Below, one piece after another: positions 1 through 64,000 of a DNA stretch of 64,000 bases. Position numbers and translations under genes: made by a program. Origin of the DNA: Mesodorylaimus sp. YZB2_4 (Eukaryota; Nematoda; Enoplea; Dorylaimida; Dorylaimidae). The notes under the pieces were generated by a model. The model made no database searches. It had not been told where the DNA came from and saw nothing but the letters and a program-made list of their open reading frames with translations. Location: positions 744,001 to 808,000 of the forward strand of contig JASANH010001213.1 of assembly GCA_030248295.1 (NCBI GenBank), read 5' to 3'. Every line of letters begins with the position of its first letter. The first letter of the stretch is position 1.

Positions 1-343
1 TAACTTTGTTTACCATCCTTCTTTTCCCATCGATTTGGGCGATCGCATCGGCGAACAACGTCCAACAACCCTCGACGCTGCAGCAGCCGTATAGTTGCAG
101 GATTACACCAAGGAATGCACCCAAGAAGCGGGTGCCGAATTGGGAAATAATGCCTGCAATGCGTTTAAGAACTGCTGCAAGAAATCGTGCCCTCGAGACA
201 AATCGATTGACCTCAGCTGCGAATCAACTGGGACAGTTCTGCCAGGCACGCAGCGTTGCACATGTCCAGCAGCTGGTAGTTCTTCGCTGATTGCGTGCAT
301 AGGACTTGTCTTGGCTATGATTGTTCTGGTACCTCTGCTTTAG
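1..343 (+). CDS. Small eight-cysteine secreted/GPI-type protein, 5' partial
   Basis: The start codon lies before the window. The visible part begins with a hydrophobic signal-peptide core (about positions 3-53, ending A-I-A-S-A). The cysteine module follows from position 101: C-x12-C-x2-F-x2-CC-x3-C-x9-C-x12-C-x-C. A hydrophobic tail then runs to the stop at 341-343, as in GPI-anchor precursors. Signal peptide and module lie in different reading frames. A 41-nt segment at 60-100 starts with GT, ends TTGCAG and would join the frames exactly (phase 0), so it may be a very short intron; otherwise the gene carries a frameshift. The other members of the family in this window (25.9, 29.0, 29.9, 32.7, 35.6, 53.6 kb) are uninterrupted, which favours decay. 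Function is unknown; a role as an extracellular surface protein is inferred. Confidence 0.6.
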
Positions 344-1317
344 TTGGTTCTTGAATCAATTTTTAAAAATCGTAAGTTGGCCCGACTGTTTGCAGCATCA
401 AGTAGCAACTGTACGATGCCTGTGCTTGCTAGATGATAGTTCTTCCATTTGCACGACTCATGTTTCGAATTGCAGTTATCATTGTTTTGTGCACTTTTTT
501 GGGGGGGGGGGGGGGGGGGGGGGGGGGGTGGGTCGCAATTTGAGAACCACGTGACAGATTTCTATAATTTTTGGTACTGGCATGTCCTACCTGTCAACCC
601 ATGATCCCACGGAACGATTTTGCATAACAATGGCCAGTTGTCAAGATATGCAGACAAACCCATTTCGTCCTATGTTATAAGATACGTTGGGTCTACGGAC
701 CCAAGTGTTCGACCAACTGCTCGTCGTCTCTCGTTTTACAATACACAAAAAGAGACATGTGCATTCGAGAGGGACAAGTGCTTGATGAGGCTTGCCAACA
801 ACAAAACTTTTGCTGCTTCAATCGCTTCCTACGACTAATCTTACAATAGGCGTCATCTCAAAATACCTATCCAATTTAGAATTTAGAGCTTCAATTAGGT
901 GTTTAATTTGAAAGCGCTGCCAAAAGTGATCTTAAACTTTGACTCAAGAGGCTTCTGGTGAAGCGAGCAAGTTGCGGATAAATCTGCACAATATCCATAT
1001 CTGTGCCGTCCTACATAGATGTGGTGCTCATATTATTACTTGCCGCCAATGCGATTTTGAATTTTAATGTGACACCAACCGCATACAGTATTTTCAGTGG
1101 CCGTGATTTGGGCCACTTCGATAATATTTCTGATGTTGCCATTGCCACATTTTGAAGAATTGCGCGGCGCCCGAGGAAATAGAATCACGAAAATGAATAC
1201 TCATTTGAAAAGTTCTAGCCGTCAACCAAGGACTTTTCAAACATGGTGTGCGGGCGAGAATTGGTTGTGCGATTTCATTAAGTGCAAGACTGCCGATAAC
1301 GCAGGAGTAAGGATTAG
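344..1317. other. Gene-free stretch with a 28-nt poly-G run
   Basis: No supportable gene was seen. The only clear feature is an uninterrupted run of 28 G at 501-528. Open frames near 620-838 and 1097-1564 have no recognisable signal, domain or homologue in the window. Confidence 0.5.
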
Positions 1318-2579
1318 TTATCCCGCCATGATTGCGTTGCAGATCAACGCAAAGAGAACGAGACCGATGCCGAAGGGCACCCAAGGAAAGGATGAGCTCG
1401 TGCTTTTCGTCATTGACGTTGGTGCGGCAGGCTGTGGCCCCAATTTTGGCGGAATCGGAGACTTAGGCGCACGGATGTTGGATTCACTTTGGCTGTTGTC
1501 GGGCAGGATCGTTGTTCCAGGCAACTTCGACCAATCCGCCGCTTTTGCTTGTTCCTCGAGTTAGCGATTGTGAAGGCGTCAATGCGGCTTCAGTAGTTCC
1601 TGCCGCTGAGGATGGAATCTGGCTGCTGAGCTTGCTCCTTCGGGTCGACTCGCAATCAGTCAATCAATCAATCTTTACTTTTGATCAAACACGTAAGAGT
1701 GCACTCGAGGATCAAAAGACATAGTCATAAAAATAAAACATGAGAAATTTACAAGCACATGTTGATATTACGGTAAAACCAACCACACGTTCCCCAGGCG
1801 ACATCCAGTGGCACATTATTCCAAAGCAAAATACCAGAATATGTAAAACATTGACGATAAGACTCAAAGTTTGGCTTAGGCAAAATTAGATGATGATCGA
1901 TATCACAGCGCCTATCACTTGCACGTACATTACCATCTTTGCGAATAAAAAATCGATTACTGAAATCGTGATACCCGTGATAAAATTTATAAAACTGTAC
2001 CACTTTCAGACGACGTCTACGCTCAGATAAAGACATCCAACCGCACGTTTTGAGCTCCTTTGCCACATTTTTTGTCAATCCATTAAAGGCCGTCCACGTT
2101 CATACTGGCCACGACGCAACGACTGTCTGACACCTCGCCGTTTGGTTCCCCCTTCTTCCTAGGGAACTTTCGGTTTGGAAATGTTGTTTCCAATGTTGTA
2201 TGGTCGGACACCCATCGCCACTTTGCCGAATCTTTTCAATTGCTCTGCTCGAGTTTTCTCTCTCGAATCAGATCGATCCAAAAGGTCAGAGACTTTGAAT
2301 AAAAATGGTCGGTGAGCAGTTTTTCAAGTTTCGCATGCTTCTCTGAATCGAACTTTGGCAGATTCCATTCGAGTTGGTAGGTACTGAAATATTTGAAGTA
2401 TTTCGCAGCCCTTGCACGCGCCATGCGCTTATTGATATATTGATAGGGTCAGACAGGATGTAAATACAGCTTTGATTCGTCACTTCATTAACATTGTGAT
2501 CGAGGCAATGCAGCGTGATCACAAGAGGGACCAAGAGGGCAATGAGCACGAACAGAGAGGGAGCATGAGCAACGACCAT
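1318..2579 (-). pseudogene. C-type lectin-like membrane protein pseudogene, split by a LINE
   Basis: Read on the minus strand from ATG at 2579, this matches the two intact lectins at 5.8 and 7.4 kb. It has the M-V-V start and signal peptide, then T-L-H-C and the first cysteines. A frameshift leads to the frame holding W-N-L-P-K-F-D and F-W-I-D-L (about 2400-2240). Another shift leads to K-W-R-W, a retained E-P-N motif and W-I-D-K-K-C (about 2205-2070), with one in-frame TAA. The domain is then interrupted by a LINE fragment. Just after it, C-E-S (the end of the lectin domain) resumes at about 1655, followed by a stalk and a membrane segment ending in a stop at 1318. At least two frameshifts, an internal stop and an insertion make this non-functional. 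It lies in opposite orientation to the intact copies. Confidence 0.75.
1653..2057 (-). mobile_element. 3' fragment of a non-LTR (LINE) retrotransposon
   Basis: The minus strand from about 2057 to the stop at 1749 encodes the last part of a LINE reverse transcriptase. It carries the C-terminal layout C-G-W-x-S-L-x-E-R-R-R-R-L, then L/F-Y-K-x-x-H-G, a mid-region ending L-x-x-P, and W-N-x-V-P (the W-N-x-L-P landmark) close to the stop. A short 3' UTR follows and ends in a (CAAT)n run at 1653-1675, which reads (ATTG)n on the coding strand; simple-repeat tails are typical of CR1/L2-like LINEs. It is a 5'-truncated insertion of about 400 bp inside a lectin pseudogene. The clade is not certain. Confidence 0.65.
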
Positions 2580-2609
2580 CCTTCACTAATGTTTGGAGTA
2601 GTGTTCTAA

Positions 2610-2780
2610 TGACCTGGGTTTTTCCCTGTCTGACCTGACACTGACCTTGTCCGACCCCTCAAAAAATTTTCTGACCTGACTTGACCTGACCTCGATCTTG
2701 ACCGAACCAAAAAACTTTCTGACCTGACCGTTGACCTGCGAGGAATTGTAAATTTTCTGGCTCTGACTTTGACAGTGATC
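2610..2780. repeat. Degenerate TGACC-rich repeat block
   Basis: About 170 bp made of imperfect TGACCTGACC and TTGACC units alternating with AAAAAATTTTCTGACC-type spacers. A related block in the opposite orientation lies at 4470-4615, and both share a flank resembling GGTCATT(A/T)(T)AACACTA. A relative rich in GGGTCGGGT is at 15396-15816, with short pieces near 30930 and 57630. Open frames across it are low-complexity artefacts. Confidence 0.55.
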
Positions 2781-3308
2781 GGACAAAAAATTTTGCAAAC
2801 ACCACCAACCGGCACCAGCAACAAAGCTTCTCTGTGTTTGCAAGTTTACCAAGAAATTTCACTACAGCCGACAATTTTCTGGCACTTCGTGAAATTTTAC
2901 GGGCAGTCCAAGAAACTGAACTTTTATCAAGCTCAAAAATATATGCAAAGCTGTTTTCACAGCTTTGGGAAAATTAAAGAAGCTGACACCCATTTAAAAT
3001 CAAAGATAAATCTTATTCGTTGTACGCCAATTCTTGCTCCAAATGCCTGCTGCATGATGGACTTTTTTCACCGTAATCCGAGAAAAGGCGCCTTACTAGG
3101 CTGGAAGTGGCTGGTACAGCCAGGATACCTCCCTTTAATGACGCCAAGTTTATATATGAACGAATGGGAAGAGATAGGGATGGCTATACCGCGTATGGAT
3201 GGCATTCGCAAGCACACATCACGCTGGCACACAGTAGTCTATGCAGCTGGGCTGATAGGGGACTGGACGAGTGAGACAACTGCAATAGCACAAGACTCAC
3301 AATCAGCA
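2781..3308. other. Gene-free stretch with an unassigned long open frame
   Basis: An open frame of about 200 codons runs from near 2769 to 3377 on the plus strand. It begins inside the TGACC-rich repeat and ends inside the inverted-repeat element at 3309. It has no signal peptide, domain or paralogue that I can see, so it is not called as a gene. Confidence 0.4.
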
Positions 3309-4390
3309 GGGCCAGTTTCACAGTGCGATTCTAATTTTTCACAATACAGTTCAGGGCACTGTGAGACAGCAACTTAGGACAACGCTGAGACACCAATTTA
3401 GGACGCTTCCCAATAGCTGTTCTAGGGGTGCCTTATCCGTAGATTTGGGCACGTCCTAAGACAGGTTTCATCTTGTTTCATAATTGAAAAGGTTGACTCA
3501 AGACATTTCAGCAGACCACAAAATTTAACGCGGGAAATAAATACTTTGCAGTACGTGTAAGCTCGGCACCATGTACTGGTCGAAGTTTGCTAAGCGATTG
3601 TATCTGAATAATTATACTATGTCACGAGGATGCCCTGGCTAAGGTAGGCTGGTCCGCATTATATGAGCTCAGCAAACGTGCCAAATTGGGTTTATTTTGC
3701 AAGCTTTAACATGGGTTTTATTATTTGGGAATCCTCGTTTGATGCACAAAATCTGACCGTCATATCAGCAGACTGCGTGAACCACATCATCTGTTTTTCC
3801 AAGTCATAATTTTGAGTCCACAGAGTTTTGTGTTTCTACGACTGTTGTACGGGATTCTTTCCCATGGGATCATGCTTGCTAGTGACTCTATCGCGCGTGC
3901 AAGTTTTATAATTAATACTGTGTCTCCCCCTCCCCTATCAAGTGCATGTATTTGCTTGGGTGAAGAATGATGATAATGGGATTCTGTCTGTATCTGTATC
4001 TGTATATTTCTGCAGCCAAAGACAACCGTCGCCCCCCCCCCCCCAACCTGTCGTCCCTTTTAAACCATTCAGGCCAAAAAGAAACGACAGAATTTTAGTT
4101 CAGCTGAAACAGAACCATTTTTACGGCTCGAGAGAGCTAAGGCAAAATGCCACAATCTCAAGACGCCCAAAAAGTTGCTCTAGAAAGATCAGCTCAAAAT
4201 TGCCATAGATCAAGGAAAATTGCCCTGCGCCTGACAGCGCTGCTGGGAAATAAAGACAACAGGGAGTGTCTTAAACTTAATGTATGACTGCCTGGTGTCC
4301 TTGCCTGGGATACCAAGCTGATTGTGAAATCACTAAGGACTGTGACAGAATTTAGGACATGCCTTGGGATTCAGAACTGTAAAACTGCCC
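3309..4390. mobile_element. Non-autonomous DNA element with GGGCAGTTTYAC ends (long copy)
   Basis: The left end starts GGGCCAGTTTCACAGT at 3309 and the right end finishes ACTGTAAAACTGCCC near 4390, so the ends are inverted repeats. Positions 3365-3470 and 4285-4390 match the short copy at 42183-42470 closely, sharing TTTAGGAC words and the stretch around GACAACGCTGAGACACC. The middle (about 3480-4285) is absent from the short copy. No transposase is visible. A run of ten C lies near 4034 and one of 13 C abuts the right end (4388-4400). Confidence 0.6.
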
Positions 4391-4469
4391 CCCCCCCCCC
4401 AGATCCCTACTAAGGAAAGCAGGAGCTTGAAATGTTTTCACCAACATTTCAGTAAATTTACTTTCTTTC

Positions 4470-4615
4470 GCTGTCAGAATACTCTGACCGGGTGCCGGAA
4501 ATTCTGACCCGACCCGACCGACCCCCCAAAAATTTTCCGACCTTGACCCTGACTTTGACCAAGGGTCAGTCAATCGGGGTTTGACAGAATTCTGACCTTG
4601 ACCTTGAGGTCATTT
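4470..4615. repeat. Degenerate GACCCGACC/TTGACC repeat block
   Basis: Imperfect tandem GACCCGACC and TTGACC units, the inverted relative of the block at 2610-2780. It has low coding potential. Confidence 0.5.
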
Positions 4616-5832
4616 ATAACACTAGTTTGGAGTCAACTGGCTAGATTTTTCTTTCTGACCGATCGAAATCTTACTGGGTGTGCAAAGAGTGTAAAGTATA
4701 CATAGTATCTAGTTTTATCATGATTGGACCAAATATATAGTCCCTGGAGGGAGGCATACAATGACTCACCTGGGTCCCGTACTCTCAAACGTATCCAGTC
4801 GGGATTCCAGCGGGGTATGGAGACGGTATTTTTGAAACATTTCCCGCGGAGATTTTTGTTTAAATACCTCGGAAGTTCCGCTTGGTCCGAACAAGGGAAA
4901 CTTACTCGGGGCTCTGGTTTCTAGCGTCTTTTATCCAACAAGGCTCTGTTCACGAACATTAAAGTCTCCTTGACCGTTTTGTTAGTCAGCAAAAGACCAA
5001 GAACGTACATGCTTCGTGACGCCATTCACTGAGTACCATACAATGAGGGAAATTTCAAGTTTTAGATTCGACAAAGCCAGCTTTCATGATTTATGCAATT
5101 ATCTTCTGGGAAATTGAACAAGGGAACCCACTGGAACTACACCTTATTAGTACAATCACAAGCTCTAGCTAGTCTCAGTCTCGGTATCTCGGGTTTGGGT
5201 TTCAGTTGTTGCTCTACACCATTGGCCACACCAATCGAAGCAGTGGTTTGATGAGGAGCTCTGTACGGCGCCAACTGGAACATCAATGATGGGATGATGC
5301 ATTGCTTGTAACACTATGTCGCGGACTGGTAGTACAAGTAGCAAATCAGCTTGCGTGACTTTTCAGAGCCGTACAGTAGCAGCGGCAACAGACTAGGCAC
5401 CAGTCAGCATTGCTGATAAGAATTGGGCCGATGCAGGCTGCTGTTAATAATCATCGCCATTTCCACTGACACATTTAAGTCATCCGAGGATTTATAAATC
5501 GAGTGCACAGAAATTTGGTGTATTTTCAATGTTGTGAAGCAGGAAGGTGTGCGACGAAGCCAAGATGGAAATTTGCAGAGTCCAGGTGTTTTTTTGTTGG
5601 ACAGACCGTTCTTGTCACTGAATTCTGTCCCATATTTTCATACTGTACATACCTGCGGCTTGAACATCACGACAGCTTATCTTTTCAATAAAAGCCAGGT
5701 AGGCCGCTTGATAGGGGCAGATTTCGATATGCGGGCTTCTGTCCGGCCAAACGTGTTATAGCCTGTCTGCTTTACATCGCCTTGACATTCCACTTAGTTT
5801 TCTGTCTCATTTGATTTGTTCCGCTTCAAAAC
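4616..5832. other. Gene-free stretch upstream of the first intact lectin
   Basis: No gene is supported. A possible AATAAA lies at 5690. The last few hundred bases are presumably the promoter and 5' UTR of the lectin that starts at 5833; no motif is convincing. Confidence 0.4.
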
Positions 5833-6924
5833 ATGGTCGTTTCATCGCGAGGCGCTCTGAAGATTTTGTTTGCCTTAGTCTCGGTCTGTGCAGTCATGAC
5901 ACTGGATTGTCCCGATGGCAATATGAGCGTGCATCGTTTCACCAGCGGCAACTGCATCGCTTTTTTCGCTGATGTCGGCTCTCTGACAAGAGACGAAGCA
6001 GTGGCGATGTGCAAAAACTTCGAGACCGAATCGCTTGCTTGGCACCTCCCGAAATTGGATTGGAAGAAGAATGCTGATGCTGCTATACTGCTTTCGAAAG
6101 AATTCCCCCGCCTGAACCCAATATTTTGGATCGGCCTTGTTTCAGACGAAAACGACGATCAAAACGGTTCAACGAACGATTCTAAAGGATGGAGGTGGAG
6201 TAGGGATGGCTCGACTCTGCACTCCACATTTCCAAATATCTCTGCCCCATGGACCGATGATAAACGAAGTGGTCAGAAACCGGGAAGGCGATGCGTCGTT
6301 GCCAGACCCCACGGCCGAGCTCGAACGTATTTAAAATGGAGTGCCAGAGATTGCGACGAAAAGAAAAGTTTCTTGGTGTGTGAGTCGCTTGACGTGTCAA
6401 ATGCTACAAGCGTGGTACTGGCGACCGTGAATGGCGGGCGACGATCATGGGTTAAGAATGTGAGGCGCAAAAAATACAGCAATCTCGAGAATAAAGTGTC
6501 GAAAACCAACAACAGCGTCTGGGATTCTGCGCCAACAGGAGCGCCACCTCAAACAACCTCTAAAAGTCAGCCCGAACCAAATGCCGAACATGGCGTTCGG
6601 AATCCATCTCCAAATAATCCGGACACTGGATTTCAGTGGATGCTGATTGGATTTGGATTGTTCCTGCTTGCCGCGATTTGCATCGGGATCGTGGCTGGCG
6701 TTGTCATCGTTCGCCGACGTCGAAAACGGCAGTCTCTCCGTCCGCCGAAAAAAATGCCAATTTCGGAAACTCCATCAGGGGAAAGTGGAACGAGGGGGTC
6801 AGGTTGTAATTACGAAACTGCTGCCAACATGCCCCTGTCAGAAACGGCAAAGGAGACTAATCGCAAGAAACCAGAGAAGCGCAAGAAGAAACGCGAGAGG
6901 AAAAACCAAACCGGGTCCCAATGA
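5833..6924 (+). CDS. C-type lectin-like type I membrane protein, lectin 1 (363 aa)
   Basis: The uninterrupted frame begins at ATG 5833, supported by the same M-V-V start in the pseudogene at 2579. Residues 1-24 form a signal peptide. Residues 26-183 form a long-form C-type lectin domain with six cysteines (C26, C41, C60, C154, C174, C183), F-W-I-G-L at 98-102 and W-R-W near 120. The usual sugar-specificity tripeptide (E-P-N or Q-P-D) is not present: the position reads S-G-Q-K-P-G, and W-N-D is replaced by W-S-A, so calcium-dependent sugar binding is doubtful. A Ser/Thr/Pro stalk with N-glycosylation sites precedes one membrane helix (about 267-293) and a very basic cytoplasmic tail with a N-Y-E-T-x3-N-M-P-L motif. 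No intron is seen. A role in cell-surface recognition is inferred from the fold. Confidence 0.85.
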   Translation: MVVSSRGALKILFALVSVCAVMTLDCPDGNMSVHRFTSGNCIAFFADVGSLTRDEAVAMCKNFETESLAWHLPKLDWKKNADAAILLSKEFPRLNPIFWIGLVSDENDDQNGSTNDSKGWRWSRDGSTLHSTFPNISAPWTDDKRSGQKPGRRCVVARPHGRARTYLKWSARDCDEKKSFLVCESLDVSNATSVVLATVNGGRRSWVKNVRRKKYSNLENKVSKTNNSVWDSAPTGAPPQTTSKSQPEPNAEHGVRNPSPNNPDTGFQWMLIGFGLFLLAAICIGIVAGVVIVRRRRKRQSLRPPKKMPISETPSGESGTRGSGCNYETAANMPLSETAKETNRKKPEKRKKKRERKNQTGSQ

Positions 6925-7019
6925 AAGATGACTTGGCATGGTATGATCTACGGATATCTTCACTGGTGCATGAATCATGAAATTGTGAGTGAATGCTCTT
7001 AAGCAGTCCACAGAAATCG

Positions 7020-7025
7020 AATAAA
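7020..7025 (+). terminator. Putative polyadenylation signal AATAAA
   Basis: AATAAA lies about 95 nt after the stop codon of the first intact lectin, a normal 3' UTR distance in a compact animal genome. It is a positional inference only. Confidence 0.4.
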
Positions 7026-7442
7026 ATTCCGCTGGAAAGAAAAAATTCTCCATATTTGTTGTGGATTCAAACTTCGTCAAATTTTTTCTCCTTTTATCAG
7101 CTTTTAGCGTAAGAGAGTTTTTGTTGTTTTGATGTTTGATCGATGATCGTCACCTAACTTCTTGAAAATATGACTGCACCTTTTCACAAATTTGATCAAT
7201 TTACCACATTTTTTTATCGCTTGTTTATCTTCCTTCTTTTTTTTGTGACCTTGATAAACCAAGCAATATAAGCAATATACACCTCATAACTGTGCACACT
7301 TTTCACTTTGCAGCACAAAAATCGCAAGGTCGCATGACTTCCTTGTTGACACACTACCACTTGTTGTTGTGAGTTTACACGATCAGCAAGTCCTCATAGT
7401 GATCGTCCCGCCTGCTGTATACCGTCTTTTGTGCTTGCTGAA

Positions 7443-8513
7443 ATGGCTGCCAGTTCGCGTTGGCTCGTGGCCTTGCTCGTCGTTTTCTCGACCCCCGCAG
7501 TCATGACTTTTGACTGTCCGACTGACAAGTTGGACGTTCGCCGATTCGCGGATGGCAGCTGTTTGGGAATTTTGTCGATTGAGCGTGGTCGAACACGGGA
7601 CGAAGCAGAGGCGACGTGTAAACGTTTCACCAGTGAGTTCCACGCTTGGCGCTTGCTGAAACTGGATGAAAAGAAAAACAAGGCGGCTGCAGCGCTGATA
7701 AAGAACGTATCTAAATATGGAGCGCCAGGGTTTTGGATCGACTTGGTTCGAGATCAGAAGGAAGATAACAGCTCGTGGGGCGATTCGACCAAATGGCGAT
7801 GGCAAACGGATGGCTCGACTCTACAATCCACCTTCCCCAATAGTCCTATTCCATGGAGATCCGGTGAACCAAATGGCGAGGCAGAGAACGATCGATGCGT
7901 CCTTGCCAAATATGATCCTTTTTGGAGTCAACTCAGATGGAGTGACAAAAAATGCAGTGAAGAAAGACGCTTTCTGGTGTGCGAATCAGTCGATACTTCA
8001 GGCAATAGGACCAGCAACGAGAAGCCCGAGAAGTCGGAAACGCGAACAACAGCCATGGCAACCCGCTCGTCACATGTGGCTAAGAGTATGAATCCAAAGA
8101 CCTCATCGCCCAGTTTGTCTGAAAACAAACTCGGCGCTAACGACGTAGGCCAGACTTCGAGCACCGTGGATTCAGAAATTCAATGGATACTCACCGGGGT
8201 TGCTCTAGCTTTGATCGCCGCCATTTGCATCGGCACTGCAATTGGTATAGTCATTGCTCGACGACGCCAGAAGCGACGAAAAAATGCTCGCCGATCGTCA
8301 CTAAGAAAATCAGATTCAAACACTCCTTCGGGGAAGAGGGAATTGTCTCATCATTACGAAACCGTTGTCCCGAACCTACCTTTGGTTCAACAGAAGTGTG
8401 CTGCCGAAAAGGAGGAAATGAATGGTCGCCACAAAAAACGAAGGAAGTTAAAAAAGAAACGACGAAAGACGAAGAAGATGCGTCGCACTGAAAAAAATTC
8501 CTTGATCATGTGA
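7443..8513 (+). CDS. C-type lectin, type I membrane protein, lectin 2 (356 aa)
   Basis: The ATG at 7443 starts a good signal peptide (residues 1-22); an in-frame GTG at 7431 is ignored. The lectin domain spans residues 25-180 with cysteines C25, C40, C59, C152, C171, C180, F-W-I-D-L at 97-101 and W-R-W at 118-120. Unlike lectin 1, it keeps E-P-N (142-144), the mannose-type specificity motif, and W-S-D (166-168) in place of W-N-D, so calcium-dependent sugar binding is plausible. A stalk, a membrane helix (about 247-272) and an 84-residue tail rich in Lys/Arg follow. The tail has H-Y-E-T-x3-N-L-P-L at 304-314, matching the tail motif of the neighbour. It is a tandem, same-strand duplicate of the 5833 gene, 0.5 kb away, with no introns. 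Confidence 0.88.
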   Translation: MAASSRWLVALLVVFSTPAVMTFDCPTDKLDVRRFADGSCLGILSIERGRTRDEAEATCKRFTSEFHAWRLLKLDEKKNKAAAALIKNVSKYGAPGFWIDLVRDQKEDNSSWGDSTKWRWQTDGSTLQSTFPNSPIPWRSGEPNGEAENDRCVLAKYDPFWSQLRWSDKKCSEERRFLVCESVDTSGNRTSNEKPEKSETRTTAMATRSSHVAKSMNPKTSSPSLSENKLGANDVGQTSSTVDSEIQWILTGVALALIAAICIGTAIGIVIARRRQKRRKNARRSSLRKSDSNTPSGKRELSHHYETVVPNLPLVQQKCAAEKEEMNGRHKKRRKLKKKRRKTKKMRRTEKNSLIM

Positions 8514-10213
8514 AACAACATTTCCTTCATTCATAATGAATTGCCTTGAGGACTGTAAGATGCGACTACAGTATTTCTATTTCACTTTCAATCTCACTGT
8601 AAGAAACGAAAATTCGACCTATTACTATGTTTTTGAATTCTAATTTTCAGCTCTCCTTTAACATTATTCAAACAACAATGTCAGGGCACACATGAGCATT
8701 ATAAAATCAAACAAATTTAGCGACAGATATGGCGGCAAATTCAAATTCAACCGTGTAGTTTATAGCTACTTCTAACTAAAACAAAATGCTTTTTGGGAAA
8801 GGAATATATATGCGCAACTTACGATTAGTCAAGTGAAAACCCGCCAGTACCGATATGGTGCAAACTCAACTTTGAAGCTGAAAAAATCACCTGACTTATG
8901 ATAAGAGTGTTATTGGCATTACAAAAATGAATGGCGGGAAATTCTAATACGAGAGTAAACCAACATTGCGTACCTTTGCAAGCAAGAAATGTATGTTGGG
9001 GAGTAAAAATATACAATATCTTCTTGCACGATTTCACAATAGAAATAAAGAAAGCATTGGCGGGAATTTAAAAATTTTGTGGCGTCTAGCCAAACGATGG
9101 ATTAATTTTTGGATAGAATTTACCACAAGTAGCTGTTTCGCGATTCAGGCGCTGGGCATAAAGTGTGACAAATGTGGCAACCACGGGTAATTCGAGCGGG
9201 TCTTAATTTTTGCCATTCTTTGTATTGCAATATTTTATTCAGAAGTATTCAGCTTGACCATGCCGCAGTAGTTATCCCGACTCCCGCCTCGGTACAAAAT
9301 GATTGTCAAATATGTGTTTCTTAGCCCGCGAGTGCGCTGTATAGTGCTTGGCTATGGATAAAATATGGCCTGACATGACATGAAAGGAATATTAGAAAAG
9401 TCCTCTCAGCCCAGCGCATGAGAGTCTTATGGTTCAAACATTGCACACACCAATTCATGTCGCGCTCCAAAGATGCCTGCGGTAGTCTGCCGTACCTAAG
9501 ATCCGATCGCGCGGACCAGTTTCTGAAATATCAGGGATATTTTGTTTCACGTGGATAGCACTGATTTTGTATGCTTTCTTGGATAATGTGCATCCCTGAT
9601 CTATCGATCGATTAGATAACTAATCAAAGGACTCCGATAAATGATCAGAAAAAATACTGGCTTGACGTGGACACAAAGGTGCAGATTTGGAGCGCCTGCA
9701 GCAGCAAGGTGCTCAGGTCTGAGGCCAAAATGTTTCTTATTCAGAGATGACTGATGCAATGTGTGTTGATGTGACTGCTTCTCAAATAACTAGGGTCCAA
9801 CAAGATCATATCCATGCAGTACTTGGAGTGATAGATAGGAAACTGATCGGGAAATCTAGAGTATTATGTTTATTATACATTCTCGCGATTGAACCCAATC
9901 AAAACTAGCACTTTTTCCATCCATATATATCCGGGTGCATCTTATCGCGTGGCCAACCAGAAGGGATTTTTATGCAGGAACTCTTCCATGGTAGTTGACC
10001 TATCCAAAAAAACACTTGTTGGGTCGCCAAATGAACCGTGCACAATGAAGCCACTTACCCAGAATTTTGATTTCGCTCAGGTTCCTCCCGCTGTTCAAAG
10101 TGCGTGTCCTCCATTACTGCCAGCGGCAAAAATACTTTTGATAATTTTCCGATGTTTGGATTTCTAAAATATCACTCATTTAGCTAAGAGAAATAACAAG
10201 AAACCAATTTTAT
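8514..10213. other. Gene-free stretch
   Basis: A/T-rich sequence with no supportable gene, RNA or named repeat. Short open frames at 8966-9190 and 9889-10167 lack signals and paralogues. Confidence 0.4.
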
Positions 10214-10411
10214 TTACTGCTCGTTCTCGCTCGTTACAGGCTGGTTTTGAGGCCGCATAGGCCTCAGCAGGCCTTTGGCCAATAGTACGCTTGATTTAGC
10301 TCCCAATTTCCTCAAACCAAAGCTTGTATCTCCAAAGTTTGCTGCGAAGGTGGGTTGTATCAGATATAGAAGAGCGAAGACTAATATCGAGGCGAGGCTT
10401 TGCCGCTTCAT
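10214..10411 (-). CDS. Putative small secreted peptide (65 aa)
   Basis: A minus-strand frame starts at a true ATG (10411). Residues 1-23 form a textbook signal peptide: basic start, leucine-rich core, and cleavage after T-F-A. The 42-residue mature part has no cysteine, one R-K dibasic pair and many small residues. The stop codon overlaps an AATAAA sequence, a plausible polyadenylation signal. There is no paralogue in the window, and no match to a peptide family can be claimed. It could be a neuropeptide-like or effector peptide, part of a larger spliced gene, or chance. Confidence 0.4.
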   Translation of the reverse strand: MKRQSLASILVFALLYLIQPTFAANFGDTSFGLRKLGAKSSVLLAKGLLRPMRPQNQPVTSENEQ

Positions 10412-10910
10412 GGCTTAGAACCAAGGAGATAAAATACCTCGGAAAATTCAAGAGGCGTGTGTCTCGAAATGTCTGTCCGCCATATTCAATTATCCTTATC
10501 ACGTTGGTTACATAGTTTTTGTATTCGAATTGAAAATAAGCGTATGCTGTGAAAGTGTCGATTGAAGGCATGAGAACGGGTGCAGCAGGTTGTTTCTTTG
10601 GCAAATACAATTCTCCAGGTCGTTTCGCCTGCAGTAGTCGGGTGATAATTTTGTATGTAGGGACAAAAGGAGGAAATAACGAAAATGTGAGCACATATAA
10701 TCAATGGTTTGATCGTTAGTTTAGACCCTAAGCTCTGCTTTTCTGGATGATCTGTAGATCGGAAATGCCACTGACCAGATCGGGAAAAACCAGTATCCGC
10801 GCTTCGGGAACTTCTGAGAAATGTCTTGGATATTCTTCTTTCCTCGCATGCGTTTTTGCGCACTCTACAATGTGTCCATGGGAAAGGATATGACTGGCTA
10901 AGTGTGAGTT

Positions 10911-11056
10911 TTAAGCTCAAAGTATAGTTCGATGCGATGCGTCAAATAAGCGTGCGATGCGACACTTATGAGTGAACTGACAATGTAAAAAGGTGCCTAA
11001 AACGTCGCATCGCAAGCTTATTTGACGCATCGCATCGAACTATACTTCCAGCTTTA
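10911..11056. mobile_element. TTAA-ended MITE (GATGCGATGCG family), copy 1
   Basis: Long terminal inverted repeats contain AGTATAGTTCGATGCGATGC and CAAATAAGC, read inward from both ends, around a short centre. The left end is TTAAGCTCAAAG and the right end reads (inverted) TAAAGCTGGAAG, so the two extremities differ slightly. Copies 2 and 3 lie at 23911-24051 and 44564-44699. No coding capacity. TTAA borders suggest mobilisation by a piggyBac-type transposase. Confidence 0.7.
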
Positions 11057-12059
11057 TGCGCCGAATTTTACATCTAGGCACCGATAATATTCCACCCGTT
11101 TTTTAAAAATATGCCGTCACATTTCACTGTTATGATTAGTCTCCCTTTCGTACGGAAAAATAAGATTTTTAATTTTTTTGACGCATGGCTTGTGCATAAT
11201 TCCGCTTGGTAAGAGCATGCACTCGGGAGTTGCATTGTGTCTTTTGTATTTGCTAAAAGCTTCCTGTGTAAGGCATCTCTCTCAGGCAGGACCCAGGACG
11301 CTGATTGGTTTGATAACAATGCAAAAAGTCACAAAATATCCTAAAGTTATTTACAGTCTCATCCGCACCAGGCTCCAGGATCAACAACACCGAGCTCAAC
11401 AAATCTGAAAGTTAACTAAGCGGAAATTACCCAAGGGAAAAAGTTTTTTTAAAAATACGGCTGTCACAATTTTTTATATTGCAGTCATGCAGTCATTTTA
11501 CATTGCAGTGATGGCGAATTACTCAAACAAATTAAATTCGACAAAAAATTTGTATTGATCTGTATTGATTGTTTCTGTTGAAGGACATCGAAGAGCAGCG
11601 TGCATGTTTGGCGCAAACCTGGGTTCAGTATGTGACCAAGCGAAGTATATGGAGGCTGGGGCATGGAAAACTGTTGGCATTGTTAGGGCAAATACATGCA
11701 AAACATAGCTCAAAATTGTGGCATGGAAACTGGTAACTGGAAATAATTTCCCGTATCAAACTACGGTGCTTACACAAGTGACAGTGGGAGGTACATGAAG
11801 TACGAAAGCATGTGGTGTGGCCGAGCATGAAATGAATGCATGAAAATACAAAGCTGTCACCTAAAAAATGATGTGAAAAAATTTCCCCTTCTCCACGAGC
11901 TTCTCTATTCGCACTCTCCGAAACCCATGTATATTACGTATCTTTTTCGTATCTTTTTTCAATAATTTCCTCGGATTTGGTTCATAAAGAGCTGCTCTCA
12001 TCTAAGTAGAGTCGTTTAGACGTGCCAAAACAGACTGACACAACGGTTTGCACTCTAAT

Positions 12060-12530
12060 TTTCGAAAGAAATGTAACCAGCGCACCCCAGCGGCGGAAGA
12101 TATTCGAGACCGGAGTCTCTAAGCAATAACCCTCCGACTGGAGGTAGGCAAGTCTCGCGACTATACCTGCCCTAGAAAAATTGGCGCTTTTGCCGTTTGG
12201 TCCCCAAGCGAAGGCTGGCTGGAGGCTAATATCAGCCTAAGCTTAATTCTTATACCAGACTAAGCCTAAGCCTAGTATGAGTCTGAGCCCAAGTCATATG
12301 CCAGCCTAAGCCTAAGCCGAAGTCTAATACCAGCCTAAGCTAACCCATGTTGGGGACCAGACAGCAAAATTGCCGAAAAATTAACCGGAGAGGTTGACGT
12401 CCCAGCCAGGGGAGCGTATCGATTACTCCCAACCGCCAGGTTCGCTAGTTACAGAAACCTGAGATTTTTTCTTCCCAAGACAGTGTGCTCTGTAGGGGTC
12501 TTAACCATCGTGCCTGGCAGGCCCTGGTAA
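12060..12530. repeat. Dispersed repeat (CGAGTGGGAGAGA family) with telomere-like GCCTAA stretch
   Basis: Segments such as CTCCGACTGGAGGTAGGCAAG and GTTGACGTCCCAGCCAGGGG recur, often rearranged or inverted, at 37600-37830, 41800-41960 and 61030-61135. Between them, at 12230-12345, is a run of imperfect GCCTAA hexamers, including AAGCCTAAGCCTA and CAGCCTAAGCCTAAGCC. Confidence 0.5.
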
Positions 12531-12698
12531 GTGGGAGAGAGAAATCGATCTCGATAATAATCGATAATTCTCCAATCGGAGATATTTTCCTGCCGACTTT
12601 GGTCGGCCAAATTATCTCCTGCGCCTGCCAGCCTTGGCCACGGGTACTTCCGACTGGAGAATTATCGATTATTATCGAGATCGATTTCTCTCTCCCAC
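12531..12698. repeat. Near-perfect 49-bp hairpin with 70-nt loop
   Basis: Arm 12531-12579 is the reverse complement of 12650-12698 with a single mismatch by eye. Both arms contain GAAATCGATCTCGATAATAA. The loop itself has a weaker inner inversion (GGAGATATTTTCCTGCC against GGCCAAATTATCTCC). It sits inside the dispersed repeat family, whose other copies carry only one arm. Confidence 0.75.
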
Positions 12699-13140
12699 TC
12701 AGAAAATTACGATTGCGAAGGTTCTTGGAAGAGGATTACATGGTTCAAGCAAAGGCGATGAGACTTCTCGCCTCTAGTCCCTTACGTATGACAATCTTCA
12801 GTTTTCTCGGAACAAAGACGACCACTCATTAAGCTACTGATCTTGTGACTGCATTACTACGGATCAAAAGAGAGAAACGGTGCGGGCGGGTTCACGAGAG
12901 ATATCTGACAAATATTTCATTCATTCATGTAATAAGAACGTGCGAACGACAAAACGGGCAAAACAAGGGGATGTGAGATGATCGAAACAAAAAGGTTATG
13001 TGCGCGTATATCATATTGGTGGAGTGTAGATGTTGCGTCATATTATATCAGGACCCCGACCCAAGTCACATTAATAAAGAGTGCCACAGTATATCATCTA
13101 ACTTCCATGCGAATACTGTCAGGATGCACTTGGCTAGGTT

Positions 13141-14054
13141 TTATTTTTTGCAGAGGTGAACTTTTGCTTTGATCTTTTGAATACGCAGTAATTTCACAGC
13201 ACTCCGACGAAATTGTGCACTGAATGCATTGAGAGGTATAAACGCGGCTGTTGCATTAGCGCAGAAAGTATAATTTGCATTCGATCCTCTTCTGAAAGCT
13301 GGCGATACAATACCGGAATTCATAGTCGCTATGGCGCTTAAAATATTCGGTATCACAACCAAACTCATATCAAACAGAGAAACGAATAACATCAATGTGG
13401 CCAACTGCGTCCACTGAGAAGCGGCAACTTTTGAAATTTGTATAAGCCAGTAAATAAAGCGAGCAAAGTCAAGAAAGTTCCACTAGGTTCCCCAGTAGCC
13501 GATATAAGCTGGCAGGACAGTACGCAAATTTTACCAAATACCACTCCCACGTCACAAACATACGTGCCGTCGGGTTACGACAAGCTGACACTAGCCCCGG
13601 CGATCACGAATAAAGTGACTAGGAAATATGTGGTGCCCACCGTTTTTCAAGCATTGCGATTGGTCCACTTTTTGTGGAACCGCGTTGGTATGTTGATGGC
13701 CAAAACACGCTCTAATCCTCCGATCAGTACGAAAGCGCCTTGACTGACGAAGGAGAACGGATAGAACAAGGGGAAAACCGCGCTTAAGCAGGTTTGACTG
13801 CTGGCTGTGTCGGCCATCATGCTACAGTTAGCTAGACGAAACATGCCCGTGCACAATATGCGCAAGCTGACTGCGAAATTGGCTATAGCGGTCCCCTCGA
13901 TTACGGCCGATCTGCGTAGAAGCCATCGATCATTAAAAAGAACGGCGAACGCTAGTATGTTTATGATAATGGCACAAATGCCCACTCCCACGTAGGCCGA
14001 GCTCTTCGTCAGGTCCAAACCATTCTTTAATTTTGAAGATGAATTTGATGCCAT
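13141..14054 (-). pseudogene. Broken 7TM receptor, paralogue of the gene at 24660
   Basis: The minus strand from ATG 14054 encodes an N-terminus with an N-S-S glycosylation site, TM1-TM3 and an E-R-V-L-A-I motif followed by R-F-H-K-K-W-T-N, closely matching the intact receptor at 24660-25643. It then meets an in-frame TGA (13647-13649) and TAA (13575-13577). Homology continues in the same frame through TM5 to L-P-L-L-S-G. A deletion with frameshift removes the loop before TM6, and TM6-TM7 resume in another frame (13404-13141), ending near an F-R-R-S-A-V-K-L motif. Multiple independent lesions make it a pseudogene. Confidence 0.8.
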
Positions 14055-14399
14055 GATTCTCGCTAAGCTGTCTAAACGAAGATAAAAAGCAGGTGAAAAC
14101 CCAAAGTTGGACAAGAAACGAACAACCAGCAACTGCGCTAGTGAGAAGAGGCTTGGAGAAATGATGACCAGCTCAAGTCACGACAGGTCATTAGCATGCC
14201 CAGCCAGAGCCTCTGCCGGCTCGTCCCGGTCACGCGACTGCACGGGGCGGGTACAGCAATGGTTTTATCCCGCCTCCAACGACCTCGGACTCTTAAACAG
14301 CTCTCAATCCTCTCGACCAATGCCAAGAGTGCCGCCTGTATTTATGATCCACTAGACCAGAAGCTGATGGTATTTAAGAGTTCAATCATTCAACCCCCC

Positions 14400-15390
14400 C
14401 CCCCCCCATCAAGAGATAAAGTATTCTCAGTCCATTGGCATAAGCAACACATCTTGCACATCCAGCTCCAGAATGGATAATTTGGAGCTGGGCATATGGT
14501 ACACGCGTATGGCTGTCGTATTTTTAGATTTTGTCCTCCAAGACACGCCGCGAACAAATGCTACTAGCTACTAGCTACTGGGCAACGGCGTCATGTTGCA
14601 CAATATATAGAGGGCCAGGAAAGAAGCGCGCTTGCACGTAAAGTACCCGTGTACCCCGTCCTTGTCCGGATGGCGGGGTAAGGCACATACACAAGTTAAT
14701 GACTAGGTCCTTCTGGTAGCTTCGCTGGTGATCACGAATCATTGACGCACTGGCTAGCTTTGAGCCTGGTCAAACTTATTAATATGTGACTGAGCAAAAT
14801 GGTCCAGTGCATGCCTAAACTAAAAAAATTTCTGGCTGATTAGTGACTAAATCTGCCAGAAATTACTAAAATTAGCATCATCTCATCAGGAACAAACATC
14901 GCCAATGCGAAGGCGGTGGGCCCGTAGAGCTACGATTGACAAACATATCTAGCTGGACCAAGATAAGTGGGTGCCATTTACTGCTCTGGCTTCTACATTA
15001 TTCTTTACATGCGGACAATTGTCACGAAATAGCTTTCGCAGCAATAGGGACATAGATGGCCAGAAGTAGGTACTGGTCTCCATTCGATTGATTTCTTCAC
15101 GGTTTTGAATTTGGGTCTAAAAGAAACGATATGCTTATATTTAGCTGTGGCTAATAGAAACTTTGCTTCACTCACATTGAATTACTCTCGCCTTAAAGCC
15201 ATTAAAAGTTGTGAACCCCGAATTAAAGATGACAATCATCTCGTTTGATTGAGAATAAATTCGATAATTTGGTTTTTCAAAGCAGCAGTATCTAAAATGT
15301 AAGGAAATATTTCAACCTGAATAATAATTGTGTCCTTCCCCCCCCCCCCCCCCCCCCCCCCCTAGTATCAGCAGCTAATACCTATGCGCA
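14400..15390. other. Gene-poor stretch; possible 3' exon of the astacin gene
   Basis: Homopolymer C runs lie at 14394-14406 and 15338-15362. On the minus strand a strong acceptor-like TTTCTTTTAG ends at about 15117 and is followed by about 50 open codons in one frame, or about 37 (with a C-P-Y-C-C cluster) in another. Either could be a last exon of the protease gene upstream, but I cannot choose between them. Confidence 0.25.
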
Positions 15391-15395
15391 TGACG

Positions 15396-15816
15396 CCAGG
15401 TCCGACATTGGGTAGGAAAGTGTACCTGACCCCACCCGAGACCTAAACTCCAAAACCAAACCCGACGCAACCCGAGGGGTGCTTTACCCAAGCCTGATCC
15501 GACCCGAGAAATTTCTGCCAAATCCGACCGCCCCCCAACCCGACTTTTTTCTGACTTTTTGACCAAGATATTCATTTCTCATGCTGAAGATATATCTTCT
15601 GTATTTCCATGTTAATTTTTATCCAAATTACGCGCAAAAAGTGGGTTTCAAGCAATTTGAGAAGCAAGTCTGTAAAGAGAAATTTTGGTCCATCTGTGAG
15701 TCATAAAAGTCGGGTTTTTGGGGTTCCAAAATCGAACACCGACCCGACTTGCACCCGACTTTTCGGGTCGGGTTTTCAAATTCAAAAAATGGTCGGGTAC
15801 CCGATGTCGGACCTGG
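15396..15816. mobile_element. Inverted-repeat element rich in GGGTCGGGT
   Basis: The ends CCAGGTCCGACATTGGGTA (15396-15414) and TACCCGATGTCGGACCTGG (about 15798-15816) are inverted repeats with one mismatch. The interior is dominated by CCCGACCCGA words on the left and their complement on the right. It probably sits in the last intron, or just downstream, of the astacin gene. It resembles the degenerate blocks at 2610 and 4470. Confidence 0.55.
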
Positions 15817-15906
15817 GCATGACAGGACCACTGGGATTGGGCAGAACCAGATGAGGGGATACTGTATGTGGCCCCACGTCACCCCCGAAAAACAGTCTGT
15901 TTTTAC

Positions 15907-18072
15907 CTCATCCCAGTATTTACGAACTGCGTGTCATTCTTGACTTCGACATAATCAGTGCAAGTGGGCCCACAAGCCAATTGGAAGATGTCGATAAATT
16001 CTAGCGCTATGCGGCGTCCACTTGGAGCCTTCATTTAAAAGGAACGTATACGTACTGTATTCAACAAAAACAGAAATTATTGTCTTACTCGCAAAATCCA
16101 ACTGCATCTTTGGTTGTTGCTATAATGCTCTGGGTAATTGGGGCTGCTGATATTGGTCCAGTCGTCATTCACATAGACTAGACCACCGCAAGCCGCATCT
16201 GTAGACGTTCACTGCACACTTTTGCGACATCACACGACATAACAGCACACGAACTTTTTGAACTCTCAGCTGAATCGCAGTAAATACCGCCCAGGCCATC
16301 AGGACATAAGCAACCGTTGCAAAATCCAGGATGTGTGTATCCTCCATTCGAGCAAGAAAATTGGGTTTGACATTTTCCTAATAGTAAAGCGATTTCAACA
16401 GTCTTTACAACTGGAATAAAAAGATGGGTCAAAATGTTACCTTCGCAATAAAGTTTATTGACGGCCTTGACGTCGAGGAATGATGGCGCCTCACGTTGCC
16501 CGATTGTGGCCCGGTATGCGGGAACATGAGTTTCTATGGTCATGTGCTTGTCGTTCGAAGTGAAGGCGTATGGTCCATAATGCATAACTGAACCCATATC
16601 GTACGGAATTCCGTATGTTTCAGTTTGTTGCCAACTACGTTTCAAAAAATTATTTGTCATATCGTTTTTTACATTTTGCCATAAAATTTGAATGTATTGT
16701 TCGCTGTCTGGTCGGGCCTGCTCGTGCCACATTCCCAGGGCGTGACCAATTTCATGGGCCACGTATCCCATCTGCAAGAAAGTATCATATTGCTACGACT
16801 GGACATGGACTAGAGCCAAAATTTGCAAGTTAAAAATCTGGATCTATTAAGCAAATGGCGGCTTGATGCTGAATTGGTTCAGACAGTCTGAGCATTGGTA
16901 TACACCCCCTCATGTGTACGGGCCAAGCAGCCTGTGCCACCAAAACTCACCCCTTGGTTAAAAATTCAACTTATTTTTGCAGTCACAGCCTACATGTTTC
17001 AGTCTGTTGCCGACTGTATTCTATGTTTTGAATTTTTTCTCAGATAAAATTTACATTTTGCCATAAAATTTGAATGTTTTGTTCTCTATCTGATCGAGAC
17101 CAGTCCCAGAGGCAATCGAACTCTATCTACAGTACAGAGGTCTTACCTTGGCACAGTTCCTTCCAATCGATATTGGCTGCTTGCCCCCAACTTTTCCCAC
17201 GTGTGAATAGCAGCTAATCCAATGCAGTTTGACTATAGTATAAGCCGAAGTATGGCTCGAAACATTGCTACCTGTCATCATCTCCTTTGAAAAACGACAA
17301 ATAGTCCCCATCTTTGATGTATGGGTCGTGCTGAAACCAAAGACAGGTATGCGTTCTCCAGAATTCCAGTGCTTCGTCGATTGCTTTGCGTTCAGGCGGT
17401 CCTGCAAACATAGGAATAAGTGAACTGTGCACACACAGACTGCATTAGTACCTATGGACGGGTCCAATATGTACTTGATAGGCATGTCAGGCCATTTGGC
17501 CAGGCGATCGTGTAAAACAGCAGAACGCTTGGCTCTGACCTGATTTGCTTGAGTTTGGCTTTTCACCTCTTCCAAGATGCTATTGGCTTGTAATGGGGTG
17601 AGCAAAATGTCACCCTCAAATAAATATGTGCCCGGACTGCCGGAAATGTTGGATGGTGCTGGATCATCATTTTCCTGAAATAGTTTGTAAAATGTGCTAA
17701 CAATGTGCCATCAGTCATATAGAAGAGTAAAGGCATGTTTATGCTCCCACTGTATAAGATCAACTATTCACTCACTAAAATGGTGACATTTCTGCCTTGT
17801 TCATAACTTCCGAGTCCAAACACATTCTGAGTGTGATCCGTTGCTTTCTTCTCCATAAACTCCAGTTTGTATCCCATTGAAATTTCATTCAGTTGGCCAA
17901 GGATGGCAGCCACATCCAGTAAATCTTTCTTAGTCATTGAAGAATTCTGTTTGACATACTTGTTCATATCGAAGCTATACTTTGCAGGAGCACTGTTCAC
18001 AAACCATTTGCTATACCAAAGAGCAATGGGCAGAAGGCCGTACATGAACAGTGATCTGGCCAATGCAGCCAT
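15907..18072 (-). CDS. Astacin (M12A) zinc metalloprotease with EGF-like and CUB domains, 3' end open
   Basis: Eight exons read on the minus strand: 18072-17776, 17674-17452, 17401-17272, 17213-17147, 16771-16441, 16377-about 16255, 16198-16089, 16028-15907. Introns are GT-AG, mostly 50-101 nt; the fourth is 375 nt. Reading frames join exactly; only the exon 6 donor is ambiguous (16255 or 16249). Residues 1-30 hold a signal-type hydrophobic start. A propeptide has L-F-E-G-D-I-L-L and a furin-like R-A-K-R at 146-149. The catalytic domain contains H-E-I-G-H-A-L-G-M-W-H-E (245-256, zinc ligands and catalytic Glu) and the Met-turn S-V-M-H-Y (300-304). An EGF-like N-G-G-Y...C-P-D-G-L-G-G module and a CUB domain (C-G-G-L, I-S-S-P-N-Y-P, D-Y-V-E-V) follow. 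The layout matches nematode NAS proteases, secreted enzymes of cuticle, hatching or digestion. The coding region continues beyond 15907. Confidence 0.88.
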
Positions 18073-18804
18073 ATCGGATCTATGCAGAACCAATGACTGG
18101 CTCAAAACTTACTATTATATGACATGTCTGGAAAAACACGTTAAACTCTTTTATTTTCCGAATGTAGTCTGTGAAAGGTTTTAAAAAATTTTCTTGGCAG
18201 TATGCCATCGCTGTGAAAGACAGACGTCATTTACGACCTCATTCGTCTGCATTGGATGACACAGTTTTTCATTCAAATATGTGTCCTCCAGATTTGGTAA
18301 TAGTTTGAAACGAGAACATCATTTTTTTTTGTCTTGAGCTGGACATTTGTCTTCGTATTCATTTCAAGGTCTCTGACTGTGAGTAGAAACGAAGTGGTAT
18401 CTCGGACTAAATTTAGGCGCTGTCGCAACCTTCTTTGCTCTGGTTCATCGGGTCAAAAGAGCGCCTTTTGTTTCTTTTGCACATGGTTAGTTGACGAGAA
18501 ATTTTATTTAGGACTTAATTAAAGGATATACCCGTATAAGATATTTCTTCATATTGGGCAGAACAAAAATATTGGCTTCAACACAATTAAAAACTGAATA
18601 TAATATTTAGGAGTTAAACAATTGGGTTTCAGCGAATTAGTGCACGCGACTGAATCACCAGGACAGGATTATAATGTAGGCAAAGTCTGAATAATGCGGG
18701 GTGAAACTGATCAACAGCTACCAAAAGGCCAGAAGACGCTCTGGCCTACCAGCATACGCATACCGGCCACGACGAAAGTATTACCCGCAATAGATCATCA
18801 TTTC

Positions 18805-19700
18805 TTATTTCCCTCCTCTGCTTCCTCCCCAAACTTGAGCTGGCTGCCTCTCAGTTTGGCCACTGTTCAAAAAATTGGTTAGTGCGCCCATCAGGTTGTT
18901 GGCAATGCCAGACAGTATTTCTTGAATGGGTGGCTGCTTTGCCGAAGAACTTTCCAGAGTGCTGCCCTCTTCATCGCCAGGAAATGAGGGTCTTTCGGGA
19001 ACTGGAGACGGCGTTTGATCAGGGGTCGAGTCTGGCCCGTATTCGGGGCAGGTCACCCACAGGGTCGTGCAGCACCGCCGACGAGTGCCAGGCAATTGGA
19101 GTAGCGCCCTGCATACCTGCAAGTCAGACTCACGTCACATGACTAGTCTCATGTCATTTAAAATTGGCGGGCACATCTTTTGTACCTGCAGCCTGACATG
19201 ATTTTCATGCGGGGTCATGTTGACATTGGGGAAGAAGGGCGGACTGTACGGGTGGTCGACGGTTGATGGAGCCGTGGAGATTGTTCCTGTAGTGTTCCGT
19301 TTTCGTCGAATTGGATTCCTGCCACTTTTTCTTGCCTCGCCGTCCCGAAAATGTCTGTTTTGCAATACGGTCGTCTGGTCCTCGGGACTGTACTCACTGC
19401 CTAGTGCGCTTCCTGATATTTCTAGGTCATACAGGGCGTCCAAAAGGATCTCGCATGAAGCCGAATGGGCTCGTTCTTCTTCCAAGGTTGAGTCATCGCA
19501 ACGAACTTAAAAATATTAGCACAAATGAGCTATTATGAAAAGGGGGAATCAGGCATTTTCATTTGTGACAAATTTTTGCATTTTTTAAATTTTTCACACA
19601 AATAATTTTTCCCCTACTTACGTGTATAAGCTTCCTCGTTTTTACAAAGTCCGATGAAGAGTGTGCACATTACACAAGTCACCAATATCCACCTGTTCAT
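18805..19700 (-). CDS. Unrecognised secreted precursor, three exons (236 aa)
   Basis: Minus strand. Exon 1 (19700-19622) is an ATG signal peptide ending at a strong donor GTAAGTAG. Exon 2 (19505-19186) follows an AT-rich acceptor. Exon 3 (19116-18805) follows a TTGCAG acceptor. Introns are 116 and 69 nt, and phases (1, then 0) fit exactly. The N-terminal region has C29 and C44 and an acidic stretch. R-R-K-R at 93-96 is a furin-like site followed directly by an N-T-T glycosylation site. The product after cleavage has C135, C148, C149 and C156 (C-x12-CC-x6-C) and a Pro/Ser-rich then amphipathic C-terminus. I do not recognise the family; a processed peptide hormone, growth-factor-like ligand or cysteine-knot remnant are possibilities, none proven. 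It lies 0.7 kb upstream of the astacin gene, on the same strand, with its own signal peptide. Confidence 0.6.
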
Positions 19701-20490
19701 CGTGGTACCTAATCGCTCACTGCCCGCGACAGACCCGTGACTCGAGCAACTTCTGACTCTCTAGCTAACACTTCGTCAGAACTAGAATATTCTATATTTC
19801 GGCTTGCTCACGCAAAAATGTTCGAATGTACACGGGCAGTTATTACGCCTACATGGAAATAGGTGTAGGCGGAACAATAGCATTGATTCAGCGCAAGGCT
19901 AACTAGAGCAAAGGTAAAACTCGAACCGGCTTTTACGCGACATGCGACAAGGGCACAAGGTTAGCCAACCGCTTTCAATGGGCGTAGCGTACAGTTAGCT
20001 GGAAAATAGAGTTTTGTACAGGCCTATACTGTTATTACGTGTCAGCATAATGCGCTGTTGTGAATGCTTATTGGCCCGTGCGGACACAAACTCGACTTGT
20101 ACAAACACTCAATGGAACTCACGATCAGATTTTACTTCAGAGACTGAATTCGTATCTCATCCACACGTTTAAGGACAAGCAGAAGTTTCTTGAGGTTTTA
20201 AACGGCCCCTGGGCTGGGCATAAAATGCATGATCATGTTTGTATCGTTTGAGATATCGTTTTTTTGTGGCTTGAGTCGTGCATCCGCAGTTCCCCACGGG
20301 ATTTCCAACTCGTTTTACTTGTAGTCGGGCAGCATACGATAAGCGAGGCCGTGGGGCGACCAGCTCTCACGGCCTACGGCTCACGGTACACTAGAACAAA
20401 ACTCTGACGGTTCCACCAGGAGTATCTTCGCCCGGGGCATCTAGTTCACCAGCATCCCAGGACGATACTGGGTGAAGAACCTCCTAACTG

Positions 20491-21640
20491 GTGTTCGAGC
20501 ACTGGTTTCCTGATGCTCTACTCTTTCGGCGTCCGCCACTTAACGGCTGTACGCCCCGACCTGGCGACGGCCAGCCTGGCGACGCTGACCTGACGACGCC
20601 GATCAGGGCGATAGGCCAGCCTGGCGATGGACAACTAGGCGATGGACAACTGGGCGATGGACAACCAGGCGATGGGTGACCTGACGACGGCTGTCTGACT
20701 TCCGAAAAGACTCTTTTAAGTTCAAGCATTCGTGTAATGTCAGGTACACTACACAGAAGACATGACTCACCATGACGATGTCGATTTGAATTTCAGACAA
20801 CACATGTAATACAAGTTATCAAAGACACACCAAAGATGATCCAAAACTCGAGACATGAATTTCCTGCATATCCTGCTAATCCATCTGGTAATTGTGAGAA
20901 ACACCACGGAGAAACTCGATGATGTTAGCACGGTCGTAGGAGCGTACTTTTCTCAGAATACGTTCGTCAGCTTCTTCATACTGAGCCCGCTTGTGAGGAG
21001 GTTGGTGTCCCGCAACGTACCGCTCATAATCAGCATCACATACTTTCTGCGTTTTCTTTAATCCATCAATAAACTTCCACAGTGATGGATGAGCCACTCC
21101 AAACGACAGCTGAAGCTTGCGATGCGAAGCCACTGCGGAGTTGTTGGTGCGATCTTGACCAAGTAAAGTGCGCTGATGGACATTCCAAATTGAATAGGGA
21201 AACAGCGGTGGCGCGCGTGTTCCATTGTTTTGATCACATCGCCAGAATGTAAAGAGATATTCTTGCTCTGCTTGTCCTTCACATATGCGTAGCCATCGTG
21301 GCTAAACTTTTGCTTGTTTTGCTGGGAAGTAATTGCAAGATCCATTTCTATAGTCCGGAGCGGCAGACAAAACTCCTGACAAAACTCTTGACAATACGAC
21401 AACAAGACTGATGAAACAATGGTCGTCAAGTCATCCGTCGCCAGGTCGTCCGTCGGTAAGTAGGCTGATCGCCTGGTCATCCCTCGCCAGGCCGTCCATC
21501 ACCCGGCTGGCCAATCGCCAGGTCGGCGTCGCCAGGTCAGCGTCGCCAGGATAACCATAGTCAGGTCGGCCTGGTCCGACTTGACGGGACTTGGTGACTC
21601 GTCCAAAATCAGGTGCAAGGCCAGCGAAAGACACGCTGAA
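20491..21640 (-). mobile_element. Internally deleted MULE-type transposon with FLYWCH and transposase-tail remnants
   Basis: Arms 20575-20621 and 21505-21550 are inverted repeats (CCTGGCGACGCTGACCTG...GGCCAGCC) and grade into tandem GGCGATGGACAAC-like units at 20630-20680. Between them, on the minus strand, is a FLYWCH-like zinc-finger start (H-D-G-Y-A-Y-V-K-D-K, then H-A-R-H-R-C, about 21330-21190). In another frame lies the C-terminal signature of animal MULE transposases: R-T-N-N-S, then H-R-K-L-Q and H-P-S-L-W-K-F-I-D-G-L-K-K, ending at 20876. The catalytic middle is missing and the Trp of the expected W-H-R is lost. Outer borders are uncertain. Confidence 0.6.
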
Positions 21641-21879
21641 TACCCGGAAAAACCAGTTCCCTCTCTGTTCGTGAGGACTCTTACCAAGCTGTCACTCACA
21701 GCAGGAATAGAACTGCGGCATCCCAGTCAGGTCTGGTCGCCCAATCAACGCGGGACCAACGCCCTGAGAAATCGCGGAATCCTGTTCGCTCTCTCGTTCC
21801 CTGTGGGTTGGGCGTCTGCCCCTCAGGGGCCCAGTAATGAGCGTGTGTTCGACTCGTGGGCCAGTAAATCATTTCGTAT

Positions 21880-23905
21880 GTAATGTGTCTCTTCTTCACC
21901 TTTAAGGGCGCATACCTGTGCTTGGTGATGTGGTAAATCACCGTATAAAACATGCATATGTTAATTGTACACGTTATCTAAAAAAGCGTCTTCACCTTGC
22001 TGCGCCCGCATGATCCAACTGGACAAAAATGTTTGGATACTCGAGCTGGACCTATCATCTAGTCAAATATAAAAAAGATGAGCGACTTCTTTGAAAAAGA
22101 TTTACTTACGTCACACGCTGTACTCTGCTGCTCTCAAACAGGAGTTCAGCCATCAAAAATTTTCATTCGCCATTTTTTCCTGTCGTCAAGACTGAAGGCG
22201 CTTCACAAGTTTTTTTATCGCATATTTGTAAACTTGAAGACCTGTACAGTATATGCAAGTATCTTGAAGCGTATGTAGGCATGCTTGATTTTTGTACAAG
22301 AAATATATCACGAATGGAGGAGCGGATAAAAAAGCTAATTTTGCATACGACATTTTGTAACATTCCCTATCAAGGCATTTTTCTAAATGCAGAAGAGTTT
22401 GTTCCTCCCCCCAGAGATTACGAAATTTTTGTAAAAGTCAGTAGCATTTTTATGCAATAACAATGGCACTGAAAACGAAAACATTGCGCGTGATGCGATT
22501 GTGAGCTAAGCATAAGAAATCGAACTCACAGTCACTTGAACAAAAATGCCGCTGGTCTTTTTTTCCAGAAGGCACAACAGGTCTTGCTAATGACGCAGAA
22601 GCCAATCAGTAAGACTTCGTAAAAACAAGACATTTTTATGACAAACGGAAAATTCCATGTCGAGGCACAAAAGAATCAAAATAAGTGGGCCGTGCAAACG
22701 TTCGATAGTCCTGTTCACTTTCGTCAGTAAGAAGTATTGTGTTTAAAATTACAAGGCAGGAAAATTCTTTTGAAAATAAATGTTGCTGATAGAGACAATG
22801 TATTACAAATTAGACTTTCCGTGCCTCATTGGGGCATTGATGTAGATCCACAGATATCGGCTCTGGCGCAGGACATATCTTCAAAGAACGTCCCTAAACG
22901 AAAACTTTCAAAACAAGCCGCGCTATAAACTTTGCTTAAAACAGCAAAATAACGCGATCAGAAGTTTTCATATTGAAATCCCGTACAAAACTGAAGGGTC
23001 AGTAATTAGGCCTTTATAATTAGGATATTACAGCCCCCGAATCCTTAGGCATATGCATGTTAAACTCTGCGAAGGTCAGGAAGATGCTTTCTATTTCTGA
23101 TTCGATGTATCACTTGCAGTTTTGGTCGATCGTAGACGTTTTCGAAATATTATAATTTCTCCACTGGAACAAAGTTATAGCAAGTTTATGCGGCGAAAAA
23201 CCGATGTCTACAGTAGTGATTATCTTTTAGAAGACGCGTCTTTATTTTACGGACCATAAGCACTAAAGACTGAGAGGAGCATGGATAGTAAAAAACGCTA
23301 GTACGAGTATGCGATCGCGATCAGATTCAGATCCTCGATCGCAAGCAGCAAGTGTAACGTAGTTGATTCGGGGTTGAGTCACTTCCTAATTACGTTACAC
23401 TCAATGCTGCTTACCCAGGTTTCGATATGGCTGATATCGCTGATTTGATCGTCTGCCCCGTCCGAACCTCGCCATAAGATTTCACGTCTTTATTCGATAG
23501 CAATACACGTCGTGACCAAATGGCAGAAGAATACGTTCTCTGGTTGCAGCCAGCAAGAGGAGTCCTTTTATACCTGCTGTGTAGACCTGTTCTGTCCAAA
23601 ACAAACAACATTTCCCAACATAATCAAAACCTAGGTCACCGAATTTGCACCGCAATACATAGGATCTAGGCCGGGTACCAGGGCGAAACAGGGACCCAGG
23701 ATAAATAAGTTGCACCACTATCAAACAGACCTAGGTGAGATCCAGTTCCATTATCATCATCCTCGCCCAGTGACCTCGGCTCCAAAGTCAATAGAACGTG
23801 AACTGGAATTGGAGCGGGAATTCAAACTAACTACATTGCACAGCAAGCACCAGCGGCAACAAAGCCGTCGTTAATTTGGCTTGCGCGATAAAACCTACTC
23901 TCATC
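21880..23905. other. Gene-free stretch
   Basis: No supportable gene. A short hairpin lies at 23344-23413 (GCAGCAAGTGTAACGTAGTT against AATTACGTTACACTCAATGCTGC). Open frames near 22078 and 22737 are short and featureless. Confidence 0.4.
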
Positions 23906-23910
23906 TTACG

Positions 23911-24051
23911 TTAGCACAAAGTATAGTCCGATGCGATGCGTCAAATAAGCGTGCGGCGACAATTAGTCACTTATTACATTGTGAGCTCACCCAAAAAAGT
24001 CGCATCGCACGCTTATTCGACACATCGCATCTAACTGTACTTCCAGCTTTA
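23911..24051. mobile_element. TTAA-type MITE (GATGCGATGCG family), copy 2
   Basis: Inverted ends contain GTATAGTCCGATGCGATGCG and, inverted, GTACAGTTAGATGCGATG, with CAAATAAGCGTGCG inside. Ends are TTAGCACAAAG and (inverted) TAAAGCTGGAAG. It is more diverged than copies 1 and 3, and the TTAA borders are eroded. Confidence 0.65.
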
Positions 24052-24659
24052 GGGGTTAACGTGGCACGATTTCAAAATATAAATGTCATTTTTGAAAGCA
24101 CCGAGGGAGAAAACTGTTTGGCGGATTTCCGGTGTTGTAGTGCGCCCCTATTTTCTAACCTTTCGATCGTCCGCTAAAAGTTTCCTGGCATACCGATAGG
24201 TCCTTACATGAAAGATTTCAATGTCGCCTTTAGAGCCAAAGGTCAGGTACGCACATTGTCTCGTAACGTTAGCAGAACTTACTCGCGCACTGTTTTTTCG
24301 CAGATCGCTCCAGTATACAATTAGTGTCCGCTTCTCTGACCTTATTAGGCGTCTAATGTAGGTCATTGAATTTTGAATTCCGTACATGGGCGGATCAACA
24401 TGAACTTAGCCAGAGGTATGGAAACCTAAGCCTTGAATGCCCTGATTGACTCCTACTATATAAACTTAGGCGTGAGTGACTTCGGATGCGAGATTCGCAC
24501 AGACGTGGAACCAGGCTTACTCTGACGCAGCACTCTGATAGATGGTTCATGAATCCGAGGCTGTAGGGCCCATCGGTCATATCAGAATTGGCGTGACAAA
24601 ACTTGATTTTTGTCATTCTTATTTGTCTATCTCTTAAATTTTTAGCCTCCTACTTGGAA

Positions 24660-25643
24660 ATGGCCTCAATGATGGCTGGTTCGAATGGATCCGATGCAGA
24701 AACTAACGTCACCGAAGAAACAGACGTGGACTCCATGTTGTATGTAAGCCTGGGAGGGTCAGTCTTGATTTTGTATGTTTTGTTTTTCGTTATTTTGTTC
24801 AGTGACCGCACACTTCTGCAACAATCAGCTATGATGTGCGGAATCGCAACGGGTAACTTTGTCCAAAGCACCTACTTGTTTTGGAGTGGCACATATCGCT
24901 TAGCATATCCGCCGGATGATGACCTAGCCTTGCCCTCTTCTTGCATAGCGCTCATTTTTCCACTCCTTTTCCCATTAGGACTGAACAGTGAAGCCTCGTT
25001 TCTCGTGCTTGGTGGAGTAGAACGATACTTGGCAATTAGTGCGCCCATCCGCTTCCGGAAATATTGGACCAATAAAACTTCTTGGGTTGTTTTCTTCTCT
25101 GCGTGCTCATTTTGTTTCCTGATAATCATAGTAGGCATCTTTTTAGCTTTTTGGAATGAATCTTTGACCACCTGGCAGTGCGGGGCACCTCGCGTTTTTG
25201 GGACTGAATTTATTGTTTTCTGTTCTGTTTTCTCTGCACTTGGCGGGATATTGAGCGCAGCTCTAACCTTGCTGGCCCTAATCATGGGTGTCCGAAAGAT
25301 GCGCAACGTTCCACTCCTCAGCGGGGATGCTGGTATTTTACGAAGACAGGTTCAGCTGACCAAATCCATGCTGGTCATTTCTTTGTGTGATTTCAGTCTA
25401 GTAGCTGTTCCATCTTTCATTAGCACTTTGTCCATCGCTCATGTGGCAAGCATAAATTTACCAGCTTTCATGAGGGGGTCTAACATGCTGTACACGAATA
25501 TCGCAAATGCCGGTGTGGCGTTCGTTGCTTTTATGACATTCAATAAGAATTTCCGTCGAGCTGCAGCGAAGCTTTTTCGGGTGGATAAGAAATTTAAATG
25601 CTGTGAAAGACAAGCTAGTCGCGTTGTGCCCCTTGAAATGTGA
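24660..25643 (+). CDS. Chemoreceptor-like 7TM receptor F (327 aa)
   Basis: The ATG at 24660 matches the start of the paralogous pseudogene at 14054. The N-terminus is extracellular in type, with N-G-S and N-V-T glycosylation sites. Seven hydrophobic segments follow at roughly residues 30-52, 60-85, 98-125, 145-170, 185-217, 240-265 and 280-305. TM3 ends in G-G-V-E-R-Y-L-A-I, the E/DRY box of rhodopsin-like receptors, followed by a Pro two residues on. TM7 lacks N-P-x-x-Y; the end of the helix reads F-M-T-F-N-K-N-F-R-R-A, and a basic, Cys-containing tail follows. The gene is intronless. An acceptor-like ATTTTTAG lies 16 nt before the start. Family position resembles nematode Srsx-type chemoreceptors, but the ligand is unknown. 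Confidence 0.85.
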   Translation: MASMMAGSNGSDAETNVTEETDVDSMLYVSLGGSVLILYVLFFVILFSDRTLLQQSAMMCGIATGNFVQSTYLFWSGTYRLAYPPDDDLALPSSCIALIFPLLFPLGLNSEASFLVLGGVERYLAISAPIRFRKYWTNKTSWVVFFSACSFCFLIIIVGIFLAFWNESLTTWQCGAPRVFGTEFIVFCSVFSALGGILSAALTLLALIMGVRKMRNVPLLSGDAGILRRQVQLTKSMLVISLCDFSLVAVPSFISTLSIAHVASINLPAFMRGSNMLYTNIANAGVAFVAFMTFNKNFRRAAAKLFRVDKKFKCCERQASRVVPLEM

Positions 25644-25860
25644 TCACGTTGTTTTTTTTGCTCCATCAGGAATTTTTGTGTAATACACAAGATATTTGCT
25701 CGGTCCTTGTTGGGAACCCTGCGTACATCTATTTTTAAATGTACGTTATGCTCAGTTTGGGCTGCATCTGATGACTACATAAAGATCACTTATTACAGTT
25801 GACGCCACGATAGAGAAAATTCAAACCAGTGCATCAAAATCAGAAAACTGACCAAGCCCC

Positions 25861-26187
25861 CTATAATTTGAAGTATCTGAGCGCAATAAATCCTAAGGAA
25901 ACCAATCCAACTCCAGCCATCATCGAAGAAGCACCGTTTGTATTGCACGTACAATTAGCATCGGTAATGTGCAGAATTCTATTGACCATTTTGCATTGCA
26001 CATCTCGGGGCCCATCTTCTCCACACGCATCGAAACAGCAACTGTAGAAATCGGAGCACTTATCGCGGCTAGCGGAGGAACCAGCGATTTGAGCTCGGCA
26101 ATGTTGGGATGGATTCTCTGGTTGATCATCCGCCGTGCAAAATGTCATGAGAGCGGCAAAACTAACGACCACAAGAAATCGAAGCAT
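25861..26187 (-). CDS. Eight-cysteine secreted/GPI-type protein (108 aa)
   Basis: ATG at 26187, signal peptide residues 1-19. One module: C-x13-C-x2-F-x2-CC-x3-C-x9-C-x13-C-x-C. A short linker and a hydrophobic C-terminal segment with a short end (residues about 89-108) have the form of a GPI-attachment signal. The gene is intronless. It is convergent with the 7TM gene at 24660-25643, whose stop lies 218 nt away. Function is not known; no enzyme motif is visible. A surface-tethered disulfide-rich protein is inferred. Confidence 0.75.
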   Translation of the reverse strand: MLRFLVVVSFAALMTFCTADDQPENPSQHCRAQIAGSSASRDKCSDFYSCCFDACGEDGPRDVQCKMVNRILHITDANCTCNTNGASSMMAGVGLVSLGFIALRYFKL

Positions 26188-26827
26188 TCTCGTGTTTTAT
26201 GGGAGATACAGTCAGAAAGAACCGCAAGTACAACACACAAGTTTCGTTTATTTGTTCGTTATTTATACTTTTCATCCACCCAACGCGGATCTTGAAAATT
26301 GACATGACTCACGCGCTCAGGACTCTGTGACTAACTGTTTTCGAGAGTGTCCGGAGGAGGTGGCGGGCGCGACACTGCAGTGACTGTCCCGTTATGTGTA
26401 ACTGTGTCGCGTTGCCGTCGAACTTGACTGTACGGCGAAAAACACTCTCACGATCAGGAACATCCACACTACAGTAGCTGATCGTGAGAATTATGTTGCG
26501 GATCTACCGCCCCTTCTCGAATGCAAGGTCCTCTGCAAGCAAGCAAGCTATCGAGCAAGCCTTACAATAGCGCAGACTACACTAAATGATACACGCGAGA
26601 CACAAACTCCACTACTGGTTTTTCTTCAGCAGATCAAACGAAAGTACGGCTGGGGTCAGTGTACAGTAGATGGCACACCCTCATGGCGCGTGTTTGTGAA
26701 ATATGGGAGATCTTTCAGCCAAACCAAAACTTTAGGCTCATCCTTGGTGCGCATGCTTCGGCGGTGAGTCTTTTTTATTGCGATGCGCTGCTTAGGAGTG
26801 CCCAAAGTTGATTGGCTCTGCAGAATG

Positions 26828-28110
26828 TACGAGGGGAGTTCAAAAAGTTCGTAGCCTGACCACATGTTAATTAAAACTGTACAAGGTAATGCTTATTTAT
26901 TTTCGACATAACATCCCCTGAGACCACTGCGCTTGTTTAAACTTTGGCGCACCGCGTGCATACCCGCAAAAAAATATTACTCACACCCCTCAAAAAACGC
27001 TTCAGTCGCTGGTTTCACTTCCTCATCCCTCGAACATCTCTTGCCACGTGAACTTTTTTTGAGTTTTCCGAATAGGTAATAATCGCTGGGTGCCAGGTCT
27101 GGACTGTATGGTGCATGATCAGTTTGTTTGAATCCCCATTCATCGATGGCAGCCTGAGCAACGCGTGCTTTGTGAACTGGCTCGTCGTCAATCAGGAGCA
27201 GCACCTTCTTTTTCAACATGCCGCGCCGTTTCGCTTTGATCTCTTCACGCAATCGGCGGATAACATCAGCAAAATATTGCCCAGTGATTGTGGTCTTGAC
27301 TGGCATATAATCAATCACTATCATTCCGTTTCAATTTTAAAAAAGTTGTTGCCATGACCTCGCCCAATGACTGCTGAACGCGAAATTTTTTGGCGGATGT
27401 GCACCCTTTGGCAGCCACTGTATCGATTTGTGTTTTGACTCAGATCTAAGTGGTGAATCCAGGCTTCATCATCCATGACCGTTTTTTCATAAAAATCATC
27501 TTGATCAGCCGCGATCCTTGTCAAAACCTTTCTTGACGTTTGAACTCTTCTCACGTTTGCCAGGTCTTTTGGCACACATCGCGTGGACCTTGGATAAATT
27601 CAATTTCTCTGTAAAATAGTTTCAACGCTACCCACTGAAATGCCCATTTCCTCCGCTATCTAGACAACGTCTGCTCGAAGGTCTTCTTTCCCGATCTTTG
27701 CCACAACATCGTATTTGTTGGCCGGTGTCGCCTCGGTTGGTCGTCCAGATCTTGGGTCATCTTCAATCGATTCTCCCCCCATGTTTGAGCAAAGCAGACC
27801 ACTTTTTCATTGACAGCAATTTAGATGCATTATTGCCGTACACTAAGACAATCCGATCGCTAATTTCTGCCGGCTTTAAGCCTTCTTTTGTTAAAAACTT
27901 GATAACAGACCGATGCGCAAAATTTGTCAAATTTGTAATTTCTCTGACCCACTTCCAAATAGATGACCATATCTCAAGAACGCATGGACGAATCAGCGTG
28001 ATTTTTTGTAGGGATTCTAGTGGGATGTGCGGCAGTGTAAAGTACAAATTTCACTGCTGCAGCTCATGCGGAAGGTACTCAGGCTACGAACTTTTTAAAC
28101 TACATCCGTA
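26828..28110 (-). mobile_element. Mariner transposon, degenerate
   Basis: TA-flanked ends TACGAGGGGAGTTCAAAAAG (26828) and its partner, inverted TACGGATGTAGTTTAAAAAG (28110), both continue GTTCGTAGCCTGA. The length, 1283 bp, is that of an intact mariner. On the minus strand the transposase appears in pieces: the helix-turn-helix start (R-S-V-I-K-F-L-T-K-E-G-L-K-P-A-E-I), a D-D-E-A-W-I-H-H segment with the first catalytic Asp, L-L-I-D-D-E-P-V-H-K-A with the second, and Y-S-P-D-L-A-P-S-D-Y. Frameshifts separate these blocks, so it is inactive. Confidence 0.85.
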
Positions 28111-29045
28111 ACAGTAGCCTCGCCAGGCGTAGTTCCGGCAGTAGCTTAGTGCTTAGCAGCTCCGATCAGCTCAGCTCTGTATCAAGTAAAATGCAGAGCA
28201 AGAAGAAAGTGTGTCCTTCAGTTAACCAAAAATCTGACTAGAGATTTAAATTATTGACAGAGCAAGAAAAGGTCACACCTTTTGTCATTGTTCACGGCTC
28301 CATGTAAGGGGCGCGAGCACTGAAATGAGGCCGTGCGGTTGTGAATTTGTGAACAAGATTAGAGATTCTGCTTTACATAAATACTCGAAAAATCCCTTAG
28401 AAATCACCACTTTAAAGAGGTCAGGGGCGGGGAAATTTTTAGGGGCAGCAAAAATTTGCAGCAATTTTGACATGCATGGCGTATCTTGGAGTTGATGATT
28501 TTATTTCCAATATTAGCGCGGGCATCCTTGCTCGGAGTGCCGGTATCAGCAGTCCATTGATGACCCCAGTATCCTTCTTTGCCTCTCTTCATCAAGTAGC
28601 CCACGTCACACGCCATACGACAATAAGGCTGGGCAAACTATTCGAGGGGAACTAAATGAGGAATAGCGGTGTATTTTAAATATCATTGCACCCTGCCTTA
28701 TGTTGGCATTACATTTCGGGCAACGTACATGCCCCATACTGCATGCCTGCCGGATCAGTTTGGACTTTTCGTTGGCCTTGTAAGTACCAAAGACTTGAAT
28801 ATTGCAGTAGAAAGCTCGAGAGTAAGGGAGAAAGAAATAAAGGAAGAATAAAAAAATGTCTTTACTTGCGAAGATAAATTATTCGTAGCTCGAATTTATC
28901 TAGTAAACCGTGACATACAACGAAATAGCTAATAGACTTATGATGACATAACCCACAAGACTTAGCTAGCATTACACTGATAACACACCGTACATATTTC
29001 CCGATGGGGAACATATCATGCCTCGGACTCACCGAGAAATCTATT
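28111..29045. other. Gene-free stretch
   Basis: No gene, RNA or repeat supported; short open frames only. Confidence 0.4.
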
Positions 29046-29372
29046 CTAGAGATTGGTAAATTGAAATAGGAAAATGGCGAAAATAGTCAATCCGAATCCA
29101 GCCATCTTAGCACCACTACCACTGCAAATACACTCTACATCCAGATGAACAGATTTGTCATTGGCCACCTCTAAATCGCAGTCATTTTTTGCTACCCCCT
29201 TTTGTCCGCATCTGTCTTCGCAGCAATCTTTGAATTCGTTGCATTGATCCGCTGGTCGTTTGGTCGCCGTCATTTTACTTCTACATTCATCAGCCAAATG
29301 ACCCCGCTCATCATCGCCAGCCACGGCTAAAAAAGCACAGGTGATAATACCACAAAGGAAGATGGCCCTCAT
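29046..29372 (-). CDS. Eight-cysteine secreted/GPI-type protein (108 aa)
   Basis: ATG at 29372, signal peptide about residues 1-18 ending A-V-A-G. One module: C-x13-C-x2-F-x2-CC-x3-C-x9-C-x15-C-x-C. Then a Gly/Ser/Ala-rich ω-site-like stretch and a hydrophobic tail. The charged, Lys/Asp-rich loops differ strongly from the paralogues while cysteine spacing is nearly fixed, suggesting a conserved scaffold with variable surface. Same strand as the copy at 29945, 0.57 kb away; both are intronless. Confidence 0.75.
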   Translation of the reverse strand: MRAIFLCGIITCAFLAVAGDDERGHLADECRSKMTATKRPADQCNEFKDCCEDRCGQKGVAKNDCDLEVANDKSVHLDVECICSGSGAKMAGFGLTIFAIFLFQFTNL

Positions 29373-29944
29373 ATTAAGCGCAAAACTGAATGTACTGATC
29401 GTCTCTACCAGAGTAAACGTAATGCTCCTTCCACCAGAGCGTGCACTTCAGCCGAATGGCACCCGTCTATCGTGTCGCATCAATCATTTTTAGTGGCAGT
29501 CACATACCAACGTCACCAGTTTGACTGGTTGGCCAACCCATGCTGGTTAAATTTATTGTCATTGGCGTTACGATTCTCTCGTGACCCGGTTGTTTATGCG
29601 TACAATGCGGTATTTTTATTGGAAACTATGCTTACTGCTGTTCGGGTTGACACTGGATACTTTCGCCAAATCTATCTAGTCTACGCGTTTCTAACTATAT
29701 AATTTCAACAACGACTGAAAACATTTTCTATAATTTTGTATAATATAAAATGGCAAAGTTTTCTAAAAACTTTATTGATGACGGTAGTAATGCCCCCAGC
29801 GACGTGACCACCAGAATCTACAGCCGTACTGGTCAACATAACGCATACATATTGGTACTTTCTAGCTACTGACAGGATAAGACTAAAATTTTTTGTGACT
29901 GTCACAAAAACAGAAATTCCTGTCACAAAACATTCTCAATCAGT

Positions 29945-30274
29945 TCAGGCAAAACAGTGAAGAATCGCAATGGCTAGGACGACCAAGCCGAATCCAGCGG
30001 CCATTGTCGAGGCACCGCTGCAGTCACAGCGCACAGTGTCAGCTAAGGCAGTCTTGGCACTGTTATACTGGCACGTGTCATTTCGGGCTCCGTTCGGACA
30101 ATGGCGCTTGTCGTTGCAGCATGCTATGAATTCATGGCATTGATGCTCCAGAGGCGACTTCAACTCTTTTTTGCAGTCGGACGTTGCCTGCGCGCTGGTA
30201 GCAGCGAGGTCATCGCCGAGTACCGAGGTCAGCAAACTGATGAAAACGAGAGCGAGGAAAAAGTAAATTTTCAT
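29945..30274 (-). CDS. Eight-cysteine secreted/GPI-type protein (109 aa)
   Basis: ATG at 30274, signal peptide residues 1-20. Module: C-x11-C-x2-F-x2-CC-x5-C-x8-C-x14-C-x-C; the x5 gap after CC is a two-residue insertion relative to other members. The C-terminal 20 residues are hydrophobic after a small-residue S-G-A-S stretch, as in GPI-anchor signals. Neighbours are family members at 29046 and 32666 on the same strand. Confidence 0.75.
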   Translation of the reverse strand: MKIYFFLALVFISLLTSVLGDDLAATSAQATSDCKKELKSPLEHQCHEFIACCNDKRHCPNGARNDTCQYNSAKTALADTVRCDCSGASTMAAGFGLVVLAIAILHCFA

Positions 30275-32665
30275 TTTTGTGGCCTTGTAAAATGACCCTC
30301 AAGCGTAAGAGTACAAATTTTATGTCGACAAATGGAAGACTAGGACTTTTGCACTCCCACGGTGTCTTTTGTACTGAACAGGCTGAACAGATGGGTGTCT
30401 TGTTTTTACAAATTCCCTTTGCTTCAGACCGATGGACTAGTTTGCTCGGTACTGCCAGTTGGGTACAGCTGCGCTTTAGTCGATCATCTGTAAACAGGGA
30501 GGAATTCTGTGGCCGCTGGCCATTTTGTCGCTGCTATCTATCAGTCATTGCATAAGCGTCATTGCTTTTTGAGTAATTCGGGTGCTGGCCTATTTTAAAT
30601 AAATAGTTTTTCAAAACCTTTTTTGTTTCGCCTGCTTCCACACGGGTCAGTCTTTCACAAATGCAAAAAGTTAAGGTACCAGCTATTAATTTAGCATAAG
30701 AGCTATTATTCATAGGAGCAACAAACCATTTTTAGAGGGCATCTCTTCGCACTTTTTGCCGTCTATTGAGAACAAATGCAGTGAAATCTCTGCATATCGT
30801 GTTGATCTTGCGCAAGCAAAAGGTGTAGGTAGGTTTCATTTATTTATCTGGTAAATTTTATGGCAAATAGCAAAATATAAGTCTAATTTTCATGCCATAC
30901 ACAGGCGCGGGATCAAGTCGAGTTCAACCCGTTGGGTCGGGTCGACCCGAAAGTCCCAGAAACAAAATTTGGGGTCGGATTCATCTGACTTTGTTGTAAG
31001 CAGGTCACATGAGTGGTGGCCAAGGGAGTTGTTATTGATGAGCTTGATGTTTGGGCACAGCATACTACAAATGCCAGGGTTTTCCAAGCCAGCTATGCCT
31101 AAGAATTTGTTTCTTCATATTCAGGAATCAACTGTGATTGTAATCCTAATTAGATATCTTAGAAATCATAGTCTTATTCACGATCAAACAATAGTTATAG
31201 TTCCATTCTTCAGACTTTCCACTGTGAGACACTGTGATGAGATCAGAAATAGACGCTTACGCGAACAAAAATAGATATAGTCGCCCTGCAGAAATCAATG
31301 ATACCTTATTCCCTCGAAATTCTCTCCCCCTCGAGAATCCTGAGGAAATATCGGTAATCTTGAGACGGCTAAACGATTGGACAGAAAGAGCGATGTACCT
31401 TGTCGCGGCAAGAATACCATTGACAGTCTATGAAGTAATCTTAAGGAGCCCGAAATTTCCCTGGTCTGCGCACGCTTCCTCCTGTCGATGGCAACCGTGA
31501 ACCGAACCTTCCAATGCGCTCTAATGAAAGCTGATTTTGGTTAGCGGTTCTTGAGTATAGTAGCTTTGACTTGCTTGGTGAGGAGAGTAATGTGCTCTCG
31601 TCACTTTATTGCACAGCTAAAAATGGAGCAGGATTTTAGCGAGCCGAGGGCTACGGCTTCGCTGGACCTTTTGACTGCTTGATGTGCAATCTTGATATCT
31701 TTTGTAAGCTTATTGCTCGTTGAGATTAAACGTGGGATAACCGGTCTTTGTTTGGTGGCAATTTAATTAGTTGACTGCTTACGTTTGTTGGGTATGTCAG
31801 GTTTATGAAAATGGTATATAAAATATTTTGAAAGGTCAGATTGTCATCATCGATGTGAATATAGACTAGAAAGAAATGCACTTGGCTTTAGGGGAAATCC
31901 TTAGAGTCAGGGAAAGGAATGCTTGGCGCCAGGATAAAATCTATCTATCAAGGAACCCCCCCGCGAGGCGGGAGGGGAGAAAACCCCCGCGCCCCCCGCC
32001 CCCCCCCCCCCCCCCCCCCCCCCCCTAAGGAAGTCGAAGTCAAAAGTTTCCAAGCGTTTCGTTTTATGTTTTTTGGCGAGTATGGACTCGTGCATGTTTA
32101 ACGTTACATCGCTGCAAAATATAGATAACCCGTTCCGTTCAGGACTTTTCCTTAACATTGCACATTTTAAAATTAATGAGGCAAGAAAGATAGGTAAGAT
32201 TCTGGATTTCAGTCCCTCACCCTCTTGGCCCAAGGTGTCGTAATGGCGTTATCCATTTCTACGTTTGCCTCACAAGAACTCGGTGACTGAAAGCCGTGGT
32301 TTGGAGCGCACCATAAAAGCGCTGTGATCTTTCCAGCTAACTAGTAAGTTTTCTTTCCGCCATCGCGAATGTATTGTCTTATACCGATGGAATCCCAATA
32401 TATTCCCTTTGACCAGCTGGCAGTCGGAGGGACAAATAATGATACTCCATAACCATAGCTGCCTACAGGTTTGTTTGAGCCAAGTCCCATTGGGACGCCC
32501 AAAAGCACAACGAGTGATGGGGCACGCTAGTCAACAAACCTTTCTATTGATTAAAAGTCCTAGCTACATAAAATATAAGACACAAACACAAGGAGTTGCT
32601 GGCTAATGAAACCACTCGGTCACATACATGGCATCATCTGACAAATCCGACTATCATAGAAAAGT
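30275..32665. other. Gene-free stretch with long poly-C run
   Basis: No supportable gene. A 27-nt C run lies at 31999-32025, preceded by CCCGCGAGGCGGGAGGGG. A short GGGTCGGGTCGACCCGA word near 30935 resembles the GGGTCGGGT repeat family. Open frames at 31234-31500 and across the C run are not credible. Confidence 0.4.
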
Positions 32666-33184
32666 TCAAGCAAGTTTCACGATCACAGAACAAAATATCA
32701 CGAGTGCACTCCAAGCCACCAACGATGCAGCCCCGCAAACACATCGGACACGCGGGGCGTGAATGAAGCCATTTCTGACTGAACAGTAGTTCCTCCGCGC
32801 ATCGCCTTTGCACGACGTTTCGCAGCACGCGGAAAATGCAGTGCATTGGTCCTTGTTGAATGAAAGAGTCTTGTTGGCTTCTTGAACGCATTTATTGTCG
32901 AGCTTGTCCAAAGGATGGCATTTGCATGAAGCATTGTAATGGTAGGTGGCAGCAGCGTCCTTGACCAATTCACAGTCACCTCTCAAATATCGAACGCCAC
33001 ATTCTTTCTTGCAACATTGAAGAAAATGTTGACACTCGCTAGTTTTGGGGGTGGGATAACGCAGAATAAGGTCCTTATCGCGGCATTCATTACTTGCTTG
33101 GAAACTGATGACTGGATCAAACAGAGGAGCCGCACTTTGGGCGGAAGTTATGGTCAAAACAGCGATGGCAATTTGAAACCACAT
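32666..33184 (-). CDS. Two-module eight-cysteine secreted protein (172 aa)
   Basis: The first ATG of the frame is at 33184 and gives a signal peptide (about residues 1-19); an upstream TTG is not used. Two tandem modules follow. Module 1 is C-x16-C-x2-F-x2-CC-x3-C-x8-C-x15-C-x-C. Module 2 is C-x14-C-x2-F-x2-CC-x3-C-x8-C-x13-C-x-C. A hydrophobic tail closes the protein. Two-module relatives are at 35630 and 53646. The gene is intronless. Tandem modules imply internal duplication before the gene copies spread. Function unknown. Confidence 0.78.
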   Translation of the reverse strand: MWFQIAIAVLTITSAQSAAPLFDPVISFQASNECRDKDLILRYPTPKTSECQHFLQCCKKECGVRYLRGDCELVKDAAATYHYNASCKCHPLDKLDNKCVQEANKTLSFNKDQCTAFSACCETSCKGDARRNYCSVRNGFIHAPRVRCVCGAASLVAWSALVIFCSVIVKLA

Positions 33185-33489
33185 AGCCTGCTCGGTCAAA
33201 TCTCTCCCGCGTTTGAATAAACAGGCTCAAAGTCTTTCCTAGCAGTCAAGGCGAACTATAGAAGGTCGGTTGTTGACAGCGAGTTTCTGCCAGACTCGCA
33301 GGAGAGGACGAACAAACCAGTTTCAGTCTTCCTCCCAAGTCAGTACGGATGCGAACAGTTTAGATATACCTGTGTAAGAACAGCCACCGTGGACTTCTCG
33401 CAAAAGGCAGCGTGACAACTCAGAGTACCTACTCAAAACTAGGTTCTACCTATAATTCCCTGCCGACGAACACACATGGTCCATGCCCG

Positions 33490-34431
33490 TTACTCGCAAC
33501 GGATCATTTTCATAAACCCGACTCTCATTGGACCATTTAGCATCAAATAAATAAAAAATCTCCACGCGTGCACAACTTGACCCATCCATGCTTGAACGTG
33601 CCAAGTTCCAACCAAAAGGCGGCCATAAACTGTGATATCGCTCAGTGCTTGCTCGAATGTGCGCGTGGACACGATGTCTTGCAAGGTGTTGTATGTCCAG
33701 CCCATGGTCACTCCCTTGCAAATAACCCAAAATAAATGGTCGATCAATGTGCATGCACCAGTGATAAAAGAAAAGGCGCATATTCTCGCTCTTATCTTTT
33801 TATCTTCCACTCCTCCGCTAATTGTTGATGTGACTTTATTACTCTGCCGTTTTAGACCAATTGCTGTACCCGCGCAAAAGATAAAAATGCAAGCGCAAAG
33901 AAAAATTTTTGTAACATTGATAAACTGGAGTATAAACTTGAAAAATTCGCTTTTATTGAACTCAGTAGCAAAACTTACGTATTGACCAGTCTGGTCATCA
34001 AAATTAACTTGTGTAGCGAACGCAGCCCAAATGTGAGCGCTGCCGATGAACAATGAAAAAATTGCTGCGCTATAAGCAATCGACTTGCGGCTGATTGTTT
34101 CAAATTTTTCGTGAAAGCAAACAGCCATGAACCGTTCCAAGTTTATAAAAGCTGTCAGAGTGGACACTGCCAATTTGATACAATCGCCAATGAGCCAGCC
34201 CCAAGCGAGTGGTCGAACCCAAGTGACCCACCAATAGCCATTTGGCTTTTGGTTTTGATACAGTTCCATGAATCCATAAATGATCATTATAATCATGTGC
34301 GGGAATTCCATCACAATTAAAGCTCTATGATAAATCATTGTGCACTTATTCAGCGACAGTTTAGTCAGGCTGGGTAGCATAAAAAGATATGATATCAGGC
34401 CCACGACACCCGATACAAGGAATCCGTGCAT
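33490..34431 (-). CDS. 7TM receptor E of a distinct family (313 aa)
   Basis: The first ATG in the frame (34431) begins almost directly in TM1, so the extracellular N-terminus is very short or an upstream exon is missed; the upstream in-frame stop is at 34500-34498. Seven hydrophobic segments are clear. TM3 ends I-N-L-E-R-F-M-A-V-C, an E-R box. TM7 ends in W-R-F-F-I-Y-L-M-L-N-G-P and a basic end. It shares little sequence with receptor families A-D or F in this window. Class A-like topology; the ligand is unknown. It sits between two two-module cysteine-rich genes, on the same strand. Confidence 0.78.
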   Translation of the reverse strand: MHGFLVSGVVGLISYLFMLPSLTKLSLNKCTMIYHRALIVMEFPHMIIMIIYGFMELYQNQKPNGYWWVTWVRPLAWGWLIGDCIKLAVSTLTAFINLERFMAVCFHEKFETISRKSIAYSAAIFSLFIGSAHIWAAFATQVNFDDQTGQYVSFATEFNKSEFFKFILQFINVTKIFLCACIFIFCAGTAIGLKRQSNKVTSTISGGVEDKKIRARICAFSFITGACTLIDHLFWVICKGVTMGWTYNTLQDIVSTRTFEQALSDITVYGRLLVGTWHVQAWMGQVVHAWRFFIYLMLNGPMRVGFMKMIRCE

Positions 34432-35629
34432 GATGGCCACTGTCGCCAATGCATCCGCGTGTTGGATTTTTACAAATTCTTTAAAGCAAATGGATAATTA
34501 ATCCAAGGAGAAGTTAATTATGTAGTTGGAGGAGGTCTGCAGTGAATGTAGTTTCAGATATATAACTTTAGGATGCTCGATTTTTACGCTATATGTGGAC
34601 ATGGTCAGACAATGAAGCTTCCTCGGAAACTTTTATAGCGGAACGCGAACTGTGATATGGGCATGACATTAAAATGTCATTACCTCTTCCCGCGTCCCAT
34701 ATGAATCCCCGCAGTCTTGGCGATCGCCTAGCTCAAATGACGTGCGTTCAGATTCATAAAGGTGGAATCTTCTTGCTGAGATAATGAAAAAAGGTTTGGC
34801 TGATTTCCTTTTTTAACCCCCTGCCTAAGCCCGGGGACCCCAGCACCAAAAAAAAAAAAAGCCCCAAAAAACACATGCTAACCTGCAATAACTATGTTTT
34901 AGTCTGGGCGTTACGGCATCATCCTTTAAAAAGCATAATAACACGCCAGCTTTTGCTCTTGGCTTTTCTTGTCCCTCGCTAGTTTTTAAGACTAGGGGGA
35001 ACGGGGGGGGGGGGGGGTGGGCACAGAACCAGAATGAAAGTAGCATCAGCATTACACAGACGGCAACGTTTAAAGGAGCTGCGAAGCTAGGATGGCGGTG
35101 TGCGTGTTGGGAAGTCCAATCCTTTCCTTTGCCACCGATCCTTGTTTGGGTGTGCCCCAACAGCATGACATATATGCGCTCTTATGGCTACCATACTGTA
35201 TATCCTCGCTCACCTCCAGTTAATATATATCGCTGCTCTGTGAAATTGGAACCTAAATCCTAAAAACCGTATTGAGCGAATGGGTTTTGCTTTTCTATTG
35301 TAATTTGACCCTTAAAATCATTTTTCTTTGCTGCCGCTACAAGCCTAGAGCCGTAGTCCGTAAGAATCGACCTTTACCTAAACCTTTTTTTTCCGGAACC
35401 TTGATTTTAGCGATAGAAAATATAGATCAGTTTTTCGCGCTGATTTTAAATCTGTGATTAGAAAAATGTGTTGTCGAGCACATGTGTCGTTTCGACATTG
35501 GCTTTCACACTTTCAAATACTGATAATTATTAAGTTACAGCATTATACAAACCAGTTCTATTTTGAGAAAATTAGACGTTCAAACAATCGCAAAATATGC
35601 CTCATTAATTAAGCAGAGAAACCTTGCAG
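34432..35629. other. Gene-free stretch
   Basis: Holds an A run near 34848-34860 and a 15-nt G run at 35003-35017. From about 35480 the sequence is a duplicate of about 53490-53640 (3' flank of the cysteine-rich gene). No gene supported. Confidence 0.45.
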
Positions 35630-36130
35630 CTACAATGCTCTCAAAGCCATCAATGCAGCAAGCACCAGCCCACTCCGAGCAATCACCGATGTAGCTCTAC
35701 TGACGCCGCACACGCATTTGGTACGAGGCATATTGATTGACTTATCTTTGATCGAGCACTCCACGCTGGGATTGAGGCAGTTGTCTTTGCAGCACCCAAT
35801 AAAATTTGAACATTGATCTTTTCCAGATAACTCGGTTCTGGCTGCTTGGACGGCACATTTTTCTTCGACGTAAGTCAGTGGGCTGCAAATGCAAGTGACC
35901 GAGTGGCTGTTAATACCAGATATTTGGCAATCAGCCTCTGCCAAGTGCCTAGCACCACATAAATTCTTGCAGCAACTAATAAATTGCTGACAGTTGTCTG
36001 AATTTTTTGGTGAAAGACTAATCAAGTCTTGTCGACATTCTTCGGTTGCTTGCGGACTGAGTAAATCGAGGGCTGCTGAAGTGCTCATAAAACAAATTGA
36101 GGCAAGTAGAACAAAAATGCGTTCTTTCAT
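35630..36130 (-). CDS. Two-module eight-cysteine secreted/GPI-type protein (166 aa), copy 1
   Basis: ATG at 36130, signal peptide residues 1-20. Module 1: C-x14-C-x2-F-x2-CC-x3-C-x9-C-x11-C-x-C. Module 2: C-x14-C-x2-F-x2-CC-x3-C-x6-C-x13-C-x-C. A hydrophobic C-terminus follows S-R-A-T-S. It is almost identical to the gene at 53646; differences cluster in the signal peptide and a handful of loop positions. The duplication includes about 0.15 kb of 3' flank and about 0.45 kb of 5' flank, so promoter sequence is shared. Intronless; function unknown. Confidence 0.82.
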   Translation of the reverse strand: MKERIFVLLASICFMSTSAALDLLSPQATEECRQDLISLSPKNSDNCQQFISCCKNLCGARHLAEADCQISGINSHSVTCICSPLTYVEEKCAVQAARTELSGKDQCSNFIGCCKDNCLNPSVECSIKDKSINMPRTKCVCGVSRATSVIARSGLVLAALMALRAL

Positions 36131-36611
36131 TTTGTATATGCGACGACAAAATAACGAGGCAAAGTGCAGGCTGATTGCTCTTTAAACGAGACAAGACGCC
36201 AAAGTGAAGAACCCAAAACTACATACTTGGCACTATGGGCTTAGGTGTGCGAAGTTGACAGCGTACGTGTTTATTTCATTGACTGAACATTCCAAACGAA
36301 TTACCATGCAAGGAAGATAACTTGTTTCAAAGACCTTGAAATTGTTCAAGTCCCTATTCCTCCAGGGAAGGAGCCGCGGTTGTAATGAGCAAGTCTAATA
36401 AAGAAACCAGTCATTAGGTCATGGATCCTGTGCTATGTACTATTGTCTTTGTTTTCTGTTAAATTTTTTCAGATGGTCACCTCCGTCACAAACAATTTCT
36501 AGTCATTCTTTATGTCGAAATATGGTTGTCATAAGCTTATTATTTGAACTCATCGCAAATGAGACGCAGAAAACCTCAGAAGCTCGAAAAAAAAATTGTG
36601 AAATTCTTGTG

Positions 36612-37082
36612 CTAACTGTATGAGATAGCGAATAGAATGGTTGAGAGGACGAATGGCACAGTCATTTGGAAAAAGAACCGATGCTTATATTTTTGCGAGC
36701 AGTAAGTCGCCATTACTCGCTCAGTAGCAAGAGGGATATTCATGCCTAAAGCCCACACTTGGGAAAAGATAAGAAACGCTAGCTCTAAGCAAAAATTCCA
36801 AACGGTCATGATTTCGCCAGTGTATAGGAAATATCGTTTCAATTTTAACGTTGTTGCCACTAAATAGCTCATTCCGATCAGGATGTTGGACAAAGAATTG
36901 AATGAGAGCAGAACAAAACATTTGGTATGCAATTTAATAGCAGATATAATAATAGCAGCAGTGATCAGGTTTACCACAACCGCTAGGACACTTGATGGAA
37001 TGATGAGAATATTTTGAATAAGAGTCAGTCGTAGTAAATACCTTGATTCCTCGAGAGCGTCAAAGGAAGAGTTAATGTCCAT
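36612..37082 (-). pseudogene. Truncated 7TM receptor, copy of the gene at 59043
   Basis: ATG at 37082 and the first about 150 residues (TM1 to TM4) match the intact receptor at 60011-59043, including the M-D-I-N-S start and T-E-R-V-x-A-T-Y-C-S. In TM4 the copy shifts frame, apparently by a one-base insertion, and stops at 36612. No TM5-TM7 follows. About 90 bp of 5' flank, including CTGACTCGATTTGAATC, is also shared with the intact copy. The protein lacks any signalling face, so a pseudogene is the likely reading. Confidence 0.78.
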
Positions 37083-37349
37083 GTTTGCATAGAGCTACTG
37101 ACTCGATTTGAATCAGAGTTGTAGATCTTATATAGAATTATCCCTGTTCCTCTTTTACCATCTCCAAGCACTTAGCAGCGCACTCGAAGGTGAAGGGACA
37201 TATACAAGAATATATTTACCAGGCCCCGAGTCAAACGCTCACCCCTAACTGCGCACCTGGCGAGAGAGGCAGACGCCTAACAACAAGGCCACGAGCCCGG
37301 CTGTTTAGCCCGTATGATGACGGCTATATAGTAATTATTTCTAAAAGTC

Positions 37350-37830
37350 TGTCATGACAGACTAGAGGCTTTCAGACCGGCCAATGCACACAGTGGAACC
37401 AGGGCTTAGGATGGCTGGTCTACTCAGCCACTGCAAAACGCAACCATGGTCTAATAGAAAACGTGCTCAAACAGAGGTTGCTTTTTCTTTTCCTTCATGA
37501 ATCTCACCAGCACTGATCATGAGCAACGAGCAGAGGGTCATTGAAAGATTCAGCTCGTGGTCTGCATAGTGGGCTACGAGTGTTTGCCTCTCGGGCTGGG
37601 TGCGCACTGTAACCCTTTGCCGGCAGGCCTCGGCGAGTGGTAGAGAGCAATCGATACTCTCCCCTGGCTGGGACGTCAGCCCTTCGGGTTAATGTTTCTA
37701 GGTCAGGTATAGTCGTGGAACTTGCCTCAGTCGGAGGTGTTGTCCCTCTGACTTCGGCCGGCCGCACTCTCCGATGCCTGCCGACATGGTTGCAGCACTA
37801 CTGGCGAATGTTCGACTCCAGGCTGGGTAG
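37350..37830. repeat. Dispersed composite repeat (CTGGTCTACTC / CGAGTGG family), copy
   Basis: Contains GGATGGCTGGTCTACTCAGCC, the GAGCAACGAGCAGAGGGTCATT segment, CGGCGAGTGGTAGAGAGCAATCGA, and the closing ATGTTCGACTCCAGGCTGGG with a pol-III B-box-like GTTCGACTCC. All recur in order or inverted at 41740-42150. An inverted fragment is at 38222-38330. The B-box-like end hints at a SINE, but no A box is clear. Confidence 0.5.
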
Positions 37831-38550
37831 ATCACTTTGTTTATTTGTTTGAATCATACTGTCTGCACGCGGTAACTTGGGCGACGGGCGTGCAAGTTCC
37901 TAAAGCAAAAGGATACGTACGGATACATCCCACCACATTTTCGATAGGGTAAGACATAAGTATGAACGCACTGCAAAGTTGGAAGAAGGGGAGGAAAGTT
38001 TGTTGGAAGTGTCTCTTGAGGCTTAGCCATCACGAAAACCCATACTACCTCACTCGCAGCGCTAATAATCAGGTTGTTCGTGTGGAATACCACAGCTGGT
38101 ATCTTTTGGGGAGCTAAAACGACAGCAGTACGCAGCACAGAACCACGTCGGATTTGATTCTTACATCGACAAACATCTATGTGCGAGTGATTACACACTG
38201 TGTACAGCGCGCAGCATGTCAGGCCCTCTCTTCACGTGGCCGAGTAGACCAGTCATCCTATGCCCTGGTTATCCACTGCAGGCATTGGCTGGTCTTAAAG
38301 CTTTTAGTTTGTCATATTGGACTTTTTTGGAAATAACAAGACCGTTTTTCGTCTTTGTTACAAACTAGTTTGGCCCCAAACACCGCGTGCCCCTACATAG
38401 TACATGGATCAACTGAGAAAATTGGGTAACTACCATACAGCTTCTTCAAAACCTCAGAAAAACAAATACCCCCAATAGAAAGTGAGACCCCGCGTCTGAT
38501 ATTACTCGTAAGGTTCACCTAAGATCTTTTAAACTTGTAACTAGATACAT

Positions 38551-38800
38551 AGGCGGCAGGAAAAACGGGAAAATTACTTTTTTTGGGCCCCCCCCCCCCC
38601 CCGATCATACTGGATACATACCTTCTCTGGCTAGGCAACAAAATCTAATCGTAAGACCACCTTCATATTCCTTGCTCATAATAAACTTGCTCTGCCCCAG
38701 GATCAGAAGAAAAACAAAAACCAAAAATTATTGCCCGTGAAGGAGTCGAACCAAGAGCCTCGCGGTTGCTAACAAATGTTGGCACGGATATTTTTCAACA
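38551..38800 (-). repeat. tRNA-related SINE-like repeat, copy 1
   Basis: On the minus strand a pol-III B-box-like GGTTCGACTCC is preceded by GCAACCGCGAGGCTCTT. It is followed by a unique body ending TTTTCCTGCCGCCTATGTAT. A second copy, same orientation, is at 43540-43780. The tRNA-like part cannot fold as a full tRNA (its length between acceptor candidates and T arm is too short), so it is not a tRNA gene. It contains a 15-nt C run (38588-38602). Confidence 0.45.
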
Positions 38801-39756
38801 ATATTACTCTACGTCTGATAAAACATGTCCCGCCCATGGAAACGGTTTCTCCACATCTATTTATGAATATCCGTTCACATATTATATCGACACATATTCG
38901 GGCCTACCAAGCCTATCTTTGTGACAGCCCACTTTTAGCCAATTCACTCACCCCGTTTAGCTGATGTTTCTAAACTCCGCGCGGAAAGCGGAAAAGCGAA
39001 GCACGCTGGCGCAGACTATTTTTGGTGGCCAATAACTCAAGAACCGTTTGACCGATAATTTTGAAAATTTCGCATGCTGAGCAAGTGGATCAGATCCGAT
39101 AGCATCTTAATTTTTATCAAAATTTGTTGGGTACCTGACGAGCGACGGATAAAAAAAGCCGAAACAATTAATAACTTTACAGAAATTAAAGCTTTAAAAA
39201 GTGACCGTCAAAAGGCAGAGCCGGAGAGTTTCAGCTTCAGCTTTCAGAAAAACTGCCGTTTATAACTGTACGACCTCTGGTTGTTGCTGTAGGGGCATGT
39301 TGTCTCCTCTTCGTCTTCTCCCCCTGAACATGAAATCGCGTATTCTGGAACTCGGCAACGGCCGGACGGAGTTTGATAAAAATTGGCACGATTGTAGATT
39401 TTGTCAATTCTAAAAGTACGCGAAAAATCAAAAATTTTCGTTCAGCCGTTCTCGAGTTATTAGCCGGCGAAAATCGCCGTTTAGCATCAGGCGTCTGGGT
39501 GCCTAACCTAACGATAAGCAGGCACTACCGTACCTGTTAATATTTATCTGCATTGCCTGAAGTAGCAATATTGATCTGCTCTGTAAATCTCTCAACCGCG
39601 AGGGATTTACGGAGCTACACATACATATTTCCAAATAAGACAAAATAAGAGCGCATTGTACCTGCACACAGACTTTAAGTAAGACTATTATTAAATTCAT
39701 ACAAACATCTCCATGATTGCAAAAGCTGTGGATCTGCGACTACAAAACGCGGCGCA
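38800..39756. other. Gene-free stretch
   Basis: No gene, RNA or repeat could be supported. Confidence 0.4.
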
Positions 39757-40755
39757 CTAGCGGCAGCGATTCAGCACTGACCAGGTTGCTGTTGCTGAAA
39801 CACTATTAACACCTACTCGAAACGCTTTCTTGGTCGCGTCACGAAACTGAGTACTCATTGTGAGCAAAGAAAAGAAATCGATAGTTGAGCTGAGCACGAC
39901 AACATGGGCGCCCATACGATTGGCCACAGTAGCAATTGTTTCACTCGTTAGCGCGTCTACGAGACACAAACTGAATCTGACGGCAATCGTGCAGCTTTGC
40001 GTGATCACAATGGCGCTAACAGCCTTCATAAACTTCATATCCGATTCGAACTTGGCCCTCTCACGTCGTACACTTTCAGGGCTCACGCATCTTCGGGTCA
40101 CTTGCAGACTTTTCTTTCGTTTCCGAACGCCATAAGCCAGTAAACCGTGCAGAATACACACCGAGAAAGACATTACGATCTGGACTGCAGTCAACACCGA
40201 CCAACTCAAGAGCGACACGGTATCTTCTACTCCGCAAATGCGCACAGTTCTGAACCTGCCCTTCCAAGAACTTGCAACATGGACACCCAACTGGGACAAA
40301 GCGAACACAAAGGACGCGAGGACAAGCGGGACAGTGACTTGGCGATAGGACCAGTGCTTGTACTTGATTGGACAAAACATGGCCAGGACCCGTTCGGTGA
40401 CCAGAGCTATATTCATGCCGAGAGACCACATTTGGGCAAATATTAGGAAAGCTACTTCCAAACAACAATGCCACATGCTCATCAGTTCACCCCTCCCTCG
40501 GAAATTGCGGGATATTCTGAGCACACTCGTCGACAGGTAACTCCCACCGACAAGGGAGTCCGCAAAGGCGTTGATTGAGAGGAGGACAAAACATTTCGTG
40601 CGCAGAGATTTCGACAACAAAATGATGAAAACAGTGATCAGGTTAAACACAAATGAAAATGAGCTGGCTGGAATCATGAGGAAATTAGGGACGAATGTGA
40701 TCTTGATTAAATACTTGGATTGCTCAAAATCGTATCTTGTCTCATTTGCGACCAT
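39757..40755 (-). CDS. Chemoreceptor-like 7TM receptor A1 (332 aa)
   Basis: The start at ATG 40755 is chosen by alignment with the paralogue at 52378 (M-A/V-A-N-E-T); an in-frame ATG at 40806 would add 17 residues. Seven membrane segments are present. TM3 carries C-C and ends V-T-E-R-V-L-A-M-F-C-P-I-K-Y, with E-R in the DRY position. A Cys in the second extracellular loop (R-I-C-G-V-E-D) can pair with TM3. The TM7 end reads S-T-I-D-F-F-S-L-L-T-M-S-x-Q-F-R, so the usual N-P-x-x-Y is replaced. Intronless. It is very similar to the receptor at 51395-52378, but TM5 and the third intracellular loop are diverged. Orphan receptor; a chemosensory role is inferred from family expansion. Confidence 0.85.
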   Translation of the reverse strand: MVANETRYDFEQSKYLIKITFVPNFLMIPASSFSFVFNLITVFIILLSKSLRTKCFVLLSINAFADSLVGGSYLSTSVLRISRNFRGRGELMSMWHCCLEVAFLIFAQMWSLGMNIALVTERVLAMFCPIKYKHWSYRQVTVPLVLASFVFALSQLGVHVASSWKGRFRTVRICGVEDTVSLLSWSVLTAVQIVMSFSVCILHGLLAYGVRKRKKSLQVTRRCVSPESVRRERAKFESDMKFMKAVSAIVITQSCTIAVRFSLCLVDALTSETIATVANRMGAHVVVLSSTIDFFSLLTMSTQFRDATKKAFRVGVNSVSATATWSVLNRCR

Positions 40756-40899
40756 AATTTTTCCTGAAAGTTGCAATTGCTTCAAATACTGTATATCCTT
40801 GTTCATAGGCTCCTTTCGTTGTGGTGAGTACGAGGACCAGTGTCTGAGCCTGGATGAAGTGATCCGACTTACCCTTAAGCTTACGTAGCTAGCAAACTG

Positions 40900-41739
40900 A
40901 TGACCGCAAAATCTTTTAAAATCTTGCGGGGAAAAAAGGACGGAGAAGCGAGAAAAGATTGAGCGTGTCAGGTCATGTGCGTCACAAACTTAGAAGCCGT
41001 GACCAGCGAGGAGAGTTATAAGAGTCCGGAGATGATTAGCAGTATTCATAGCTATAGATTGATTGGGGCATTGGTAACGTTATGATGAAGCCTACAGTAG
41101 ATATGAAAAACAGCGTGCTTACGTTCGCCTGTCGTAAATTCAAGTCAAGCAGTGTTGTCGTGACTGAAGCAAGAAGTCGCTAGCGATAATACAGTATTCT
41201 AGCAGCCATACCTATTTTCGATTATTCTAACTAGTCTTCTGACAAACAACTCACGAGCAAAATATTCACCACATCATCTGTTTTTATGATGGCTGCAAGG
41301 ACGTACAGTATGTTTTTTCCGGACATAGGTGATGGTCACCTAGGTGATGCCCTCAGGTGATCTATTTGCCCTCTTCATTTCTTTGGAGCAGGTGTATTCC
41401 TGAAGGGGACGATGCTATTTACAGACTTCTAATTTGCCTCCAAGCCGTGGCTGTGGTGCCTAAGATACTACTCCCTAGCCCATCCTATTTTTTGCCAATC
41501 TGATGTGCACCTGTCATGTTTGACTGTCTCTATCCCGTGTACGCGGGTAGAGGGATAATTCGATTGCGCGAAATCGATTTCGCGTCAGAAAGATTGCACC
41601 AGGCGGAATTAAAGCGGCCGACAAAGTGAATGTCGAAAACACACAAAACGCACAAGGGTATAGTTGGCGTGTAGTGTTACCGCCTCCACTTTTTACAGTT
41701 TGATCAGCTGGAACGGTTGCCGTTTATTAAAGTATGACA
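40900..41739. other. Gene-free stretch
   Basis: Upstream region of receptor A1 and intergenic sequence; no gene or RNA supported. Confidence 0.4.
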
Positions 41740-42150
41740 GACTCAAAACTTTCAGACCAGCCATTGTATCAAGTGGATAATCAGGCAAGGATGGCTGGTG
41801 TCCCTTATGCCTGGTAAGCCATGGCGAGTGGGAGAGAATAATCGGCTTCACTTGCTGGGAGACGTCAACCTCTCGGGTTGATGTTTCAGTCGTAGTTATA
41901 GTCGTAAGACTTGCCTACTCCAGGCGGAGTTATTGCTTACGCCTACCAGGACTGACTGGTCTACTCGGCCACTGCAAAATGCAACCATGGCCGAGTAGGA
42001 AACGCTCAAGCACCTTTTTCGGCACGACTGATCGTAAGCAACGAGCGGAGGGTCATTAAGAAACTCGTGGTCTACATAATGAGTGTCTACGTCTTAATCT
42101 GACTGCGCACTTACTGGTGAGTGTTCAACTCGCGGCTGGGCAAATCATTT
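41740..42150. repeat. Dispersed composite repeat, copy
   Basis: Begins TATGACAGACTCAAAACTTTC, then a GGATGGCTGG segment, GGCGAGTGGGAGAGAATAATCG, GACTTGCCTACTCCAGGCGG, GACTGGTCTACTCGGCC and the GAGCGGAGGGTCATT block, ending GTTCAACTCGCGGCTGGG. Same units, reordered, as at 37350-37830. Confidence 0.5.
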
Positions 42151-42182
42151 TTTGTAATGCGTTGCATCATCCTAGTGTGCTT

Positions 42183-42470
42183 GGGCCAGTTCCACTATGC
42201 GGTCCTAAATTTAGGACGGGTACGTATTTAGGACACTATGTATATACTTAGGACGGCAACTTGGGACAACGCTGAGACACCAATTTAGGGCGTTTCACAA
42301 TAGCTGTCCTAGAGGTGTCTTATCTGTAGATTTGGGCGCGTCCTAGGACTAATTGTAAGTGTTTCACCCTAGGACATCCAGCTGATTGTGAAATGACTTA
42401 GGACCGTCCTAGAATTTAGGACATGTCTTAGGATTTAGGACGCGTCCTAATGTGATTGTGAAACTGCCTC
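42183..42470. mobile_element. TTTAGGAC-rich MITE with GGGCAGTTTCAC-type ends (short copy)
   Basis: Left end GGGCCAGTTCCACTATGC, right end ATTGTGAAACTGCC, inverted to each other. The interior repeats TTTAGGAC and GTCCTA many times and shares about 100 bp at each side with the long copy at 3309-4390. No coding capacity. Confidence 0.65.
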
Positions 42471-42489
42471 CTGTTGCTGATGTGGTAAA

Positions 42490-42860
42490 AAATGACAATC
42501 TATATGAAGTTGGAAAGGGGAGGAAAGAATGTTGTGAATGTCTTTCGAGGCTTGAAACATCTAATCATAAGTCACAGCACTTTGCTCGCAGCTCCAGGGG
42601 CTTGGATTGATCTAGAGCTCCAGCATATTTAGGTTGCTGTCGTGTGAAACATCGCATCTTGAATCGTTTTTCGAGCCAGTCCAAACAGCAACATCACATT
42701 GTAGCTGTGATACTGACATCGGAATGCATCTGTGTGAGAGTGTGTTTTCGTTTTTGTTACTAAGTAGTCGACCGAAACACCGCATGCCCATACATAAATC
42801 AACTGGGAAGATTCGGTGGCTATCATACACCTTCTTCCAACCTGGTCTGAAAAACATTAA
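42490..42860. repeat. Duplicated segment related to 37960-38460
   Basis: Starting at GAAGTTGGAAAGGGGAGGAAAG, this runs parallel, with gaps, to 37975 onward, ending near ACCAAACACCGC(A/G)TGCCC and ATCAACTG(G/A)GAA. The SINE-like repeat follows in both places, so a block of roughly 1 kb was copied together. Confidence 0.45.
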
Positions 42861-43539
42861 CCAGGGTTCATAAACAAGAAGCCGAAAATAAGCTTCCTTG
42901 AATTCCTCGGTTTTAGACAGAAATTTAATCTTTCCCCTGATTGTTTCCGCATTACTTTCCTTTTCGCTGCATTATCAAGACAATGTCAACAGATTCACAC
43001 CCACAGCATGATCACTCTTCCTCGGTCAACCGATTTCGAAAAATCTGCTCTATCTGATTTTTTGACAAAAGAATGAACATCCTCGGGAAAGGCGGGTGAT
43101 CCATCCTCGAAAATCCTACCTCTCATAGCTTTCCCAGATTTTCTTAGTTTCTCCAGGCACTTCATGGATTCCACTCCTCCCCCTCCTCATTCTCTTCGAC
43201 TTTTCCAGGTTTTCGGTTTTCCAGCCTTGTGCACTACTGGCCAAAATTAAGTTCCACCCTGAGCGCACACTGATGTATCCAATTTCTTGTGCCTGCATCA
43301 TTGCAAATAATGATTACACTGTCATGAAACTTACATCAGTGAAAAGAAAATTTAATGCCGGACAAAAGTTTCTCAGAATCGATCTGTATGAGCCCTGTAA
43401 ACCTAAACGGAACTTGAATCACCGCCTGAGACTATTCGCTCAGTCCACAAACAGGAAGATTTTATAGCCAGCAACTAATATGTACTCTCCCTCTCACGAT
43501 CAGATGCATTCGTTTTTCTAATATGTACCGTACAGCGAA

Positions 43540-43780
43540 TACACAGGCGGCAGGAAAACCAACAACAATTACTTCTTTTATGCCTCTACCATATCCGACA
43601 CCTCATCTCTGACTTGGCTACAAAATCCCAGACCACCTCCAAATTCTTTGCCTCTGCCTCGTGGTAAGAGGACAAACAAAACACCAGAAAATCTTACCCC
43701 TTGAAGAAGTCGAGCTGCGAGCCTCGTTGTTGCAAAACAAATGTGCCGCCTCTGCCACAACTTGCTCTTCTCTGCTAAGG
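43540..43780 (-). repeat. tRNA-related SINE-like repeat, copy 2
   Basis: Same body as the copy at 38551-38800, including TTTTCCTGCCGCCTGTGTAT on the minus strand; the B-box-like sequence is decayed (GCAGCTCGACTTC). Confidence 0.45.
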
Positions 43781-44563
43781 AGATACTGGCTGCTTTGCAG
43801 AAGGCGAGCACGCATAGAGACCATGGAACTAACAGAGGCAACTTGTCAAAGCAAGACAGCCTAGGGAGAACTAGCTCATGCTCAGGCTGGTCTGAATTTC
43901 TGTTTCCTCAAAGCACTTCCTTGAATTAGTTTTAACTCAGGTGCCCATCTCAAATTGAGACTGCATAATATAGGGAGAAGGACGTGACAAATTTTGTTTT
44001 CGTATAAGATAAAATATTAGAGTGATAATTATAAAATACTACCAATAAATGCTGGACATTCAGACTCCTTTTTAGCATTTTTACTGGAATATTAGCATAT
44101 TATACTGTATATACATAGACACGCGAGCGAAAAGAAGAAAAACTGTCATGTCATGGCTAAAATCTGAAGATCCCAACAATACCACGTTTGATCAATTCCA
44201 TAAGATATTATCCTCAAGCTTCTGAAGCTGCTCTAAATTCGCCCTAGAAACGACGAGAAAATGACACGAGGTATGTACAGTATCTGAAAGCCATGACAAA
44301 ACTAAAACTTTTGTGATTCTTTAAGGTCCTAGATATGAGGATGATGCTGACTTCGCACAAGTATATGTACTATGAAGGACTGATCGAGAGAACAGGTCTG
44401 GCTGTGGCTTTCTGATGGCGACCGTAAGTTTTGCGGCTTAGCATAAATATATACGCTTGCCTTCTTATCGCTTGTTTTTATGATGCCAGCGCTACTAAAT
44501 TCGTGGATTATATGGCCTAAAAACAATTGAAACCATCGATTGAAAAATAAAAGTATCTGCATT

Positions 44564-44699
44564 TTAAGGCTGGAAGTATAGTTCGATGCGATGCGTCAAA
44601 TAAGCTTGCGATGCGGCCTTTTTACATGGTCAGTTGACCCAAAAGTGTCGCATCACACGCTGATTTGACGCATCGCATCGAACTATGCTTTGGGCTTAA
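44564..44699. mobile_element. TTAA-flanked MITE (GATGCGATGCG family), copy 3
   Basis: Both ends have intact TTAA (44564-44567 and 44696-44699), the expected piggyBac-type target duplication. The arms contain GTATAGTTCGATGCGATGCG and, inverted, GCATAGTTCGATGCGATGCG. By its asymmetric ends it lies in the opposite orientation to copies 1 and 2. The right TTAA overlaps the stop codon of the receptor at 44696-45670. Confidence 0.75.
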
Positions 44700-45670
44700 G
44701 AGGTGGCTGATACGAGGTTCACCCCCACGCGTAGTAATCTCTTAGCTGCCGTGCGAAACTGATTGCTCATGGCAAAAAGCGCAAAGAAATCGACTGTTGA
44801 GCTGACTATGACGACATGTACCGCAACCCTGTTCGCCCAAAGATCAGCGGTCTCATTTGCGAATAAATCGATTAGGACTATGATGAACCTGACAGCGATT
44901 GCGAAAGTTTGACTAATCACAATGGCGCTAATGGCTTTTATGAAATTGACATCTGCATTGAATTCTGACATACGACGTTCAAGTTGCGCATCGCACTGAC
45001 TTCGCCTAGCTCGTTTAAACTTTTGCCTTTGCTTTCTAACGCCCAAAGCGAGTGCGCCGTGCAGAATAATAACCACGAACGACATGAAAATCTGTACAGC
45101 AGTCAACACAGACCAAGTTATTGGCCACACTGTGTCCCTCATGCCACAGGTTTTTAAGATCCTTGTTCTGCCTGTCCAAGAATTTTGAACGTGCGCGCCT
45201 AGCTGGGCTAAAGCAAATACAAGTGCCGCACAAACAGATGGCAGCGTCACTTGGAGGTAGGACCAAGTTTTGTAACTGATCGGACAAAATGTGGCCAGCA
45301 TTCGCTCAGTGATAACTGCGATATTCATACCCAACGACCACACTTGGGCGAACAAGACGAAAAGAAGCTCTACGCAGCAGCTCCACATATTTATGGGTTC
45401 ATCAGCTCCGACGGCGTAGCGATATATCTTGACACCCGCCAGAGTCAAATAGCTTAGTCCGATCATCGAGTCCGCAAATGAATTAATGCCCAATAGCAAA
45501 AAACATTTTGTTCTCAATCTTTTCGAAATAGTAATAGTAATTATTGTTACGACGTTTAAAGCTACAGAGAACAAGCTAGATGGGATCAAGAATACAGTCG
45601 CCCCGAGCGATAAAACAGGTGTGTTGACTGACAACGAAAGGCTAATATTTTCACTAATGGCGCTGGACAT
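44696..45670 (-). CDS. Chemoreceptor-like 7TM receptor B (324 aa)
   Basis: ATG at 45670; N-I-S glycosylation site near the start. Seven membrane segments. TM3 contains W-S-C-C-V-E and ends I-T-E-R-M-L-A-T-F-C-P-I-S-Y. The extracellular loop Cys is in K-T-C-G-M-R-D. TM7 reads S-T-V-D-F-F-A-L-F-A-M-S-N-Q-F-R in place of N-P-x-x-Y. Loop 3 is rich in Arg/Lys. Same family as the genes at 39757, 51395, 55401 and 59043 but the most diverged of them. Intronless. Its TAA stop (44698-44696) lies inside the TTAA border of a MITE. Confidence 0.85.
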   Translation of the reverse strand: MSSAISENISLSLSVNTPVLSLGATVFLIPSSLFSVALNVVTIITITISKRLRTKCFLLLGINSFADSMIGLSYLTLAGVKIYRYAVGADEPINMWSCCVELLFVLFAQVWSLGMNIAVITERMLATFCPISYKTWSYLQVTLPSVCAALVFALAQLGAHVQNSWTGRTRILKTCGMRDTVWPITWSVLTAVQIFMSFVVIILHGALALGVRKQRQKFKRARRSQCDAQLERRMSEFNADVNFIKAISAIVISQTFAIAVRFIIVLIDLFANETADLWANRVAVHVVIVSSTVDFFALFAMSNQFRTAAKRLLRVGVNLVSATS

Positions 45671-46925
45671 TTTTTTACGCTACTATCTTTCGACGCTAAC
45701 AAATACAGTATACATACTACATATGCACGAGACGCGATACCTAAGTTTGAATGTTATCAGTCTCAGCAAAGTCAAAGCTAATCGGCACGACATAAAACTT
45801 ATAGGAGGTGTAATTATGGGGTATTCGAAAGGTATTGTTTGATTACACAAGACAAATGCTTTCAGAAACTTCTAGCAAAGAGCGTTTTCGACGCTTTGGC
45901 TTTGTCACTGGGGATCTTCTTATGAATAGACCGCAATTATATTGCCGTCAGCAGGTGAATATTCTCTTTACCCACGATACAATAGCTCGCACCCATCATT
46001 ATAGATTACTAGCACTGTCCTTCCGCCGATTCAATTCGGAATTCTACGAAGAGAAATGAGCCCATAATAAGAGCTGATTCGTGTTGGCTACAAGCCGAAG
46101 ACCTTCTGCGCTGATTATTCTATGACTTCACAATCTGAGCCGTCCTATCCAGAGCCAGTATGCGATGAGGAGAGCACTTATTTATCTTTGGAAAAACATT
46201 TGCGTAGCCCTAAGAGCGATAGACAGGATAGGACAGGCTTGATGAGTGAGCTTACAAAAATTGAGAAACGTTCTATGGAACATGTCGTATGTACAGTACA
46301 GCAGTTCGAAATTTCGAGCTGTTTATGCGGTCTTGCACAATCCTTGAAGCGTCGTTACCCTGGTGAGCTAAGGCTAAACAAGGTTCCCTGCCAAAAATCA
46401 AAATTAGCACTGTACATATTTTGCGCATGCACGGAAGCCTGACGCGCGCAAAAAGCAGTCTGTCCCCTGTCTTAAAAAAAGGCTGCATTTTCAAAAATGC
46501 AAAAAGGAGATGACCTTATTACGCATTTCACTAGACGTATGTTGTCCGAAATCGCTGCGCGTCGGGGTCACCGTCAGATCTGGACTAAGGGCAGAGGCTA
46601 CTCCGATTGACTGACAAATAAAACTGCCGCGTATTTCCGACTGATTACATTGACGAATCGATATCTGTTACCGACTTTAGGGCCAACGTCAGTTTAGTGT
46701 TCAGTGTTATGAATAATGTTGTTTGCGAGTGTGCGACAGATTTTCGCTCACTTGTCGGCCGGTTCGGGCTGATCTTACAAGCGAGCGGTCCGGTCTTCAA
46801 TAGCCCAAGCCTGGAAGAAAGGCTCATTCCTGCAGAGCATCGATCGCTTAGACCCCGATCCCCCAGCAAACCCCTCAGACGTGCTTGCCGCGCCTCTCAA
46901 GGGTGCCTGTAACGGGAGTGTGCAG
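45671..46925. other. Gene-free stretch
   Basis: An ATG frame of 106 codons at 46122-46442 has no signal, domain or paralogue and is not called. Nothing else supported. Confidence 0.35.
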
Positions 46926-47543
46926 GTTCCGCACGCGCTATTGTTCGAGTGACCTGAGTCCGTTCCGCACGCGGCGTATATACTTATACTACATACACGC
47001 TAAAAGATGGGCAACGCTGACGCCTAGTAAAGTTTTTGATTAAAGTTGAAACCATGGCATTTGGAGTGCCAGAAGTTGTCCTTACTAAGTTTATTAAAAC
47101 TGAGATGGTCCGTGTTCAGTGCCCGCAAAAAAACGGGTCATTCGTAATTATTTCGCCTATCTAAGCCCCTTCATGAAGCGAATGGAATTTCGAAGTCGGT
47201 GTGGACGTGCACTACTTGCGATGAGCAAAGATTGCAAGGGCAAGGCTCTGTTACGCGGCTTCTCTGCCATTGCACTGAGCTGTATTTGTCTTATATACGG
47301 TATCGGATTGGGGACAAAGATATTGTGAACGTCTGATATCATAAACGTAATTCGGTGTTGAATGATTTTGACAAAGCTTAATATTAAAGGTAAAATCGAA
47401 ACACTTCTAAAAAATAAAACTCTTAATACGTGTATGTAGTGTACGTATATACGCTCGCCTATCTCTTAACTTCCCTGAACTATAAGTATATACGCTGCGT
47501 GTGGAACGGACTCAGATCACTCGAACAATAGCGCGTGCGGAAC
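46926..47543. mobile_element. MITE with 63-bp terminal inverted repeats
   Basis: 46926-46988 and 47481-47543 are inverted copies with three mismatches by eye. Both include GCGCTATTGTTCGAGTGA, AGTCCGTTCC and GTATATACTTATA. GTTCCGCACGCG occurs as a subterminal direct repeat in the left arm. The 490-bp centre has no credible gene. No other copy in the window. Confidence 0.65.
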
Positions 47544-48137
47544 GGACTCTCAATCCCTGCAACTGCTCCGTGCAATGATACGCTAGCCTGGCTGCTGGTC
47601 GAGTGCACTTGGTCCTAAGATGCCTGCGCTGACGAACAGTTCCACTGTCGGTGGCGCAGTTAAGACTAAGTCAACACCAGAGGATCCTTTACGAAGCATA
47701 ACGATGCACGAAGACGTCTCAGCAGTACTAGATCTTACCCACAGACAAATCCGCAGATAAACCAAGTACCTGCCATAGAGTCCACGCCTGAGCTTTTCCA
47801 GTATGAACCGAAGGAAACGACGACCGCAGAGGCCATTTAAGAGTATGCAAATCGACGTCCCTGGCTGGCGCCTGACTCGCCCCACGGTTCTGCCAGTGGG
47901 GTGGACCACATGGAGGGGTGGCTTCCCCAGAAGGGAGAGCACTAATCTCACCCGCAACCAGCAACCTGTTCTTATACTGCCCTGGCTCCTCCTCACCGAG
48001 CCAACTGCCCAAGCCACACCCCCAAGAATTCCAGGCGCCCCCAAGCGGCAATGGGCACAACACGCTTCCATCCTCCGGGAAAGACCCTCCTCGGTCGTCC
48101 GTCATGCAAGGTTGGACAAAACCCAAAACCCACCCCA
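47544..48137. other. Unassigned stretch, with a direct repeat found again 1.1 kb on
   Basis: The segment 48032-48061, CAGGCGCCCCCAAGCGGCAA and about ten more bases, recurs at 49115-49144 in the same orientation, enclosing a MITE and 0.5 kb of other sequence. GC-rich open frames on both strands show no domain. Confidence 0.35.
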
Positions 48138-48602
48138 GGGGACTGTTTCACCAAAAAGCGATTAGCAATGCTTTTAGCCAACCGCTTTAGCAATGCTTTT
48201 CCAGCAATAGATAATATCTGTGTTTCACCACGGATTGTTAAAAGCTATCGGATTTTAGCATTGCTTTTAGCTAGAAAGTTTATCCACGGAATGTGATCTT
48301 TAATGAAATTCACACCTTTCGATCAATTTCTTGAACAGCACCGTCGGTTGCTAATTTTCCATCCACCTCTTGAGCAGGGGTAAAATTCATGGCTAATTCG
48401 CCGAGATTTTAGCGATGTTTCTTGCTAGCGCGGCATACTGTAGTTTTTGGTGAAACGCGCACAGCGATTCTCGATGCTAAAATCGTTGCTAGACTAGCAA
48501 TGTCTACTGCTAGTGGCATGATTTTTGGTGAAACACAGATACGTTGCTTTTAGCGAGAAACATTGCTTTTAGCATTGCTAAAGCTGTGGTGAAACAGTAC
48601 CC
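48138..48602. mobile_element. Inverted-repeat element with ACTGTTTCACCA ends
   Basis: Left end GGGGACTGTTTCACCAAAAA, right end inverted GGGTACTGTTTCACCACAGC, followed on both sides by a TTAGCAATGC word. Inside are further GTTTCACCA words in both orientations (near 48223, 48450, 48530) and repeated TAGCATTGC/GCAATGC words, so the element looks built from inverted subunits. The GTTTCAC end recalls the elements at 3309 and 42183 but the interior differs. Confidence 0.55.
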
Positions 48603-50217
48603 AGGCGGCCCCGGACGTCTGCGGATTTCCTAAACTCCTATCCTGAAAAGTGCACGCAAAATATATTGTAAAAACATTAAAAAAACGCACTGGCATGAAT
48701 AATGAAAGTGGTATAACTATAAAGAATAAAAATACGAGGATTAAAATAATTGGTCAAGCTATTGATTAGGATATCACGATCCTCTGTTCAAGCTAGAATA
48801 AAGATATAAATTAAAATATTATGAAAATAAGATGAGCAAAACAACAAAACACCCACGATACCAACCCGAATCCATAATGCTCACACACTGGCGCTTCCAC
48901 TCCGCGCCATCTACGACTCCACGCACTATACCTCCCTAGCCGGTCAATCGCAGGGTATGTGACGGCGGCGTCGCACTTCTCCACTCTCTGAAAATTCCAA
49001 ACGGTCTCGATGCAGTCGAGGGCTGTCGAAGCTGCTGGACTTTGCCTCCGGTCTACGTTGTAATGGCGGCGAACTTCGGGCTGGTCAATGTCCTTGCGCT
49101 TCGTGGCTGCGTGGCAGGCGCCCCCAAGCGGCAATGGTCACAACATCAGAGTAAAATCTTGAATGTGAGCCTGTTAGATTATACCTTCGTTCGGTGAAAT
49201 GGCCGCCCAGACAGCTGCTCACATTTGGATCGGCCATCCGAATTGATACTCAAGTATCTAGACACCCTATGACTTTAGTAATATTTTAAGAAATTCCCAT
49301 TGACGAAGTGACAGAGAAGAATGTTTTGCAAGAAAAACCAGCTTCGTCTGTTATGCTCCGCGGAAAATAAGAAAGAATCACGAAATCTCGATCATGAAAG
49401 GCATATTCACGTTTTCACTACAGCCGGATTTGTACGTAAAAATGCCAAGGTTCCTTGAAGAAAATGGTTTCTTGCGACACAGCCTCTTTTTTATCAGGCG
49501 AGGATAGAAGTTAATTTAGAAATCGACTTTTGCACTGCGTTTGGAAACGAATGTCATCACGAGCTCACTCGTCATGGACATCATAAAGACAGCTTTCGCT
49601 CAATTCATGGCATGGGCCACCAGAATCCGGTGGGATTTTTTCGCCGTGTTTGACTCACACGTTACTGTAGTGGCCCAGAATTGATAATGTTCGCTGCCTT
49701 GTCTTGAGGTTGATTAGGTTCGGTGCCTTAAAAAGTTTTTACTTTCATTTTTGCTAGAAGCGAGATTATATTATTTTTATCCATGAACGTCTTCCCTTTT
49801 CTCCGCTTCCTCACCGAGACGCTTCGTTCTATCACCTCTGGCAACACTAGCAACTTTTCTTACATCGAAAGTACTTGTGAGGACGTTTGCAAAGGTGAGC
49901 ATACGGATAAAATGACATGACATACACTCATGTGAGGTTGTGCGTCCCGTAGCTTGTGATGCAAAAGGCTACTCAGGTACCCGGTTAAGAATTTAGTGCA
50001 ACAGATCATGATGAGCGAGTCGTTAATATGTTTAGGGTCGACATAAAATACATTTTAGCTCGACACGTGAACAATTACAGAGGCTTAATGAATAAGCATG
50101 CTTCTCACCGACACTCGCTAAGACATTTCGAATCCCCGGTATGTAGTTCAAATAGTATGTACTTTGACACCGATAATACTATAGTTATAAATTTCTTGAA
50201 GTGTCGTTCTCGAAATA
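48603..50217. other. Gene-free stretch
   Basis: The minus-strand open frame at 48811-49134 begins in the direct repeat and has no domain. A short plus-strand frame from ATG 49783 ends at a donor-like GTGAGC (49893) with two Cys; too weak to call an exon. Confidence 0.35.
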
Positions 50218-51000
50218 CGTCATCCGGGGCTATTTCGGACCAGCGGGGCAATTTCGGAAAAAAAATGCAAGTAGCCTTTGACAGTACCCCGACAGAGAGT
50301 GTCACCGCAGAGCTTGGTCGTTTTACATGCCATTCTGTAGCTAAAACTCTATTTTATCAAAACCGAGCGCTGTGCGCCGCCTAAAAGTCAGATACAGTAA
50401 GAAAACACAACCTATAACAACCTATAAAAATTTCAGGGAATTTTCTGGCTGCAAACTTTTTCTCGCGTTTGGGCTACAGATGAATGTGATAGATGAAATT
50501 GGGTTTTTGACAGTCTCTCCTCCTAAGTTGCTTGGCTTTCTTATCTTTCTGGCCTACCTTCTCCAGAGAGCCCTATGTCAATAATTTGAGAGGCGAAATT
50601 TTTATTTCCCAAGGGTCCCCCCTTTGAAATCAAAAATTTTCACTTTCATAATTAGGTGCTGTAGGTAAAAAAATTTGGCTTTTTTCTACAAAGTGCGAGT
50701 GCTGAACCTAACTATTTCACTTTTTTTCAGTATCCCGACATCGATTCACGAGTGCGCTTCGTCTAGCATAGGTCATCCGAAATAGCCCCATCCTTGGGTA
50801 ATTTCGGATGCTAGCAGTTTTTGACAAAAAACTTCTTCCAGGTGCACTCAAAAAGATTTTTCACGCAGTATTTCGATTCTTCAACATCTTAGCATTCCAC
50901 TGATGCATTGAATTACAGGTTTCATGGATTTTTTGGTTAGATATTCGATAATGATTGTAGCGCAGTAGGGAGAAAACGTCCGAAATAGCCCCGGATGACG
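50218..51000. mobile_element. Element with perfect 23-bp terminal inverted repeats
   Basis: 50218-50240 (CGTCATCCGGGGCTATTTCG and three more bases) is the exact reverse complement of 50978-51000. A second, inner pair of ATTTCGGA/TCCGAAAT words lies at about 50250 and 50770-50810. No transposase; miniature non-autonomous element likely. Confidence 0.7.
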
Positions 51001-51394
51001 GTGCTTATTTACATTTCAACAAAACATTCATTCTTGAAATCTCATGCAGCTTGAAATTGCGAAAGACCATTTTATAAGGACTTGAAGACCTACAGTATGT
51101 ATCAGCGTCTCCATGATGCAGCACTCACCCAATGGTAATACCTCCCCTGTAAGTGCGCACCCTGCGTGAATGGCACCACCTTAACCCGCCTAGGCTACGA
51201 CCCTGGTCCTGGTATGAGTGTTGCAGCCACACAAAGCACGCAGCGCTTCGAAAATGATATTTTTATGACAAAATTCGCATCCACGAAAGCTTTTATCATT
51301 TATTAAAAACACAACTTGCGATAAACTGCGTTAAAATGGCCTTAAATGTCCGGGGCTACATAGCCTATGTATCAACGGCACCACGACGCAGCAT

Positions 51395-52378
51395 TCACCG
51401 AGTGGTTGTGGTGACTGAGACACTATTTACCCCTACTCGAAACGCTTTCTTGGTCGCGTCACGAAACTGAGTACTCATTGTGAGCAAAGAAAAGAAATCG
51501 ATAGTTGAACTGAGCACGACAACATGGGCGCCCATACGATTGGCCACAGTAGCAATTGATTCACTCGTCAAAGCGTCTACGAGACACAAACTGAATCTGA
51601 CGGCAATCGTGCAGCTTTGCGTGACCACTATGGCGCTAACAGCCTTGATAAACTTCATATCCGATTCGAACTTGGCCATCTCACGTCGTACACTTTCATG
51701 GTTGGACGATTGACTTCGAGCAGCTTGAAGCTTTTTCTTTTGTTTTCGAACACCATGAGCCAGCAAGCCGTGCAACCCGCAAACCCCAAAGGACACAGTG
51801 ATTTGGACTACAGTCAACACCGACCAACTCAACAGCGACACGGTATCTTCTACTCCGCAAATGCGCACAGTTCTGAACCTGCCCTTCCAAGAACTTGCAA
51901 CATGGACACCCAACTGGGACAAAGCGAACACAAGGGACGCGAGGACAAGCGGGACAGTGACTTGACGATAGGACCAGTGCTTGTACCTGATTGGACAAAA
52001 CATGGCCAGGACCCGTTCCGTGACCAGAGCTATATTCATGCCGAGAGACCACATTTGGGCAAATATGAGGAAAGCTACTTCCAAACAACAACGCCACATG
52101 CTCATCAGTTCACCCCTCCCTTGGAAATGGCGGGATATTCTGAGCACACTCGTCGCCAGGTAACTCCCACCGACAAGGGAGTCCGCAAAGGCGTTGATTG
52201 AGAGGAGGACAAAACATTTCGTGCGCAGAGATTTCGATGACAGAATGATGAAAACAGTGATCAGGTTGAACACAAATGAAAATGCGCTGGCTGGGATCAT
52301 AAGAAAATTAGGGACCAAGGTGATCTTGATTAAATACGCGGACTGTTGCAAATCGTCCGTGGTTTCGTTAGCGGCCAT
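51395..52378 (-). CDS. Chemoreceptor-like 7TM receptor A2 (327 aa)
   Basis: ATG at 52378, N-E-T glycosylation site at residue 4. Layout as receptor A1: E-R in V-T-E-R-V-L-A-M-F-C-P-I-R-Y, loop Cys in R-I-C-G-V-E-D, and S-T-I-D-F-F-S-L-L-T-M-S-T-Q-F-R at the end of TM7. Long stretches of the DNA are nearly identical to 39.8-40.7 kb, but TM5 to loop 3 and the last residues differ clearly. Intronless. Lies 11 kb from A1, with receptor B between them. Orphan receptor; signalling through G proteins is expected from the class, not shown. Confidence 0.86.
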   Translation of the reverse strand: MAANETTDDLQQSAYLIKITLVPNFLMIPASAFSFVFNLITVFIILSSKSLRTKCFVLLSINAFADSLVGGSYLATSVLRISRHFQGRGELMSMWRCCLEVAFLIFAQMWSLGMNIALVTERVLAMFCPIRYKHWSYRQVTVPLVLASLVFALSQLGVHVASSWKGRFRTVRICGVEDTVSLLSWSVLTVVQITVSFGVCGLHGLLAHGVRKQKKKLQAARSQSSNHESVRREMAKFESDMKFIKAVSAIVVTQSCTIAVRFSLCLVDALTSESIATVANRMGAHVVVLSSTIDFFSLLTMSTQFRDATKKAFRVGVNSVSVTTTTR

Positions 52379-53489
52379 GACCTGACTGAAAAATCAAATT
52401 ATTGCTCTCTTCGCAATGACCTTCTGGAAAATAAGTTGGTAACGCGACTTCTGCTCCAGCATGTCTTGCGAGCGAACTGATTACTGGCTTGGTACCACTG
52501 GTTTTAAATAGTAAGACTAGCATAATGGGTTAGAAAAGTTATCATTAGTGAGGTTGTTTGGATTTTTCGCGCCCACTGAAAAATCGAATCGGTTGCATAT
52601 CGAAGATTATAATTAGCACCTGGCACTGATTATCGTTTTTCACGGCTCTACATTGATAGTGCCGTTGATGATATCTGAATGAAACCTCAGCAGTACTTAA
52701 TCAACTCTTGTCTTCACCCCCGCATGTCCCTTACTAGTGCAGTAGACTCGTCCGAGCCTGAGCAAAAGTCTGTCAGCGATAGTTGCTAATTATAGAAAGC
52801 AGTACAAGCAGCATTTCCGATAGTCTTTGAAGGCCAAGTCTTGCAAAGCACTTTGCATGTCTGAATTATTCACCACATTTTTCCAAAGTGGGTGAAGATT
52901 TTTTTGGCAGCAGTCCTGACTCAAGTTATGTACGTATGACTTCATGTTTTGGTTTTTTTTCTGGTCAGCTGTTTTCTAGGAGATTCTCGACTCCGATGCC
53001 ATCGCCAGTTAGTGCCTATTTTTTTGTCATGCGGGGTGCGTTGGAAGTGATCAAAATGTGCTGAAAAGTGAAATATGATCAAAATGTACTGATGGCGAGA
53101 TACTGTATTTGTAATTGTATATACAAAGCTCCTTATTAGTTATTAGCGAACTTTCGTTCAGGCTAACAATAAAGGCAATTTTGCTACACCAATACTTCAC
53201 GACGGGCGGAGGTGGAGAAACAGTTGCTTCTTTTAAAGCTTTACTATGTTCGACTACAGCATAATCGACGGCGTAACGAATCTGGCATTGATTCTCGGAT
53301 CCACACTGATTACGCCGCTCATTATGATCTAAAGATAAATAACAAAAACCCAAACTAAGCAGGTATTTCTCAACCTTTGCCCGTCGTAGTTATCGCAAGA
53401 TTGTCTGAACTGGCTTTGAACCGAATCATGCAGCGAGATCTTTGACAACTGCCCAGATACCAGGAGGGGAGGGGGAACTGAAACGATTT
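52379..53489. other. Gene-free stretch
   Basis: Holds a short duplicated word (TGATCAAAATGTGCTGA and TGATCAAAATGTACTGA near 53048 and 53075). No gene supported. Confidence 0.4.
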
Positions 53490-53645
53490 CACGGATATGC
53501 AAGTTTCGACACTGGCTTTCACACTTTGAAATACTGATAATTCTTAAGTTACAGTAGAATACAAACCACTTTTATTTCGCGAAAATTCAACGTTCAAACA
53601 ATCACAAAATATACCTCATTGATTAAGCACAGAGGAAATTTGCAG

Positions 53646-54146
53646 CTACAACGCTCTCAAAGCCATCAATGCAGCAAGCACCAGCCCACTCCAAACAATC
53701 ACCGATGTAGCTCCACTGACGCCGCATACGCATTTGGTACGAGGCATATTGATTGACTTATCTTTGATCGAGCACTCCACGCTGGGATTGAGGCAGTTGT
53801 CTTTGCAGCACCCAATAAAATTTGAACATTGATCTTTTCCAGATAACTCGTTTCTGGCCGCTTGGACGGCACATTTTTCTTCGACGTAAGTCAGTGGGCT
53901 GCAAATGCAAGTGACCGAGTGGCTGTTGATACCAGATGTTTGGCAATCAGCCTGTGCCAAGTGCCTAGCACCACATAAATTCTTGCAGCAACTAATAAAT
54001 TGCTGACAGTTGTCTAAATTTTTTGGTGAAAGACCAATCAAGTCTTGTCGACATTCTTCGGTTGCTTGCAGACTGAGTAAATCGAGGGCTGCTGAAGTGC
54101 TCATAATACAAATTAAGACGAGCAAAACAAATATCTGCTTTTTCAT
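53646..54146 (-). CDS. Two-module eight-cysteine secreted/GPI-type protein (166 aa), copy 2
   Basis: ATG at 54146, signal peptide residues 1-20, two modules with the same spacing as the gene at 35630 (C-x14-C-x2-F-x2-CC-x3-C-x9-C-x11-C-x-C and C-x14-C-x2-F-x2-CC-x3-C-x6-C-x13-C-x-C), and a hydrophobic C-terminus. Sequence is nearly identical to that gene except for about ten residues. Both flanks are duplicated as well (about 53490 to 54600), showing a recent segmental duplication. AATAAA on the minus strand near 53571 is a possible poly(A) signal. Confidence 0.82.
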   Translation of the reverse strand: MKKQIFVLLVLICIMSTSAALDLLSLQATEECRQDLIGLSPKNLDNCQQFISCCKNLCGARHLAQADCQTSGINSHSVTCICSPLTYVEEKCAVQAARNELSGKDQCSNFIGCCKDNCLNPSVECSIKDKSINMPRTKCVCGVSGATSVIVWSGLVLAALMALRAL

Positions 54147-54599
54147 TTTAGATAAAAAAAGGAGGCAACGCGCTGACTGATTTGCTCTTTAAACGAGACA
54201 AGACGCCAGGATGAAGAACTCAAAAATACTAGGAACTATGGGCTAAGGTGTGAGTGCTTGACGTGCGTGTTTATTCCTTTGACTGAAAATTCCATACGAA
54301 TTACAATGCAAGAAAGATAACTGGTTTGAAACCTTGAAATTGTCTGTTGTCCCTATTCGCCACCAAGGTGTCACGATTGTATCACAAGTTTTCAAATTTC
54401 TCTCATAAAGAATGTAGCCAGCCAAGGTCGTAGATCCCGTGCCATGCACTATTGTCTTTTTGATCTGTTCATAGTTTTCAGACGCTGTTTCAGGCACCTT
54501 CGTCGCAAACAATTTCCAGCCATTCTTTTTGTTTGTCTAGGGTGGTCGTCGTATGCCGTCATAATTTCGCGCGAATGAGACGCAGAAAAGCTCGAGATC

Positions 54600-55400
54600 T
54601 CGTTAGCGTCAAACACGAAACAAAATTCGAGCTGATGTGTCTGATGAGTTTATTGAAAAATAAGAGCACCTATAGCTTCTGGGGTATTTATTGGATATCC
54701 TTGGCTTCAGGAGTAGAAACATGACGCATCTTTTGCCAGCCTAAAATGCTATTAACGCTTCAGAACATCGGGCCTACCCATACTTACTGTACGATCCAGT
54801 AGGCGACAATCTTTCAAAAGCGACGAACAAGATACCGAAAATGCTAAATTTCATACCTCGTGATATAGAACTTCTATCATTCCAGAATTTTTTTTAGGCG
54901 GACACATAGATCATATTTGGCAACACAAGGTGAGGTGTGCGTATCAAACGTAATAGACAAATTCAGACACAAAATTAGACAAACAGGTTCTAGTGACACA
55001 GCCTGATGTCCCTGACCAAAGGGCAGAGAAAGGAGCTGATATTTGTCAAATGCCCTTAACTTTGTAAAACCTAAGGGATCCCTCCTGTTTTTTATTACGT
55101 TACGCAAGAATACTCTAGCTCCTCTTGTTTTTACGTGGTAAAGCTAAAGTTGGCAAGCTGACACCAGATGGCTTTACAAAATCTGCACTACACTAGCAGT
55201 TCACAAAGGATTCACAGATAAACACTACCTGCCTATTAGTGCTTGTTGAACATCCGGCCACCTTCAGTTACGAAACCCATCAAAATTTATTATTACTTTT
55301 TGTCAATTTCTCCAACATTCAAGATGCAGTCAATGAGAAAGAAACACATCCAAGAGATGGAGTATTTCAAATCACACTCATAAACACCGCGGCTGGTCAT
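54600..55400. other. Gene-free stretch
   Basis: Between the duplicated 5' flank of the cysteine-rich gene and the next receptor; nothing supported. Confidence 0.4.
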
Positions 55401-56372
55401 TTATACATTCATATGCGGGGACACCGCATTTAAGCTTGCGTTGAAAAGTTTCTTAGTTGCTTCCCGGAACTGACTACTCATTGTTACTAGAGCAAAAAAA
55501 TCGATTGTGGAACTGAGGATAACGACTTGAGCTGCAACCCTATTGGCCACTGTGGCCAATACCTCAACACTTAGGACATCGACCAAACAAAGGATGAATC
55601 GTGTAACAATGGCGCAAGTTTGTGTGACCACAATGGCACTGATGGCTTTCACAAACTTTGCATCGGCTTCCAGCCTGGCCATTTCGCGTTGGGCAGCCGC
55701 TGTCGACAGAGTACGTTTCGACTCGTGAAAGTGACGTTTCTGTTTTTTCACGCCGTGAGCCAGCACCATGTTGAGAATGATAACGACTAACGACATCAGG
55801 ATCTGGATAGAAGTCAAAGTCGTCGAGGTCACCGGTGTTGCAGTTTCTTTTACTCCGCAGCTTTCCAACATTTGATTATTGCGAACCCATGAATCATAAA
55901 CGTGCACAGCCAATTGTATGAGGGCGAATAGAATGGTTGAAAGGACGAGTGGCACTGTCACTTGGAAATAGGACCAATTCTTATATTTGTGCGAGCAGTA
56001 AGTCGCCAGTACTCGCTCAGTAACAAAAGCGATATTCATGCCTAAAGCCCACACTTGGGAAAATATAAGAACAGATAGCTCTAGGCAACAATGCCACACG
56101 TTCATGATTTCACCAACGCCAAAAAGGTGACGCTTCATCTTTAGCGTCGTCATTACCAAGTAACTCACTCCGATAAGGATATTGGAAAAAGAATTGATCG
56201 AGATAAGTGTAAAACACTTAGTATGCAAATTTGACGCTGAAATTATAATTTTAATAATTAGGACGTTTAACGCGACTGAAATGATACTTGATGGGATTAT
56301 AAGAATGTTTGGAATAAGAGTTAGACGAAGTACATATTTTGATTCTTCGAGTTTCTCGAAGGTTAAGTTCAT
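55401..56372 (-). CDS. Chemoreceptor-like 7TM receptor C (323 aa)
   Basis: The frame stays open up to an ATG at 56615, but alignment with the receptor at 60011 places the start at 56372 (M-N-L-T-F-E-K-L-E-E-S); the extra 81 residues have no counterpart in paralogues. TM3 ends V-T-E-R-V-L-A-T-Y-C-S-H-K-Y. The loop Cys is in E-S-C-G-V-K-E-T. TM7 reads S-T-I-D-F-F-A-L-V-T-M-S-S-Q-F-R. Loop 3 is basic and similar to that of receptor D. Intronless. Together with D it forms a subfamily distinct from A1/A2 and B. Confidence 0.84.
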   Translation of the reverse strand: MNLTFEKLEESKYVLRLTLIPNILIIPSSIISVALNVLIIKIIISASNLHTKCFTLISINSFSNILIGVSYLVMTTLKMKRHLFGVGEIMNVWHCCLELSVLIFSQVWALGMNIAFVTERVLATYCSHKYKNWSYFQVTVPLVLSTILFALIQLAVHVYDSWVRNNQMLESCGVKETATPVTSTTLTSIQILMSLVVIILNMVLAHGVKKQKRHFHESKRTLSTAAAQREMARLEADAKFVKAISAIVVTQTCAIVTRFILCLVDVLSVEVLATVANRVAAQVVILSSTIDFFALVTMSSQFREATKKLFNASLNAVSPHMNV

Positions 56373-56619
56373 GCACACATCTGATGTCTCAAGTATACTT
56401 AAGTTATCAAAACAATAATAATGCATCATGGCAACAGGAAAAAATTCGGCAGAAGCAAAGGAACGAACAGATATACTCGACCTTTTTTTAATGTTTGGAC
56501 TAGTACGTCGGAGACCTGTTTTGGGCTTTATCCACGCACAAATGAGGAAACCTAACCGAAGGTTCCGCACAAGCCTTCGGCAGATTGCATACGAAGCCCT
56601 GTTTTGCGACTCCATCTAA

Positions 56620-58045
56620 CTAGTCGCTTCTTTCTTGTAAAGAAAAACGAGAGTTTGCTCAAAACAAGAACAATTGGGCACAACGAAGTCCGTCGTCATT
56701 ACGCACCCGAATGTAAATAGCCATCAGCGCTGCTTTTGGGCGGCTCAAATACCCGTATTTTCAGACGACCCGTTCCGTTCCGTGAGCATACGTCAACATG
56801 AAGCGCGTGAGTTGGAACATGGTATCAGTAGAATCAAGAATGGTCATGACAAAGGTGAAGCACAAGAAGTAGGAAGGAGGTCAGGTTCGCATTGCCTGAA
56901 ATGTTGTTGAAACCTGCGTACATGCTGCATCTGCGAGCTTTCGATCTGACGGACTGGTATACATTGTGCCACATTGTGGAAGGGGGAAACTTCCTGCATA
57001 ATCGAAAGAAAACAGTAATATTTTGTAAGCGCCTTTGTAAACGATAGTCTGCCGCTAACCCAACACCACCCCTTTAATAGCAACAGGCAGCCACACACAC
57101 GCGCAATGTTAAGCGGGCAACTTTGATCGTTCATAACTCGACAACAAATCACCAAAAATGCACAAAATTTTGGGGGGGGGGGGGGGTGAGCTATGTTTGC
57201 CATGGCCAATAATCGTGCAAAATTTTGTGGGGAAATGGCTCAGCCGTTCTCGAGATTCAAAATGCACGTTTTGCTGTTCCAGAGATGACGACGACGACGA
57301 CGAAGTACCTAAGACAAGTCCACGGCAATAACCACTAAAGCTACAGATGAAAAGTTTGGTTTTTCTGAAAACTCTCATATCAAAAGTTACTCTTTTGAGG
57401 GTTTGATTTTAGGATTCGAGCTAATTAATTTTTTTGTGCTCAAAGAACTGGATTTTAGTACAGATACTACCAGCAGGTGGAATATTTTTGTTAGCCGTGC
57501 GGCGCGAAAGTGCTGGTTTAGCCGTAGTTAGATGGCCTAGAAGGCAAGACGCGTGTTCTGTGTGATGTTGTTATGCGAAAGAGAAAAATTCGTTGCTGGA
57601 ATCTTTTGTGTGTTGAGATTTTCAAAGGGTCGGGTCGGGTCGGATTGGATCAGGAGTGCTGTACCGCGGTCGGCCAATTTTTTTTGATGTGAAGCTAAAC
57701 TGGAGCTGATCGTGAGCGGTTCTTTGTGGACGTTCGCGTGAACTTCCTCCGGTTTGGTGGCTACTGAGGTTGCTAAGCTGTGGGTGTGCATCAGTATATT
57801 TGACGAGTGCGTCCTTGCTGGATGCTCTAGGAGCGGAGCCATTGTCGGAATAAGCGCGGCAGCGGAATGCTTTACCAATGTGACAACTCCCCCACCTATT
57901 AGAAGTCATATGCAATAGGCTACGAAGAGTATAACGTGGGAACTTATTTTGCAAGAGACTTGCGTCAGCTAAGGAGGGACTAGACAGCAAATTTCTTGTA
58001 TGTATTCTGAATTCTCAACCAAAATACAGGTGAGAAAAAGTATCG
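56620..58045. other. Gene-free stretch
   Basis: Contains a 15-nt G run (57172-57186), a short GACGAC microsatellite (57286-57302) and a GGGTCGGGTCGGGTCGG word at 57628. No gene supported. Confidence 0.4.
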
Positions 58046-58704
58046 GTATTTCTAGAAAAATTTATCAGACAACAACAACGTTGGCCCAGCCACTGCACTC
58101 TGACTAAATGCAGGGCGAGACTGGGTTGGCTGGGCTCCCTCGGCGGCGTTTGTAAAAAAATTGTGATCACAGAATCGCTAGTGATAAAAAGTGTAACGGC
58201 ATCCCCTGCCCCAGCTACTTTACTCAGGAAATGAAGATATGGCAAACAGAGGCTGACAGTCATGGGTTTAATTGCAGTAGGTTGGTCGCCGAAGACGATG
58301 CTATTAGCAAGCTGGCTTCACAAAAGCTAAATTTTCTGTTCTAGTGTCGCTGGCTAGGCTAAACATAAAGTACTCATACCCTCATGTGACAGCTGCGACC
58401 ATACTGCAACAAGTCCTTCCTGTTTCCCAACTAGGTTCAAGGCAACAGAGGGTCGCATTGCATTCCTCTAAAGTACGAATAAATATGTTCATGCGGTACT
58501 AGCCTTTGGTGTGAAACAGAAAGGATGGAATCCGATAGGGAATCGACCCAATGACTTTACGAATCGATTGTGGAAAAGTATAATCCACTCAAGCACGCGT
58601 CGCTGAGGGAGCCAAGCTAACGTAGTCTCGCCCTGCATTTAGTCAGAGTACAGTGGCTGGGCTAACTTTTTTGTTGTCTGATAACAATTTTTTTTAGAAA
58701 TACT
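58046..58704. mobile_element. MITE with about 100-bp terminal inverted repeats
   Basis: 58046-58146 and about 58601-58704 are inverted copies, about 80-90% alike, beginning GTATTTCTA and sharing TATCAGACAACAA, GCCCAGCCACTG and CTCTGACTAAATGCAGGGCG. No open frame of note between them. Single copy in the window. Confidence 0.65.
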
Positions 58705-59042
58705 GTACAGTAGGGTCGACTGAGTAGAGGACAGGTGATTGTCCAGGTTTTGAGGAAAGCTTTTTCGTGGTTCGAGATACTAGCAAAAAAGAAGAAATGT
58801 AGTTTGCCCCAGATCAGTTCTCACAGTACACATACCGCACCTGTGCTGTACAGTAGTTAGTGCAAGACAAATGGTTTTATAGAAACAGAATGAAAGTTCC
58901 CAAGTTTTTCGAATACCTACTTTTTGAATTCACCCTGATTTTTTGGATAACGTCATTGATACCTTTTATTTTAAACACGTATTACAGTAAGGATTCCCTG
59001 CACCAGATCCAAAAACTTTATCTCTATTTTTATTTTGAGTGC

Positions 59043-60011
59043 CTACGTGGCTGACACTATACTTTCACCTACATGAAAAAATTTCTTGGCAGCTGCTCGA
59101 AATTGACTGCTCATTGTAACCAGAGCGAAAAAATCGATCGTCGAACTAAGTATAACAACTTGAGCTGCAACTCTGTTGGCCACAGTGGCTGTGACCTCGC
59201 CACTCAGGACATCGACCAAGCACAGTATGAATTTTGAAACAATGGCGCAAGTTTGTGCTACCACAATGGCACTGACAGCTTTCACAAACTTGGCATCAGC
59301 TTCCAGCCTGGCCATTTCTCGTTGGGCAGCCGCAGTTGACAGAGTACTTTTCAATTCGTGAAATTGATGCCTCTGTTTTTTCACACCGTGAGCCAGCACC
59401 ACGTGAAGAATGATAACTACTAAGGACATAAGGATTTGGATGCAGGTCAAAATCGTAAGTGCCACGGGTGTTACAATGTCTGCAATACTACAACGTTTCA
59501 GAAATCGTTCATTGCTGATCCATGAATCATGAACGTGTAAAGCCAATTGTGAAAGAGCTAATAGAATGGTTGAAAGGACGAATGGCACCGTCACTTGGAA
59601 ATAGGACCAGTGTTTATATCTGTGCGAGCAATAAGTCGCCAGCACTCGCTCAGTAACAAGAGCGATATTCATGCCCAGTGACCATACCTGGGAAAAGATA
59701 AGAAACGATAGCTCTAGGCAACAATTCCACACGGTCATGATTTCGCCAGTTTCTAGGAAATAACGCTTTAATTTTAACGTTGTTGCCACTAAATAGCTCA
59801 TTCCGATCAGGATGTTGGACAAAGAATTGAATGAGAGCAGAACAAAGCATTTGGTATGCAATTTAATAGCAGATATAATAATAGCCACAGTGAATATGTT
59901 TACCACAATTGCTAAAACACTTGATGGAATGATCAGGATATTCGGAATAAGAGTCAGGGATAGTAAATGCCTTGATTCCTTGAGACCGTTAAAAGTAGAG
60001 TTAATGTCCAT
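59043..60011 (-). CDS. Chemoreceptor-like 7TM receptor D (322 aa)
   Basis: ATG at 60011 with an N-S-T glycosylation site at residue 4. TM3 has N-C-C-L-E and ends V-T-E-R-V-L-A-T-Y-C-S-H-R-Y. The loop Cys is in K-R-C-S-I-A-D. TM7 reads S-T-I-D-F-F-A-L-V-T-M-S-S-Q-F-R. The protein ends shortly after a basic helix 8-like segment. Closest relative in the window is receptor C; the truncated copy at 36612 derives from this one or a sister. Intronless. Orphan receptor. Confidence 0.86.
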   Translation of the reverse strand: MDINSTFNGLKESRHLLSLTLIPNILIIPSSVLAIVVNIFTVAIIISAIKLHTKCFVLLSFNSLSNILIGMSYLVATTLKLKRYFLETGEIMTVWNCCLELSFLIFSQVWSLGMNIALVTERVLATYCSHRYKHWSYFQVTVPFVLSTILLALSQLALHVHDSWISNERFLKRCSIADIVTPVALTILTCIQILMSLVVIILHVVLAHGVKKQRHQFHELKSTLSTAAAQREMARLEADAKFVKAVSAIVVAQTCAIVSKFILCLVDVLSGEVTATVANRVAAQVVILSSTIDFFALVTMSSQFRAAAKKFFHVGESIVSAT

Positions 60012-61461
60012 GTTTGGATATAGCTTCTGACTCGATTTGAATCGGAGTTATAGATCTTTTACAGAATTATCCCTGTTTATCTCCTTGACTAGCCGTATGA
60101 TGAAGGCTATATGGGAGTACGGCCAGAGAAAGAGCAGCAGTATCTCTGCACTCACGGTCAGCGATTAATTTAAAAGAAATATGGTGTTTCCAATGTCCAA
60201 TTAGTAAATTTGGGAACAAGGAAGTGTGGTCAAACCGTCCCACGCCAAGCCTTTTAAAGAACCTTGTCATTCGTTTGCAATTCCGATTGAACGCTTTCTT
60301 CGCGTGATCGTGATTCTCACTGACAGCTGAAACTTCGTATGAACGCACCTGTAACAAAAGAGCAGCATAGAAGAGAATCTTGGCGCCGATAGAGGAGCCA
60401 GAATACAGATAATTAGAAGGCAGCTAACTGATGGTTCGTTATAAGACTTGATCGGGTTGTTTCGGCGTCAGATGCACGGGCCTAAGAGCCGACTACGCTA
60501 TCGGCACTAAATGACTCCATGACAAACAGGAAGGGCGACGCAGAAAAGGGTTCAGGACAGCCCATCAATTGTCTTCTTTGTAGTTTTCGTGCCTGCGTGC
60601 CTGCCTCACTTAAAAGGCATTTTCACATGCTCTAAGTGAATGTGGGGCCAACAAACAAGTGGGCGTCAAGGACCTCAAAGTGCTTCCTAGGTCAGTAAAT
60701 ATGTCATGAATACCTTCTGAGGTACAAAATGTATACTCGGCCCTTTTTTATCAGTGGTGCTTCAGGTGCTTGATTAGATATCTGCGCTGGAACCTATATC
60801 CTCCCTGAAGCCGCAACTTTAAGAGCTAGAGATGCAGTTTCGTCTGAAGTTAAAGCTTCGCCTTCTTGTCCTCGTAAGATTGTAGTATTAAAAATATTTG
60901 TTTTTTTGCGCGCAGAATCCTACAGACGATGCTTTTTGTAATGAGTTATTTCGATGTGGAGTAATTTATCGGTCGATCGATTCCTCTACACGAAGGCATG
61001 ATGGCGGTTGGGTTCTGCAACCCGGCCAGGCAGGCGTGGGAGGATAGAGTGTGGCCAACCTAAGTCGGCGTCTCCCAGCCAGGGGAGATATCGATCACTC
61101 TCTCCCACTCGCCACGACCTGCCTCTTGGTTACAGCGATGATCGTGAACCATGCTGGTGTTCGACAGCCGAGACTGTCTACTCGTTTGACTTCCGTCTCT
61201 CTACTCGGAGCACCTCGGCGGCACCGGGTGAGTCACTTACGGCCTGGCGTGCAAGGTCAGCGAGGGTTTATGGTTCGCAAACCGATCTCCATCACTGGGG
61301 ATTGGAACGAGCCCAGCCACTCGCTACCAAGCAATACTCTCTGTACGTGTAGACGGAGTCAGAACCGCTGCTGCACCACTTCGGCCGCCTGTAGATGGGC
61401 TATACCCATCGGTGTTCCGGTTCGGAACCATCTGCTGCAGAGACACAGAGTAAAATGCTAA
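60012..61461. other. Gene-free stretch with a dispersed-repeat copy
   Basis: The first about 90 bp match the 5' flank of the truncated receptor at 37082. At about 61030-61135 is a copy of the CGAGTGGGAGAGA family (AGCCAGGGGAGATATCGATC then CTCTCTCCCACTCGCC). No gene supported. Confidence 0.45.
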
Positions 61462-61709
61462 TGTCAAGGGATACTTGCGGACCTTATGCACAGTAAGTTG
61501 ATGCTAGAGCGCGAGTTTGATATAGCTAGTAAATGATACCTATCCAGTGTTTCCTGAAACTAGGGTGCTATGCATAATCGTGTTTTGTACTTTCAGGAGA
61601 TCTGGGTTTTCTTACTACATTAAATTTAATCTGGAATAATAGTTTGCACTTGAAACGGGCTTGGAGTCTTGCGCAATCAAGTAGCCATAATTAAAGCGGG
61701 GACATAACA
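61462..61709 (+). repeat. Putative 5' LTR of the Ty3/gypsy-type element
   Basis: The segment starts TGTCAAGGGATA and ends GGGGACATAACA (TG...CA ends with a short imperfect inversion). It is followed after a few bases by TGGCGACGTC, a primer-binding-site-like sequence beginning with the usual TGG, and then by the gag-like frame. The 3' LTR is outside the window, so this is unproven. Confidence 0.45.
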
Positions 61710-61733
61710 AATTGGCGACGTCTCGAACTACTC

Positions 61734-64000
61734 ATGGCTACGAAATTAAAGGAATTTGATCCAAGCAAGGAGACTTGGAGTCGCTTTATTGAGCGAGTTA
61801 GAATTTATTTTGACGCGACTGGATTTACGGCGGCTGCGGCTAATGAGGCAAAAAGGCGAGCTATTATATTGACCGCAATGGGAATCGATAATTTGAATCC
61901 TTTCCTGAAGTTAACTCCTGGTCATACTCCGAGCGATTTTTCATTTCAGCAGATTGCGGATAGGATCACTCAACATTTTGAGCCAGTCCCGTTAATTGTT
62001 GCGGAACGTTTCGAGTCCGGGCAGAGGAAACAGGCTGCTACAGAGAAGGATCTGAATTTATGGCGGACCTCAAGAAGTTGTCACGTCACTGTAATTTTGC
62101 TGCCGATGCTGCGGACCCATTGAGTGCACGGCTGCTCGATCAATATGTTCAAGGTACGTACAATTCTGACCTTCAGAAAAGGATTCTGCAAGAACCAGCC
62201 TTGACATTGGACCGTGCTCAAGAAATTATGACTGCTTTTGAAGCTGCGGAGACAACATCCAAATTGCTGCAAGCATCGTCAGGCGAGCCAGACAAGGTTA
62301 ATCAGATCAAACGAATGCAGCATGGTGACAAGAAAACACGAAATCCAGAATTGAAAACCCAGAAATTTACTTCATGTCAGCCATGTGGGAGAAAAAACCA
62401 TAAGTCGTCGGAATGCCGTTTCAAGAATGCTACTCGTTACAAATGTCAGAAACAAGGGCATATTACGACCATTTGTCAAGAAGGCGACAAGAGCAAGTTC
62501 CAATCGAAGAATACGAAATTTCGTTCGAAAGCAACTGACAGGAAATCAGGTGCCAAAGCTGTAGAGTGCGAATCGCCGCCAGTGAAGAGTCATCTGATGA
62601 AGAGGAAGAAGTTGCTTACGTAAGTGGCATCGACACAGCCAGTTCAAAGTCCACTCCAAAGTTGACGGCAAATGTGCAATTGAATGACCGCCCTGTGCAG
62701 ATGGAGATTGATGCAGGAGCGGCAGTAAGCATTATTTCGCAAGAAGCATGGAAAGAGATTGGAAAACCAGTTTTACTGCCAGCAAAATTGACATTGCGAG
62801 CGTACAGTGGCATCAAGCTGGAAGTTTTGGGAGAGGCGTCCGTCACGGTTCAAGCATATGGTCAAACTAAGACCTTGCCAGTAATCGTCATAGCAGGAAC
62901 GCGACCAGCACTTTCGGGCCGAAACTGGTTGAAAGAAATTCGATTAAATTGGAATGAATTTTGAAGAATGCTCCGTGGAGAAGTTGCTTCAGTGCAGACG
63001 AAAGACGAGGTCGCCCCGCCAACTGGAGTGAAGAGCTTGCTTCAGAACTTCAGCGAGCTTTTTGAACACAAATTGGGCAAAATTAGGGGCCGTAAAGCGA
63101 CTTTGCACCTTTCGCCGGAGCCTTCTCTTGTCAAGGTGACAGGAAATTGCAAGGAAAGAGCTTGAAAAGGAATTTTTAGAAAGTTTTGGAAAGCAAGGCC
63201 AGTGCCCTATGCCCTAAAGAAGAAAATCGAAGAAGAATCGACGCGATTGGAGGCACGAGGCGTAATTGAGAAAATGCCCCGAGATTTTTGCGAGTTTGCC
63301 TCGCCCATCGAGCCTTTTATCAAACCGACAGGAGCCGTTTGTCTATGTGGCGATTTTAAGGTATCGGTAAATCCATATTTGGAAGTGGACCAGTATCCAT
63401 TACCACGAATGGAAGATCCGTTCGTCGCATTGGAAGGTGGACATAAGTTTACCAAACTAGATCTTGCGGAGGCATACTATCAGGTCGAAATAGATGAGAA
63501 GTCTCGCGATCTTTTGGTAATTAATACGCACAAAGGACTGTATCGATTGCTCGACTCCCCTTTGGCATTAATTCTTCACCGTCTATTTTTCAGCGGGTTA
63601 TTGATACGCTGCTGCAAGGTTTGGAAGGTGTGGTAGTTTATTTGGACGATGTCCTGGTAACTGGCAAGGATGATGAGGATCACCTGCGAAATTTAAAAGC
63701 AGTGTTGCAACGATTCCGCGAGATAGGCGTCCGGCTAGGACTGTCTAAAAGTAAATTTTTCGCTCCATCCGTCCAGTAGTTGGGGCATATGATTGATAAA
63801 AATGGACTACATGTGATGTCCGAAAAAGTGAAAGCCGTTCAAGAAGCTCCTGCCCCATCTGGAATTGAGGAGCTGCGATCGTTTTTGGGTTTAGTAAACT
63901 ATTATGGGAAGTTTACACCAACTTTGGCATACACGTGCATGCCCTTATACAAACTATTGGCCAAGGCCTAGGAATGGCATTGGACTGTAGATTGTAAGAA
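61734..64000 (+). mobile_element. Ty3/gypsy-type LTR retroelement, decayed, 3' end outside window
   Basis: Order gag, protease, reverse transcriptase on the plus strand. The gag-like frame (61734 onward) breaks near 62060-62120 and continues in another frame to a zinc-knuckle region with one complete C-x2-C-x4-H-x4-C box and one missing its first Cys. The protease region (62566-62964) has I-D-A-G where D-T/S-G is normal. The reverse transcriptase begins about 63196 with V-P-Y-A-L-K, then K-L-D-L-x-x-A-Y-Y-Q, a frameshift near 63570, the catalytic Y-L-D-D box at about 63639, a stop at 63777, L-G-H-M-I, F-L-G-L-V-N-Y-Y and another stop near 63970. Multiple stops and shifts show it is inactive. 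Confidence 0.85.

What the first reader, a model, noticed from the sequence alone, without database searches (positions are those of the whole stretch)
1..54146. An intronless family of eight-cysteine surface proteins with a strict signature
Seven genes (1-343, 25861, 29046, 29945, 32666, 35630, 53646) share signal peptide, one or two modules and a hydrophobic tail. The module is C-x(11-16)-C-x2-F-x2-CC-x(3 or 5)-C-x(6-9)-C-x(11-15)-C-x-C. Spacing and the F are kept while almost everything else varies, the pattern of a stable scaffold under diversifying pressure. I cannot place it in a named domain family. The spread through a cluster of 7TM receptors is striking.
Basis: partly seen in the sequence, partly recalled or inferred. 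Interest (0 to 1): 0.75.

Follow-up and report, generated by a model that had tools for sequence, protein, structure and literature searches.

The report
Nematode eight-cysteine tethered surface proteins
A roundworm genome carries a small family of secreted, probably membrane-tethered proteins in which eight cysteines and one phenylalanine stay fixed while nearly every other letter changes; the module matched no catalogued domain in the searches made, and what it does is not known.

Summary
Six of the seven window genes are single open frames with signal-like start, one or two modules and a hydrophobic tail. The seventh (window start) is not shown to be intronless: its signal peptide and module lie in different frames. 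Three more genes were found, two right of the window and one on another contig: 10 genes, 13 modules. All nine signature positions are kept in 13 of 13 (the cysteines were partly a search criterion, the F was not); median identity elsewhere is 11%. The genome is a nematode's (133 cuticle-collagen domains). No Pfam, NCBIfam or PDB match is convincing. Most likely: lineage-type GPI-anchored disulfide-locked binding modules, perhaps Ly6-like in role.

The parts
1..343 (+). Gene 1 (left-truncated by the window): one module at 116-265 and a hydrophobic tail; signal peptide in another frame, so the copy is frame-broken or has a very short intron
25861..26187 (-). One-module gene, 108 aa; module 25945-26100
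29046..29372 (-). One-module gene, 108 aa; module 29124-29285
29945..30274 (-). One-module gene, 109 aa; module 30020-30175, the only one with CC-x5-C
32666..33184 (-). Two-module gene, 172 aa from the ATG; modules 32918-33085 (N) and 32735-32890 (C)
35630..36130 (-). Two-module gene, 166 aa; modules 35885-36037 (N) and 35708-35857 (C)
53646..54146 (-). Two-module gene, 166 aa, protein 92% identical to 35630; modules 53901-54053 (N) and 53724-53873 (C)
51395..52378 (-). Neighbour, not part of the family: single-frame Srsx-type 7TM receptor; with 55401-56615 it flanks the 53646 gene
36612..37082 (-). Neighbour, not part of the family: truncated 7TM receptor copy next to the 35630 gene (no Pfam hit of its own), 88% identical over 528 bases to 59550-60077

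Best explanation
A nematode family, apparently lineage-restricted, of small secreted surface proteins. Each has a signal peptide, one or two copies of a 50-64 residue module held by eight cysteines (presumably four disulfides), and a short hydrophobic C-terminus that probably directs a GPI anchor. The stretch C2-x2-F-x2-CC-x3-C5 is probably one amphipathic helix that packs, through its cysteines and phenylalanine, against the rest of the module including the terminal C-x-C; the exposed loops are free to change. The family grew by local duplication, probably by one module duplication that predates the split of the two-module genes, and by at least one member placed on another contig. Most likely the modules are displayed on the outer face of a cell and bind another surface molecule or a ligand, as Ly6/uPAR proteins do. 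Shown: signature, architecture, copy number in the DNA examined, location, divergence. Inferred: disulfides, helix, GPI anchor, binding role.
For: 10 modules in the window against 0 in 200 shuffles. Nine invariant columns in 13 of 13 modules with median 11% identity elsewhere. Nine genes (all but gene 1) are single open frames with a signal-like start; 22-29 residues follow the last cysteine and hold a hydrophobic stretch close to the C-terminus. A profile built from the modules finds the ten genes at E 1.8e-12 or better in the DNA searched, next hit 0.17 (the profile contains these same sequences). N modules group with N and C with C (82/89; tree mostly unresolved, and 51 and 40 of 500 label shuffles do as well). 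Pro plus Gly: 3 of 106 residues between C2 and C5 against 49 of 481 in the rest (Fisher p 0.013; near-identical copies counted separately), and spacing 0, 3, 6, 7, 11 fits a helix.
Against: No structure model, no expression data, no GPI predictor. Some tails are not typical GPI signals: those of 25861 and the C16 gene end in basic residues near the C-terminus, that of 35630 has two arginines inside, that of L009 has a basic pair before the hydrophobic part; a short membrane-spanning anchor is possible. The binding role rests on analogy only. Family size outside the DNA examined is unknown, since BLAST barely detects members (C16 gene at E 0.0018). Lineage restriction is inferred from absence in Pfam; no other nematode genome could be searched.
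Confidence: 0.5

Rival explanations
1. The proteins are accessory factors of the chemoreceptors among which they lie: GPI-anchored partners made in the same sensory cells as Srsx receptors.
For: The six window genes from 25861 to 54146 lie between or beside receptor-like frames (five Srsx over the Pfam cut-off, one 7tm_1 hit below it, one truncated copy, one 7TM-like frame by eye). The L008 gene lies about 2.5 kb from another Srsx receptor and the L009 gene about 2 kb from a 7tm_1 receptor.
Against: The C16 member has no receptor-like open frame in the 17 kb read around it; the three frames scanned there give SH2, MAM and Ku domains. Receptors are very numerous (639 candidates). The receptor copy beside 35630 is closest to 59550-60077 (88%), not to the one beside 53646 (77%), so joint duplication is not shown.
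Confidence: 0.2
2. A divergent branch of an already known cysteine-rich domain family whose relationship only a fold comparison would reveal.
For: C-x3-C in 12 of 13 modules and C-x-C in 13 of 13 recall the cysteine-stabilised alpha-beta pattern; weak hits to an insulin A chain (E 0.0087), cyanovirin-N (E 0.015) and conotoxin profiles (E 0.023 and 0.0065).
Against: The Pfam hits are below curated cut-offs; the insulin hit weakened to 0.059 when three members were added and no single stretch of the cyanovirin hits passes. Nothing appears in Pfam for the ten window modules.
Confidence: 0.3
3. Variable surface antigens of a parasitic nematode, diversified by host immunity.
For: Surface-type architecture and extreme divergence outside the scaffold.
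Against: No excess of amino-acid change in the one measurable pair; organism and life style unknown; a survey of helminth genomes reports no classical antigenic variation in parasitic worms (PMC4413821, passages read).
Confidence: 0.07
4. Precursors of cleaved cysteine-rich peptide ligands rather than tethered proteins.
For: Small modules, short linker between two modules, insulin A-chain-like CC-x3-C-x8-C spacing in some.
Against: The tail is hydrophobic in the nine complete genes; C2 to CC is five residues in 13 of 13, too short for the insulin B-to-A connection (recalled rule). Processing sites were not sought.
Confidence: 0.08

Closest known systems
Ly6/uPAR proteins (UPAR_LY6, PF00021), including nematode ODR-2/HOT proteins (recalled)
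   Same: Small, signal peptide, cysteine-rich, one or more modules, GPI anchor likely, clustered duplicates; [quoted passage not shown]
   Different: No Pfam match; the module ends in C-x-C and has CC in the middle, not the C-terminal CC...CN of Ly6 (recalled).
Insulin superfamily
   Same: CC-x3-C-x8-C in some modules resembles the A chain; weak PDB hit to DILP2 A chain.
   Different: Only five residues between C2 and CC, two extra cysteines as C-x-C, hydrophobic tail; the hit weakens with more members.
Cysteine-stabilised alpha-beta peptides (defensin type; pattern recalled)
   Same: Helix-like C-x3-C and terminal C-x-C.
   Different: G-x-C at the sixth cysteine in 1 of 13 modules only (read); extra C2 and C3; no Pfam match.
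Nematode DB, ET, CC and DUF19 cysteine modules
   Same: Nematode, secreted, cysteine-rich; large nematode secreted families of unknown function are common (PMC3534327, passages read).
   Different: None matched in Pfam.

Membership tests
Any Pfam-A domain | Profile match over the curated cut-off | tested here: not met
   9 complete proteins (six, three) and 10 window modules: none over a cut-off; lowest sub-threshold E-values Conotoxin_I2 0.0065, DUF4576 0.008, Conotoxin 0.023
Ly6/uPAR | UPAR_LY6 or Ly-6-related profile match | tested here: not met
   not among the hits
Ly6/uPAR | Three-finger fold | not testable with these tools
   structure prediction switched off
Ly6/uPAR | GPI anchor | tested here: inconclusive
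   tails fit by eye in part, with basic residues in several; no predictor, no experiment
Insulin superfamily | B-chain cysteine pair joined to CC-x3-C-x8-C through a connector of more than about ten residues (recalled) | tested here: not met
   connector is five residues in 13 of 13 modules
Insulin superfamily | Profile or sequence match | tested here: inconclusive
   no Pfam hit; PDB DILP2 A chain E 0.0087, then 0.059 with more members
Cysteine-stabilised alpha-beta | C-x3-C and C-x-C (recalled) | tested here: met
   12 of 13 and 13 of 13 modules
Cysteine-stabilised alpha-beta | gamma-core G-x-C (recalled) | tested here: not met
   1 of 13 modules

The most novel reading that the evidence does not exclude
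The module is a disulfide fold not yet described: one helix carrying four of the eight cysteines and the phenylalanine, closed by a C-x-C strand, in which nine positions alone suffice to keep the fold while most other positions are free; a natural, membrane-tethered binding scaffold of a nematode lineage.
Probability: 0.25. Interest if true: 0.6.

Novelty: new variant of a known kind. Interest (0 to 1): 0.35.

Why it matters
If the fold is new, it would be a compact, sequence-tolerant disulfide scaffold of interest for protein design and a marker family for this nematode lineage. If the fold is known, it shows how far a small disulfide domain can drift while profile searches lose sight of it. 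It also adds to the many nematode secreted families without known function.

Tried and rejected
Insulin relationship: suggested by one PDB hit; set aside on spacing and because adding members weakened it. Cyanovirin-N hits (best E 0.015, above insulin there): no single stretch passes. Phage and theraphotoxin hits (E 1.4 and 5.1): taken as chance. C151 hit (E 0.56): a reverse-transcriptase-like frame, by eye. C24 hit (E 0.45): a leucine-rich protein, by eye. C105 hit (E 0.10): stops inside, no module. L006 1389-1853 (E 0.17): signature incomplete, not counted. Bacterial/archaeal and viral contigs, queried with the 35630 protein only: 39 and 4 stretches matched a peptide pattern, none confirmed. 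Literature: the listings showed no description of this family; listings were capped and the library holds open-licence papers only, so this does not prove it unpublished. Species identification: the RF01960 search of the own genome was sent six times and not answered; the SL1 22-mer was not found, which does not settle the clade.
Full report
WHAT IS THERE. Ten modules lie in the window at the coordinates given. The alignment has nine invariant columns: eight cysteines and one phenylalanine. Six genes are complete single open frames: 25861-26187, 29046-29372 and 29945-30274 with one module; 32666-33184, 35630-36130 and 53646-54146 with two. Each begins with a hydrophobic signal-like stretch and ends 22-27 residues after its last cysteine in a hydrophobic tail. 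The tails resemble GPI signals, though several carry basic residues inside or near the end, and no predictor was run.

CORRECTION ON GENE 1. The gene at 1-343 is cut by the window edge. Upstream DNA (L007) shows an ATG 16 bases before base 1 and a signal-like stretch, but in a different frame from the module. Stretches of 35, 41 or 53 bases beginning GT and ending AG could act as an intron, with a poor donor; a frameshift or assembly error is equally possible. 'Intronless' is therefore not shown for this copy.

MORE MEMBERS. The window is C21:744001-808000 of a 145-Mb assembly. In the DNA fetched around it (contiguous from C21:724101 to the contig end at 1008586; the 724 kb further left were not read) two further genes appeared, both to the right: C21:809647-810009 on the minus strand (L008) and C21:825129-825467 on the plus strand (L009). 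The 181.7 kb beyond L009 (L010-L028) and the 20 kb left of the window (L035, L006) gave no further gene by pattern or profile. A BLAST search of the whole genome found a member at C16:781324-781656 (E 0.0018) with the complete signature. The count is 10 genes and 13 modules, a lower bound: six family proteins were used as whole-genome BLAST queries besides the C16 one, and identity is near the limit of such searches. Four other weak hits were read and rejected. The window modules and the L008 and L009 genes were picked up with a cysteine pattern, so only the F, and the whole signature of the C16 gene, are independent evidence of conservation. Spacing widens to C1-C2 11-21 and C5-C6 6-13.

WHAT KIND OF GENOME. 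133 matches to the nematode cuticle-collagen N-terminal domain make it a nematode (the 14 control genomes give none, but I do not know that they include animals). The species was not identified. The genome gives 639 first-look candidates for the Srsx chemoreceptor family, of which 148 were scored and 150 matches listed; about 120 of the 150 rows, counted by eye, are near full-length in one frame without stops (the list favours long open stretches). A table in PMC2576165 lists 35 srsx genes for C. elegans (passages read). Long single-frame receptor genes are therefore ordinary here.

SELECTION. Outside the nine invariant columns the median identity over 78 module pairs is 11%, so little more than the scaffold is kept. 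Only 35630 and 53646 are close enough to test. Their coding DNA is 95.2% identical, the module part 97.6%, the 426 aligned upstream bases 75.4% and the 141 downstream bases 87.2%. NG86 gives dN 0.038 and dS 0.094 for the whole gene, 0.019 and 0.047 for the module part, 0.079 and 0.176 for signal peptide plus tail; YN00 gives 0.049 and 0.053 for the whole gene, 0.091 and 0.125 for signal peptide plus tail, and failed for the module part. The numbers are small (14 amino-acid and 7 silent codon differences), and a ratio of 1 is not excluded. There is no sign of a ratio above 1. Silent change is also low in the module part, which suggests gene conversion. Relaxed constraint on loops explains the family as well as diversification does.

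ANATOMY OF THE MODULE. Between C2 and C5 the spacing (0, 3, 6, 7, 11) would put the cysteines and the phenylalanine on one side of a helix; proline plus glycine make 3 of 106 residues there and 49 of 481 elsewhere (p 0.013). The last two cysteines are C-x-C in 13 of 13. In the tree N modules stand together and C modules together (82/89), which fits one module duplication before the two-module genes split; but 8 of 10 inner branches are open, three modules have branch lengths at the ceiling, and 51 and 40 of 500 label shuffles do as well.

RELATIVES. No Pfam family passes for nine complete proteins and ten window modules; none appears in NCBIfam, a library made for prokaryotes, for eight proteins. 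The first PDB profile search gave one hit, an insulin A chain (E 0.0087), which fell to 0.059 when the profile grew to 13 modules; cyanovirin-N then came first (E 0.015) without any single stretch that passes. Insulin membership fails on the five-residue distance from C2 to CC. The C-x3-C and C-x-C pair recalls defensin-type peptides, but G-x-C is in 1 of 13 modules.

THE RECEPTOR CLUSTER. Five Srsx receptors over the Pfam cut-off lie in the window, with a truncated copy, one 7tm_1 hit below its cut-off and one 7TM-like frame by eye. Outside, the L008 and L009 genes also lie within about 2-3 kb of receptors, so the link is consistent along C21. Self-comparison shows that the two-module pair and receptor copies were duplicated in the same region, but the closest receptor match beside 35630 is not the one beside 53646, so joint duplication is not shown. 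Against a functional link, the C16 member has no receptor-like open frame of 90 residues or more in the 17 kb read, where three scanned frames gave SH2, MAM and Ku domains.

VERDICT. A real family of small, probably tethered surface proteins, not found in the domain libraries searched. The mechanism I hold most likely is display of disulfide-locked binding modules on the cell surface, comparable in role to Ly6 proteins. Shown: signature, architecture, numbers in the DNA examined, places, divergence. Inferred: disulfides, helix, anchor, binding.

Noticed in passing
whole genome; window 39757-60011: Very large Srsx-type chemoreceptor repertoire: 639 first-look candidates, 150 listed matches, about 120 of them near full-length in a single open frame without stops, counted by eye.
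   Followed up: partly
window 35489-36577 and 53503-54593: The coding part of the duplicated two-module gene is far more alike (95.2%) than its upstream flank (75.4%), and silent change is low too: possible gene conversion.
   Followed up: partly
window 5833-6924 and 7431-8513: Two neighbouring single-frame C-type lectin genes (Lectin_C over the cut-off) with, by eye, a signal peptide, a membrane-spanning stretch and a basic tail.
   Followed up: no
L019-L022 (C21 about 917-957 kb): Series of closely similar lectin-like open frames (read by eye, not scanned).
   Followed up: no
window 26977-27324: Fragment of a mariner-like transposase (DDE_3 and Transposase_1, both below cut-off).
   Followed up: no
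whole genome: The nematode spliced-leader SL1 22-mer (recalled) has no exact match in the assembly; missing repeats or a lineage with another leader.
   Followed up: no
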